The notes under the pieces: generated by a model
The model's database searches: none
What the model was told of the DNA's origin: nothing
The model's input: the letters and a program-made list of their open reading frames with translations, nothing else
Shown here: piece by piece, positions 1-64,000 of the stretch
Position numbering within the stretch: the first letter of the stretch is position 1
Layout: each line of letters begins with the position of its first letter
Assembly: GCA_028673005.1 (NCBI GenBank)
Contig: CM054120.1
Location: 57,472,057-57,536,056, forward strand
DNA: 64,000 nucleotides
Direction: 5' to 3'
Source of the DNA: Tanypteryx hageni
Lineage: Eukaryota > Arthropoda > Insecta > Odonata > Petaluridae
Program-made: the position numbers and the translations under genes

Positions 1-339
1 ACGCTAAAATTTCTTGTGGCCACATAACAATGAGTTTTAAATAAGTCACTCTAAAATCGAGAAAACTTTGCGTGGCCAATTATTCTAACACTCGAGTAAA
101 TATCTCAGACTTTTTATGATATGAATAAATGTATGACAGATAAAAATAATTTTATGTGAATATACGAAAATTTATAATCCAATACTTGACATGAGAAAAT
201 ATATTAATACTAACGCAATTGCCAGTCAAAAATGACGGGTTCAAAATAATAAAAGCTGAATTAAAAATTTTAACTTTAAATAAATTATTTTAACAATCAT
301 TATTTATATTGCTTTTGTCTCCCACAGCAGTCGTTTGTC
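1..339. other. AT-rich sequence, nothing recognised
   Basis: No coding exon, RNA gene or terminal repeat is visible. It lies left of the first block that can be matched to the other duplication units. Confidence 0.5.
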
Positions 340-1312
340 AAGATAAACAAATGAGCGATTTCGGAAAATAATGAATAGAATAAGTGACTTTATTAACATT
401 TCTTTAAAATAGCTCAAATCGGATGATCGTAGGTCAGATTTTTCCTATTTTAATCTCCAAAAGAAGAAAAGCCTGCACGAAAAAAGTAAATTTTTTTAGT
501 GTTATTTTATGCAGAAAGGAAATACCCCCCCGGAGTCGAAGTCTGGAATTTTTTCGTGAATTTTCTTTCGGCAAAGCATTTTTATATTTGAATAAATGAT
601 TTCTGCCAATTTTCAATTATCAATCTACATCCTTGATTAAGTTATTCGAGTTTTAATAGCTTGACACTCAGATAAACGGACGGATAACGTAGCCTTTTAT
701 TGTTGTTTTTGTGGTTCTTTTAAACCTCTCTTTCTCTCCCGATTTTCCAAAACCGTCCATACCGTCCCATTCTTTTACCTAACTCCCGTTACCTATCGCA
801 CAATCCTTCACCCCAAAGATTTTTACATGCTTGGTTTGTTTATTAAAACGTTCAGCACGCTCCTCAGATTTTCATACCGTTTCTATTGCAATGATATTGA
901 ATTTAGCTCATATTACGATATTTAATGTCTTTGAATAGTATTTCTGATTTTTAGGTATTTAGGTAATTACCCTCCTCTCCCAATATAAATCGAAAAGATA
1001 ATAAAATATAAAAAATTCCATCGGAGAAATGTTACGGTTTTTCTCTATATATATTGCTGAACAAAACCTTTTTTAAAAAATAAAATCTGCATAATTTCGA
1101 AGACATTTTCAAATAGTTATTTATTCTAATATTTGATCACCTCCACCCCTCCCCCAAGGATGAAACCTGGCCTGTTGCCGAGCGACGGGATTTGGGGTTT
1201 CGTAGCAAGTCTCGAGCTTATAGGTATGGTTGTTCTGTAACAGTCGTGCAGGATTATTGTTTCGAAAAAATCTTATTGCGAGTGGTGTTGATCTCTTACT
1301 TATATGTCGAGT

Positions 1313-2149
1313 GTACGGCCAGGTTATTCTGCCACGGTAATTGGGTAGACCGTGCAGCCAGGGACCCAACGCCTAGTGCCAGGCGGCGGAAAATAACTTG
1401 ACGACCCTAGGGGGCCAACGGCTTCGGGCGGATGAACCTCTTAGGGAGGGTGATGGTCCCTCAGGTGGAGGAAATGCCTCTGGAACCCATCTAGTAGCGT
1501 CTGTACCCCATGTTAGAGGCGGCTACAAAAGGCGTCTGTACCCCAGGTTAGGGGCGGCCTCTCTAGACAGCGGAAGGCAACGGGAAACCACCGCTGGAAT
1601 TATCACATGTTATGGTGCGGAGGAGTTAGAAATATCATGGGTTCTTCGCAAATTAAATATTATGGAGTTAAAATAGTCTCCCGATCGGATCTCCGGGGGA
1701 GACAGTTTACGAAAAGTCTAGAGAATAAAGCGAAGTCAGGGGAAGGAAGAAGATTAAGGTTAGGAACCTGGAATGTAAGGACGTTATTGGGAGATGGAAA
1801 ATTGGAAAATCACAAGTGAGAGATGGAGATAAACAAGATGGACATTATTGGGATAAGTGAGGTGAGATGGGAGGGAAATGGTGAGTTGAGGAGTGACGAT
1901 ACCAAGTTATACTACTCGGGGAATAACAGGCGGAGAAACTGGGTAGGAATGATAGTTAATAAGAAGATTGAACCGAGTGTTACCAGGGTCATTTATGACC
2001 ATGATAGATTTATTGGACTGATATTAAATGCTAAACCAAAGAACAGGCTTGATGTCCAAGTATACATGCCAACCGGCGACCGTGACGATGGGGAAGTGGA
2101 GGAAGTGTATGAGAGAATAAGTGCCATACTGGACCAGGAACATTTATGA
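1313..2149 (+). mobile_element. 5' part of an RTE-like LINE
   Basis: GC-richer than its surroundings. It interrupts duplication unit A between blocks that are separated differently in unit C. Bases 1313-1735 look like the LINE 5' leader (contains ggaaggcaacgggaaacc at 1573), followed by the endonuclease frame. It stops abruptly near 2149, where unit A resumes, so the reverse transcriptase part is absent. Other fragments of apparently the same family lie at 5437-5640, 41640-42780 and 62332-62575. Confidence 0.75.
1607..2149 (+). pseudogene. LINE endonuclease domain (EEP/APE-like), broken
   Basis: One frame carries the N-terminal half of an endonuclease/exonuclease/phosphatase domain of the type annotated in insects as craniofacial development protein 2-like, which is really an RTE-type LINE endonuclease. 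Visible motifs are LRLGTWNVRTLL (from 1756), MDIIGISEVRW (from 1838, with the catalytic Glu of the SEVRW motif), a glycine-containing stretch near VGMIVNKK, and the VYMPTGD segment. An in-frame TGA at 1817-1819 separates the first motif from the rest, and the frame ends at 2149 before the catalytic SDH region. It cannot produce a working endonuclease. Family assignment is firm; the clade (RTE rather than CR1) is likely. Confidence 0.85.
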
Positions 2150-2335
2150 TGCAAATATAAATACGCCGAAGACAGCGAGTAAATATTTTCGCGCGTAATA
2201 AATATTATCGATTGAATTTACTAGATTGAAATAAGAAAAGAGCTTATAACTGTTTAAAAACATTTTATTTAACTTTTTTTACTGTAAACTACATCAGGGA
2301 ACCTTTATAAGAGCTTCATTATTGGAGCAGTAGCT

Positions 2336-3355
2336 TCATTTGCGGGTTAGAGGTTGTTTTGCTTTGACCTCCTTGGCCACATCTGGCTGCTTGATATCTG
2401 CACAACAAAAAGATATAGAAAAATTAAAGTATAGAAATCGATATATGGCGAATAGGGTTACTAATAACTCCATATAAACCATTTAAATAATGAATAATAG
2501 AGCCTATGGTTGGATTTCAACAAATGATTCCAAGTACCTTACAGTGATTTCAACTTCTTTATTTTCATGTATCACGATTGGTATTCAATTTAAAAAATTT
2601 AATCCAGTAATGTTGCATATAGAAATAAATTCAAAACTAAACCAGCGTTTTCCAATTGTAGAACACGTGCAACTCGAGGAATTTTGTGTCCCCGGGAGAG
2701 ATAACACTCCATCGCCTCTCTCCGTATAAGTTTTTTGAGATATGAGTAAATGATAATTAATTATGCAGTCTGTAAAAACTACTGAAATTAAAAATAAAAG
2801 GAATGATATCGGGATTATAGCCTGTTTCGCGATGTAAATTGGTATCCAATATTTGTTCACTTGCAAGTAATGCAAAGGTAGATGATCGTGATAGGGACCC
2901 CGAGACTTAGACGGCCCGGGTATCCGCCCGGCTCTCCCGTACGTCGCTCCGGGTCTCTTAGGAGACTCGGCAAACGTTGAATGTTCTGCAAGAATTGTTG
3001 ATTCTGATATATTAAAAAGCAAAATTTCATTTTAGGAATTTTTTCGCATTAAATGTTTTTAACAGGCGCTTTTCGCGCTAATATTTGTATAGTTTTATGT
3101 CGTCGACTCACTTCGTTCTCCACGATAGTTCAGTGATAGTATACCAATAATACAAGCGGATCACACGAGTTCGATCTCGGTCAAGGCAGTATATTTACTT
3201 ATTCTCAATTTCTACATACCTTTCCACTCTGCGGGTAAGTGATTCGGATTCTTTGTGTCTGGTTTATTGTCCACTGCCTTTTCGTTGTGCGGATTGCGCT
3301 GTGGTGCTCCTTTTAGTGGTACACCATTGCACTTGGATTTATTTTGTTTATCCAT
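2336..3355 (-). CDS. Small basic two-exon protein, copy 1 (unknown family)
   Basis: I do not recognise this protein. Coding exon 1 is 3355-3220 (ATG at 3355-3353, donor G|GTATGT) and exon 2 is 2397-2336 (acceptor tgttgtgCAG, stop TGA at 2338-2336). Phase 1 is kept across the intron, giving 65 residues starting MDKQNKSKCN and ending KQPLTRK. It is Lys/Asn/Pro rich with net positive charge, no signal peptide, no hydrophobic segment and one Cys, so probably disordered and intracellular (inference). An AATAAA (2269-2264) lies about 70 bases after the stop and is present in the other copies. A TTTCTGAAATTTTA stretch just upstream of ATG looks like the acceptor of a 5' UTR intron, with AG shifted in this copy. 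The start is supported because MDK, the splice sites and the frame recur in copies 2 and 3. Confidence 0.6.
2670..3115. repeat. Interspersed repeat block inside intron of copy 1
   Basis: Bases 2720-2960 match 32030-32240 of unit D (aaaaggaatg, then gcacgatatagattggta-like and aatgtaaaggtaaatgatcg-like strings) and partly 26190-26280. It lies outside the small-gene locus in unit D, so it behaves as a mobile or separately duplicated block. Class unknown. Confidence 0.45.
3116..3190 (+). repeat. tRNA-derived relic in intron of gene copy 1
   Basis: On the plus strand, antisense to the gene, a stretch resembles a tRNA (closest by eye to Gly or Asp): A-box-like tagttcagtgatagtat at 3126 and B-box-like gagttcgatctcgg at 3167, about 40 bases apart. 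No clean cloverleaf forms (the acceptor arms do not pair well), so it is not a working tRNA gene; a SINE head or tRNA pseudogene is likely. Weaker equivalents lie at 10030-10085 and 26318-26388. Confidence 0.5.
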
Positions 3356-4542
3356 GACTATATTAAAATTTCAGAAAAAAATATCCAATTGATAAAATCA
3401 AACATTTAGAAGTATCATTAAAAAGCATCTACATAATACAATAAAATATAGACCAAAAGACATATATTCCTATTAGAATATATTAACAAAAAACGACATT
3501 CCCTATACCCGAAAAACTTAAAACTATAAAAAACGAATGAAGTAAAAAGAAGATTGATTTATACATTAGGTGCAGCTTATTACTATCACTGGTTATTGTT
3601 ATCAACTGTCTATTGCAATCAGCCGCGGAATTGAAAAAGCATATCTTGTTTTGAATATTTTGTTTATTGTAATTGTCACATTAATCGTCTCCCACTGTAT
3701 TTGAAACGAAGAAATAAATTTGAATATGTGAAGGTGTGTTTAATAACTCAAAAACCTATCCATTAAATTCATGAATGAAATTTAAATTAATTTAATAAAA
3801 AATGGGCGAGCGAAGCGTGCCGTTAGACGAAGTTGGGATATTGAGCAGAGAAACTGGTAATGAAGTGCAATTCGTACTGCTAAATCTCTCATTATCGAAC
3901 TTGTTGGAGTAGCGTAAATCATTTCACAGCGTCGAAAATGCTATAATTCCTACAAGTACCAATTACTAATTTTGAATACAACTTTATAATATTATACCAA
4001 AGAACCGATTCGACCTTATTGCAAGTTAATGTAATCTTTAAGTTTAATAAATCGCGTATAAACCAACGGAGTACGCATTTATTTAATTGGACGCGTTCTA
4101 GGAAATTTTATAACGTGAAGCTTAAATACATCTCTTCGCCATAAATATCCCCCAAAGGGTATTCGTCGTTAGGGGGATTTCACTCTATAATAAGTGCACT
4201 GTTGAATGCGCGAATAATCAATGTAAACTTGCTATTTAAATGGAATATATATTCGTTCCTTATCAGTCAGTGTAAGTGCGGAAGAAAAAGTGCGATTCAC
4301 AGCGACAAAGTATCATTGTGGAACCCGTATTTGAACCGATGCCAAACTTTTTTCTATGCCGTACACAGGACAGATACGTCGATCTCTTATCGCTCTCAGG
4401 AAATAGACGCAATGGAAAGATGAACAGATATTATTGCGAGAGAAATAAAGCACTTTCTACTTGGAAAAAATGTGACAAATCTTTTAGATGCCAAAGACGT
4501 GATAATAATATGTGGTGAATTTGACACTGCACACTAGTATTC
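3356..4542. other. Upstream region of gene copy 1
   Basis: No open frame is conserved between the units here. A block with tatttaaa and gaatatatattcgttcc at 4236-4262 is conserved in all four units at a similar distance upstream of the small gene. Read on the minus strand it contains a TATATATT string that could be a core promoter (inference). Confidence 0.3.
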
Positions 4543-4790
4543 GGGGAAACACACAAAACTCTCTGAAGATTCCCTTGACCCTCCTTTTCTCCACTTTCCG
4601 TCCGCCATTCCTATCTCCCTCCTTTATTCCCTCTTCAACCTTCCTCCCCCACGCCTTCCATCCTTTATCTTTCCCTCCATCCTTACTCTCGCCCTCCATC
4701 TTTCCTCTCTTTTCCCTCCCTACCTCAGCCCTCTCTTTCATACCTCCTTTCACCATGCTTCCCTTCTCTTTTCCTCAGCCTTACATTAGT
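4543..4790 (+). repeat. Pyrimidine-rich low-complexity tract
   Basis: Nearly pure C/T on the plus strand with ccctccatcctt-like words. It marks the right part of duplication unit A, as at 11200-12070, 27905-28440, 36545-36800 and 39650-40320. Open frames across it are compositional. Confidence 0.8.
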
Positions 4791-5436
4791 TCTCTTTTTC
4801 GTTTTTACCATTTTTCTTCCTTAAAACTCTATAATTAAAATAACATCTAATTTAAAAATTTTAGAAAATGATATTTTCTACGATGTTTGTTTGAAGCTGT
4901 TTTCCGTAGAATGCATTTTAAGAGATATTGTAAAAATCCTTTTTAAAATTTGTTTCAGCTACCACTAATATACTACATGGAATCAACTTTTGTGAACAGT
5001 TTGCGTCTTAGTAACACTTCTTAGTCTTAATAGTTCCGGCTTCCTGGCTATACCCAATATCAGAAGTTTACAGTATAAAATTTTGTCCTTGGTAATTTCG
5101 TTGATTTTTTCACGCAATTCATTATATGATTTGATATAATTTAAATATTTGTATTAGAAACATTCCATGTATGGAGAGAATGATGAGATGGATACATCAG
5201 ATCTTTTTAATAGAAATGTGAGAGAACTATTTTTATGTTGATATCGTGGATGCGACTCAAAATGGCAAGATCTCTCACTATATTTTCTCTTAATTAAAAC
5301 ACAAATCATCATCTTAATGTTTTTTCATCCCTATTTCATTATCCTTTTACACTCTGGCCGCCCGATTGCACGTATCATTCTCCTCACAACTCTTTTTTCC
5401 AGATTCATCTATTGGTTATATAGAGTGATGATCAAC

Positions 5437-5640
5437 TTGGGAGTTGGAAGAGAGGAAATACACAGAACGAAGGAGTAGAGGAAAAATGGTGGAGAATTAA
5501 GAATGGAATAGTAAATGTGGCGGAAAGGGAAATAGGATACAGGAAATGCAAGAGATCAAAGAAACCCTGGGTAACAGGGGAAATGATAGCAAAGAACACA
5601 ACCGTCAGGTACCTGATAAAAGGGCTGGATGAGGGGACGG
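5437..5640 (+). pseudogene. RTE-like LINE fragment (EN-RT linker)
   Basis: Translation gives EKWWRIKNGIVNVAERE followed by GYRKCKRSKKPWVTGEM. This matches the spacer between endonuclease and reverse transcriptase in RTE/CFDP2-like LINEs (pattern W..iK..i...ae...G....krkkpW.t.E). A frameshift or stop lies upstream near 5475. Only about 200 bases remain, directly left of the Helitron array. Confidence 0.65.
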
Positions 5641-5689
5641 ACCTGGGGTTCAACAAAGATGAACTAAACGAACTAGGTGTTGTAGATGA

Positions 5690-8058
5690 GAGTTCTTACC
5701 TAAGTGACATGTGTTTGACTCCAGAAATTCCAAAATTTGCGTTTTTTCCCATAAGAAAAGCATTGCGCCATTTTTGTAAATTAATTTTGGGCACTTGCCC
5801 GTAAGGTAGAAAGATGAAATTTTCAGTGTTTTTAGATGGCCGCAATATCTATTAGGAAATAATGTAAATTTTGCTTACAGTGTCTTGGGTTCGACTCCGG
5901 AGACCCCGGAATATCTCCCATAAGTTAGCATGGGAAAACGCCATCCAGTGTGTACACTAATAAGTTTAGGATGCTTAAATTTTGCAAGATTATAGAACAT
6001 TTCTCATAATTATCTATAAAAATAGAAAATTTTAAAATTGTAAATTTTAGGGGGTTTTTTAACCCCATTTGGACATTTAAGTTTAATAATTTTTTAGGGT
6101 TGAGCTAGGAATCTGCAATTTTGAAATTAATTACAGAACAGTGCATTTGCACAAATAAACATTTCAATCTCTCCATATATATATTGCGGCAACTGTTAAA
6201 AATGTTTAAATTTTAAACAATTAGAAAAAAATTATTTTATTTCTAGAAGTGCTACAACTTTAAAAATTGGCTGAAATGTGTAGAATTATTACCCCATAAT
6301 AGAGAAAATGTGAAATGTATAAAATTGCAACATTTGGGGATTGTTTTAAACTATTATTTTTATATGTGGGAAAAACGAATATCGCTGCGGAGGTGAAATT
6401 TTTAGAATTAATAGAATATTTGTAATGATGAAATATCCGTCTGAAAAATCAATGTTTTTTCAAGGTGAGATGAAATGCTTGCAGTATGCAAGCACCTTCT
6501 ACTAGTATGTTATATTCTCCTCCTCCTCTGTAAGAGTCGTCGATATATAATGATATATAACATATAGGAGGTTACTAATGTTTAGGCACTTCCAGAAGTG
6601 ATGGAAACTTAAAATTTTTTTCATGTGTAGTATATTGTGCAAAACCGACCAGAAAAAACGAAAATCTTGAAAAAGAGCAACAATGCGGCCGTTAAAAATT
6701 CGCACTTGTTTAAACAAATTTTTATGGTTTATGTATTTCCGAATGAGCTACGGTGCTGAAATGTTTTTTTAGAGGTAGAATTTGTAAAAAAACAAAATAG
6801 GGATTATACAAATTTTGATATTTGAACTTGTTTGGCAGTTAAAATTTCTTAAATTTTAAACAAATAGATAACTATTTAGGTACTACCGGGCGAGGTAGTG
6901 TGCTGAAATTTTCAAGTTATATAAAATTTAGTCTTTTTAAACAAATAAACATCTCAGAGTAGTTATAAATTTTTTATTGCGGCCGTTAAAAATTGTTTAA
7001 TTTTAAACAATTAGATAAATGTTATTTCACTTCTTATTGTTCTACAATGTTAAAATTTGGCATAAATGTGTGGTATTATTAACCCAATGTGGAAAACGTA
7101 TAGTATTTCTAAAATTGCAAAAATTAGCGATTGTTTTACTTCATTATTGTTCCATAGGGAAAAACGAAAATCGGTCTCGAGGAAAAATCTTTTGAATTAA
7201 AGAAATATTTCTTATGATGAAATATCTCTCTGAAAAATTGATGTATTTTCAAGGTGAGATTAAATGCTTGCAGAATGCAAGCGCCTTTTACTAGTATAAT
7301 TATATCCTCCTCTGCAAGAAACGTCGATATGTAATGATATATAACATATAGGAGGATACTAATGTTTAGGCACTTCCAGATAAACTGGAGATTCGAAATT
7401 TTTTTCTTAGCTAGGATTTTGTGCAAAACCGACCAGAATAAACGAAAATCTTGAAAAAGTGCAACAATGCGGCCGCTAAAAATTCGCAATTGTTTGAACA
7501 AATTTTCAAGGTTTATGTATTTCCGCATTTGCTACGTGGTTGAAATTTTTTTAAAAGTTGAACTCTTAAAAAAAAACGAAATTAGGATTATACAAATTTT
7601 GATATTTTAATTTGTTTGGCGGTTAAAAATTCTTAAATTTTAAACAAATACATAACTCTTTAAGTACTACGGAATGAGCTAGGATGCTGAAGTTTTCAAG
7701 TTATTTACAGAATAGCATATTTGCATAAATAAAGATTTTAATTTTTCATAAATATATTAGGGCGGCTGTTAAAAATGTTTAAACTTTTAACAATTGGAAA
7801 AATATTATTTCACTCATAGAAGTACTACAACTTTAAAATTCTGCAAAAATGTGTAGCATTAATATCTCATAATGGAAAAAATATAAATTTTTTAAAATTG
7901 CAAAGTTTTGGGATTGTTTTAATCTATTATTTTTACATAAGGGAAAAACAAAAATCGCTCCGGAGGTGAAATATTTGAAATTAAAAAAATATTTGTAATG
8001 ATGAAATATGAAAAATGAATGTTTTTTTATGTTGCAGAATGCAAGCACCAACTACTAG
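5690..8058 (+). mobile_element. Head-to-tail array of three Helitron-like copies
   Basis: Three copies of a non-autonomous element end at 6505, 7294 and 8058. Each end has a short hairpin (tgcttgca, 3-base loop, tgcaagca, with small variations), a ~7-base spacer, CTAG, then a host-side T. This is the 3' signature of Helitrons. Spacings between ends are 789 and 764 bases. Copies share ggaggatactaatgttta and gtgcaaaaccgacc. The first copy has extra 5' sequence (5694-5990) also found at 30360-30640. No Rep/helicase frame is present. Single copies lie at 29810-31191 and 40815-41588. Confidence 0.75.
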
Positions 8059-9674
8059 TACCTATATATTAGTAATAAATTCTTGTTTCCTTTTCAAATA
8101 TTAAAATCCGCCTCATTTCGAGGAGATTTACAAATAGTTTTTTTAATTATCATCTTTGATCACCGCCCTCCCCCAAGGATGAAGCCTGGCCGGCTGTCGA
8201 GCGACGGGATTTGTCGTTTTGTAGCAAGTCTCGAGCATATAGGTCTGGTTCTTGTTTAACTGTCGTGCAGGATTATTAAAAATCAGATTGTTAGTCGTTT
8301 TGTTTCCTTACTTTAATGTCGTACATAATGTTTGATTGAAACATTGTATTATTGACGCGATCAGATGTTTAAAGAGTACAACTTATTGAAATTGAGGGCT
8401 GTCTTCTATAATAGATGTTTTTCATATCAGCAATTAATTGAAGTACATTATTGCATAAAACGTATTTATTTTGTGATACACTATAGCACATTCCTTTGAA
8501 TAGTTATTTCTGATTATGTCTCTCTTTCCTATTATAATTATTATTACGAAATGAATAATACAAATAAGCTATCCCTTAAAATTTGAAAAAGTTGTAATAA
8601 ATTTAAAATTGGAAATTAAAACAATGTACCCGGGCGAACTTCCTAAAGGGAAATAAAATTTCCTAGCAATAGAGTTCACTACCTCAAATTTAAAGGAAAA
8701 AAAAACCAATAGACAAAGCAACTTGGCGAAGATTATTTTAAGAAACGGTATAATAGTTTCTTTTAACACTAGAAGACGCAAACCATTCCAATGACGTTTC
8801 CACAGCGATGGACGTATTGAAACTAATTCGATCAAACTGGTCTATATCGATGTCACCAATGAGATATGTCAGGGTGTAAGAAACGTTGAAGGGGAAGGGG
8901 ATGAAAAAAGTGGTGTTAGAATTTTTACTCCGTTCTCAATGCGACTTAACCAAATGTAGGAATGACTAAGAATCGGTGAAAAAAAAAAACAAAACCGGCT
9001 AATGTGGTTTCCATATCAGTTTTTCTCCGTTTGAGAATGCGAGATATATTTGTCGATTATTATAAGGATTTACTTTTTAATGTTTTTATCTTATACGGGA
9101 TAGTTTCTGTCAACCAATTTCCTCGGTATACTTCTACCGTTTAAGCGGCTGGTAATCTGCCGTGTAGTATTTTTGGAAAAAAGTATTTCCTTATTCAACA
9201 CGGATGCTTTGCATGCATACCGTCATTCAGATTATAAAACTTTAATATTTTATATCTTTTTTCCATTAAAAATCTAGATATATTCACCGTTCCCCATGTG
9301 TATTTATTTGAATGGCTTTTTACCATATACAGTCGAGTCTCCAATTTTATAAATGCTGAAACTGACACTCATAGCCTGTTATTACGAACCGTAAGCTTCC
9401 CTACGCTGATATCGCAGGTTTATAAGATTCTTATAGGCGTTTTTAATTTATATATCAACTATCTTTGATGATATTATGTCCATTTAAGATTAAAATAAAA
9501 AATAAGCAAAAGGCCGCTATAAATATTTCCGCGCGTAATAAGTATTATCGGTGGCACTTATTGGATATAAATAAGAAAAGAGCTTATAACTGTTTAAAAA
9601 CATTTTATTTATCTTTTTTACTGTAAACTACATCAGGAAACTTTTATAGGAGCTTCATTATTCGAGCATTATCT

Positions 9675-10248
9675 TCATTTGGGAGTTTCTGGTTGTTTGT
9701 CTTTTAACTCCATGGCCACAACTCGCGGCTTGATATCTGCACAACAAACAGTTAAGGAAAAATTAAACTATACAGATCGATATATAGCACATAGGATTAC
9801 TCAAAACACGATAAAATCAATTTAAATAATGAATAATAGAGCTTATGACGGGATTTCAACAAATGATTACCAAGTACTTAAAGTGATTTCAACTTACTTA
9901 ATTTCATGCATCACGGTTGCTATTCAATTGAAACATTTAAATCCAGTAATATTGCATAAAGAAATATAATCGAGAAGTTATAATTTCTATGAGACACGGG
10001 TGGCTCGAGGAATTTTGGCTTCCCGGGTGAGTTAGCACTACAGTGCAAGCGGATCACACTGGTTCGACCTCGGTCAGGGCAATATTCTTTCTAATTCACA
10101 ATTTCTACATACCTTCTCCCTTGGCGGATGGGTTAGTAATATCCTTTTTATTGGCTCCCATTTCCACTGATTTTTTGTTGTTGGGATTTTTCTGTTGAGC
10201 TTTCTTGGCTCGCGCAACATTGGACTGGAATTTAGCATGTTTATCCAT
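9675..10248 (-). CDS. Small basic two-exon protein, copy 2 (unknown family)
   Basis: Paralogue of the gene at 2336-3355. Coding exon 1 is 10248-10113 (136 bases, exactly as in copy 1), donor G|GTATGT; exon 2 is 9736-9675 (62 bases), acceptor tgttgtgCAG, stop TGA. The 65-residue product begins MDKHAKFQSNVARAKK and ends DKQPETPK. It is Lys/Gln/Asn rich, net positive, Cys-free, with no signal peptide or membrane segment. Only 15 of the first 45 residues equal copy 1, although lengths, phase and stop position are identical. An AAATTTAG|GATCGTC just before ATG is a good acceptor for a 5' UTR intron; the 5' exon itself is not identified. An AATAAA about 70 bases past the stop is retained. Confidence 0.6.
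10030..10085 (+). repeat. tRNA-like relic in intron of gene copy 2
   Basis: Only the B-box half is clear (tggttcgacctcgg at 10060); the A-box half is degraded. Same position relative to the gene as in copies 1 and 3. Confidence 0.35.
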
Positions 10249-11199
10249 GACGATCCTAAATTTCAGAAAAAAATATCCAATTTTAAAAAGTAAACACTTG
10301 GAAGGATCATTAAATAGTGTCTATATAATACAACAAAAAACGTAATAAACGTTATATATCCCTATTAGAATATAATATCAAAAAGCTACAAACAGCATAC
10401 CCGATAAACTTTAAACTATTAAAAAAGTAAATGAATTTAAAAACCGCTAGATTTATACATTAGGTGTTGCTTGTTTCTATCACTGGGTGTTTATCATCTG
10501 GTAATCTTAATCAGTTGCGAATTTCCAAAGCAGATGTTATTTTAGATGATATTTTTTGTTGTAATTTTCACATTAATTAATTACTTTTAATACAATTTAA
10601 TAATATTATCCCAAAGAACCGATTCTACCTTACTGTAAGTTAAAGTGATCTTAAAGTTTAAAAAATCGCGAATGAAACTTCGGAGTGCCGCTTATTTAAT
10701 TGAGGTCTATCGAAGTAATTTTACAATATGAGGCTTAAAAACATCTCTTCGCCATAATAATCGCCGTAATTGTATTCCTTGCAAATAGATTTCACTGTAT
10801 AATAACTCTACTGTGGTAAGATCGAGTAATTAACGTACACTTGCTATTTAAATTGAATATATATTCGTTCCTTTTCAGCCAATGTAAATGAGTAAGAAAA
10901 TTATAGTATTTCGAAAATTACTAAATCATTCGTGAAGATTGTATTATCACGTTCATATAACGTGTAATATCTTATAGCACTGTGCATAAAATACACATAT
11001 ATTGATACGACTGTAAAAATGACGTAAGAGAAAGACGCACAGATATTACCGCGAGAGAAATAAACCTCTACATCATACGTAAATTGTGACAAACCTTGTA
11101 AATGGCGAAGTCCTTATATATATCTGCAAAGAATACGACACTGAGTGCACTCTACCTCTCGTGAAAACACAAAACTTTCTGAAGATTCGGTGGAGTATG

Positions 11200-12070
11200 T
11201 ACATTATAGTGCCCACTTCCTCCTTCCATTCTCCTTCCCTCTAAGCTCCGCCCTCCATATTCCCTCCCTCTATCCTCCCTTTCTCTTCCCTCCCTCCTTC
11301 CTCTCTGTACCCTCCTTTTTCTTTCATCTTCCCTCCATCAGTCTCACTCGGTACTCCCTCTTTTCAATTTCACGCCCTCTTACTTTCATTCATCCATACC
11401 TTCTCACTACTCCCTCTTCACTCCTTAATTTTCTTTTTCCCTCCTAATGTTCAGATTTTTTTATAGTATTAATTAATTTTATTCTATTTAGTTAATCTCG
11501 TTTAAGATATCAATTGTATTATTAAATTGGCAATTTTTAAAACTATTACATGGTAATAATTACAAATTATTATTCCATTATTATTCCTCCACTCTCCCTT
11601 TACCACTTTCCTTACCTCATCCCTCTCTCCCTCCATCCTTCCTCTCCCCCTTCATCCTTACTCTCTCCCTCCAAATTCCCCTCTCCCTGCATCATTATCC
11701 ACTCCCTCCACCCTTACTCTCTCCCTCCATCCTTCTTCTCTCCCTTCGACCTTCCCTCTATCTCCATCTTTCTCTCTTTCTGTATCCTAACTCACTCCCT
11801 CCATCCTTCCTCTTTCCCTCCATCTTTCCCCTCTCTCTCCATACCTCTTCTTTTCCCCCTCTCTCCCACAGCACGCTTTTCCCCTCCTTTCTTCACCATG
11901 CTACTCTTCTCCTTCCCTCAGCCACATTTCTCACTCCCTCTTCAATTCTTTCTCCTTCCTCATTTCTTCTCTGCTTACTCACTATCTTCCTCCTCTCTCC
12001 ATCCTTCATTCCTCTCTCTTTTCTCTCTTACTCCTTTATTCTCCTTTTTATCTCCACCGTTTCTCCCATT
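11200..12070 (+). repeat. Pyrimidine-rich tract of unit B
   Basis: Two C/T-rich blocks (11200-11440 and 11585-12070) separated by AT-rich sequence that is the intact counterpart of the LINE insertion site in unit D. Words such as ctctccctccatcctt repeat irregularly. A 267-codon open frame across it is a composition artefact. Confidence 0.8.
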
Positions 12071-12379
12071 TCCTGTACGAAATTTTGAATATTTTAAAAT
12101 CTTCTTTCGGGAAAGCGTTTTTATATTTGAATCTTTTATTTCTACCAATTTTGAACTTTTTTCTTCATTCTTGATCGTGTTAGTAAACTGTATAGTCGTT
12201 GGTACCCTTAAGACACCTTCCATGACTATTTTATCGTTGTACAAACAAGTATTTAATTTTGTGTTATTTTTACGATGGAATTTGAATAAGTATAGTTGGA
12301 GAATATTAATAATATGTTTTTGCAATTTCCTGTTACTTTTATTAATTTCATAGAAAATGTTAAATAAAAATATAGTGAA

Positions 12380-12440
12380 AAACACAGTTGTTGGCACTGA
12401 CATGAATAGTTATTGACACCACGCTGCACAGTTATTGCCA
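12380..12440. promoter_or_regulatory. Cluster of transposase-binding-like motifs, left side
   Basis: Three near-copies of cagttrttggcac occur at 12384, 12404 and 12428, besides the terminal one near 12194. Related motifs at 14508-14600, 14697, 14748 and 15109 lie on the other side of the transposase. Inferred to be subterminal binding sites of the Tigger-like transposase. Confidence 0.45.
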
Positions 12441-12600
12441 CTCATTATTATAATCTAATTCAATTATCTTGATTAAACAAAATATTATTAATAAGCTAGT
12501 AATGGAAACATAGGACCATTCAATATGGTTTTAAATCATCTGATTGCATATTTAACTTTTAAAGAGCCTCAAAAAAACCTTTTTTTGGTGGTTTAGTCTG

Positions 12601-14455
12601 TTATGGCCATTCAGAATCATCCATATCCCTGTCGGATGAACTATCTTCGTACCGGAAACACTTGTGGCATACATACAAATCATCCTTATCGGGTATGTGT
12701 ATTTTGTGGTTTTGTGGAACACTTTTCTTATGAAAAACTTTGCTACATAATGAGCACACTAAGTCTGTTGATCTAACACTCATTGTGCAATTATAACACA
12801 TTCCCCTTTTATCATCCATTCTTATAACACGAGTTTTTTTTCTGCCTCCTTTTTCTTCATTTCTTTTTTCTCATCTCTTTTCGTTTCCAGTTTAGCAAGC
12901 TCTTCTTCTTTCTTCTTTTTGTCCTTTTCCTGAAATAAAGCTTTCCACGATTTACATGTTATTACAAAAGGTACCCTCTCTGTATTTCTCTTAAACTTTC
13001 TTTTCGGTGTGTTTGGCCATTGCAACATATCTTGGAGGGGAGATATATTTCTGTCAATCGGCAAGTTTTCAGATGCTGTACCAATGGCGTACTTGTGCAA
13101 GGATATTCATTCAGAGTACCTGCAGTAATAACCGCCATGTCAACATAAAATATTTGTTTGTTTCTCTTTTTTCAATATCAACATTGGTTGATTTGGCACT
13201 ATCACACGGGATGCTGATTGTTTCTCTTTCTTCAGGATCTGTATTTGTTGATTCTACATTATCACATGGGATACTATCTGTAATTTCTAGCTCTATTGTT
13301 GATGTTTCTTCTAATGCATCAATCAGCCTTTTGAGAGCTGCTTCTGCCTCATTCATTCCTTCTCCTACCCTGAGCTCTGTTATAAGCTGATTTCCCACAA
13401 TTTCTTCAAACATTTCATTTCTAATGACTTTGCTATGTATTCTGGTGGGTGTTTTTCTGGTTGTTTTTTTCCCAAGGCATTTTGAGAAGTCGAGGTTACC
13501 TGGATCCCACGGATATAAGCCGCAAGCTCGAAAACCCTGAGAAGCAGAGCGATCCAAATCATATTTCTTCAGAGCTGCATCCAGAACAGGGGCAAACCAT
13601 TCTTTGTTTAATATTTTGTCAGGATTTTGTTTGTGCCACTCTAATACTGCTGTTTTCCAACCCATCTTCAATGGTCTGAAAATTGCAACATCAAGTGGTT
13701 GAAGGAGTCTTGTGACGTTTGGGTAGAGAGAGATCAGGATTATCTGCAGTTCAGAGCAGAGTTCACTCAGTTGATACGTTAAATGGGTGCGGTGCCCATT
13801 ACGAAAAGGATAACAGGAAACTTGACATTGCATTTTACAAGATGAGTGAAAACATTTCCAATATATTCGTAAAAGACTTCTGCTGTCATACACCCACTAG
13901 GGCTGTGCCCTACTCCCCAGTCATCAGAAATCCTCTTGGTGATTTCAGATGGTATTCTTTGGTATGGATATATCACCATCGGCGGGCACATAACGCCAGA
14001 AGCAGAGAAAGCAAACATTGCAGTTATGGACACTTGGTGATGTCACACTTTCACTAGTGCGAGTGGACAACTCAGGATGACGGCGAAGAAATGCTCGAAA
14101 CCATCCATCTCCAGGCATATTATCCTTAAAAGGTGTTTTCCTTTTGTTTACAGCAATAAACTCCTTAACAGAAAGTTATACATCTAGCTTTCTTTGAGGA
14201 AATCCTTTTCAGGAGCAATTAATTATCCATTTCACTAAATGTTGTTCTTCATCTTCACTAAGTACTGGCGGAGGCCACATAGAAGATTTTGAAAATTTGC
14301 TACTTAATCAAAATTGAAAGGTAGACCTTGGAATATTGTACTTTTTTGCTGCTGCTTTCTTGGACATACCCCCTCGAATCTCAGTTAAAGCTGGCTCTAA
14401 TTCTGCAGGGTTGTAAGATATTTTTGCATTTCCTTTTTTCTTCTTAATCCTTACT
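12601..14455 (-). pseudogene. Tigger-like transposase, multiply broken
   Basis: Domains in order on the minus strand: pipsqueak-type HTH (ISYNPAELEPALTEIRGG, about 14430-14312); CENP-B/Tc5-type HTH region (WPPPVLSEDEEQHLVKW to GWFRAFLRRHPELS, about 14285-14060); DDE_1 core (TAMFAFSASGVMCPPM at about 14030, TRLLQPLDVAIFRPLKMGW at about 13710); a Lys/Glu-rich linker (12825-12930); and a C-terminal Cys-rich PHD-like finger (CYNC, CSLC, CHKC at 12640-12800). Stops interrupt both HTH regions, frames change near 14030, 13790 and 13110, the segment that should hold the first catalytic Asp is deleted, and the second site reads NGH where family members have DGH. It is clearly inactive. Confidence 0.9.
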
Positions 14456-14499
14456 GATTAACATTAGTCGTTGTGATTTATCTAAAAGGATAGAAAAAA

Positions 14500-15124
14500 G
14501 TATCACGCTACAGTTTTGGCACTGCCAATAACTGTAGGAATGACAGTAGTTGGAATGTCTGATAGTGCCTTGGCACCCCGTGCCAACTACTGTTAAAATT
14601 CATTGTAAGTGCATGAGAGTTAATCTGGTGATATGTTAACCATTAATAAGTATTATAAGATAGAAAAAATATCATAAGAAAATATTACGGTTTTACGCAG
14701 TTATTGGCATAGGGTGCAGACGACTGATTTTTTTTGTTTTTCACTACAGTCGTTGTCACCCTGCCTTTTCGTGGCAACGCAGGCAAATGTGTGCAAATTA
14801 ACATCAACTCATACAGATAAAATCTTCAGGATAAACATCTGTATAATCGTCATAAAACTTTCATGTCCCATACAAAAATAATTCCAAAATAAAAAACCTG
14901 GATTCCTTAAGCCTTACCTTAAGAAATTGCCTTTTCCTGCTCAAGTCACTAACAGCATCTGGTATCAGGCAACTATGACACTAAGCAAAGCACTTCTGGT
15001 GGTCAACTCAGGTACTACGTGAAAGACCAAACACGCATGAGTGAGACGATGACTAAGAGATGGCGCGATTGCTAATGAAAACCTTATTACACCACAAAAG
15101 AAAGAAAAGGTGCCAATAACTGTA
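14500..15124. promoter_or_regulatory. Cluster of inverted transposase-binding-like motifs, right side
   Basis: Contains ctacagttttggcac facing gtgccaataactgtag within 30 bases at 14508, acagtagttgg facing ccaactactgt at 14549-14600, cagttattggca at 14699, cagtcgttgtcac at 14747 and tgccaataactgta at 15111. These are paired, inverted versions of the motif found at the left end. No gene lies in the stretch. Confidence 0.45.
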
Positions 15125-15279
15125 GTGGCCGGTTTCACCAAACTTCGTTAAGGATTTAACGAGCCGTTAGTGTACTTTAACGATTCGTTAGCGCAAACCG
15201 TTGTTCCACCAACGTCTGTTAAGATTAACGATTCGTTAAACTCTCGTTATTTTAACGCGTCTAGCTCGGCCACTCGCCT

Positions 15280-17211
15280 GTGCGAGTACCACCATCGCAG
15301 CGCCTGGACCTTGCTCGAGCAGACTGGCAGCACTTCCGTAAATTCATCGCGGAAAGGCTGCCGGTTGTGCCTACACCGCCCAGGACGCGTGAGGAGGCAG
15401 ACCGAATGGTTGACCTCACATCCACAGTCCAGCAGGCCATGGACGCTGCGATCTCGAAGGTGGTCGTGGCCAAGGTTATACGCATCGCCCTGCCCCGTGG
15501 CGTCTGGGACACCATCACCTGGCGCAACAGCGTGCGGCGGCGGTGGCAGCGCTACCGCACTCTGGACCTCAGGATCCAGTTGGACTCCCTCAACAGGACC
15601 GTCCGAGACATGTTGAGAGACGTGCGCTCGGACGCGTGGGAGTTACATCTCTCCACGCTTTCCCTGGAGGATCAGTCCATCTGGAAGACCTGCAGGAGGC
15701 TATGCGTAACCCAGCGGCGCGACCCCCTGATAGTTCAGGGGGACTACGTCGCGAGGTCTCCAGAAGAGAAAGCCGGGCTCATGGCGGAATACCTGGAGGG
15801 GGTATTCTGTCCTAACCCGGCTACAGCTGAGTCGGATTTGGTGGAGGACGAGATTGCGGATGTGCTGGGGACGCTCGACCGGGGTCCCCTGCTGGAGTTC
15901 CCTCAGTTCTCGGGGGACGATATCATTGCAGTGATTCGTCGCCTCGAGACGAGGAGGGTTCCGGGGGACGACGGCGTCCCCAATATCGTCCTGCGACAGC
16001 TTCCTGTTGCCGCAGTAGAATTCCTGGCCGCCATTTACAACGGGTGTGTCGGGATTCCATACTTTCCCTCTGCCTGGAAGAGGGCAAAGGTCATCTGTCT
16101 CCCGAAGAAGCCGGGGACGGAGGTTGGCCCCGGAGACATCCGGTCAATTTCTCTCCTGGCCGGATTCGGGAAGACCTTTGAGCGTCTTATCCAGAAGCCG
16201 CTGCAGCACTTTCTCCAGGAGAAGAACATTCTCCCGGACGAGCAGTTTGGCTTCAGGAGTGGGCACTCCACTACCCAACAACTGGGTAGAGTGACGCACT
16301 TCGTCACCGACGCCTTCAACAGGAACCACGCGGTCGCGGGGGCTTTCTTCGACATCTCGAAGGCCTTCGACCGCGTGTGGCATCCAGCACTCCTGTTGAA
16401 GATGGTTCGACTTCAGTTCCCAGCTTGGATGGTGCGACTTATTGAGTCGTACTTGCAGGGCAGGACGTTCCGGGTGTTTTGGCTCCGGGTCGGATCGGAA
16501 CTGCGACGCATCTGCGCCGGCGTTCCGCAGGGATCCGTCCTGGGGCCGATACTCTTCAACATCCTCACCCAGGATCCCCCCTGGGATTTTGGGTGGAACA
16601 CCAGTCTTTCCCTGTACGCTGACGACGCGGCGCTCCTGTCGCGTTCCAGCAAGAAGTACGCGGCTGTGGAGAGGTTATAATGCGCCGTCGACGATCTGTC
16701 CTCCTGGTATCGTCGATGGCGTATTGCGGTTAATCCCGCTAAAACCAGGGCCGTCGTCTTCCATCCTGGAATGGGAGCGCCGCCTGGAGTCGACCTGTCG
16801 GTGATGGGGACGGTCGTCCCCTGGAGTCCAGAGGTAACATACCTGGGAGTTGTGCTGGACCGGAAACTTCTATGGAAGCCTCAGGTTGAGAGTGTCCGCC
16901 GCAAGTCACTCGGGGCGTTATCCAGAATCCGTCCGATTCTGCGCCCGGATGTCTTGACGGCCGACACTAAGAGACGCCTCTACCTGAGCTGCGTGAGGCC
17001 CATCATCACCTATGCAGCTCCGGTCTGGTCTGGAGTGTCCAAGACCACCCTCTACAGGCTGCAGGTAGTGCAGAATAAAGCACTCCGGTTGATACTTGGT
17101 CGTAGTAGATACGACCATGTCGACCGGATGCATTTAGACGGAAACGTGGAACCCCTGGACATCCTCTTGCCGAGGATGTCTAAGGAATTCTACTGCAAGG
17201 CAGCATTATGA
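15280..17211 (+). pseudogene. Jockey-type reverse transcriptase with one internal stop
   Basis: One continuous frame runs from 15280 to 17211, interrupted only by TAA at 16678-16680. Visible RT motifs: KVICLPKKPGTEVGPGDIRS (finger region), DEQFGFRSGHST, GAFFDISKAFDRVWHP (first catalytic Asp), ICAGVPQGSVLGPILFNIL, and SLYADDAALL (YADD box), then the thumb region with YLGVVLDRKL and the C-terminal RLYLSCVRPIITYAAPVW. The FDISKAFD.VWH and AGVPQGSVLGP forms are typical of the jockey clade. Key catalytic residues are intact and the stop lies about 15 codons after YADD, so the copy is dead but recent. The endonuclease is missing through 5' truncation. Confidence 0.92.
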
Positions 17212-17303
17212 ACTCACGAAGAGGTGCGAATGCTAGGCTACATCAAGGCTAGGTGGTGGTATCGTTACAAGCGGCCCATTGCCAGCCTTGATGTGCAGGA
17301 TGC

Positions 17304-17361
17304 CCTCCCTTCAAACAAGCGTCCTCGCTTGTAGGGAGGGATATATGCCCATTTATGGGCT
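17304..17361 (+). other. Two stem-loops in LINE 3' UTR
   Basis: Stem 1 pairs ccctccct with agggaggg and, inside it, acaagcg with cgcttgt around a tcct loop. Stem 2 pairs gcccat with atgggc. Such structures in LINE 3' UTRs can be recognised by the RT; that role is inference here. Confidence 0.5.
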
Positions 17362-17560
17362 ATCGAAGTGCGCTAAGCTAGTTTTAAGAGTAGTCTCGCA
17401 TTAGCAGCTTAGCTGGAAATGCGACGTGGCCAGCCTCAGGCTGGAAGATCATGACATCTCTGGTACGGCACTCAGGAGACCCCTAAAGATGGCACTTGAG
17501 GAAGGTGCCGAAACATCGGTAGACAACATATTCACCTGGCTGGAAACCCGGGAACTCTTC

Positions 17561-18650
17561 ACCTCAATATTCATATGTTAAACAGAACTGGCCTTGTGCT
17601 GACAACATTTGTTTTTTCTTTGAAAACCTCATTGCCTTAAATTCTTCCTTTTTTACCTAGTTCCTTAGCTGTGACAATGGCTGCTGGTCAACTATTCTCT
17701 TGGTAGAGAACTCTACTGTTCAAAAAACATTTTAGTGACTTATCACTCATATACTTACTCATGTTTGTGAACTTTTTAATTTTGTAAATTTGTCAATGGC
17801 TTATGAGTCAATTATTATAAAGATTATAATTATATACTTATAAAAGATGTTATTATTTCTTAAGATTATTATTATTTTGTATCAGTATACAATCCTGATT
17901 GGGTATTTTAATATTCCTGATATGCACCTGATGTTATTCTTAGTTAAAATTACCTAATTACTGCATGAGATTTTTTAAATTACTGTATGGATACATTTCA
18001 CATATTCAATGTTATCATGCACAATTCTCTATCAAGTTATTCAGAACTTTTGTTATGAAAGTTTGTTGAATTTAATGAATTTAATGAATTTTAATATCTA
18101 CATTAGTTATATTTTGTAATAACGAAATGGCACTGTGAATCATCTATATATCTCCTCTTTGAATTAACAGAAGGTATTTGAGTAGGTGGATCATGTATAT
18201 TCTTGGGAAAAAGAAGTTGTTTTTGTCAAGAATTAGGGAAGACTAAAATTACCCTTATGTTAATGAATGACTTCTCCAACTGCATTTCATCAAATTGTCT
18301 AGTGTATATTAGGCAAGGAAGAATTAATGCTTCATGAAGCACTTGGAATATTCATAGTATTAGTAATATAAAATTAGTTGGGTTATAGTAGTTTTTGTCA
18401 AGTTAAGCATCATTTAGCTGTAAATTTGGCAAATTCATCTTGTACTTCTTTTAAATATAATTTATAGATAATACAGGAAATATAAGTGTATAGAGTTTAT
18501 TTATTAATTAAATACTAGGTAACTAAATATCAACCTGAGTTGGTGGATATTTAGATTGTAAAAAAATGTACATACAAATGATACTCGCGAATAACCTAAC
18601 AAAAGAAGGTTTGAAACAGAACAAATAAAATAGACGATGCATTCATTTAA
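17561..18650. other. AT-rich interior of Harbinger-like element
   Basis: No conserved frame, terminal repeat or RNA gene is recognised. If the element once encoded a DDE nuclease it is not detectable here. Confidence 0.4.
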
Positions 18651-18802
18651 GTTAATTAAATATTTTTATTTTCAAAATTAGTTTTCTTCATTCTTAGAAC
18701 CTCCAATTTTGATTGGTAATACTCTCGCTTCGCTTGGTATGCTGCTTTCTTTTCCTCGAGCATTTCCTTTTTCAACAGAAAAAAACTTCGTTTTGTTTTT
18801 TT

Positions 18803-19762
18803 TTATGCAAGACTCTCCCTTTCCTCCGTGCACAGCTTCTTCCTTTCTGCGGACAATTCAGCAATGTTATTCTGAGCATCCGCCATCTCAGAAATCTTCC
18901 TCTTCAGCTGCGGCCGATTTCTTTTTGCCCATGCCGGTTTCGCTGTAGTCGATGATTCTGAATGGACACTACATTTTCCCAATTCATTTTCATGAACCAC
19001 TGTAATTATGTCCGGTGTCATCTCTTGCCTCTCATTGTATGCTATTATTGCATTTGGAGTCGCTACTTCATTTGCAATAATTACTAAAACGAATAAAAAT
19101 TGTAATGGACAAAATGTAAGTTTCATGAATTCCAAGAATTTGTTTTCAAATTTGAAAGACAACTGAAGAAACATACCAATCTCATGACATCCCTCATCTG
19201 CTTCTTCCAAGACAGACGTATCAATTTCTTCAGAGACATTGCCTAAGAAAATAAAAATCAGCTTTAATGCTCATACAGCAGATATTGGTAATCACAATTA
19301 ATTACGATTCCCTAGCGTTTTCATAGGCTTCATTTCAACCATGTAAATATTTACGAGCTTATCTAGATATTCTGCATCAGAGTCCTTATTATTTTTCAAA
19401 AGCTCCGCTTGGTCCTTTATTACAGACCACAATTTCTCCACCGTTGGGTCTGATTTTGGGTCGAAAACACCTCCTCCCGTTTTGTAACGATTTACTCGAT
19501 CGTCCGCTATATCCTTCTTCACCTTCCTCTTAAAATTATCATAGAATGACTTTATCTGTTTCATATTCCTATGAGACACATTCACGTGGCTGTTGAACTC
19601 ATCCACTACTTTTTGCCACACATCTTCCTTTTTCTTAATACTGGTTCCATCTGTTCTTTTGTCTTCTATGATGGCACTATACTTAGAAACCACGTCCACG
19701 AAGACATTTCTTTCATTTGGCGTGAAGTTTAGGCCTCGGGAGCGTTTCTTCTCCGAATTCAT
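18803..19762 (-). CDS. MADF/Myb-SANT-like DNA-binding protein of a transposon, three exons
   Basis: Predicted exons: 19762-19306 (ATG at 19762; donor C|GTAATT), 19242-19177 (acceptor tttcttAG, donor G|GTATGT) and 19083-18803 (acceptor cgttttAG, stop TAA). Phases match (1 and 1), giving 267 residues. N-terminus MNSEKKRSRGLNFTPNE begins a Myb/SANT-like domain (residues about 10-100, with FTPNERNVFVDVV, WQKVVDEFN and QIKSFYDNFKRKVKKD), like the Myb_DNA-bind_5/MSANTD3 type. The C-terminus is charged and ends in a coiled-coil-like SEMADAQNNIAELSAERKK. After the TAA the same frame stays open for about 48 more codons (KKEMLEEKKAAYQAKREYY), so the stop may be a recent truncation. Such proteins accompany PIF/Harbinger nucleases. 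All splice sites look usable. Confidence 0.7.
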
Positions 19763-22700
19763 TTTTACAAGTTCAATTTTGTATACAAACAACTTCACGA
19801 TGTATTCGCGGATAACGTACTTCATTTGTTCTAGGGCTGAACGGATCTCCAATCCGGGGTCTGCGTAGTAACACTAGAGAGTATGAAAAATCTTGCGCTA
19901 AACTAAAACGGGCCGTTTAATAACGACTCGTTATTTTACTGAAGCACTCCTTGGTGAAATGCTAAAGAAATTAACTATACGTTATTTACTAACGACGCGT
20001 TAGATAACGGAAGGTTAGTCAGATTTTAATGGTGAAACCGGCCATAAGAGTGCAAGCCACTATACATTTTACCCTATTCACGTTTTAATAGCTTGACACT
20101 CACAATCAGACAAACGGACGGTAAATCTAGCTTTTATGGTTATTTTTGTGATTCATTAATTCTTTTAATCCTCTCATACTCTCCCTATTTCCAAAACCGT
20201 CCTTAAATCCTCCATTCTTTTACCTAACTCCCGTTACCTTTCCCACAATCCTTCATCCCATTAATATTTAAATGCTTGGTTAGTTTATTAGAACGTGCAG
20301 CACGTTCCCCATATTTTCATATCAGTGATATTGAATTTAGCTCATTCTGACTAATTTTAAAATTTTTAAATAGTATTTCTTATTTTTAGGAATTCCTTTT
20401 CGTCAATAACGCAAGCAATGTTATTTACATTGATTACTAATAAAGTAATTTCCCACTTTTTCCGTATTTCTCTCTTTTTCGTAATTAACGTCTTTAAAGC
20501 ACGCTTAAGCTTATATGGCTTGTAGTAGCAATAGAATTTCGAAGTTTAACAATGTAGTTGGTAGGCATGGCAACATTGCGTTAAGATTCCAAGATTTTTC
20601 CAATATATATCATTTAAACGAATTAGCAATTTCGAGGTGATGGCGAAAAAAGACGAATAGAATAAGAAACTTGAGTATGTATAATTTAGAATGGTCTCGA
20701 TTCGAAAAACGAAGATCTAATGTTTCTAATTTTAATTTCCAAAAGACGATGGACTGCACGTCGTAGTCCATTTTTTCTTGTTACCATCTTAGTAATACTA
20801 ATAATTCCCTGTAGTCGAACCCGAGTCGTTCCACCAAATATTGTTTCGTCAATGACTTTTGATATGTGAAACATGCAATCCTGGAATATTTTGAACAATT
20901 ATCTTTTACAGTTTTGGAGATATAAACAATTTGATGTAAATGATCACCAAACAACCAAATGAACGCTATTATTATAAAGGCGATACCGATTCCGAGTACA
21001 ACAATAATCGTTGCAATGGCACGACTCTTGTAATGAGTGATAAAAACTTCAATAACGCCAGTATTTACGCGAAATTTTAAGATATACGATCTTTAACAAA
21101 ATTTTTACGATAATAATTATAATCTTTATTCCTTTTCAGAGAGAATAGTCTAAATCCCGCTCTGATATTAAAATTCTATCAATAAGATAGTTTAATGAGC
21201 AAGAGAAAATTGTGTGCACGATAGATTTGAGATTGCCTTCGTAATTCATATGGTAAAGATAGTTTTTAAAATTTAATTCGGGATTATAATCTTCGCAAAA
21301 AAACCTTCCTGTAGAGCTCAGACCCAGTAGCAAGAGATTTCCAAAAAGTGTCATGAAAATTGGTCAATTTGTTCAAAAGTAAATAGGGGAGACATACAGA
21401 CAGAAAGACTGACAGACAGACTGACAGCAATGAAACTATAAGACCATTTTCATTCTGGAAAGTAGGTTAAAAACTCGATTCGATCGAGGACAACATTTAC
21501 TATAGGATAGTGTCGGAGAGCACTTACTTACTAGTTAAGGTTTTGGAGGAAACATTCGAGATTATTTTGAGTAAAACATCGCATATTTTGTTTATATCGA
21601 TCACAAAGATGGTTCTCTCAGCAAACAACAATTATAAATCCATATTTTTCTCTTTCATGGTCTTAGATGATCTTCGAGTTATAGATTTAAGAAATTATTC
21701 GGTTAGAGGACAACATTTACAGCAAGATGGTTCTCGAGTTCACATAATTACGACTTTTAATTTCGAGTATATAAAATTCAAGAACTGAGGAATCTTCCGA
21801 TACCGTTTCATGCACACTTCTCATTAAGAATTCCTTGGAAATCTTTGTGTATTCCTTTTATGGAGTATACTTTTCCATATTGTTATATTGAAGCAACATA
21901 GTTTATCATTGATAATAAGTATGCAATTTATCTTTCTGTAGAAATGTCGATAGAAGGTAATTCAAGGGACGGTGTATTTAGCCTCCTCCTCCAAGATATA
22001 TCGAAAACATAATAAAATATAAAAAATAACTTCGGAGAAAGGTACAGTTTTGCTCTATATATATTTTTGAATAAAACATTATGATTCTTTTTAAATATTT
22101 AAATCTTCATCCATTCGAAGAAATTTTCAAAAAGATTTTTATTTTAAACTTTGGTCACCTCCGCCCCTCCCCCAAAGATGAAGTATGGCCTGCTGTCGAG
22201 TGAGGGGTTTTGTGGTTTCATAGAAAGTCTCGAGCTTATAGGTATGATTCTTGTTTAACAGTAGTGCAGGATTATTGTTTCGAAAATATATTATTGCGGG
22301 AGGTTTTGTTAACTTACTTTTATGTCGTACATCATTTTATATTGAGGCATTGTATTATTAAGGTTATAAGATTTTTTAAAGAGTACAAAGTATTCAAACA
22401 GAGGACTGTCTTCTATATCAGAGAACGTTACATATGTGTCGTATATTAGGATCGGCTCGAATTTTTATATTTGTAATTTCAATAGAAAACTCTAGTTTTG
22501 GTTAAAAAAGGTCTAACGAAAGTGAAACTTGAGTTTTGGTCTCCTTTTTACCAATTTTCTTCATTAAAACTTCATAATTTAAAATTATATTAAAATGAAA
22601 ATTCTAGAAAATGTTATTCTCTACTACGTTTCTTTGAAGCTGTTTTTCCTAGAAAAATATTTTTAAACCCATTTAAAAATCTGTTTAAGTTACCACCAGC

Positions 22701-25700
22701 ATACCTCATGGAGATAACTTATGTAAACACTTTACATCTTAGTAACACTCCTTATTCTTATTTTTTGGGGATTCGTGACTATAAACATTATCAGAAGGCT
22801 ACAGTATGAATATACGTTTATCCTTTGTAAGGTCTTTGAATTTCCCACGCGGTTCCTTAAAATTTTTATTATCATGTAACGTCTTGTAATTTTTAGAAAT
22901 GATACATAAATGGATAACATCATATTTTTTTAACGGAAAAGAGAGAGGAATATCTTTCTATTGTTATAATGGATGCGACTGAAAAAAGCAAGACCTCTCA
23001 CTTGATTTTGGCTTAGTTAAAAGGCAACCATCATTTTTAAAATGTATCTCAATCCCTAGCACATAAATATTAGATAAAGTGGATGACCCGTTAAACGTAT
23101 CATTCTTCTCTCAACTGTTGTTTTCAGATTCATCTATTGGTGATGTTACAGAGTATCGATGAACTTAGGGGGTTTGCAGTTTTGTGTCTTAAACTTACTT
23201 AATACTTCCTGATTTTCTAATTGAGATAAACAAGTAGCACTGAATTTAAAATATGTCAGTCAACTATGAGCTCTTGCCTGCTTTTCAGTGTAAAAGTATG
23301 AATTTCATTTGGCGTAGTTTCTACGTTTAAATCCAGGGTCGGGTTGAGATTTAACCTCTCCATCCATATTGTGAATCTAATTATAATACTTTTAAAAAAT
23401 AATACAAGTTTCTTTGTATTTGTAAAACAATTTTATATGAAATATAAAATGTATAATTACTTATAGTACAGATAACAAAAAAAACTGTAGATTAGAATAT
23501 AATAATATTAAAAGAGTGAAGTCTTAAATAAGGATGAAATTCAGCCGTGAGTATTTTTAATATTTCGAAAATCGAACTTTGACGGGCAGAGATTATGACA
23601 AATTATATTAAGCTACATTGAATGTGTTTTCGTGAACACACAAGGTGTGAAAAGAATCATCTACAACGTTGGTATGAACGTACTTAAATACGTTTATATT
23701 TTTGTTGACACATGGCGTTTTATAAGTGAAAGTGGAATAGATTGACTTATCATAAATCAAGGTGAACGTAAAGATTTAGTTATAGTTACTTTATTTCAGG
23801 TGAGGTATATGCATATTATTTTTTATTGTTGGTTTATTGGTCGTCATCACATAAATCCTAAATAATACCTCCAGTTTTTATTCACGAAAAGAATTTCATA
23901 GCAGCCGATGTATATCTTATCATCTAAAACTACATGAATGCATTTAATGCACTATGGTTCTCACCGAATTTATTAAGTGGAAGTAAATTATTTTCAATTT
24001 CTGTTTAACGTCTAATAAGTACTAAGCTCAATAAAATACATATCAGCAATTAATTCAAGGATATCATCACACAAAACGTGTCTATTTGTGATACACGATA
24101 TCACATTCCCTTAAATAGTTATTTCTTTATATGTCTATCATTCCTATTACAATTATTGTTACGAAATGAATAATACAAATATTTAAATAAATGTTAGTAA
24201 AAAAAGGTTTTCGGTGCACGCTTTCAGTTGACTTATAATAAATTATTATTCTATACTTTCGACGTTGGACCAAATCTGCTGCTATCAGTAACTATGTAGT
24301 AGCTTACCGTTGAAATAAATTACTTATTGAAATTACAGTGAAATTAATATATAAAGGAGACCCGTTTACGCTGGGTTTCATTCGTTTACATCAAGTCGTG
24401 CAAAAATTTGTTTTCAACTCCGAAAAGCTAATTTTTTCGGAATAAATAAATATCTATTGGTCCCTATTTATCACTTTCAAGCCACAACTAATATCCCTTA
24501 AAATTTGAAAAATTAGTAAATAAATTTAAAATTGGGAATTAAAACAATATTCCGGATATTTCTTAAAGGAAAATAAATTTTCCCTGTAATACAGTTCACG
24601 ACCTTAAATTATAAAGATAAAATCTCCACACTTAGCTACTTAGCAAAGATTAATTCAAGATACAATATAGTAGTATCAAACTTATTTGAATGAAACTAAA
24701 ATAATTTAGCCGTAAAAGTGAAGGATATGAATAAAAATATATACCTCTCACCGTTCTGGTTTTAAAAACTATTGATCGTAGATTTGCTGTATCTTCACCT
24801 CTCAGAGTGAAAAACCCTGTTTCACAATTGGGAAAAGAATAATATTTACATGGAATGTTGATATAATTTCTTGAGCAAAGACATATCATCGATTATTCCC
24901 ACGGAAAACTAACCTGATGTAAATATATAATAGATTCTTTAAACACTACAAGACGCACACCACTCGAATGACGTTTCTACAAAGATGGACTTATTGGAAC
25001 TTCTAAGGACAAACATTCCAAGTCACCAATGCGAAATGTCAGGGAGGAGGAAATCTAGAAGGAGAAATGGATGAAAACAGTGGTGTGAGAATGTGTACCT
25101 CTTTCTCAATAGGACTTAACCAAGCCTAGACATTACTAAGAAGCAGTGAAAACCCAAAAGCGGTTCATGTGGTTACCACATCAGACTCCCTTCGTTTGAG
25201 AATGCAGGTTATATTCTTCGATTATTATAAGTATTTACTTTTATATCATTTTACTATTCACTGAATACTTCCTGCCTACTGATTTTCTCGGTATATTTTT
25301 CTAGGTTAAGGGGCTGGTAATCTGCAGTGTATTATATTTGCAATAAAATGTATTTGCTTATTCAACGCGGAGGTTTTGCATGCTTACCATCATTCAGATT
25401 ACAAATCTTATATACTTAGTATTTATCGTTCCCCATTAGAATTATTTGAAAGCCTTTTTAGAGGATTCGGTAAAGTCTCCATATATATTAACATTGAAAC
25501 TGACACTCATAGCCAGTTATTAAGAAATCAGAAGCTATCATTAGCAAATGCCGTAATATTATAAGATTCTTATAGGCGTATTTTATTAAAATTCACACTA
25601 TCTTCGATGATCATATTTTCATTTAAGTTTCAAATAAATAATACGCCGAAGACCGCGGGTAAATATTTAGGCGCGTATTAAGTATTGACGACTGAATACA

Positions 25701-25798
25701 TTGTGTTTAAGTAAGGAAAAAGCTTATAACTGTTTAAAAACATTTTATTTATATTTTTCTACAGTCAATTGTACCAGGAAACCCTCATGAGGGCTTCA

Positions 25799-26543
25799 TT
25801 ATTCGAGCAGTAGCTTCATTTGCGTGTTGCCGGGTATTTCTTTGTTAAACCCCTTGCCCATCTCTTGCAGCGGGATATCTACAAAACAAAAAGATAAAAG
25901 AATTATTATAGTATAGAAATCAATACATGGAACCTAGAAAACTAGGAAAAATCTCTTTTAATAATGAATAATGGAGTCTATGACTGGATTTCCTTATATT
26001 ATTACCAAGAAACATAAAGTTGCTCTAACGACTTTAGTATCATGGTATTCTATTAATCAATTTAAATCCAGTAATATTGCATAAATAAATAAAATCAAGA
26101 CTACATCAGCGTTTTCCAATTCTAGGAGAGAGGGGCTGCTCAAGGAATTTGTCTCCCCGGGAGATTTAGCACTCACCCCGTAAACGTTTTTTGAGATATT
26201 TACAAAGTACATGTTAATTTATTATACGCTCTTTATAAACCATTGAGATTAAAAATAAAAGGGATGAGATCGTGATTCTAGCCTGTTTTTTTAAGCCGCC
26301 GACTCATTTTGTACTCCACGATATTTCAGATATAGAATACCAAGCCATGCAATTGGTACACACTAGTTCGATCTTGGTCAGGGCAGTATTATATCTTATT
26401 CTCAAATTCTACATACCGATCCCCTTAGAGGGCAAGTGATTAGGATTCCTTTTTTTTGCTCTGTTGTCCACTGCCTGTTGGAAGTTTTTATTGAGCTGTT
26501 GCGCTATGTTGGCATAGGACTGGGATTGAGTTTTTTTATCCAT
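25799..26543 (-). CDS. Small basic two-exon protein, copy 3 (unknown family)
   Basis: Paralogue of the genes at 2336 and 9675. Coding exon 1 is 26543-26417 (127 bases, nine fewer than copies 1 and 2, so still in frame), donor G|GTATGT; exon 2 is 25878-25799 (80 bases), acceptor tgttttgTAG, stop TAA. The product is 68 residues, beginning MDKKTQSQSYANIAQQ and ending TQMKLLLE. It keeps NPNHLP, also present in copy 1. A one-base deletion in exon 2 relative to the others moves the frame past the ancestral TGA, giving a new C-terminus. Gln/Asn/Lys rich, positive, no signal peptide. AATTTTAG|GATCGTC directly before ATG is a good acceptor for a 5' UTR intron. Function unknown. Confidence 0.55.
26318..26388 (+). 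repeat. tRNA-like relic in intron of gene copy 3
   Basis: Counterpart of 3116-3190: ccacgatatttcag then tagttcgatcttgg at the same distance from the splice donor. Both box motifs are more decayed than in copy 1. Confidence 0.4.
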
Positions 26544-27904
26544 GACGATCCTAAAATTTCAGAGAAAAATATCCAATAGATAAAATTAAACGCTTGGAAG
26601 AATAAATAAATAGTGTCTGTATAGTACAATAAAATACGTGCCATACGTAAAATATCCCTTTTAGAATATAGTATCAAACAACACACTCGATAAAATTTTA
26701 AATTTAAAAAATGAATGAATTATAAGCAGCTAGATTTATACATAAGGGTTCGCTTATTTCTATCAATGGTTGTTTTATCTACAGTTTATTTTAAACATTG
26801 AAAAGCAGATGTTGTTTTAGATGATATTGTTTATTGTAATTGTCATATTATTCGTAACTCACTGTATTAGAAAGGAAGAAATTGATTATATAGGGATGTT
26901 TTATGGTTCAATTACCTACCTATTAAATTCATGAATGAATCATAAATTACTTTAATATAAATTGAGCGAGCGAAACGAGCCGTCAGCCGAAGTTGGGATA
27001 ACGAGCAGATAAACTAGTAATGAAATTTAGTTAGTACTTTTACATCCCTCGTTATCGAAATTCTTGGAGTACCGTAAATCATTTCACATCGTCGAAAATT
27101 CGACTAATTCTTATAAGTACCAAATAGTAATTTTGAATGCAAATTAATAATATTACCCCATAATACCGATTTCACCTTATCGTAAGTTAATGTAATCTTT
27201 AAGTTTAATAAATCGCGGATCAAACTTTTGAATGCCGCTTATTTTATAAGGGGTTTCTAATTAATTTCACAACGGGAAGCATAAAGGCACATTCGGCATA
27301 ATTATCTCCATAAGGATATTCACCCCAAGGATATTTTACTGTTTAATAACTCTAGTATGATAAGTTGGAGTAATTAACGAAAACTCGCTATTTATATTAA
27401 ATATATATTTGTTCCTTAACAGCCAATGTAAGTGAGGTAGAAAAATAAAGTATATTGAAAAAAAGCTAAATCATTCGTGAAGGTTTCATTTTCACGTTTT
27501 AAGACGGGTAAAATCGTACAGAACTGTGCATAAAATACACCTATGTTGATATGACTGTAAATTTATAATAGCTCTCCATGACAATTAAAGCGAATGTTAC
27601 AAATTGCTGGTAAGAAGTTTAATGGCATATTTGGTACCAAGATTGACCGCGATAAAGTTTTATTGTGGGACCGGTATTCGAGCTATGTCAAATTTTTCTA
27701 TGCCATACACTGGACAGATACGTTGATCTTTTAACGCTTTCAGGAAATTGACGCAAGAGAAAGACGCACATGTATTGCCGCGAGAGTAATAAAACTATCT
27801 ATTACGAAAGAATGCTACGAACCTTTTATTTGGCGAAGATCTGATAAAAAAATACGTTGAATTCGACACTGCTCTCTACAGCTCGGCGAAACACACAAGA
27901 CTCT

Positions 27905-28440
27905 CTGAAGATTTCCTCCACCCTTTACCTTCTTCATCCCTCACCCCCTACATTCTCCCTCTTTCCCTCCATTCTTCCTCTATTCCCCCTACCTCTCTCA
28001 GCAATCTCTTCCTTGTCTACCTTGTCCCTCCCTCAGCACGCTCTTCCTTATCTCCCTTCTCATTGCTTCCATCCGCCCACCTCCAGTCTCTCTCCTCTCT
28101 TCCTCAACCATATTCTCCCTCCCTCTTCACTTCTTTCTCCCCCTTTTTCTCCTTTCTTCTCTTCCTTGTCACTATCTCCCTCCTCTCTCCTCCCTTCATT
28201 TGCCTTCGTTTTCTTGCTTACACCACCATTCTCCCTCCTCATAGCTTCCCTCCGCCCTCCCCCACTCCCTCTTCTCTTTTCCTCTCGCACACTTCTCCCT
28301 TTATCTTGACTTGATTCTCTACCTTTCCTCATTTCTTCTCTCCGTTGTCACTATCTCCCTCCTCTTTCCGCCCTTCATTTGGCCTTCTTTTCTCCCTTAC
28401 TCCACCATTTTCTTTTCTGTCTCCATTGTTTCTTCCATTT
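27905..28440 (+). repeat. Pyrimidine-rich tract of unit C
   Basis: C/T-rich plus strand with internal imperfect duplications (28195-28290 resembles 28350-28430). Open frames on both strands are compositional. Confidence 0.8.
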
Positions 28441-29839
28441 CCTCCACGAAATTTGAAATTTATTCGTAAATTTTCTATCTTCGAAGCTTTTTTATATCGG
28501 AATAGATTATTTCTGCATATTTCCAATTTTCTATCTACATCCTTAATCGAGTTATTTGAGTTTTTATAGCTTGACACTCACAATCAGACAAACGAATGGT
28601 CAACATATCTTTGATAGTTATTTTTTTGATTGTTTTTATACGTCTCTTTCTCTCCCTAGTCCCAAAATCGTCCGCAAGTCCTCCATTTGTTTTGCCTAAC
28701 CCTCGTAACTTATCGTACAATCATTCACTCCAAAATGTTTACATGCTTGCTATGATTATATAACGTTCTGTACCGTTTCCAATTCAATGATATTGTATTT
28801 AGCTCATTATTACGATTTTTAATGCCTTTGGTATATATTTATGATTTTTATTTATGCCTTCTCGTAAATAGCCCAGCGCATGATGTTTACATTGTTTGCT
28901 AGGAAAATATTTTCCTGTCTTTCTCTCCTTCTCGTAAGAAAAACCTCAAAGCATGCTTAATCCATTATGGATTGAAGAAAGAATAGGTTTTCTAAGTTTC
29001 ACATTGCAGTTGATAGGCAAGGCAAAACGATAAGAATTTTTCCAGATATACAAATTAAAGGATTAACATTAGCGATTTAGAGCTGAAGGCGAAAAAGACG
29101 AATAGAATAAGAAACTTGAGAATGCGTTCTTTAGAATGGTCCAGCTCTGATGGTAGAAGTTCAAATGTTTCTATTTTTAATATCCAAAAGAAGAAAAGCC
29201 TTCACGTCGAAAAGTTTATTCTTACGGGTTACCATCTGAGAAATAGAAATAATTCCTTGTAGTCGAATCCGAATAATTTTTACAAATACTCCGAGTACAT
29301 CAATAGTCGTTTCGATGGCATCACTCTACAAATGCGCGATAAATCTTCAGTAATGCCAGTATTTACGCGAAATTCTAAGATATACGATCAAATAACAAAC
29401 TGCTACGGTAATAATTTTAATCTTTATTTCTTATCTTAGTGAATAGTGCAAATCCCACATCGAAATTACAATTCCAACCATATGTTATTTTAATCCGCAA
29501 GAAAGAATTATGCTGCACATTGGATTTCGGATTTCCCATGTAAATAAATGGGAAGGAAAGTTTTTGGAATCGAATCCGAGATTACAATATTCGCAATAAA
29601 TACTATCCTCGGGAGCTCGGCCCTAGTAGCAAGGGATTTCCTCAAAGTGTTATGAAAATCGGTCTACATACCCACTAGTTGTGGTTTCGGAGAAAAAATT
29701 GGAGATTATCTAGAGTGAAACAGCACTTATTTTTCTTACATCGATCGCTAACACGGTTCTCTCAGCAAAAATTAATTTATAATCCATATAATTCTTTTTC
29801 ATGCTCTTATCACTATATATCTATGACTCTTACATAGGA

Positions 29840-29842
<3 letters not shown>

Positions 29843-29870
<28 letters not shown>
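29843..29870. repeat. (TA)n microsatellite
   Basis: Uninterrupted TA repeat abutting the left foldback arm. Confidence 0.95.
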
Positions 29871-29873
<3 letters not shown>

Positions 29874-30200
29874 ATGTCAACAAGGTGTTGGGATGAGGAA
29901 ACCCAGTGAGCACTCACCAATCAGACGACTTCAGGTTGGCGAGGCCCCGGGGATGTCGAAGCGACACACGTAAAATAACACAAAAACACAGAAACATCAC
30001 AAACGTAAAGCTTTCGGGAGTTCTCTCTCTGTAGCTGAAGAAGGAGTAGTTCCGAAAGCTTTACGTTTGTGATGTTTCTGTGTTTTTGTGTTATTTTACG
30101 TGTGTCGCTTCGACATCCCCGGGGCCTCGCCAACCTGAAGTCGTCTGATTGGTGAGTGCTCACTGGGTTTCCTCATCCCAACACCTTGTTGACATCCATA
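29871..30200. mobile_element. Foldback element: near-perfect inverted repeat
   Basis: Arms of about 147 bases (29871-30017 and 30052-30200) are almost exact reverse complements, separated by a 34-base spacer containing ctgaagaagg. It sits between TA dinucleotide tracts. Partial or longer relatives occur at 42779-42875 and 43847-44545. No coding sequence. Confidence 0.8.
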
Positions 30201-30232
30201 TATTCATTTTACCTTTCCTTTTCCGTAAGTTG

Positions 30233-30233
<1 letters not shown>

Positions 30234-30272
<39 letters not shown>
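30234..30272. repeat. (TA)n microsatellite
   Basis: TA repeat right of the foldback element; together with 29843-29870 it suggests insertion into a TA-rich site. Confidence 0.95.
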
Positions 30273-30275
<3 letters not shown>

Positions 30276-33200
30276 TATATAAAACTAATAACTAATGTCC
30301 AGCCCAAACTACAAGCTAAAAGTTTTAGTTTTTTTAGATATGATTAAGAAACTTTCAGATAAAATGAGACTTTTTACCTAAGTGACATGAGTTCGACTTC
30401 TGAAATTCCGAAATTTGCGTTTTTTCCCATAAGAAAAGCATTGCGCCATTATTGTAAATTAATTATGGGCACTTTCCGGTAAGCTAGAAAGATGAAATTT
30501 TCAGTATTGCTAGATAGTCGCAATATCTGTTAGGAGTTATTGTCACTTTTGCTTACAGTGTCTTGGGTTCGACTCCAGAGACCCCGGAATATCTCCCATA
30601 AGTTAGCATGGGAAAACGCAATCCAGTGTATAGACCAATCTAATAAGTTTAGAAAGCTGTAATTTTGCAAGATTATAGAACTTTTCTCATAACCAACTAT
30701 ATAAATTTTTAAAATGTAAATTTTAGGGGTTTTTTTTAACCCCTTTTGTACATTAAAGTTTAATAAATTTTTAGGTATTACGGGATGAGCTAGGAAGCTG
30801 CAATTTTCAAATTATTTACAGAACAGTGCATTTGCACAATGAAATATTTTAACCTCTCCATATTTATATATTGCGGCAACCGTTAAAAATGATTAATTTT
30901 AAACAATTAGAAAAATATTATTTTACTTCTAGAAGTGCTACAACTTTAAAATTTGGATGAAATGTGTAGCATTAGTACCCCATAATGGAGAAAGTGTAAA
31001 ATGTATAAAATGGCAACATTTGGGGATAGTTTTGAACTATTATTTTTACATGTGGGAAAAACGGAAATCGCTTCGGAGGTGAAATCTTTAAAGTTAATAG
31101 AATATTTGTAATGATGAAATATCTGTCTGAAAAATTAATGTTTTTTCTAGGTGAGATGAAATGCTTGCAGTATGCAAGCACCTCCTGCTAGTATGATCTA
31201 CTCTGAGGTATAGATTTAGGAAATGATTCGGTTAGAGGACAACATTTACTACACGATGGTCCCCGAGACCACATAATTACTACCTTTAATTTCGGGTATA
31301 ACAATTCAAGAACTGCTCAATCTTTCTATACCGTTTCATACAAACATCCCATTAAGATCTCCTTGGGAATCTAGGTGTATTCCATTTATGGAGTATACTT
31401 ATACATCTTGTTTAGTTGGAGCCACATAATTTATCAATGACATTACGTATGCTATTTATCTTTCGGTAGAAATTACGTGAAAAGTCGAATTCAAGGGTCG
31501 AGGAAATTGCCCTCCTTCCTCAATATAAGTCGAAAAAATAATAAAATATAACATCGGAGAAAAATTTCTATATACGTATATATTCGTAACGAATCCTTAT
31601 TTCCTTATTAAATATTGAAATCCGCGTCATTTCGAAGAGATTTTTGTACAGTTATTTATTTTCATCTTTGATCACCTCCGCCCCTTCCCCAAGTATGAAC
31701 CCTGGCCTGCTGTCGAGCGAAGGGATATGGGGTTTTGTAGCAAGTCTCGAGCATATAGGTATGGTTCTTCTGTAACAGTCGCGCATGATTATTCTTTCGA
31801 AAAAATCAGATTGTTAGTGGTTTTGTTTCCTTACTTTAATGTCGTGCATCATGTTTGATTGAAGCATTGTATTATTAAGGCGATCATATTTTTTATGTAG
31901 TTCAAATTATTAAAATAGAGGAATATTTTCTATAAATGAGGTCGTTACATGGATGCCGTTAATCAAGGGCGGTCCGATGAATTTTCGCGCCCTGCGCGAT
32001 GTAGCATTCTAGCTTCTCCCTCCGTTAATTTGTTTTGAGAATATTACAAGTACAAGTTAATTTATTCATTCTTCTCTAAAAATATTGATAATGAAAAATT
32101 AAAAGGAATGCTTCTTAGATTTTATCCTATTGCACGATATAGATTGGTAGGTATACTGTATTTATTCATTTGTAATTAATGTAAAGGTAAATGATCGGGA
32201 TAGCGCCTCGCAATATTTGGCGCCCTTAGAACAAACAGGACCTGGCTTTTAAAAATAATTTTTTTTTTAGGATTTCAAAATTGATTCCTTGAACACCACT
32301 TAACCATTTTTTATTTTCTCCATACGTGGTTAAAAGAATTGTTTTCTAGAAATAAATCGATTTCAAGGTTTCAAAGGAAATACGCGTTTTGAGGTCCCCA
32401 GATGTGAGAGTACTATATTTCTGTGGAAATCGTGGACTCGACTGAAAAATGCAAGACCTCTCAATTGATATTGGCATAGTAAAAAGGCAACCATCATCTC
32501 CTTAATGTATCTCAATCTCTATTTTAGAATACATAGATAATGTGGCTGCACCATTGGATGTATCCTTATCCTCACAACTGTTTTTTTCAGTTTAATCTAT
32601 TGCTGATATTGCAGAGTGATGATCAACTTGGGGATTTGCAGTATTTGTGTCTTGAATTTCATTTATTGCTTCTTGATTTTTGAATTCAGATGAACAAGTA
32701 GCACTGAATTTTAAATATGACGGTCAACTGTGAGCATTTCCCTGCTTCTAAGTGAGAAAGTATGATTTTCATATCTCGTAGTTTCTACGTTTATTCTCGA
32801 TTAAAATTCAGGGTCGGGTTACCACTCCTTCCATATTGTATAGATAATTGTATTTCTTAAAAAAAAAAAAAATACTAGTTTCTTTGCATTCGAAAAACAA
32901 TTTTATATGAAATATAAATGTGTAATTACTTATAAATAGTTCATATAACTAAAACAAACAAAACTGTAGATTCGAATTTAATAATTAAAAAAAGTGCAGT
33001 CTTAAATAAGAATGAAATTCATACGTGATATTGTTAAATTTTAGAAAATCAAACTGTGACTGACAGAGACTATTTAAATAAAGGTATATATTATGTCTTC
33101 TCTTGAACACGCAAGGTGTGAAAAGAATCATCTACAATGATGCTATAATCGTACATAAGTACGCTTATTTTCATTTTGTCGGCACATGGCGTTTTGTAAG

Positions 33201-34971
33201 TCAAAGTGGAATAGATTTGCTACGATTACATCAACGTGAATGTTAAGATTTAGCTACTTTAATTAAGGTGAGGTATATTCTTGTTATTATTATGGTTGAT
33301 TTAATTTGCTCATCCAGCTTACATGTACGAAAACTATTTTCATAGCAGCCGATGTAAAGTAGATCTGCTCTAATTATATAAATGCATTTAGTGCACAATT
33401 TTTCACACCGAATTTATTAAGTGACAGTGAAATATTCACGATTTCTGTTTAACGTCTAATAACTACTAATTTAAATAAAATACATATGAACAATTAATTC
33501 AAGTACATCATCGCATGAAACGAGTTTTTTTTATACACTATAGCACATTCCCTAAAATAGTTATTTATGATTATGTCTATTTTTCCTATTACAATTATTG
33601 TTACGAAATGAATAATACAAATATTTTTATAATTGTTGGTAAGAAAAAGGTTTTCGGTTTTCAGTTGACTTATAACAAATTATTATTCTATACTTTCGAC
33701 GTTGGACCAAATCTGCTCTTGTCACGAACTATGTAGTAGATTACCGTTGAAATAAATTGCTTATTGAAATTACAGTAAAATTAATATAAAATGTCGACCC
33801 GTTTACGCTGGTTTTCGTTAGCCTACATCAAGTTGTGCAAAAACCACCACTAACCACGAGTAATATACCGTAAAATATGAAAAAGTTGGAAATTAATTTA
33901 AACATGTAAATTAAAACAATGTTCCGGACGAATTTCTTGAAGGAAAATTAAATTTCGCAGTAATACAGTTCACGACCTTAAAATATAAAGAATAAAGAAA
34001 AAACCTCTATACTAAGCAACTTAGCGAAGATTATTTCAAGAAACGGTATAATAGTTTCTTTAAAAAATAGAAGACGCACACCACTCGAATGAAGTTTCCA
34101 CAGTGATGGACGTATTAAAAATAATTCGACCAAACTGTTATATTTCGATGTCACCAATGAGATATATCAGGGCGTAAGAAACGTTGAAGGGAAAGGGGAT
34201 GAAAAAAGTTGTGTGAGAATGTGTACCCCGTTCTCAATGGGAATTAACCAAGAGTAGGAATTATTAAGAAGCGGATATAAACACTGAAAATCGGCTCATG
34301 TTGTTTCCACATCAGATTTTCTATGTTTGAGAACGCAAGATATATTTGCCTACTATTATAAGGAATTACTTTTTTATCTTTTTTTCTATTACGGGATAGT
34401 TCTTGTCAACCGATTTACTTGGTATACTTTTGCCGTTTAAGCGGCTGGTATTGTGCCGTGTATATTTTTGGAAAACAGTATTTGCTCATTCAACATGGAG
34501 GCGTTGCATGCATACCGTCATTCAGATTATAAAACTTTTATACTTTATATCTATTTTTCAATGGAGAAATCTACATATATTCACCGTTCACGATGAGAAT
34601 TTATGTGTACGCCTTTTTACAATATACAGTATAGGCTCCAAGTTTAAAAACGCTGAAACTGGCACTCATATCCTCTTATTACGAAACCGTAAGCTTCCCT
34701 ACGCTGATTGCGTAGGTTGATAGGATTGTAATAGGCGTTTTTAATTCAAGTTTCAATATCTTCGATGATATTATGTCCATTTAAGAAAAAAATAAAAATT
34801 AGCAGAAGACAGCAATAAATAATTTCCCATGTAGTAAATATTATCGATTGAATTTAATGGATGAAAATAAGAAAAGAGGTTATAACTGTTTGAAAACATT
34901 TTATTTATCTTTTTATACTATAAACTACATCAGGTAACCTTTATAAGGGCTTTATTTTTTGAGCAGTAGAT

Positions 34972-35033
34972 TCATTTCCGTGTTTTTGGTTGTTAGTCTT
35001 TTAAATCCTTGATCACCACTCGCAGCTTGATAT
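34972..35033 (-). pseudogene. Remnant of small gene copy 4 (second exon only)
   Basis: Sequence homologous to exon 2 of copies 1-3 (ATATCAAGCTGCGAGTGG on the minus strand). The acceptor has become CAA instead of CAG, an in-frame TAA follows AAAGAC, and coding exon 1 is gone: at about 35170 unit D jumps from sequence matching 9890 of unit B to sequence matching 10300, a deletion of roughly 400 bases. Non-functional. Confidence 0.75.
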
Positions 35034-36544
35034 TTGCACAACAAAAAGATAATTAAAAATGAAAGTATATAGATCGATATATGGCACATAGGATTACTCA
35101 AAGCACGATAAAATCAATTTAAATAATGAATAATAGAGCTTATGTCAGGATTTCAACAAAGGATTTCCAACTTACTTGGAAGAATCATTAAATAGTGTCT
35201 ATATAATACATCAAAATACGTACCAAACGATATATATCCCTATTAGAATATAGTATCAAAGAGCGACAAACAGCATACCCGATAAAATTTAAACTACTAA
35301 TAAAGTGAATGAATATAAAAACCTCTAGATTTATACATTAGGTGTCGCTTAATTACTATCACTTGTTTTTTATCAACTGGTAATATTAAACAGGGTCGGA
35401 TTTCTAAAGCAGATGTTAATTTAGATGATATTGTTTATTTTAATTGTTATATTAGTCGTAACTCACTCTATTATAAACTATGAAATGAATTATAATAAAT
35501 GAATATGTGGTTTATACTTCAAATACCCACCTATTAAATTCATAAATGCATAGTAAATTACTTTAATAAAAAATGGGCGAATGAACCGAGCCGTCAGACA
35601 AAGTTGGAATAGCGAGTAGAGAAACAATTAATGAAATATAATTAGTCGTTTAATTTCCCTCGTCATTTAACTTCTTGGAGGAGCGTAAATCTTTTCACAG
35701 TGTCGAAAATTGGAGAATTTCCTATAACTACCAATTAGTTATGTTTAATAAAACTTAAAAATAGTGTCCCAACGAACCGATTCCACCTTACTGTAAGTTA
35801 ATGTAATAATTAAGTTTAAGAAATCGCGAATCAAACTTCGGAATACCGCTTATTTAATTGGAGTCTTTCGAAGTAATTTTACAACAGAAGTCCTTAAAAC
35901 ATCTCTTCCCCATAATTATTGCCGTAATTGTATTCGTTGCAAGGAGATTTCACTGTATGATAAATCTACTGTGGTAAGCTCGAGAAGTTAATCTACATTT
36001 GCTATTCAAATTGAATATATATTCGTTCCTTTTCGGCCAATGTTGATGAAGAAGAAAAAGAAGATATTTCGAAAAAACTAAATCATTCGTGAAGATTGCA
36101 TTATCACCTACTTAAAACGGGTAAAATCTTATAGCACTGTGCATATAATATACCTATATAGATACTACTGTAAAATTATAAACGCTATCCAGACATTTAA
36201 AGCGAATGTTACATATGCTGATTGAAAAATTAATGGCATCTCTGGTAACAAGATTCACTGCTGTAAAGTTTTGTTGTGGAACACGTATTCGAGAGGAAAG
36301 AAAATTTTCTATGCCGTACACTGGACAGATACGTAAAACTGTAATCGCTTTTAGAAAAACGTCGTAAGAGGAAGACGCACAGGTATTACCGCGAGAGAAA
36401 TAAACCTCTATATATTACGTAAAACGTGACAAACCTTATAAATGGCGAAGACCTGATATAAATGTGCGATGAATACGACACTGAGTGCACTCTACTTCTC
36501 GTGAAAACACACAACTTTCTAAAGATTTGGTGGAGTTTGTACAT

Positions 36545-36800
36545 TATAGTACCCACATCCCCCCTCCATTCTCCTTCCCACTAAGCTCCGCTCTCCATAC
36601 TCCATCCCTCTACCCTCCCATTTTCCTCCCTCCCTCTTTCCTCACTGCACCCTCCCTTTTCTTGCATTTTCCCTCCATCAGTCTATCTCGGCCCTCCCTC
36701 TCTTCTCTCTCTCTGGCCTTCCTACCTACGCCCTCCTACGTTCATTCCTCCATACATTCTCCCTACTCATTCTTCGTTCCTTAATTCTTTTTTCCCCTCC
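36545..36800 (+). repeat. Pyrimidine-rich tract of unit D, left block
   Basis: Matches 11210-11440 of unit B. Open frame of about 99 codons is compositional. Confidence 0.75.
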
Positions 36801-36870
36801 TATTATTCATATTTAAAAAAATATTATTTAATTTTATTCTATTTAGTTAATCTCGTTTAACAAATAAATT

Positions 36871-39457
36871 ATTTATTTTTTATTTGGTATTGGGAAATCT
36901 AAGGATATACAATTCCTCCTCATATTTGCATTTGATACACTTAACACTCTGCTCACCACTCCCCCGGCTCCTGATGACAACGAAATACAACAGAAACACA
37001 TACACCACCTACGCCAACACACTCCTCCCACCACAGCATCACCACCATTCCAATACTCCCTTGTAACTCCGCTGGAAGCACTTAAATGTTTACTTAAAAT
37101 CAAGTCTAAAGCACAAGGTGCTGACGAAATTCCAATAGTTTGCCTTCATAAGATTATTCATCTAGTTCTACCCGTTATTACTCATATATTCAATTAGTCG
37201 CTTATGCAAAACAAATTCCCATCGCAATGGAAACTCGCCATACTCCGTCCCATACCTAAGAAAAGTCTTACTACTGAATTAACAGAATTTTGGCCCATCA
37301 GTTTACTTCCTGTATTATCAAAGGCATTTGAAAACGTTTTACATGAACAAATCACATATTTTATAATTAGAAATAATATCCTCGATTCTCTACAATCAGG
37401 ATTCCGAAAATCACACAGCACTACCACAGCACTCCTCAAAATCACTGACGATATCAGATTAGCAATGGACAAAAGGGAAGTCACTATCATGACTCTTCTT
37501 GACTTTAGCAAAGCTTTTGACTCTGTAGATATAAACATACTTCTAACAAAACTGCGTCTCCTGAACTTCTCCTCAGATTCTCTAAACTTAATTAGTTCTT
37601 ACCTGAATGATCGCCATCAAAAGGTCGTAACTGACAATCATTCCTCAAGATGGATTAAAGTGACACGTGGTGTACCACAAGGTTTCACCCTCGGGCCACT
37701 GCTCTTCTCTCTGTACATTAATGACATATCTTCCCAGCTTGCTCACTGTAAATACCACCCTTATGCTGATGATCTCCAAATCTATATGCACTCTTGCACT
37801 ATTGATCTCCCTCTTATCATTGATAAAATGAACCATGACCTCACTTCTTTATCCAAATGGAGCAATGTAAATTTCCTCAAAATTAATTCTTTAAAAAGTC
37901 AGTCTATTATTATCGGGTACCCCAAACTTCTCTCGTCACTAAACTTCTCGGAACTTCCCCCGATTCTGCTCAATAACTCTATCATTCGTTTCCAAAAAAC
38001 TGCAACCAATCTCGGGTTAGTATTCAACGACACATTGACCTGGAATGATCATATAACTAAAATATGTAATACTGTTTACAGTTCACTTCTCTCACATAAA
38101 AGAATTAAAAGCATTACCCATTTCTCCCTTCGCAAGCGACTTATCACCACTCGAGTCCTTTCATACCTCGATTACTGCAATATGGTCTATCAAGATCTAT
38201 CTAACGAGCTATCTCTAAAATTGCAGCGTGCACAAAATTCCTACGTAAGATTCATCTGTGATCTTCAAAAGAGAGACCATGTCACTCAACCTCTATATAA
38301 GTTAGGCTGGCTTCGCACTGAAGCTCGTAGACGTCTTCACCTCCTCTCGTTATTTTACCGAATTATAACTCTTCAAAACCCACAGTATCTGAACTCCAAA
38401 TTTTCCCAAATGAACTCTGTACACGACGCCATTACTAGAGGCACCAATCTCTTCCTGATCCCACATCACAGGACGGAATTTATAATAAATCCTTCCATGT
38501 TACAGCTTGTAGACTTTGGAACGCCCTACCTACTGACCTCCAAAACGCAACATCTCTCTACATATTCAAACATAAATACTTTAAATTGCTGTTCTCTGCC
38601 CAAAATTCAGGTCAGCGTTAACATATTCTTCTTACCTATTGCAAGACGGCTGCATTCACTCTTCCTTACTTAATGAACATTAATTAATTTCTTCGCAGGT
38701 TATCGAGTTCTCACAATGTACAACTCCTGCGACTGTTACCTTTTCACTGTCTAGTGTCTACTAAGATATAGTGTTTATACTAATTCTCATTGTATTATAT
38801 TGTTTTATATCTTTGTGTATTGTTTCATACTATTTTATGCTGTTTTATATCATTCTGTATTGTTTTATACTATTTCGTATTACTTTATGTATTGTTTTAT
38901 ATCATATGTGTTATTTTATATCATTTTTTTTCTTTCTTATGTCATGCATGATCCAAAAACAATCTCCGTATTCATTGTACATATTTCAAGTATATTTCAT
39001 CTTATTCTGCCTATTTATTGTATTATATTCCTTTTTTGCATTACGTTGTTACCTATATATGTATTTTTATGACGGTATACAACGACGCTGTATATACGAA
39101 CACTTACTGTACATACTCCTTTCTATTTAATGTTGTACTATTATATTATCATATGTACACTATCTACGGTTTTCGCAGGATTTTCACAACACCCTTCTCA
39201 GTGGGTGTTTTCTGCGTGGGTTTTACTAGGGAGGACATGCCTATTTTACCTAGGTTTTCCCCACAATCTCTAATCCGTCTTCAATTATATATTTATTACT
39301 CTATATGGTTTAGGTATATACTGTTTATGTAATACGTATTGTAATATCTTACTTTACCATTTCTTATATTTATTATATTGACGAAGGGTTAAATGTAGGA
39401 ATGGACCTTATGGTCTAAATTTCACCCGAATAAAGACGATTATCTATCTATCTATCT
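36871..39457 (+). mobile_element. CR1/jockey-superfamily LINE with long open RT frame
   Basis: Inserted in unit D. Flanked by direct repeats of about 116 bases, 36754-36870 and 39458-39573, present once in unit B (about 11413-11535). The 3' end is a (tcta)n tail after aataaagacg, as in several insect non-LTR families. 5' truncated: no endonuclease is seen. The 3' UTR (38674-39457) is T-rich, with ttttatatcattt-like repeats. Confidence 0.8.
37204..38673 (+). CDS. LINE reverse transcriptase, 489-codon open frame, truncated N-terminus
   Basis: Complete RT domain with motifs in order: QWKLAILRPIPKK, SGFRKSHSTTTALLKI, TLLDFSKAFDSVD (catalytic Asp), VTRGVPQGFTLGPLLFSLY, HPYADDLQIY (YADD), NFLKINSLKSQ and LGLVFNDTLTW, then a C-terminal region with LSYLDYCNMVY. 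The same frame continues upstream (KIKSKAQGADEIP at about 37100) but is cut by TAG at 37195-37197, so the annotated start is only the first Met after that stop and the true protein was longer. The C-terminal end may be frameshifted relative to relatives. Enzymatic residues appear intact; with no endonuclease the copy is not autonomous. Confidence 0.88.
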   Translation: MQNKFPSQWKLAILRPIPKKSLTTELTEFWPISLLPVLSKAFENVLHEQITYFIIRNNILDSLQSGFRKSHSTTTALLKITDDIRLAMDKREVTIMTLLDFSKAFDSVDINILLTKLRLLNFSSDSLNLISSYLNDRHQKVVTDNHSSRWIKVTRGVPQGFTLGPLLFSLYINDISSQLAHCKYHPYADDLQIYMHSCTIDLPLIIDKMNHDLTSLSKWSNVNFLKINSLKSQSIIIGYPKLLSSLNFSELPPILLNNSIIRFQKTATNLGLVFNDTLTWNDHITKICNTVYSSLLSHKRIKSITHFSLRKRLITTRVLSYLDYCNMVYQDLSNELSLKLQRAQNSYVRFICDLQKRDHVTQPLYKLGWLRTEARRRLHLLSLFYRIITLQNPQYLNSKFSQMNSVHDAITRGTNLFLIPHHRTEFIINPSMLQLVDFGTPYLLTSKTQHLSTYSNINTLNCCSLPKIQVSVNIFFLPIARRLHSLFLT

Positions 39458-39649
39458 ACATTCTCCCTCCTCCTTCTTCATTCCTTAATTCTGTTTTCCC
39501 CTCCTATTATTCATATTTTTATAATATTATTTCATTTTATTCAATTTAGCTAATCTCGCTTAACAAATTAATTGTAGTGTCAAATTGGCAATTATTAAAA
39601 AGATTACATTATAAAAATTACAAATTATTATTCCATTATTCCTCCCTCC

Positions 39650-40320
39650 AACCTCCCTTCTCCACTTTCCTTACTTCATCCCTCTCTCCCTCCACCTTCC
39701 CCTCTCCCTTCATCCTTATTCTCTCCCTCCATCCTTTTCTCTCCCTTCATCCTTATTCTCTCCCTCCATCCTTTTCTCTCCCTTCATCCTTTCCCTCTCC
39801 CTCCAACTTCCCCTCTCCCTCCATCCTTACCCACTCCCTCCATCCTTCCTCTCTCCCTCCTTCCTTCCCCTCTCCCTCCGTCCTTCCCCTCTCCCTCCGT
39901 CCTTCCCCTCTCCCTCTCTCCTTCCTCTCTCCCTCCATCCATCCTCTCTCCCTCCATCCTTTTTCTATCCCTCCATCATTCCTCTCGCTCTCTCCAATCC
40001 TCCTCTCTTCCCCCTCCCTCCCTCAGCACCCTCTTCCCTACCTCCCTTTACCTTGCTTCCCTCCTCCTTCCCTCAGCCCCACTCTTCTCTTCCCCTTCCT
40101 TCTCTCAGCCCGCTTTTCCTTACCTCACTTCTCCTTGCTTCCCTCCCTCCCTCAGCCCCACTCCTCTCTTCCTCAGTCACACTTCACACTCCCTTGTCAT
40201 ATCTTTCTTCCCCTTCCTCATTTCTTCTCTGCTTACTTTCTCCCTCCTCTCTCAGCCCTTCATTCCTTTCTTTTTTCCTTTACTTCTTCATTCTCCATTA
40301 CATCTTCATTGTTTTTTCTC
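39650..40320 (+). repeat. Pyrimidine minisatellite, ~18-base unit
   Basis: Core 39660-39980 is built from variants of ctctccctccatccttcc, followed by looser ccctcagcc repeats to 40320. The 270-codon open frame and its antisense purine counterpart are artefacts. Related irregular tracts end the other units. Confidence 0.85.
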
Positions 40321-40520
40321 ATTTCCTCTATGAATTCTGGATTTTTTCGTGAATTTTCTATAGGCAAAGCATTTTTATATTTGACTTGATTTTCTCTGCC
40401 AATTTTTAATTTTCTTCCTACAACCTTGATCAAGTTATTCGCGATTTATTATGTTGACACTCACAATCAGACTAACGGACAGACAGCATAGCCTTTTGTT
40501 GTTATTTTTGTGATTCTTTG

Positions 40521-40814
40521 AAGTCATGAGGTCATGAGGTGGCCATGTTAGATTTGTTATTAGTTTGATTAATGAAGATTTTAACGTCAATTGACGGTAT
40601 ATTTATATATATATATATATATATATATAAAGTTTTTTGTGGCATTTATTAGGTTTATTGTTTTTGCTAGTCCTTATGAGGAATCATATTTTTCCACTCT
40701 TATCTCATTTTAATTCTCTAAAGCGACCACCTCTCAAGGCGTCCAGTATCACATGGAACCATATGTGGTCGTCTTAGGGACGATTTAGTCAGCATACGTG
40801 TATGTATATGCATA
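40521..40814. other. Short AT-rich stretch with (AT)n
   Basis: Contains a TA repeat at 40600-40630 and the direct repeat gaggtcatgaggt near 40528. No gene is seen. Confidence 0.5.
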
Positions 40815-41588
40815 TCATTATATATAGACGTTCCTTACAGAGGAGGAGGATATAACATATAGGAGGATACTAATGTTTAGGCACTTCCATATGATATGGA
40901 GATTCGAAACTTTTTTCTTAGGTAGGATTTTGTGCAAAACCGACTAGAAAAAACGAAAATCTCGAAAAAGGTCAACAATGCGGCTGCTAAAAATTCCCAA
41001 TTGTTTAAACAAATTTTCAAGGTTTATGTAGTTTCGCATGTGCTACGGAGTTGAAATTTTTATATAAGTAGAATTCTTAAAATAAAACGAAATAGGGATT
41101 ATACAAATTTTAATAATTAATTTGTTTGGCAGTTAAAAATTCTTAAAGTTTAAACAAATAGATAACTGTTTAGGTGCTACGGTAAGAGCTAGGAAGCTGA
41201 AATTTTCAAGTTATTTACAAAATAGTGCATTTGCACAAATTAACATTTAAATCTCTCCATAAATATATTGCGGCGGCCTTTAAAAATGTTTAAAATTTAA
41301 ACAATTAGAAAATATCATTTCACTTCTAGAAGTGCTACAACTTAAAAATTTGGCAGAAATGTGTAGCATTAGTACCACATAATGGAGAAAGTATAAAATT
41401 ATTAAAATTTCAATGTTTGGGGATTGTTTTACTCTATTATTTTCACGTAAGAGAAAAACGAAAATCGCTGAGGAGGTGAAACATTTAGAATTAAAATAAT
41501 ATATTTAATGATGAAATATTTGTTTGAAAAATAAATTTATTTTCTAGGTGAGATGAAATGCTTGCAGAGTGCAAGCACCTTTTACTAG
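40815..41588 (+). mobile_element. Single Helitron-like copy
   Basis: Begins TCATTATATATAGACG after an A, shares ggaggatactaatgttta and the body of the copies at 6510-8058, and ends with the hairpin tgcttgcagagtgcaagca and CTAG at 41585-41588 followed by T. 774 bases, no coding capacity. Confidence 0.75.
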
Positions 41589-41639
41589 TATATAATATAT
41601 AAACAAACAGCTAAGAAAAAATAAAAGATGAAGACAGAC

Positions 41640-42780
41640 TTGGGACTTAGAAAAACTGAAAGAAAGGCAGGGATGTAGTCAGCATGAAATTGGAAGATCG
41701 CCTGAGAAATTTGGATAACAAACCAAAGACCGTGAATATAGAAATGGAAGAAATTAAAACCAGTGTCAAGGATACTTTGGATAAAGCGATTGGAAAAATA
41801 GAGAGGAAAATCGGAAAACTATGGATCACTAACGAAATGCTGGAGTAATTGGATGAGAGACGAAAATGGAAAAACGTTAACTGTGAAGAAGGTAGAGTCA
41901 ACTACAGATGCGTTGAGAAGGGTAACAGATAAAGCTAGAGAAAATTGTATAAAAGAAAAATGTTATGAAACAACAAATGGAGAATTTAGGACGATACGAT
42001 ATGATGTACGCTAGGGCACTGGAATTAGAAGATAAGAAGTCTAATGGATTTCGTGGTAAAGGAATTATGAATACGGATGGGAATTTAGTCTCAGAAACAA
42101 AGTATGTAGCACAGGTATGGGAAAAATACATTAAGGAACTATGCAGCAAGCAGGCAGGATCGGCAAAAATAGAACTGGAAGATAAGAAAAACATTGAAGA
42201 AGACAGCTTAGGACCAAGTATTATGTAGAGCGAAGTAGAAAAAGCGATAGTGGAACTAAAGAAAAGGAAAACCACAGGCAGCGATGGAATACCGGCTGAA
42301 GTATTGAATGTCATAGGATCAGAACGACAAAGGGGTCAAGAAATTAATTAATAAGATTTAGACATGGGAGAGTGGCCTCGGGATTTTCTAGAAGTAACAA
42401 TGATCCCACTAAAGAAGGAGCCAAAGGCAATGCAGTGCAAAGACTACAGTACAATAAGCCTTCTGTCACACACCTCGAAGATCATCGCAGGATTCTTAAT
42501 AAAAGCCTGGAGAAAAAGGCAGAATAAATGCTAGGAGAAGATCAATTCGGTTTCACAAAAGGACGAGGAACTAGAGACGCTATGGGAGTAGTTAGAGTCA
42601 TATCAGAAAGGACAATAGAGTACAGTCAATATATCTGCGTATGTTTCGTAGATTGGCGGAAGCCCTTTGATAGAATAAATTGGGTAATGCTGATGAAGAT
42701 ATTAAAGGATTAAGGTGTAGACTGGAAAGACAGGAGACTGATCAGGAATCTATATGTGAATAAAGTTGTAATGGTCAGGT
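41640..42780 (+). pseudogene. RTE-like LINE ORF2 fragment
   Basis: Pieces of one LINE polyprotein in shifting frames: linker (ERKIGKLWITNEML), ARALELEDKKSNGFRGKGIM and VAQVWEKYIKELC (41990-42150), EVEKAIVELKKRKTTGSDG (42236-42292), GEWPRDFLEVTMIPLKKEPK (about 42366), ISLLSHTSKII, and LGEDQFGFTKGRGTRDAMG with FVDWRKPFDRINW (42531-42680). It ends before the YADD box at 42780, where a foldback arm begins. At least three frameshifts and several stops make it inactive. Same family as 1313-2149 and 5437-5640. Confidence 0.85.
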
Positions 42781-42875
42781 GCTTCGACATCCCCGGGGCC
42801 TCGCCAACCTGAAGTCGTCTGATTGGTGAGTGTTCACTGGGTTTCCTCATCCAAACACCTTGTTGACATCCATAT
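42779..42875. mobile_element. Partial foldback arm
   Basis: Matches the right arm of the foldback element at 30050-30200 (gcttcgacatccccgggg onwards to gacatccata) and truncates the RTE LINE on its left. Confidence 0.75.
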
Positions 42876-42892
42876 ACATATATATATATATA

Positions 42893-43263
42893 TTCATTCA
42901 TTCGTGTTCTGTCTTGCGACAGGTCCTACCAATTAATTAATTAATTGGTTTTGACTAGGGAATATACATACACGGTGTGGTGGTTTCCCGTTGCCTTCCA
43001 CACCGAACTCGCACACAAAAGGGGGGAGGGAAACCCGGTGCCGGCATTTGCCTGCTCTTACGAAGAACACCAGGGGGGCCAACGGCTTAACGTCCTTTCC
43101 GAAGGACGGAACAGCTGAATTTGCGCGGTCTCCTCAAACCACGCAAACAGGGGGCCGGGCGACCCTGGGAAAAAATCCTACTCTCGCAGGATTCGTACCC
43201 GATGACTTTTTCAAGCATCGGGCGAGTAGCAGCCAGCGTCCTAACCACTACACCACCGGCACC

Positions 43264-43264
<1 letters not shown>
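42893..43264 (-). mobile_element. tRNA-derived SINE
   Basis: On the minus strand from 43264: a tRNA-like head with A-box gtagtggttaggacg and B-box gggtacgaatcc, then a unique body, a region containing ggaaggcaacgggaaacc (shared with the LINE leader at 1573), aattaatt repeats and a (gaat)n tail at 42890-42905. It lies within TA repeats (42876-42892 and 43265-43294). A tRNA-type pol III promoter, unrelated body and simple-repeat tail define a SINE. Confidence 0.8.
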
Positions 43265-43294
<30 letters not shown>

Positions 43295-43826
43295 TGCTGT
43301 CCCTTTGTGGTGTTTTAAGAATACTGGTTGTGTTCTTTTCCTCCGTCCGGCAGCACTCCATATCTTCTCCCCGGTCTCTGGATCTTGTGGTGTCGCATGG
43401 TGATCTACTTGGAAGTCCTTTACGCGGAATAATAACTCACGAGTTCCTTTTTATTTCAATTATTCTTTCAATAGTAACAATCGTCGTACCTTTGAGTGAC
43501 CTACTCTATTCACCCAGTCAACAATATTTAAACCCTATTTCGATCACCCTGACTCGACCCGTGTCTATTTCCTTGACCGGTTTGTACGAGAGAGAGCAAT
43601 CTCTTCACATAGCCCGCAGCAACAATCTCCTTTCTTACCACACCAGCTCCCCTCCGGTGGCGTCCCTCATTACTCATTGTGTCCTGATTGTCGCTGCCGT
43701 TTTAATGTTAATATATATTCTATTTATGTCTCTTAACAATCCCTACTTCAGCGCGTGGGTCGAATTTAATACCGTATTGTTACTATTACGCAGTAGCGTA
43801 CAAATTACATTTATTGATTTTTCAAC
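43295..43826. other. Unclassified block between AT repeats
   Basis: A moderately GC-rich block bounded by (AT)n at both ends (43265-43294 and 43827-43846). The minus strand begins tgtaatttg after the repeat and holds tttaaatattg in its middle, faintly like a solo LTR with a TATA region, but matching ends and target duplications are not clear. An open plus-strand frame through it has no recognisable domain. Confidence 0.3.
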
Positions 43827-43846
43827 TATATATATATATATATAAG

Positions 43847-44545
43847 GAAATGTAAAATGGATATATGGATGTCAACAAGGTGTTGGGATGAGGAAACCCA
43901 GTGAACACTCACCAATCATACGACTTCAGGTTGGCGAGGCACCGGGGATGTCGAAGCGACACACGTAAAAGAACACTAAAACACAGAAACATCACAAACG
44001 TTGAAGCTTTCGGAATTGTTCCATCATCAGCTACAGAGAGTGAACTGATGGCGGTGACACTGGGTGGAGGCATGGGGGTGGAAGGGTAGTGCGAAAAGGT
44101 CGAGGATTGGAGGATACAGAGGGGGTTGGGGATTGGTAGGGGGTTGGGAGAAGACAGAAAGGGAGTGAAAAGCTATCGAAGGTTGAGACCAGGGGGAGTG
44201 AAGGAGTTTAGGAGATGGATATGCGAAAGCTCCCACTGACGGAGTTGGGGAGCCGAAGCATTGTCGGGGAGAGCGCGAATGACTCTCATTGTGAAGCAGT
44301 TGTTAAACTTTAAATTATGTTTGTTCGCATGAACGGCGACCGGCAGCGGTCGTTTGAGAATGACGCTGTTGCGGTGGCCGTTCATCCCAGTGTCACTGCC
44401 ATCAGTTGTCTCTCTCGCTAGCTGAAGAAGGAATCTTTCCGAAAGCTTCTACGTTATGTTTCCGTGTTGTTTTTAGTGTTATTTTACGTGTGTCGCTTCG
44501 ACATCCCCAGGGCCTCGCCAACTTGAAGTCGACCTATTGGTGAGT
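43847..44545. mobile_element. Foldback element with ~420-base interior
   Basis: Left arm 43847-44010 matches 29871-30017 (tggatgtcaacaaggtg onward); right arm 44408-44545 contains ctgaagaagg, ccgaaagctt and gcttcgacatcccc. The interior includes cagtgtcactgcc, the reverse complement of ggcggtgacactg near 44050, so it is also partly self-complementary. No coding region is recognised. Confidence 0.65.
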
Positions 44546-45459
44546 GTGTGTATAGTGAAAATTAAAGTATATCCAAACTTTGACGTTATTTCTGCAGACT
44601 TGTTGATAATTGACTCAATTTTTTTGCAAGTACTCTAATTAACCGATTCCAAGACGAGTTTCTTTCCCAAATTTCAGCATGCAAAAATCGAGGGTCGTCT
44701 TAAATTCGAGTACAAATATGGGTTACATATTTAATCGATATTTTTACAACGAATGAAACATAAGATAAAATAATGGTAGCTACTGAAAGTTTTCATTGCA
44801 AAATTATAATCCAGATTTCAATTAATACAGTATTAATTTTTAAATAAATTTGAAAATTATTTTTTTCCACAAACAAAAATTTGTAACAAATCATTTCAAC
44901 GAATTAACAAACTATACCTCCTACTGAATATGTTTGTGTGAAATACACACTGAACACACATGTACAAATGACATGTTCTTTAATGAACTAGAGAAATACT
45001 GAATTTAATTTTTGAATGATGGTGTTCAATGAACAAGTTTGGAAACAATTTTCTAAAGTGAACTAAGCTTGATTGATAGATTAATAGCATTTTGAGGAAG
45101 TAAAACAAATGACGGCGTAGTTCATAGGGTTTCTCACATTCAACAGTTTTATGGCACAAATGATCTAATTGTGATTTTGTCTTACATTCGTTTTATATAC
45201 ATCACCCTCTACTTTAAAATAGCTGATCATGTAGAGATAAGAAACACAAATGCACAGGGAGTGATATCAAAGGAATTTATATAGTTATGATGCCAATTTT
45301 AATCCGATAGTAGTGAAGTACACAGAAGAAACCAATATTTGTAAAACCAGTAGAAAGTCAATGTCATTGAAGTAAATTTGGGTAGATGGAAACTCTTGTA
45401 ACAAGAACTCGAAAGTGGTAAATCTAGTTGGAAATCAGTCGGTGATAAAAAATGTGGTC
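44546..45459. other. AT-rich stretch, nothing recognised
   Basis: No conserved frame, RNA gene or paired termini could be supported. Confidence 0.4.
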
Positions 45460-45467
45460 ATATACAT

Positions 45468-45805
45468 CAGCGGTGAGCAACCAATGGCCTGCGAGCCGCA
45501 TGTGGCCTCCGGGAGAATTTTATGTGGCCCGTGAAGCTATGATTAAAAAGCTATCCGTAAAATTTAACATAAATTCATATAATATACATTCAAATTATGA
45601 CAATAAAACATTTCAGATTGAAATGTTAACCCTATAATGTAATTTAGATATGATTTTCACTGATATGATACCTCAAAATATCTACTTAATGTCCGATTCA
45701 AAATATAACTTGCCCGCCGAAACATTGACAACTTGCAATGCAGCCCGCCCAGGAATTCGCAACCACCAATGCAGACTGCCATATAGAAAAGGTTTCTCAC
45801 CACTG
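45468..45805. mobile_element. hAT-type MITE
   Basis: Termini cagcggtgagcaacc and, on the other strand, cagtggtgagaaacc are inverted. They are flanked by eight bases atatacat (45460-45467) and atagacat (45806-45813), seven of eight identical. CAG-type ends and an 8-bp duplication indicate hAT. Interior gcgagccgcatgtggcc is typical of such elements. Non-coding, 338 bases. Confidence 0.7.
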
Positions 45806-45847
45806 ATAGACATGATATAGAAAAACATGCAGTTGAATTTGTGCATA

Positions 45848-46557
45848 CTGCCACTCCCCAACTTACGTAAGGGTTCCGTTCCGCAAACCTTTACGTAACC
45901 TGAGTTTTACGTAAGTTGGAATTGGCCTAACTACCCACACAGTTCAGTACAGATAATAAGTTAATTTATAAGTTAATTGGGAAAAATTCATTCTAATTAT
46001 AGAAATTAAGGAAATTATTTAGACCCTGTGCTATCCTTCACTCGAAAACCAGTAGCCGCAAAAAAGGTCCAGACTCGCAAGTAGTGAACGGCAGTAATAT
46101 TCCCGATAGGCAACAGTTGACTGAGCGTAATGCCTTGTGGGAGATGCCATAGATCTTGAATACATTGTTGCATTAAAAGGTATTTTTTTAATTAGAATAC
46201 AGGTATACATTTTAATGCTTTCTCTTTACTTTCATGAAGATAGAAATCATATGGAAACGAACTAAAGAAAATACACTATATTTTAGGGGAACTGTAGGTC
46301 ATCCTACCAGAACTCAAAAATTCCAACTCGCACATTACATGACATATAAGATGAAAACAAGATTTTGAGGCATAAAATAAGGGATCGCAAATGATGCGGA
46401 GTCGCAAAATACTTGAGTATGTACTTTACGTTCCGAGTATAACATAATATGCATATGCACTTTCGCACATTGAATTCTTTTGTTTGTGGCTAATGGAAAA
46501 GTTTACATAAGGTCGAGTTTACGTAAGTCAGGGCTTCTGTAAGCCGGGGAGCGGCTG
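45848..46557. mobile_element. Non-autonomous TA-flanked element (pogo/mariner type)
   Basis: Left ctgccactccccaacttacg and right (minus strand) cagccgctccccggctta are inverted, each flanked by TA (45846-45847 and 46558-46559). Subterminal acgtaagt words repeat. No transposase inside; a pogo-like pseudogene lies immediately to the right. Confidence 0.6.
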
Positions 46558-46574
46558 TAATCAGAGAGAATGCC

Positions 46575-47510
46575 GAATGTCAGTTCCAAGTGAAACAATT
46601 AAACTCAAAGCACAAACAATTTCATGTGGACTAAAAATCCCATGGCAGAAATTTAAGGCCAATAATGGTTAATGAGTGCAAACAATACGATGGAATAGTT
46701 TTTCCTTACACTGAAGAGCTTCACTTCCACAAAAATTGCTGCACTGAGAAACTTCTTGCTTATCTAAAACATATAATTGGACTTAGAAAAATCAATAATT
46801 ACCTTTTGAGTAAAACAGGCAATGTCAATGAAACTCCAGTTTTCTTTGAGATGCCATCTGATTATTTTCTCAATGAAAAAGTTGCAAAACCTGTGAGAAT
46901 AAGAACAACAGGTAATGAAAAAATGTGAGTTACAGTAATGTTGAGTGTTTAGTAGATGGATAAAAATTTCCACCACATGTTATCCTAAAATGAAAAACAA
47001 TGCCCAAGGAATAACTGCCTATTGGAATAATAGTTAGATGTCATGAAATAGATGGGTGTCAAAAGAATCTTTGAGATATTGGTTACACAGTCTGGAATAG
47101 ATGACCAGGAGCCCTATTTAGAAAAAGGGATCCTAGTTGCATTCAAAGGACACATAACTCCAGAAGATATAAAGACTAAATTAATGCAATAAATACTGAC
47201 CTTGTAATATTACCTGGAGGAATGACTTCACAGCTTCATTTTCTCTATGTTGCTGTCAACAAGCCACTTCAAAATAATTTAATGGGTTTATTTTCTGAGT
47301 GACTATTGAGTGGAGACAACACTCTAACACCAAAAGGAAATCTAAAGAAGTCTACTGTTACAATGCTCTGCCAAGGAATCAAGGAGTCGTTGCAACAGAT
47401 AAATCCAGAGGTAATAAATAGTTAATGCATTTAGGAAATGCTTCTTATCCAATGCCATGAATGGAAGTGAAGATGATGTTTTAGGAGAATATTGGCAAAG
47501 GCTGGGATGA
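46575..47510 (+). pseudogene. Pogo-like transposase (DDE_1), heavily decayed
   Basis: Recognisable pieces in several frames: NVNETPVFFEMPSDYFLNEK and RIRTTGNEKM (46821-46927), VTVMLSV, ILVAFKGHITPEDIKTKL (47130-47180), ILPGGMTSQLHFLYVAVNKP (about 47205-47265), LLSGDNTLTPKGNLKKST, and FRKCFLSNAMNGSEDDVL near the C-terminus. These follow the order of the pogo/jerky-like DDE superfamily. The first catalytic position reads NVNETP instead of N.DETP, and the second is VAFKGH where relatives have DAF.GH, so both acidic residues are lost, alongside frameshifts and stops. Confidence 0.85.
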
Positions 47511-47787
47511 TACAAATAGTGAGGGTAAGCACAATGATGAAGAGAGCATAAAGAATGTTGTAAACTGAAATAATACAATGACATATGTTAATAAAAAAAA
47601 TTATGGTACCCATTAAAAATTTCTGCTAATTTTGTGGAAATTTTAATTTCTGAAGAAATCATATGTAATTAGATCATAAAATCTTTTTTTTGTGTTGACA
47701 GTCCAGTCTTTGTTTCAGGGTTGTCTTGGATTAGTGTAAATATAGTATAGCAGAGATATTTAGATCAACGCCATTGAAACATGGTCT

Positions 47788-48150
47788 TTATTTATTTTTA
47801 GTACGCTTTATGAATTTCTGTAATGCCATATTCTCAATAACATCAGAAAAATCACATTCTTTAACGATATCTTTTTCAATGCTTAATAAACTAAAAGTGT
47901 TTAAATGCTCATTACACATCGTTGAGCAAAGATAGTTTTTATTAATTTTTAATTTACTAAAAGATCGCTCTGCACTTGCCACCGTTATGGGTAAGGTCAA
48001 AAATAACCTAGGTACAGTCATAACATTGGGTAATATTTCACTAAAATTATTAGTTAATATAAATTCTAAATCTCCTGTGCAGAATTTACATTATCTTCAT
48101 TGGATATTAAATCTTTTAATATGACTATTCCATCAATAAGTTCTCTTAAT
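47788..48150 (-). pseudogene. hAT transposase C-terminal fragment (ZMYM1-like)
   Basis: A 77-codon open frame (48021-47788) with VPRLFLTLPITVASAERS, FSKLKINKNYLCSTM and LNTFSLLSIEKDI is the C-terminal hAT dimerisation region as found in ZMYM1-like/PRKRIR-like transposases. Weak homology continues upstream (GIVILKDLISNEDN near 48125) with a stop between. No N-terminal part or terminal repeats are visible; a fragment. Confidence 0.85.
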
Positions 48151-48354
48151 CTGGCACTACTTACAAACAATAATAAAGTAACTAATTAATAATAATTAAT
48201 TTAATAAAAAAGCAAAAATTTGTTTAAATATGTAAATATATTATTTGTACTCAACATTTGGGGGCCCCGAAAATAGGGAGCCCGGAAGCCTTGTATCCGC
48301 TGCACCCCCCACCTGGCCGGCTGCTCATGGCAGTAATAGGAACCGGTAAAACCT

Positions 48355-48720
48355 AAAATGCGGGACCGTCCGAGATAGTTTGTGTTCGTCACCAGGAGGC
48401 ACTGTAGCATTTTGACATGCATTTTTTAAAATTATACCATGCACATTCTTGATTTACATTGCATTACATTAATGTCGTAAAAACATTAAAATAAAAAAGT
48501 ACAAATATCTAATAGCAGCATTTGTCGCAATACATAATTTGAACAGAAAGTTTGGATAGAAAATATTTATGTTGAGCATCTTTCTATTGCTGCCATCTCA
48601 GTCCCGAACCTTAAATTCGGGACCTTCGGAGATAGTTGAAAAGTTCTCCACCAGGGGGCTCTGTAATATTTTGGAATACATTTCTAAAAACAAATCCAGT
48701 CATTGCATTAATTTACCATA
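48355..48720. repeat. Two direct repeat copies (~100 bases each)
   Basis: 48359-48450 and 48600-48695 share cgggacc...cgagatagtt, ccaccagggggc-like and attttggaatacat-like strings. Class unknown. Confidence 0.45.
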
Positions 48721-50263
48721 CCGGGTGGAAGTTGGCACATATCTTATTTATGCTGCAAACAATGCTGTACTAAGCAGCTAGTTAAAATTCAAGTTGATTT
48801 TATTCTCACAAATGGCAAGTGGTTTCGTAAAGAACAATATTCTAGTTTCCAAACTAGTTTATATGAAATATTTTAAGCACCACGCACCACTTTTGAGAGA
48901 TTATCCACCAAAACTACAACATAATCAAAGGTTGAACACCCCTACTCTATTGGGTTATATCAAGTTAACACATTTACTAACACATCTATTTTAACTTACC
49001 AAAATCCTCCAGTTAGACACAGCAAAAAATAACAAAAAGAGATATTTTCTTTTATTGGAGCCAATAAAAAATTTAAAAAAAGAAAATATTTCAATACTAC
49101 ACTCAAAAGTATTACAAAATATCTGCATTAGATATACCGTGTCTGCCCCGAATAGAAGCCGACCACCCATCAATTTCCACCAATTTTTGACAAAAAAGTT
49201 AATTCGTAGATTTTATGCTGAAGTGTGCTGGGGATGCATGCACGGCCTAGAACAGGGTTTTTCAAAGCATGGGCAAAGGCCCAACGGTGGGCCGCGAAAT
49301 TTTGAAAATGGGCCACCAGGCCCTCGCCCACAAAGCATATAGTGCGTAGATCGTTAAAATTATTATTACCAAATAAGCAGAGTACCTTCCTTACAATATT
49401 TACCACCAATTTCCTCTGTCAGGGCATTTTTCATTGTCCTGTCTTTCCTTTCATAGTTTATTTACGTTTACGACTGTAAGACGAAAGTCTTAAAATCACT
49501 TTGTTTTGGTAGGTTGTTGTCTGATTCTTCGTGTGAAAAGAGAAAGGAAAATGACGTCAGTTAAATTTTTCTTTTGGTGACAAGAACGGAGAATCATCTG
49601 CGCACATATACAGCATTTGAAATGCAAGTGGTCATTTTTTTATTTTCTACCATATTTGACAATATTTTCGTCATCATGTAATTTCTAACCCTACCAATAA
49701 GATAAACAGGATTTTTATATTCCTTGTGTCATTTATAACTCATTTTGTGAATGGCATTGCATAAATATTGTTTTGATTAATAATTTGTAAATAAATGTTC
49801 AGCTAGTATCACAAGGATAATTTAATTATTCAGAGTGACGATCGATTATTTCAATCTTCCTAGTAGTATCAAGGAATTGAGGAAAATTTCGTGAGTATTT
49901 TTTCGTCTCAATGTTGAAGATAGTTTCTTGACGTATATTTTGCGGTGATTAGACAGCAAAATACTGTATTTTTTATTAATATCTAATGAGTTCCAAATAA
50001 AATCAGTGCCGATTCTCGTTGGAAAACGAACTAATTATTTCATTTTTCTGGTATTTAATTGTGCGCACTTCTTGGATTATTCCATTTTCCGGTTTAAATA
50101 TACGTACTGTATTCAATGTCATGCAGATTCATGAATGAAAAATAAATGAATTACAAATCATAGTAAACTTTTCACATTGATTAAAGGAAATGTGTCCAAG
50201 TACTAAAAATGAATAAGAATGTAATAGCAATGTAACTTGGACAAAAATATAAAACATTGCAAA
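48721..50263. other. Repeat debris between hAT fragments and the La-like gene
   Basis: At 49253 a cagggtttttcaaagcatgg start with gggccgcg downstream resembles a hAT-type terminus; the partner end was not found. At 48930-48945 gttgaacacccctac looks like another hAT-type end. Otherwise AT-rich; the 3' UTR of the La-like gene should lie at about 49970-50263 (tttatt on the plus strand near 49972 is a possible polyA signal). Confidence 0.35.
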
Positions 50264-50400
50264 TTATTCATAACTTATTTCTCCACCCACGGCTCCTTCT
50301 TCTTCCGTCTCCATAATATCTTCCTCCTCATATTTGTTTTCATTGAATCCTTCCATAGGTCTTTGTAGAGTCTCTTGAGCCTCCTCTTCATTCCCATATT
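50264..50400 (-). CDS. Acidic terminal exon, probably of the La-like gene
   Basis: Acceptor ttttgttaCAG at 50401, 137 bases, stop TAA at 50266-50264. The required phase (two bases then codons) fits the donor at 57025. Encodes YGNEEEAQETLQRPMEG, then NKYEEEDIMETEEEG and ends GGEISYE. Assignment to the La-like gene rests on phase, strand and absence of another gene; it could belong to an unseen gene. Confidence 0.5.
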
Positions 50401-53400
50401 CTGTAACAAAACGAGAAAAGTCATATTCAGGTACAGCCACTCAAATCCAGAAATTCTAAAACCAGTTACAGTGAAACCTTAGTTTATGAGTCTCGCATTT
50501 AATGTTTTCCCACATTGTGTTTATTTTTTGCCGTCCCGTCATACGCCCCATTTAAGCTGTGTATTGATTTCTTTGAATTGGCGATCCTAGATTTAGTGTT
50601 TTATCTGAATTTAGTGTAATAAATTTTGTATAACTTGATTGAAACACTCCCTCGATTTAATTACTACCTCAACCCTTAGGTAACGGCCACACGAGCGTTT
50701 ATTTTAATGTCCGAGTTCGGACAGGACAAAACACAGGCAATGAATCCAATATAAACAGCCCTAGGTGTCCACACAAATTTTCCATCCGAGTAAACAAGTG
50801 ATCGTCACTGTGTCACCACCATAAATTGCAACACTGCTGTATTTTTAATCCGAATTTCGGATATAGCTGGGTGGCTATCACTGCATCGAACTAGAACCGA
50901 ACCAAAACCGAAAAAAACGTTATTTTAGCTCTACTGAAACCGGACCCGAACCGAAAAAGTATTTTTCTGGACCCGAACGGAAAAGAGAGGGTCAAGGATA
51001 CGTTCTGCTGAGGTTTCCCAGAACCCTGTGAAGGGAGACTAGTGGAAAGGAACTTGTTAGTGGTACTTTGAAGACAGCCACTAATTGTCTTGGTACCCTC
51101 CCTCTGAGCCTACCCCGTGGAGTGTTCCGGGTAAAAATGTTTCACGATTCTTAACTTGGATTTTGCTTAAAGTTGGAGGTTATAGACTCAATAAACTATC
51201 ATCTCTTCGCCATATGCATTGAACCCTTACATTTTGGTAGTCTTCCTCTAAAACATATCCAGGAAGGATCGCTCCGCAGCTGAGCTTGTGAGGTATTCTT
51301 ACTTCTGTCAAATGCTACTATGTGTACATATTTAATGTCTTAAGAAATTTATGTAATTATATATAGTGTGGTATTTGTAATATTAACATCCAAGTTATTG
51401 TACTTAAAAATTATTTAGTAGGTCTTCTTTAAATAACTCTATTAACTACATTCTACATTCAAATGTGAATTAATATTATTGTACCTGTTCAAGTATGTGC
51501 ATGAGTACTGTTGAAGTAAATTCATTATGATAATGAGAGTATCTGCTTATATTAGGATCTGGACTATTGGAATTGTAAAATCAAATAAATGTTGATTTTT
51601 GAAAGAATAACAACGGTTTTACATCAAATTAAAGACTAAAAAATAAAGAACGTTTTAGTAGCTTTTATATGCCCAAAAAAAGAACAAAAATGAATTTTAA
51701 ATTTGTATAGAACAGCATTAGACGGAGTCATATAAGAGGAACAGTTTACAAATTGAATAACGAAAAATGTAAGAATGTAATTCATATTATGCTTTATAGT
51801 TCGCTAAATGGTGGGAGGGGGCGCGTGCGCGATTTTGCTTGCGGATATCTATTTTTGCCTTCTTGTCTTGCGGTACTGAAGACGTATTAGGTTTAAATAA
51901 AAAATAACATTAATTAATAAAGATTATTTTGGTATTATCATGAAATTTTCCCCAAAAAATTCAAAATCGGAGCAAAACAAACGGGTGGAACAGGATCAAT
52001 GGTGGTTGCTGGAGTGAAACCGAAACCGAACCGAAATTTGTTGCTTTGTATGAACCGGAACGAAAACCGGAGCGAAAAAAAATTCGGTTCAATGCCCTGG
52101 TGGTTATACAAGGCGATTCTCCTCGCGTGGGCGTTGTTTTGTTTTCAAGAACAGGATCGTGACTTGTAGTGAGTTGATAAGGCGAATATCTCTGGTAACA
52201 ATTTTCTAAGGGCGACATTATCGTAGTGTTTCCGCCGATCAGAACCTAAATGTCGTACTCTGTCGTGCAATTTCATTTTTGTCTAAGGTAACAGATTTCC
52301 ACACATGGGCACTAATCAGGAAACATTTACATCTAATTTACAGCCAATTATTAAGTAGTGAGGTAGAAAATGTGGCAGTTCTTTAGGATAATAATTGTTA
52401 TGAACGTAAAGGCCACATTAATGAGGTGAATTGCAATAATTAATATTGTTATCAAACCTTCAGTATAGAAATAAAAAATATTCATCGAAAACTTAAGAAA
52501 TTATATATCAATCAATCTCAAGTACCTGGAAGTATTACTGTGTCAGCAACTTGATTTTTACTTTGCCATATGGCAGTGATGGCGAACCTATGTCGTGCGT
52601 GCCAAACGTGGCACGCGAGACGAATACCACCCTTATAGTTATTGCGCAATTTGCGTTAGGGCATTGCGCTAATTTCCAAATTTTATCCAATCAAAACGCA
52701 ATTTGGCATACACAGGGAAAACATCAAACAATGAAGAAAATGTCGAATAAACATTTCTCTAAAATGTACAGGGAGCCTCCCAGAGGCGGAAATTTAATTC
52801 CTCCCACCAGCCCTAAGTGGGCTGAGGCCGAAGATCCCGCGGATCGCCTAGTTATCGTCTTCATAGTTATCCTGCACATCATACAGTGGGGATGTAAAGT
52901 TTGAAAAGAATTGAAAGCGCTGCCCTGAGCAGTAAAATATTTCTCGTTTTCTTCTACAATAATTCTATATTATTGGCTGAGCGAAGCGAGGTCTCTCCTG
53001 TTGCGTCCATGTGCATGTCTCTTTGTCTGTTCTACGATAACTGCTGTCTCGGTTGTTTGACTTTTACCAAACTTCCTGTGCATGTACAAATAAATAATAA
53101 GTCACATGCCTATAGGGTTTCTAGAATACCACCTTTATAGTTACTGCGCCATTTGCGTTAACGCATTCCGCTAATTTCCAAATCTTATCCAATCGTGACG
53201 AATTTGAGCAAACAAACGGAAAACATCAAACATCAAACTATGAAAACAATATAAAATTAACATATCTCTAAAATGTACAGGGAGCGTCCCAGAGGCTCGC
53301 AATGTGAAGTGGGCTGAGCGAGGCCTAAGATTTCGCGGATCCCCTAGTTCTATATTATTCAATGTTGACGAAATTTCGTTTGAGACAGCAGTTATAGTAG

Positions 53401-56400
53401 AAAAGACAAACAGACAAAGTGCACAGGGACTCAACAGAAGAGACCGCACGAACGCAAATTGCACGCCTCTGTACATTTTAGAGAATTTTTTTACTTTTTC
53501 TTCATCGTTCGATGTTTTCCGTATGTAAGCTAAATTTTGTTTCGATTAGATAAGATTTGGAAATTATGGCAATGCACTAACGCAAATTGCGCGGTAGCTA
53601 TAAGGGTGGTATTCTAGAAATACTACAGGCAATCGACTTTAAGGTATTTGTAAATGCACACGAAGTTTGGTGAATATCAGACATTCAAGACGGTAGTAAT
53701 CGTAGAACAGACAGAAAAAATGCAAAGGGTCTCAACAGGAGAGACCTCGCTTCGCTCGGCCAACTATTTACGAATTAGGGGATCCGCGGGATCTTCGGCC
53801 TCGCTCAGCCCACTTAGGGCTGGTGGGGGAATCATATTGCGCGTCTCTGGGAGGCTCCCGGTATATTTTTCAGAAATGTGTATTTGATGTTTTCTTCATC
53901 GCTTGATGTTTTCCGTATGTTTGCCATATTTCGTTTCAATTGGATAAAATTTTGACATTAGCGCAACGCGCTAACGCAAATTGCGCAGTAATTATTAGGG
54001 TGGTATTCCGGAAATCCTATAGGCATGCGACTTATTATTTATTTGTGCATGCACAGGAAGTTTGGTAAAAGTCAGACAACCGAGACAGCAGTTATCGTAG
54101 AACAGACAAACAGACAAAATGCACATGGACTCAACAGGAGAGACCTCGCTTTGCTCGGCCAATAATATTGAATATGTGATTCTTCCCCACCAGCCCTAAG
54201 TGGGCTATGCGAGGCCGAAAATCCCTTGTACTAAACATGTTGGCCATGCATTACTAGGCTTCCATTGCATTTAATACCGCGAGGCATTGTGTGCAAAAGA
54301 ACTCAAAACATAATGGCAGTTGTGACATAAATCGTTAACTTTACAGCTTCATTGTCCCTAAATTAAAGTCAATTTCATTCATTGATAAACGAAGTAGATA
54401 AAGTATGCAATAAATTGTTCGAATATAACAATGTGCGCTGATGTAGTCTAAGGTGTGTACTTGAACGCTTTGTTGAGTGTTTAAATGAAATTAAAATGGT
54501 TTTGAGTGAGAAAAAAATAATTTTTATGAGCTAACATATATATCGTGGGTTAGCAGACTTTGTTTTTACCCACTTATCATTACATCTAAATGAGTTGAAT
54601 ATTAGACTAAGCGGTTCTGGCAAAATTGTTGACGTTATGTTGAACATGATAAAAGCCCCCCGAGATCAAGTTGAAAAACATTCAAATGTGCGTGGAAGAT
54701 AGCAGTTTCAAGTTCTTTCCCCGCTTGAAGAAGCATTTTACTGAAACAGAATTTCGAAACAATCTTGTTTCGAAGAAGCTTCTGAAACAATTTAGCGAGA
54801 TTTTTAGTTCAATTATGGAACAGTTCTTGGCAAGATTTACGCAGTTCAGGGAATTAGAAGACACTGCAAAATTCATTAAGTGCCCTGATGCATTTATTTT
54901 AATAAATTTGAGATTAGAAATATTCGCCTGGATGGATTTAAATGACTTTGAAATGCAACTAGTTGATTTTCAGTCCAGATCAATTTGGAAACAAAAGTTT
55001 ATAGATTTAAAATTATAATTAGAATCAGTTGAACGAGATCGACTGACAGGAGTTATAAATAATAATGCTGAAAATAAAATCCTGTAAGTGAGGAATGCTA
55101 TTCCTGAAACATTTGTACCACTAAAAGGAGTTGCTATGGCAATTTTTAACAGTTTTTTCTGCAACTTACTCGTGTGAAGCTTTGTTTTCTTTTATGAGCA
55201 TCATAAAATAAAACAGGAGAAACTGACTGAGAAGTGAGTGCTGCTTATGAATGCACAAACTACATACCTCGAATACAAGAACTGTCTTCCACGGTACAGC
55301 AGTAGTGATCCCATTAATAAGTTACAGGTAAATAATTAATAAATGAAAATATTTTCCTTTGTTTTTATTTAACTTTTTATCTATTAATTTTTATGGTTTC
55401 ATAAATTGATTAGTAACATTAGATGGTATAAAAAAATTTAAAAATATTTAGGCACGCGAGCAAGAAACGGCTATCTAATTAATGTCGTACTGTTTTCTTG
55501 AAGAAAATAAAATTTACGTTGTCAACAAAAATACACATTGTAAGATCCCTTCAGTACATGTTGGCTATTTTCTCGATAATGTACGCGCGTATGTGATAGG
55601 AATTTTGTGGGTTCTCAATCTCAAGATATAATAATTCCATCAGTACAAAATTTTATATCTTACGTTTCTATTAAAGGGTCATTGTCTGATTAGTTTGTAT
55701 CTGGAATTCATCTGACGAACGTGGAGGTTTAATCTTGTAACTTTCCATTTGTACATTACGTTTTTGTGACATATCTTATATACAACTTTATTTATGTAAA
55801 TTTTTGCAACTGCCAAATTGTCACGCAAATACTGCATCCTCACCCTGAGTATTCCTAAAAGAATGAAACACTATATTCCACAATTCGGTTTTAATTTATA
55901 ATTGGAATCGATGCAAGGCATATTTTCTTCGCTTCTAATTGACGTACGTATACAATAAGACATACTTCATATAGAGAAAGTCATGTGACGTGTACATCAG
56001 ATTTTTTTGTAATGCTGGCACGCGAGTTAGAAACGGTTCTCCATCACTGGCCTAAGCCACAGGGTTTCACGAAAAAGCACTCATGACAACTCGTACCACA
56101 ACACACAGCCCCATAGCCAACTGCAGAAGAAATCCTGTCAACAAAACGTGTAACATCGGACCTGATATAATATAAAGAGTGTTGTTCCATAGGTATTAGG
56201 AATTTGGAAAGCATGGAAAGCATACCCTGGCTTCTTCTTAGACACTATAACACTTTCTCACATTGAAATTAGCATTGCTTCCATATGATCAGAGGAAGGA
56301 GCCTTCATAAAAATGCAGGGGGTGTCTATAGGATGAGGTAGGTAAACTCCGCATCACGACAGCATTTTGGCTTATTAAAATTTTTTGAAAAAGAAAAAAA

Positions 56401-59400
56401 TCTGTTATACCTCAGTAGAAGTAGATTTTCCCTCCTGCAGGACGTTATTTATGTGAATATTCAGCAGATGAATCGAGTCTCCAAACATTGGCCACGGCAG
56501 GAGTCACTGAACGATCATGGGAGACTTCGGAAGATAGGGAGATACGGCAGATGTCAATTCGTTCGCAAGGGTAACAGAAGAACAGTATGAGCTTCCCTAA
56601 GTAGCATATGAAGGAGAAGTCCTGGCGTACGAGGAAGATCGAGCAATTGCAATTCAGCCAAGTCGAATTCAGTGACTCAAGACCTCTTCGCCGTGTCAGC
56701 CATGACCAATTGTAGTGCAAGGCACAGTTTTAGGCAGAATGAAAAGATTCCCGTGCCTCTAACTTCTGGGTAAACTAGTAACTACGAGTCAGGCAACCCA
56801 GCTGTTATACACCCTGCTAGTCAAAAATTTCATGCCAGACTGTCTATAAATTAATATCACCGTGCAAGAAATACTTTATAGTTAACAGTTTCTTGTACCG
56901 TTTCAAAAACGTTTGTGCACTTTCGTTTGAATTTCACTGACCTCTAATAATTACGACCAAATTATATTTAATGAGATACCTCCACTGGACTCAGGTTAGG
57001 CTTAGTGAATTTGCTATTACATACCTATTGGAAGGTGAACATTTACATCAGGCGGGTCTGCTGTATATAGAGAAATCCTCCTCTTAAATTCAAACAAATA
57101 TTTTAATTTTTCCATCATATCCATTTTGGTAACCAAAGTGGCTCGTTTTTTAACGATCACTAAGGCTACGCGAACATCTTGTTCTGGGTCTAACCCTGTT
57201 GTCAGTTGAAGTCTTCTTTGCGTAGTTTTTGCGAATTGCATGAACTGTAAGTAGCAGTAAGACAACAATAATTATTTTGACTATCGTGGAAGAGCATCTT
57301 TTCTTATTAATACTCGAATGTAAGGGAGCATAATGAATACAGAAAAAATCATTTTACATCATATTTATGAGAACTATGAGACCAATAACATTAACAGAGA
57401 AAAAGATGAAATGTACAATACAAATAAAAATGCATAAAGAATACCTTACCGTGTCAGCATCCCCTATAAACCACGCGAATGCACTAGCATGCATATATTT
57501 ATAATCAACATAGAAGATATTGAGGCGGTTTATACATTCCCTTTGTGCCATTCAATTCCACATGTATTCTAATGACGTCTTTATGGATTTTTTAGTGGCC
57601 GTTCTAGGCAAATTTTCAATTTTCACAACGTTGCCCTTGATAAAAAAGAATTTATATTACAATGATAATATCTGTAGAGTTGCAAAAATGAAATTAATTG
57701 TAAAATAATGTTTTGCTTTGTAATTAATATGATAATTAATTAAAATGGTCTAAATAATCACATGAATATAATTTCTGCTTATTCTACACAAAAAAGTATC
57801 CTGATACTCGAGAACTAAAATTATATGGAGTGAATCCCCAAAAGCCACACCCTACTGCGTTTACTAGGTCCCCAATTTTTGGGAAGACTTCTTTTTCAGT
57901 CTTTTGTCATTACGGACATGTTCGAGATTCAAGCTCGAGACGACTCCTTCAATGTCTCCTGCATTCCGCTGCATCCTTTTTTTCCCAATCGCATCGTCCA
58001 AGATCTTTATTTTTCTACTTTTTCTTCTTCCTTTAATCTTACCTTACAGTGGATCTTTTAGATAAATTCTCTTGTTATTATGTTTATTATCAAGTAAACT
58101 TTTGTATGTTTCATGTCGGGATGACTATCCGGGCATCAATTAAATCTGCATTACATTTTAGTCTCTCTTACTTCACCTTTGTTTTGCTCCTTGAGCTTTA
58201 AATTAGTTCTTTAAGAGGTCAACTGGAAACCCTTCACCCAACTTGCAATAAAAATGTTATTCTGTATCTAATGTTAATACTTTAGTTGTATTTTTGTGGA
58301 TTGTTCATATCTTACTAACCTTTCTTCTTAGCAGATTTGCTAATGCGTACAACAGCGTTTTCTTGTTGTTAATGAACCGGTTCCTTCTATCCAGATGCTT
58401 CAGAGTCACGAAAACTTTCCTAAAACGTTATTTAGTGGTTATAGCAATAGATCAATAGACTTGGATATTTTTAATTTATGCCATTAACAGTTTAGATATC
58501 AATCATCATTATATAGATCTTTTAAAAATAATAAACACATTTTCTCCTTAAGTTCTACTGCAACATTACAGGAAATCCCAAATTTTTTCAAATTCACTCA
58601 CTTGGATATTTTCGTTATCTTGTTACCTTGGTAGTAAACCTGCTGCGCTATGAATCTTTCTGCGTATGCTCGCGCCTCAAAAATCACATATAATGATCCT
58701 TTAAATTCGGAGTGACCAGTAGTTTTATTTGGAATGAGGATAAGCTGCAATTAAGGATGACAATTAGCATATTACGCCGGAATTTTAGTACACATCAAAA
58801 ATAAATTCAATGACAAACTACATTTACACCACGAAAATTATATTGTTCAAAACTAATGTTTATGTCATCTACATTAATATAAAAAGCGTGACTTGAGGAT
58901 GCATCGCTTTGAGTATATTACGCCTTTTACAGATTTAATTTTTAAATCTTGAAAAACTCCTTTTATTTGCGTATACTTTGAGGTAGAAGTTATTAATTAC
59001 ATCGTACAAACCTTATAGTATGAATATCCTATGAATTTTGAGAAGTATAATGATAGGTGATCAACGTTGGTGCTTTCAGGAATAAAACCAACACAGAAAA
59101 CTGATCTCTGGGTCAAATAATAGGCCTCACGTTTGTCCAGCTGTAGCCTCATTTCTCCAGTTAACCTTAAAAGCTTTTCTGAGACGTCGAGCTAAAAATG
59201 AAAACAATTTTTGTTACAATGTTATTATTAATCAATGTAAATGATAATTAGAACTTTTTTATACCTCCACATCACGGCCACGATTATATCTTAATGTCTG
59301 CATGACGGTGTCAGCAGTTACACCAAGAGCCACTGTCTCATAGCTTTTCATCAGGTCATCTAAATAAACCCAGCCACCATCATCACCCCGGTAATACTCA

Positions 59401-59469
59401 AGGTTTGCTTCAGATTTCGGATTATCCAAGCTTAAGTAGCCCTTTAAAAATGTTTTCAAATGATTTAAG
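50264..59469 (-). CDS. La-family RNA-binding protein gene (La motif, RRM1, RRM2-like), multi-exon
   Basis: Recognised exons, 5' to 3' on the minus strand: La motif 59469/59441-59265; La motif end plus RRM1 59191-59012; RRM1 end 58744-58602; possible basic linker about 58030-57865; RRM2-like 57635-57450 and 57244-57025; acidic last exon 50400-50264. Domain order matches genuine La (SSB) or LARP7, proteins that bind UUU-OH ends of pol III transcripts in the nucleus. Phases agree at 59265/59191, 59012/58744, 57450/57244 and 57025/50400. The last intron is ~6.6 kb and holds two hAT-type elements. The first exon(s), which should encode the start of the La motif, were not found. An in-frame TGA (57554-57552) and unclear linker boundaries mean it could be a decayed copy. 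La proper versus LARP7 is not settled. Confidence 0.6.
50879..52099. mobile_element. Non-autonomous hAT-type element
   Basis: Inverted ends cactgcatcgaac and (minus strand) cagggcattgaac, each followed by repeated aaccgaaaccg-type words. Flanking octamers gtggctat (50871-50878) and gtggttat (52100-52107) match in seven of eight positions. About 1.2 kb, non-coding, inside the last intron of the La-like gene and apparently nested in older repeat DNA (50690-50870 and 52108-52260). Confidence 0.65.
52615..54230. repeat. Cluster of four related ~300-500 base repeats, direct and inverted
   Basis: A module containing gcgcaatttgcgtta, a ggaaaacatcaaac string, gggagcctcccagagg and gggctgagcgaggcc occurs at 52615-53060 and 53120-53430 (one orientation) and in reverse orientation at 53480-53790 and 53810-54170. 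This gives the stretch large hairpin potential. Small frames in it are non-coding. Confidence 0.65.
54600..55330 (+). pseudogene. hAT transposase fragment (GTF2IRD2/EPM2AIP1-like)
   Basis: A 115-codon open frame at 54671-55018 holds SSFKFFPRLKKHFTETEF, IMEQFLARFTQFRELED and LNDFEMQLVDFQSRSIW, matching the C-terminal half of hAT transposases related to GTF2IRD2/SCAND3/EPM2AIP1 proteins. After a TAA it continues as ESVERDRLTG and, frameshifted, as YSCEALFSFMSIIK at about 55160, the conserved CE.LFS motif. N-terminal DNA-binding and catalytic parts are not detectable. Confidence 0.8.
56050..57024. other. Intronic sequence of the La-like gene
   Basis: No exon with consistent phase was found between 57025 and 50400. 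A minus-strand frame at 56445-56720 has no recognisable domain. Confidence 0.4.
57025..57244 (-). CDS. La-like gene: RRM2 second half
   Basis: Acceptor ctacttaCAG, donor ATAG|GTATGT, 220 bases, phase 0 in and 1 out. Encodes FMQFAKTTQRRLQL (helix 2), then LDPEQDVRVALVIVKKRATL and a charged helix-like KMDMMEKLKYLFEFKRR. Confidence 0.6.
57450..57635 (-). CDS. La-like gene: RRM2 first half, with in-frame TGA
   Basis: 62 codons, acceptor tttttatcAAG, donor ACG|GTAAGG. GNVVKIENLPRTATKKSI and SLEYMWN fit strand 1 and helix 1; after TGA (57554-57552) the same frame continues RECINRLNIFYVDYKYMHA and SAFAWFIGDADT (strands 2 and 3). Confidence 0.6.
57865..58030 (-). CDS. La-like gene: possible basic linker exon
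   Basis: An open stretch rich in Lys/Arg (RRKSRKIKILDDAIGKKRMQ, later NDKRLKKKSSQKLG) lies between RRM1 and RRM2, where La has a basic linker. The frame ends at ACC TA|GTAAAC, but phases do not join RRM2 cleanly and the acceptor is weak. Tentative. Confidence 0.35.
58602..58744 (-). CDS. La-like gene: RRM1 C-terminal half
   Basis: 143 bases, acceptor taattgcAG, donor AA|GTGAGT. Encodes LILIPNKTTGHSEF followed by KGSLYVIFEARAYAERFI (RNP1 region and second helix) and YYQGNKITKIS. Matches the FKGS.FV.F pattern of La RRM1. Confidence 0.8.
59012..59191 (-). CDS. La-like gene: La-motif end and RRM1 start
   Basis: Exactly 60 codons, phase 0 at both ends, acceptor catttttAG, donor AAG|GTTTGT. Starts LDVSEKLLRLTGE (end of La motif), then RSVFCVGFIPESTNVDHL, the RNP2-bearing first strand and helix of RRM1, ending YSYYK. 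Confidence 0.8.
59265..59469 (-). CDS. La-like gene: La-motif exon
   Basis: Encodes HLKTFLKGYLSLDNPKSE, then GDDGGWVYLDDLMKSYET and ALGVTADTVMQTLRYN, ending GRDVE before donor GAG|GTATAA. This corresponds to the La winged-helix motif (relatives: DKFL..., DDGWVPLE..., L..LT.D...I..AL..S...E). Acceptor is either AACATTTTTAAAG at 59442 or an upstream AAAAG; neither is strong. An insertion of about 10 residues before DDGGWV is unusual. Confidence 0.75.
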
Positions 59470-61756
59470 ACGGTCTTTTAAATGCAATAATTTTTCGAAC
59501 TTATTTGATAGCTCTTATTCAGTAATATCGCAAAGATACGTTATGTGCGTAGTCTAAATCATATCAAAATAATCACCTTTATTACGTATATGATACTTCT
59601 ATGTAATCTCCCAGCACGGAAAGACATCTTAAAAAATGTCCACACTCTTATTTTGTAACAGATGAAAGGAATGCTGCGCAAGTACGCACTGAAACGTTTC
59701 TTCCTCGCGATCCTAGACGGGTGTACACCTATGCCCGCCCTCTATAAATCCCTTATCACGTGAAAATTTTATTGAATGATACGGGTTATATGGAAAGTTT
59801 AAATAATTAGTTTTAATAAGTAAAAATATAAATTATGGAGCCAATTTTGTAGTCTTTGATTTGGCAAATGTATGTATTACCTAGTTGATAAGTTTCAATG
59901 AAAGTTGGCTGGATGGCACCACTAGTACGGTTCTAGAATATTCTTCAGTGCTGGGCCCTAAAAAATAATATATCAAAAATAAAAAGTAATACTCCTAAAA
60001 TGCTTAAATATTTTAGGATAACCTATAAATATATGAAAATACTAGATGTTGCTGAAAAGTTAAAATTTAATCGATGGAAATATTGTTCGATTATCGCGAA
60101 CTTACGCAAGCTTTACAATACCGACACCATACCATTTTGATGGATTTCTTTGAAAGGAAAATTCTGAAATATATTTATCAGTAACATAAGAACAATTTAA
60201 CCCGCAATTTATAATTAATCAATTACTCAGAGATATAGGTATAATATATTTAATAATTAATTTTATATTTTGACGTTTAGCTGCTCATGATTGGTATTTT
60301 TAATGCGTTCCTATTTATACTTCATTAATTTATCATAAGAAACCATTTCAAGCATAATACAGCGAAACTCCTTGCCAAACTAATGTTGCACAGCCCCACT
60401 TATATTATTCCTACAATCAGGGGCGAATCCTCCATAGAAGCAAGGCTCCAAATTAGAAGTTTTAATAATACTAACAGTAATAACAATAAAAATTACTCCT
60501 TTATCTCTCCTGTGTGGGGACACACGCAGAAATATACCTGGTTAGAGGGATCTAAGCTCAGTTTCTGAAGCACAAGATATAGATACTCGCGGTGAGGGTT
60601 CCGATCCTTCGCTCGCAAAGAGTAGGATCGAAGACAAACCTCACAGCTGAAGGTATAATTCAAGGTAAAAGAAGACTGTCTCAATATTATTTCACAATAA
60701 TTGATTAAGATATGTATTCTTTATGAAATGTTCGTATTCCCTGTGAAAAACTACACCTAAATAGTTTTTTATTGGCGTATGACGGTATTAAAAAAAGCCG
60801 CGCTCCAGCTATATCAGAGTGATTATGGAAGGGGAACGACTTGACAATACCGCCTCGCAAAGCGGGAATTCAAATGTTCTCGAGGGATTTTATCTTCGAG
60901 AAAATAATAAATATATCTTATGGGGTCACATTTGACCGCAGTAAGCCAATAAGTGACAACATATTTGTAAATAATAATTCGTTTTTGACCGCCTCCTAGT
61001 TGTAACTACAACTTATTTAGTCAATATTTTCTTTATAAATGGTCTCCGTGCGTACATTCAGGAAATTTATATGAATATTTGGACTGTACTAAATATACCT
61101 GTACTACAAAGAAAATTCTATTATTTATGTACTGCATTGAGAAAAATTAAATGTTTTGATTTTGATTAATGATAGTTTAGAGAATATTCCCATTAATATG
61201 CTTATAAAAAATAATAATAATAATATAACTGGGGTCAAAAATACCCCAGTCATCCAAGATATAACTATTCTCCAGTCATCCTGCGAGGGTTAAAGAAGTT
61301 GCTATAATTTTATAATACGAATTATATGTGTCCTTTCGTATTTTTACGCGTTTAGATAGTTCTTGTGATTTTTATATATTTTCAACATTGTTTTGAAACA
61401 TAGTGTTAAAATGTCAATAAAAAATTCATATAAATTTGATCATGGCCGTGCAAATTAATTATTATTATAGTTACTTTATAATTATAAGTACATGTTCTCT
61501 CTAAGCTGTAACATTGATGTGTACAAAATGGCAAGTTTTTTTGACACTTGACCAGCCCTGCATTTGATTGTATTATCTTTATAAACTTCTTAGGAGCATT
61601 ACCTAAAATACCAAATATCACTCAACGCTAAATTTAACAATGTGGACACCACAACAATAAACATCAAGAAAGACGCGTCTGGTGTGAACGTATCCTAAGA
61701 GTGACATTATAGCAGTGTCGCTGCCGATCTGCACCTAGGTGTCGTGAACTGGGGCG
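59470..61756. other. Upstream of the La-motif exon, gene start not located
   Basis: Should contain the first exon(s) of the La-like gene. Candidates with splice-like borders on the minus strand are a 27-base microexon at 60568-60542 (cttCAG ... CCAG|GTATAT, reading KLSLDPSNQ) and a non-coding exon about 59958-59864 (tttttAG ... CTAG|GTAATA). Neither carries a recognisable La N-terminus. Confidence 0.25.
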
Positions 61757-61999
61757 CAGGGCCGTTTAATCGCCTAGACACACTAGGCAAATGCTGGGAG
61801 CCCACAATTTAAGGGGGCCATCCATGAGCTCGGTCGTTTATTTTTATTTTTATATATTAACATAAAAAATTGCAACATCGTATTTACTTTTGTTGCAAGG
61901 TATTGCTCTGCACCTGTAGTTATTTACCATCAACCGTATGCGATGAATTTATTGCAGTAATAAAAGATCACGTAAAATTAAAATTGACAAATAAAATAA

Positions 62000-63050
62000 A
62001 AACAGCAAAATATTTATATCATTGTTGATAGCACCCCTGATATAAGCCATGTAGATCAATTGAGTATTATGTTGCGATATGTGATACCCAGTACTGAACC
62101 AGTAGAAAGGTTTTTTTGTTTTCTACCAATAGTTTCACATACTGGACAACATTTATAAACAGCGATGGTTAATGAATTGACCGAAATGAACATAGTTATC
62201 AAGAGTTGTCGAGGACAAAGCTACGACAATGCGTCTAATATATCCGGGAAATACAAGAGTTTAAAAGCTATAACTAAACTTCACAGAGGCAGCAGATTTC
62301 GTACCTTGCTCCGGTCATTCCTTAAATTTGATTGGAAATTCTTGGATATGACACATTGAAAAGACGGTGTTTACAAAGGACGATCTTAGAGGGCAAAATT
62401 AGCGGAAGAAGAGGAAGAGGGAGAAAAATAATAGGAATTTTAGAGAATATAAAGCAGGAATATAGTACTAATAGAGATATGAAAGAGGCTTCTAGGGAGA
62501 GAAAGAGATGGAGGCAGCGATTCAGCTGAAACCTGTCTTCAGACAGCAGCTTGATGATGATGATGATCCAGATGGAAAAGCTATCGTTCAATTACTAGCA
62601 GATTTAAAATAGTTTTTGCCAATGTTACTTGTTTTGATATTAAAAGTGTTGCTCAAATTACTAAAGATTTGGAAGAATTTTAGAAAAATGATATTTGTTG
62701 TTGATGAAAAAGTAGGTATATCAATTTTTGAATTTAGATTATAAAAATGACATGAAAATCTCCTAGATTTTAACAAATTTATAACTAAACAAACAATTTC
62801 ATCAACTTTTCCAAATGTTGAAATTATTTTAAGAATTTATCTATCACTTCCAGTAAGTAATGAAACTGAATAACAGTTTTTCTGTTCTTTAAACGGGATA
62901 AATTAAATTTTTTAGCATTGAGCAAGAAATATTCATTAATAGTGATTATGAAGATATTAACAATATATTTGCTGAGAAGAAGTCAAGAAAAGTTCTTCCT
63001 GTGTTCGATTTGTACCTGTTCTTTGTATCATTTCATTATTTATGTGCTAT
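62000..63050 (+). pseudogene. hAT transposase (ZMYM1-like), interrupted
   Basis: Pieces in order: IIVDSTPDISHVDQLSIM and EPVERFFCFLPIVSHTG (62015-62150), IVIKSCRGQSYDNASNIS (about 62190-62250, typical RGQSYDNA motif), then, after a LINE tail insertion at 62332-62575, VEIILRIYLSLPVSNETE (about 62817) and the C-terminal part with YEDINNIF. Multiple stops and frameshifts. Same family as 47788-48150 but opposite orientation. Confidence 0.85.
62332..62575 (+). mobile_element. 3' end of an RTE-like LINE inserted in the hAT pseudogene
   Basis: Encodes TLKRRCLQRTILEGKISG, RRGRGRKIIGI and KEASRERKRWRQRF, the characteristic C-terminal end of RTE/CFDP2-type LINEs, followed by a (gat)n tail at 62555-62570. 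hAT homology resumes after it. Only the last ~80 codons were inserted, as usual for severely 5'-truncated LINE copies. Confidence 0.8.
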
Positions 63051-63328
63051 AAAATAGGGACATAAACAATTAGCCATAATTATTTTTATTGTTGATTTGT
63101 TTTGTTCACTTTAAACGACATTTATTTTGTACAATTTTATTTGATAGATATTTCGATGAAATTCAGTCAAACTATAGAATTATGAAGATTTGTACAAGTA
63201 ACAATAGCAATAAAATAACAAAAAAATTTTGAAACTACTTTTGTAAAAAATATATTAGCTTAAAAAACATTGTAGGAGGAGAGTGGGCATAAATTTATGT
63301 TTGCCTAGGGTCCATGGAAGGTTTAATC

Positions 63329-63348
63329 GGGGGGGGGGGGGGGGGGGG
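63329..63348 (+). repeat. Run of 20 G
   Basis: Uninterrupted guanine homopolymer at the right end of the hAT element. Its length is prone to sequencing and assembly error. Confidence 0.9.
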
Positions 63349-63889
63349 AAGGGGCGACATTTTGTCTTTTTACCTCAGGCGGCAGATATTCACGCAACAG
63401 CCCATCCTGGATTTTCTACGTAACGTGCGCGATAGCACCTCGCCGGTTGAAGATAGAGCACTGTCACACACAGATTTGTTTTATGATGAGCACAAGTTTA
63501 TGAATTGTATCTGACGTGTGATAAAATATTTAATTTGGCTACACTGAATTTAATTACATTAAATTACGCTAAATATATCTCATACAATTTCCGCAAGTAT
63601 TTCACATAACATTTCTTATAATATTTCACATAACATTTCGCACCATATTTCACGTAACATATTACATACCAGAGCAAAATACATACTTATTCCACGTTTT
63701 TCCGTTTTAACGTCACGTTAAACCCATAATACCCTTGGCTTTCGATTGTAATTGGAAACGAGGTTCTTCTACCTATGAATTTCCCTTGTTTATGAATAAT
63801 TACTAATGTAAAAATTAAATTTATACTGCGTGAGTCTTGAGAAATGTTAAATACCGGTAACGAAACTTCATCCCGTCTATCGCATAGCG
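63349..63889. other. AT-rich stretch with repeated catatttcac words
   Basis: A small array of catatttcrcataacat-like repeats lies at 63590-63670. No gene is recognised; the 66- and 71-codon frames here lack any domain. Confidence 0.4.
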
Positions 63890-64000
63890 CAGTGGTGTCC
63901 AAACTTTTCGGCTCGAGAGCTCATTTCTCACCTCTTCGCGGGCCACGCCCAGGGGAAAATAGAATTGAAGAATAATTGAAGGAAACTAATGGGTTTAGTT
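63890..64000 (+). mobile_element. Left end of a hAT-type element, continues beyond window
   Basis: Starts cagtggtgtccaaactttt at 63890, followed by cgcgggccacgccc. CAGTGGTG...CAAACTTTT with a GGGCCACGC subterminal word is typical of hAT-type MITE termini in animals. Confidence 0.55.

Follow-up and report, generated by a model that had tools for sequence, protein, structure and literature searches.

Why should the coding exons of a small gene differ more between its copies than the introns and untranslated regions around them? Such a pattern is usually taken as a mark of positive selection. It was noticed in the window, that is, the whole stretch of 64,000 nucleotides from Tanypteryx hageni analysed here, in which a sequence-only reading had described three copies of an unrecognised gene. 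The many copies in one genome permit divergence to be compared within and between subtypes, and in this comparison the excess is old and missing among recent copies; it is seen at every codon position of exon 1. The family is, thus, a test case for positive selection against coding divergence preserved in the face of gene conversion.

The three two-exon open reading frames (ORFs) are present at the places described, all on the minus strand. The first copy, c1 (3355-2336), has a type 1 coding exon 1 (3220..3355; 45 codons plus 1 nt), which begins with MDKQNKSKCNGV, and a coding exon 2 (2336..2397), which ends in DIKQPDVAKEVKAKQPLTRK and the stop. In c2 (10248-9675), exon 1, of subtype 2a, lies at 10113..10248 and exon 2 at 9675..9736. 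In c3 (26543-25799), exon 1, of subtype 3a, is 9 nt shorter and in frame (26417..26543), and exon 2 occupies 25799..25878. As had been claimed, each copy keeps ATGGATAAA, the GTATGTAG donor, a YAG acceptor and AATAAA, with an identical phase at the end of exon 1. All three also hold an ORF, but the frame is not fully kept, as a 1-nt insertion in exon 2 of c3 shifts it to a different stop and a 68-aa product. A fourth copy near 35 kb, c4, is a pseudogene known from its exon-2 remnant (34972..35033, minus strand); its exon 1 is deleted, the acceptor is changed from CAG to CAA, and an in-frame stop is present. By self-comparison, with approximate boundaries and no strand assigned, c1 is carried by U1 (1..5215, cut by the window edge, with a LINE-like insertion at about 1310-2140), c2 by U2 (5216..12400), c3 by U3 (20000..28440) and c4 by U4 (28441..40331, with a reverse-transcriptase element at about 37-38.7 kb).

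A putative TATA box, ATGTATAAATC, precedes c1 (3554..3566, minus strand), and the same motif occurs on that strand for the other window copies (10448-10460, 26731-26743 and 35326-35338); these are four matches in the window against 0.05 expected by chance. An Inr-like TCATTY lies 25-26 nt downstream. The exact motif is missing from the copies X130k, L003, L004, L029-L032, L037 and L043, and the promoter reading is, therefore, weaker there than in the window's four copies. A sigma-70 promoter scan was set aside as irrelevant to an insect. A 5'UTR leader intron is predicted for c1 (3358..3509, minus strand), with a candidate donor CGG/GTATAG at about 3508 and acceptor TATAG/TC at about 3358, and homologous candidate sites are found in c2 (10400 and 10257) and c3 (26686 and 26552). 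The 3' end motif with AATAAA is at 2232..2271 in c1 and at 9572-9611, 25712-25751 and 34868-34907 in the others (all minus strand), making four matches in the window where none is expected. We infer that the gene is expressed. Most dead copies of the family retain the splice and 3' signals; the copy L045 is without the usual donor word.

The predicted products are small (65-68 aa), basic and hydrophilic (GRAVY -1.1 to -1.6), and start with MDK-. The reported absence of a signal peptide stands; no ATG lies ahead of MDK in the predicted spliced leader of c1-c3, and the encoded protein is probably intracellular. In Pfam, c1 had no match and c2 none above the cut-off; in NCBIfam, c1, c2 and c3 had none above the cut-off; and among PDB sequences, which were searched with c1, none was found. 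The family is, thus, without a named relative in these libraries. Viral contigs queried with the 3' motif and the c1 protein gave no relatives. No tRNA or Rfam element reached the gathering threshold in the window, the single weak match in 2300-3700 having an E of 0.29. A weak tblastn hit near 8.2 kb had hinted that the unit holds a second gene; this was rejected, as the alignment had no convincing coding pattern by eye.

How large is the excess among the window copies? For c1 and c2, the earlier counts were reproduced in exon 1 (50/136), exon 2 (13/62) and residue identity (15/45, ungapped), with a 3' UTR difference of 8/94 for the reported 8/95 or so; the 5' flank was recounted as 40/182 rather than about 35/185. 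Of the assertion that coding exons evolve about twice as fast as flanks, an excess over the flanks is confirmed for exon 1 of this pair, but exon 2 (0.210) equals the flanks. The exon 1 differences among c1-c3 are 0.368, 0.291 and 0.339 against a composition-adjusted expectation of 0.22-0.24, and among 142 background windows of 136 columns taken from inter-unit alignments, one reaches 0.339. The protein alignment of c1 with c2 has two further gaps of 3 residues each, and the codon-aware difference is still 45/126. A CpG effect was rejected, as exon 1 has few CpG (5, 3 and 2 in c1, c2 and c3), and so were clustered multi-base mutations, adjacent differences being near expectation (20 vs 18.2 for c1-c2).

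The window's own insect genome (1.68 Gb) was then searched, and at least 88 copies were found, located on one unplaced contig and within a 2.6-Mb stretch of a single chromosome-scale contig. Most of them stand in four tandem arrays, with units near 4.0 kb in three and near 7.34 kb in one, and the rest are dispersed; a 481-bp stretch around c1 exon 1 is 93-95% identical to array units. In the C763 array, neighbouring units are 97.9-99.98% identical in a gapped comparison of 21 unit pairs (an earlier ungapped comparison of six pairs had given 0.785 and 0.968 in two). The copies sort into six subtypes, four of which have intact full ORFs; no intact copy is found among the four 2c-like ones, and many members of the family are dead. 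Inside the arrays, the ORF bears no mark of constraint. In the C763 and C9:58.4 Mb arrays together, the ORF variants are 16 nonsynonymous, 1 stop and 2 synonymous; of the 32 units, 12 have a stop at codon 3 and 2 a frameshift. Exon 1 of the remaining two arrays has 9 nonsynonymous, 1 stop and 3 synonymous variants. No purifying selection is detectable within subtypes.

On between-subtype branches, exon 1 evolved at 2.14 times the non-coding rate and within subtypes at 0.91 times (P 7e-8), where the classes were assigned after the non-coding tree was seen and the Fisher P values are nominal because the tests treat ML-inferred substitutions as counts. The ratios are 2.22 and 0.99 for codon positions 1+2, 2.00 and 0.77 for position 3 (P 5e-4), and a non-significant 1.71 and 1.26 for exon 2 (P 0.16). 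The branch ratio for c2 exon 1 is 2.97, and the excess is missing on two of the nine between-subtype branches. The rate tree and an earlier alignment set both left out c4 and L035, which have no exon 1, and L032 was in the earlier set but not in the rate tree; L003, L031 and L038 were left out of the trees, and L042 was aligned for the rate tree but is not in it. The C763 and 58.4-Mb arrays were represented by T05 and S02, and the 55.9-Mb array by L039. Within subtypes (13 overlapping pairs), pN is 0.041, pS 0.037 and non-coding divergence 0.047; exon 1 does not outpace non-coding DNA, and the excess is, therefore, old. When divergence between subtypes is binned by 17 bp, exon 1 starts at 0.19-0.20 over its first 34 nt and continues at 0.24-0.42; the value is 0.14 just 3' of the donor and is back to 0.26 soon after the exon 2 stop. 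Within subtypes, the exons do not stand out in the profile.

The sequence-only reading had taken the excess as beyond neutral decay and likened it to diversifying selection. The coding-limited excess is real, but that signature fails. The ML omega of exon 1 is 1.02 with free branch lengths, the acceleration at third positions is about equal to that at positions 1+2, and the data therefore do not demonstrate that amino-acid-driven diversifying selection is ongoing; strong current selection of this kind is ruled out, as recent pairs show no excess. An omega near 1 together with equal exon and intron divergence was to speak against that reading, and omega is indeed near 1, while the divergences are equal within subtypes but not between them.

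What is proposed instead, tentatively and with a probability of roughly 45%, is that the coding subtypes were kept distinct by selection against a background of concerted evolution, which homogenised the non-coding parts. The gene, comprising a predicted non-coding leader exon and two coding exons, is tandemly amplified, and concerted evolution would have shaped its family alongside the duplication and death of copies. The six subtypes would go back to early duplicates. Between similar neighbouring copies, unequal exchange and short gene conversion may have repeatedly reset the non-coding parts, lowering flank divergence, while selection would have spared the coding parts and held the subtype differences; the coding DNA would therefore look about twice as old as the flanks. 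This apparent extra age would be seen above all in exon 1, at every codon position, between subtypes and not within. Later, type 1 would have been amplified into the four arrays and the mixed cluster copied, many copies having died since.

Conversion between subtypes was observed in one clear tract. L003 and L004 are of subtype 2b except across exon 2, where about 110 columns form a block that is type 1 at 15/15 diagnostic sites. In a cross-type test, 12 of 119 pairs were positive at an uncorrected P < 0.05, all with L003 or L004 and all over or just downstream of exon 2; these 119 pairs gave no sign of pervasive between-subtype conversion. Non-coding homoplasy is 133 against 104 +/- 10 in 60 tree simulations (maximum 131). 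This excess of about 3% of steps is far short of the required twofold loss of flank divergence, unless conversion was early. It also speaks against the proposal that divergence rises and falls at exon 1 within about 17-34 bp, as simple linkage to a selected site would give a less abrupt change.

Another reading, itself unlikely, is that positive selection acted episodically as the subtypes formed and then relaxed, the flanks being neutral and unhomogenised. The excess closely tracks coding DNA, pN/pS is 1.2 among the intermediate 2a/2b/2c pairs and 1.4 for 3a vs 3b, and fixing branch lengths at those of non-coding DNA gives an omega of 2.1 (likelihood ratio 16.5 vs omega 1). However, the fit improves when branch lengths are free (2 dlnL about 13 for 3 df), and omega is then about 1, the acceleration extends to third positions, and pN/pS is 0.79 for type 1-type 2 (0.79-0.93 in deep pairs).

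Divergence might also be apparent, without selection for it: a GC-richer, weakly constrained exon 1 would seem accelerated through base composition, compensating indels aligned as mismatches, mild flank constraint or chance. GC sites are faster than AT sites, c2 and X130k can be aligned by eye with a nearby one-base deletion and insertion, and exon 1 behaves like non-coding DNA within subtypes. Freer gaps reduce c1-c2 from 0.368 to 0.292 (38/130), a value still above all 71 non-coding windows; c1-c3 is not set apart from non-coding DNA (20 of 122 windows are at least as high; Fisher P 0.07), and three of the 47 bins of non-coding DNA are as diverged as exon 1 bins, at 0.30 or more (maximum 0.333). 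Composition alone was nevertheless rejected, as the excess survives adjustment and the matched ratio remains 2.03 between subtypes and 0.89 within them. The excess is found in gap-free between-subtype pairs of equal exon length (c1-X130k, 0.338; X130k-L005, 0.206), and flank constraint should have slowed the flanks within subtypes too, which is not observed. This explanation is already weakened and improbable. That the family is in essence a satellite-like array, its ORF being a by-product (or coding for an RNA) that survives in the subtypes by chance and youth, agrees with the half-dead C763 array (10/23 units intact), the lack of purifying selection within subtypes and the signals kept by most dead copies, but is very unlikely, as the other three arrays mostly keep their ORFs (8/9 intact; exon 1 intact in 13/13 and 19/20), divergence tracks the coding portion of exon 1, and ORF survival by chance alone across deep subtypes is unlikely (2.9-6.3% of lineages in neutral simulations with indels and the ATG kept; 4.9-11.6% without indels).

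High divergence in exons and low divergence around them has parallels. In the Hessian fly SSSGP families, small tandem insect genes have a diversified coding part with conserved promoter, UTRs and intron, for which the authors invoked selection and short-tract conversion homogenising the non-coding parts (Chen et al. 2010, PMC2955719). Here, coding divergence exceeds that of UTRs and intron between subtypes (exon 1, 2.14-fold) and not within. The SSSGP products are secreted and share a conserved signal peptide, and their dN/dS exceeds 1 where alignment is possible (PMC2955719), whereas the present products are hydrophilic and MDK-initiated with no signal peptide, omega is about 1 and flanks are about 20% diverged between subtypes; no sequence relation is claimed. 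Exon 5 of the human red/green opsins, an example of a divergence peak in duplicated genes undergoing gene conversion, is a selected exon that likewise combines high divergence with low divergence of the duplicates' flanking introns (PMC3924837). As at such a conversion peak, all site classes are raised here over low flanks (2.22 at positions 1+2, 2.00 at position 3). The opsins are two genes of known function, in contrast to many copies in six subtypes, where conversion between subtypes is seen directly in one tract, beside a slight homoplasy excess. ASSET, a segment switching in snake-toxin exons, involves radical change of short exon segments in a gene family and was described for secreted venom proteins (PMC2711939); no relation is claimed.

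A further, rather unlikely extension would make this a lineage-specific conflict or germline gene, amplified to about 100 copies within a single domain of 2.6 Mb. Its subtypes would be antagonistic or specialised, and the coding exons of several of them would be actively shielded from the homogenisation going on around them, exon-sized conversion tracts being the unit of exchange. Stellate-like conflict families are marked by a location on a sex chromosome, germline expression and a suppressor. Sex-linked families of this kind are rapidly evolving genes that have been tandemly amplified (PMC10618873), and the present family likewise has many tandem copies, at least 88 in the four arrays and dispersed.

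The three gene copies in the window (c1, c2 and c3) lie on the minus strand, with coding exons 1 and 2 at 3355-3220 and 2397-2336 in c1, 10248-10113 and 9736-9675 in c2, and 26543-26417 and 25878-25799 in c3. Their predicted products of 65, 65 and 68 residues all start with MDK and are basic (pI 9.8-10.0). Exon 1 of c3 is 9 nt shorter, and a 1-nt insertion in its exon 2 places the C-terminus in another frame with another stop; the conserved frame proposed from the sequence alone thus holds for c1 and c2, but not for the end of c3. In a fourth copy, c4, near 35 kb, both exon 1 and the acceptor are gone. The diverged repeat units holding the four copies are about 70-88% identical and interrupted by transposons.

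A common TATA-like motif is present 5' of all four copies (4 matches against 0.05 expected by chance), with an Inr-like TCATTY 25-26 nt past it; the exact motif is missing from nine genomic copies. The window copies likely contain a leader intron, judging from a donor 143-153 nt 5' of the ATG and an acceptor, TTTAG, just 5' of it. In c1, the AG of this acceptor is lost and a new AG is found 5 nt closer to the ATG. Three copies elsewhere in the genome (L003, L004 and L036) have lost this acceptor unreplaced, and in all three the ORF or start is broken. The 3' end around AATAAA is almost invariant among copies. From these elements, we infer a gene structure with promoter, leader intron and 3' end. 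Once the putative leader intron is removed, the leader of c1-c3 is devoid of any ATG, and the products are hydrophilic (GRAVY -1.1 to -1.6), in agreement with the earlier statement that a signal peptide is absent. No match above the cut-off was obtained for c1, c2 and c3 in NCBIfam or for c1 and c2 in Pfam, nor any for c1 among PDB sequences. A comparison of such small, basic, amplified proteins with germline chromatin or conflict genes may serve as a lead only. A tRNA-like stretch with A- and B-box-like words was seen by eye on the plus strand at about 3060-3200 in the c1 intron, and also in c2 and c3; it is reported by neither ARAGORN nor Rfam.

The genome (1.68 Gb, 1022 contigs) is marked as that of an insect by 7tm_6 odorant-receptor domains, which are insect-specific as far as is known. 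It holds at least 88 gene copies, the searches giving lower bounds: four tandem arrays of units and 20 dispersed copies (21 minus three, L030-L032, that are members of the 57.3-Mb array, with L043 and L044 added). The 3' motif has 41 exact matches, 16 on C9, the chromosome-scale contig holding the window (C9:57472057-57536056), 25 on the unplaced contig C763 and none on any other; all 74 protein matches listed are likewise on C9 (55.8 to 58.4 Mb) or C763. The C763 array (1-93 kb) has 23 complete units, each about 4,027 bp long, adjacent ones being 97.9-99.98% identical (21 pairs). The array at C9:58.36-58.41 Mb, which adjoins a 500-N gap, has units of 3,886-4,027 bp, of which nine were read. 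There are 16 exon-1 matches at C9:57.30-57.36 Mb, at intervals of about 4.0 kb except one, and 20 at C9:55.85-56.00 Mb, mostly spaced by about 7,340 bp. Copy c1 is closely related to the array units: the stretches compared match at 93-96%, save one at 88.6%. The 3' motifs of c1 and c2 are also 7,340 bp apart, which may reflect coincidence or shared origin. A mixed-subtype cluster is seen at C9:56.96-57.07 Mb, C9:57.24-57.37 Mb, in the window and at C763:117-150 kb; it appears to have been duplicated en bloc, with reversed orientation to the left of the window.

It had been claimed that the exons diverge faster than their flanks. This is true of exon 1 between c1 and c2, where 50 of 136 positions differ, against 0.19-0.23 for upstream and intron sequence and 28/193 for the 3' flank; of 142 background windows, only one is as high as 0.339. 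With free-gap realignment the value is 0.292, and all 71 windows are still lower. The claim is not confirmed for exon 2 of this pair (13/62) or for exon 1 between c1 and c3, where 0.291 is equalled or exceeded by 20 of 122 windows and is thus unexceptional. Codon-aware alignment gives 0.357, 0.302 and 0.376 for the three pairs. When the DNA is aligned with MAFFT, the 9-nt indel is the sole one of exon 1, where 1.7-3.1 would be expected for each pair; two further gaps, of 3 residues each and in c2, appear when the proteins are aligned. In neutral simulations with indels, such an ORF is retained in 2.9-6.3% of lineages when the ATG is required to persist, and in 0.8-2.9% when it is not.

The excess was found to lie between subtypes: 1 (c1 and the arrays), 2a (c2), 2b (X130k, L003, L004), 2c (L005, L033, X149k, probably c4), 3a (c3, X146k, L034, L036) and 3b (X118k, L043, L044). 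On a 20-copy non-coding tree, the ratio of exon-1 to non-coding change is 2.14 between subtypes and 0.91 within (134/65 versus 581/663 inferred substitutions, nominal P 7e-8); the corresponding values on an earlier tree of 18 copies were 2.17 and 0.93, or 2.03 and 0.89 when composition-matched. All codon positions take part, with 2.22 between and 0.99 within at positions 1+2, and 2.00 and 0.77 at position 3 (P 5e-4). For exon 2, the ratios (1.71 and 1.26) do not differ significantly (P 0.16). The exon-1 excess is uneven, being about 3 on c2 and the type 2 and type 1 stems, and nil on the branches to all type 3 (0.98) and to 2a+2b (1.00). Across 15 between-subtype pairs, the divergence of exon 1 in successive 17-bp bins is 0.19, 0.20, 0.36, 0.24, 0.27, 0.38, 0.42 and 0.37, falling to 0.14 past the donor; 3 of 47 non-coding bins are at or above 0.30 (maximum 0.333). 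Exon 2 (15-bp bins) reaches 0.33, with 0.06 just past the stop and 0.26 slightly further. The within-subtype profile (0.02-0.11) has no exon peak, and c1 differs from the consensus of the C763 and 58.4-Mb arrays by 5.1% in exon 1 and 5.0% in the intron.

The diversifying selection suggested by the sequence-only reading is not borne out by dN/dS. Pairwise counting gave 0.72, 0.95 and 1.03 for the three window pairs, the bootstrap intervals of dN minus dS all including zero, and a three-taxon codon model of exon 1 gave an omega of 1.02. With branch lengths fixed at non-coding values omega rises to 2.1 (likelihood ratio 16.5 against omega 1); however, the model with free lengths fits better, and so synonymous sites appear elevated too. 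Intact ORFs were found in 10 of the 23 C763 units (the others comprise 12 that begin ATG GAT TAA and one with a 1-nt deletion) and in 8/9 at 58.4 Mb. Exon 1 is intact in all 13 copies read at 57.3 Mb, and the full ORF is present in L030-L032 of that array; at 55.9 Mb exon 1 is intact in 19/20, and L039 and L042 were seen to carry the full ORF. Seven of the 20 dispersed copies have the full ORF (c1, L029, L037, c2, X130k, c3 and X146k); in L043 and L044 the ORF is shorter, closed by an exon-2 stop that X118k also has, and no 2c-like copy is intact. No constraint on coding variants was seen in either array set, with 16 nonsynonymous, one stop and two synonymous inside the C763 and 58.4-Mb arrays, and nine, one and three, respectively, in exon 1 inside the other two.

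Because the excess involves all positions, exists only between subtypes and is centred on coding DNA with omega near 1, the exon-1 pattern is tentatively read as a divergence peak under gene conversion (probability roughly 0.45), in which selection would preserve coding differences while conversion resets the surrounding DNA. One conversion tract is evident in L003 and L004, which are almost wholly subtype 2b and carry an exon-2 block of type 1 at 15/15 diagnostic sites, spanning at least 110 alignment columns with limits inside a stretch of about 215. On the tree, the non-coding parts show 133 homoplasy steps, against 104 +/- 10 in simulations. Among 119 cross-type pairs, 12 have an uncorrected P < 0.05; each of these includes L003 or L004, and all lie within the block or shortly downstream of it. 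Such scarcity of inter-subtype tracts, as well as the sharp edges of exon-1 divergence, speaks against the conversion peak and favours episodic selection on the protein, which we rate as less likely than the conversion peak. A divergence peak of this kind is described for opsin exon 5 in a review (PMC3924837). A mix of selection and conversion like that proposed here was put forward for Hessian fly genes by Chen et al. (PMC2955719).

The window also contains a La-like multi-exon gene (57020-59550, minus), matching Lupus La protein among PDB sequences (E 1.5e-4), with no La match in Pfam. It is strongly diverged and, by eye, interrupted by a stop in one of the later exons, and is possibly a La paralogue or pseudogene. 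Pieces of transposons include a DDE_1 transposase (13111-13833, minus), reverse transcriptases (15406-16680 and 37204-38673, both plus), a Myb/SANT protein (19298-19825, minus) and a hAT dimerisation region (47791-48090, minus); 1823-2149 (plus), with no Pfam match, is presumably LINE endonuclease-like. Another repeat, about 780 bp long, is tandem within units (6113-8070, 30763-31200, 40850-41600); its long frame at 7136-7528, the only one tested there, has no Pfam match. A CT-rich minisatellite (CCTCTCTCCCTCCATCCTT and variants) occupies roughly equivalent positions across units (4652-4709, 11219-11867, 27937-28409, 39681-40194) and is a possible recombination focus. The nearly perfect inverted repeat at 29866-30203 (338 bp, 96%) is probably a foldback element, with related copies near 42.8-44.5 kb.
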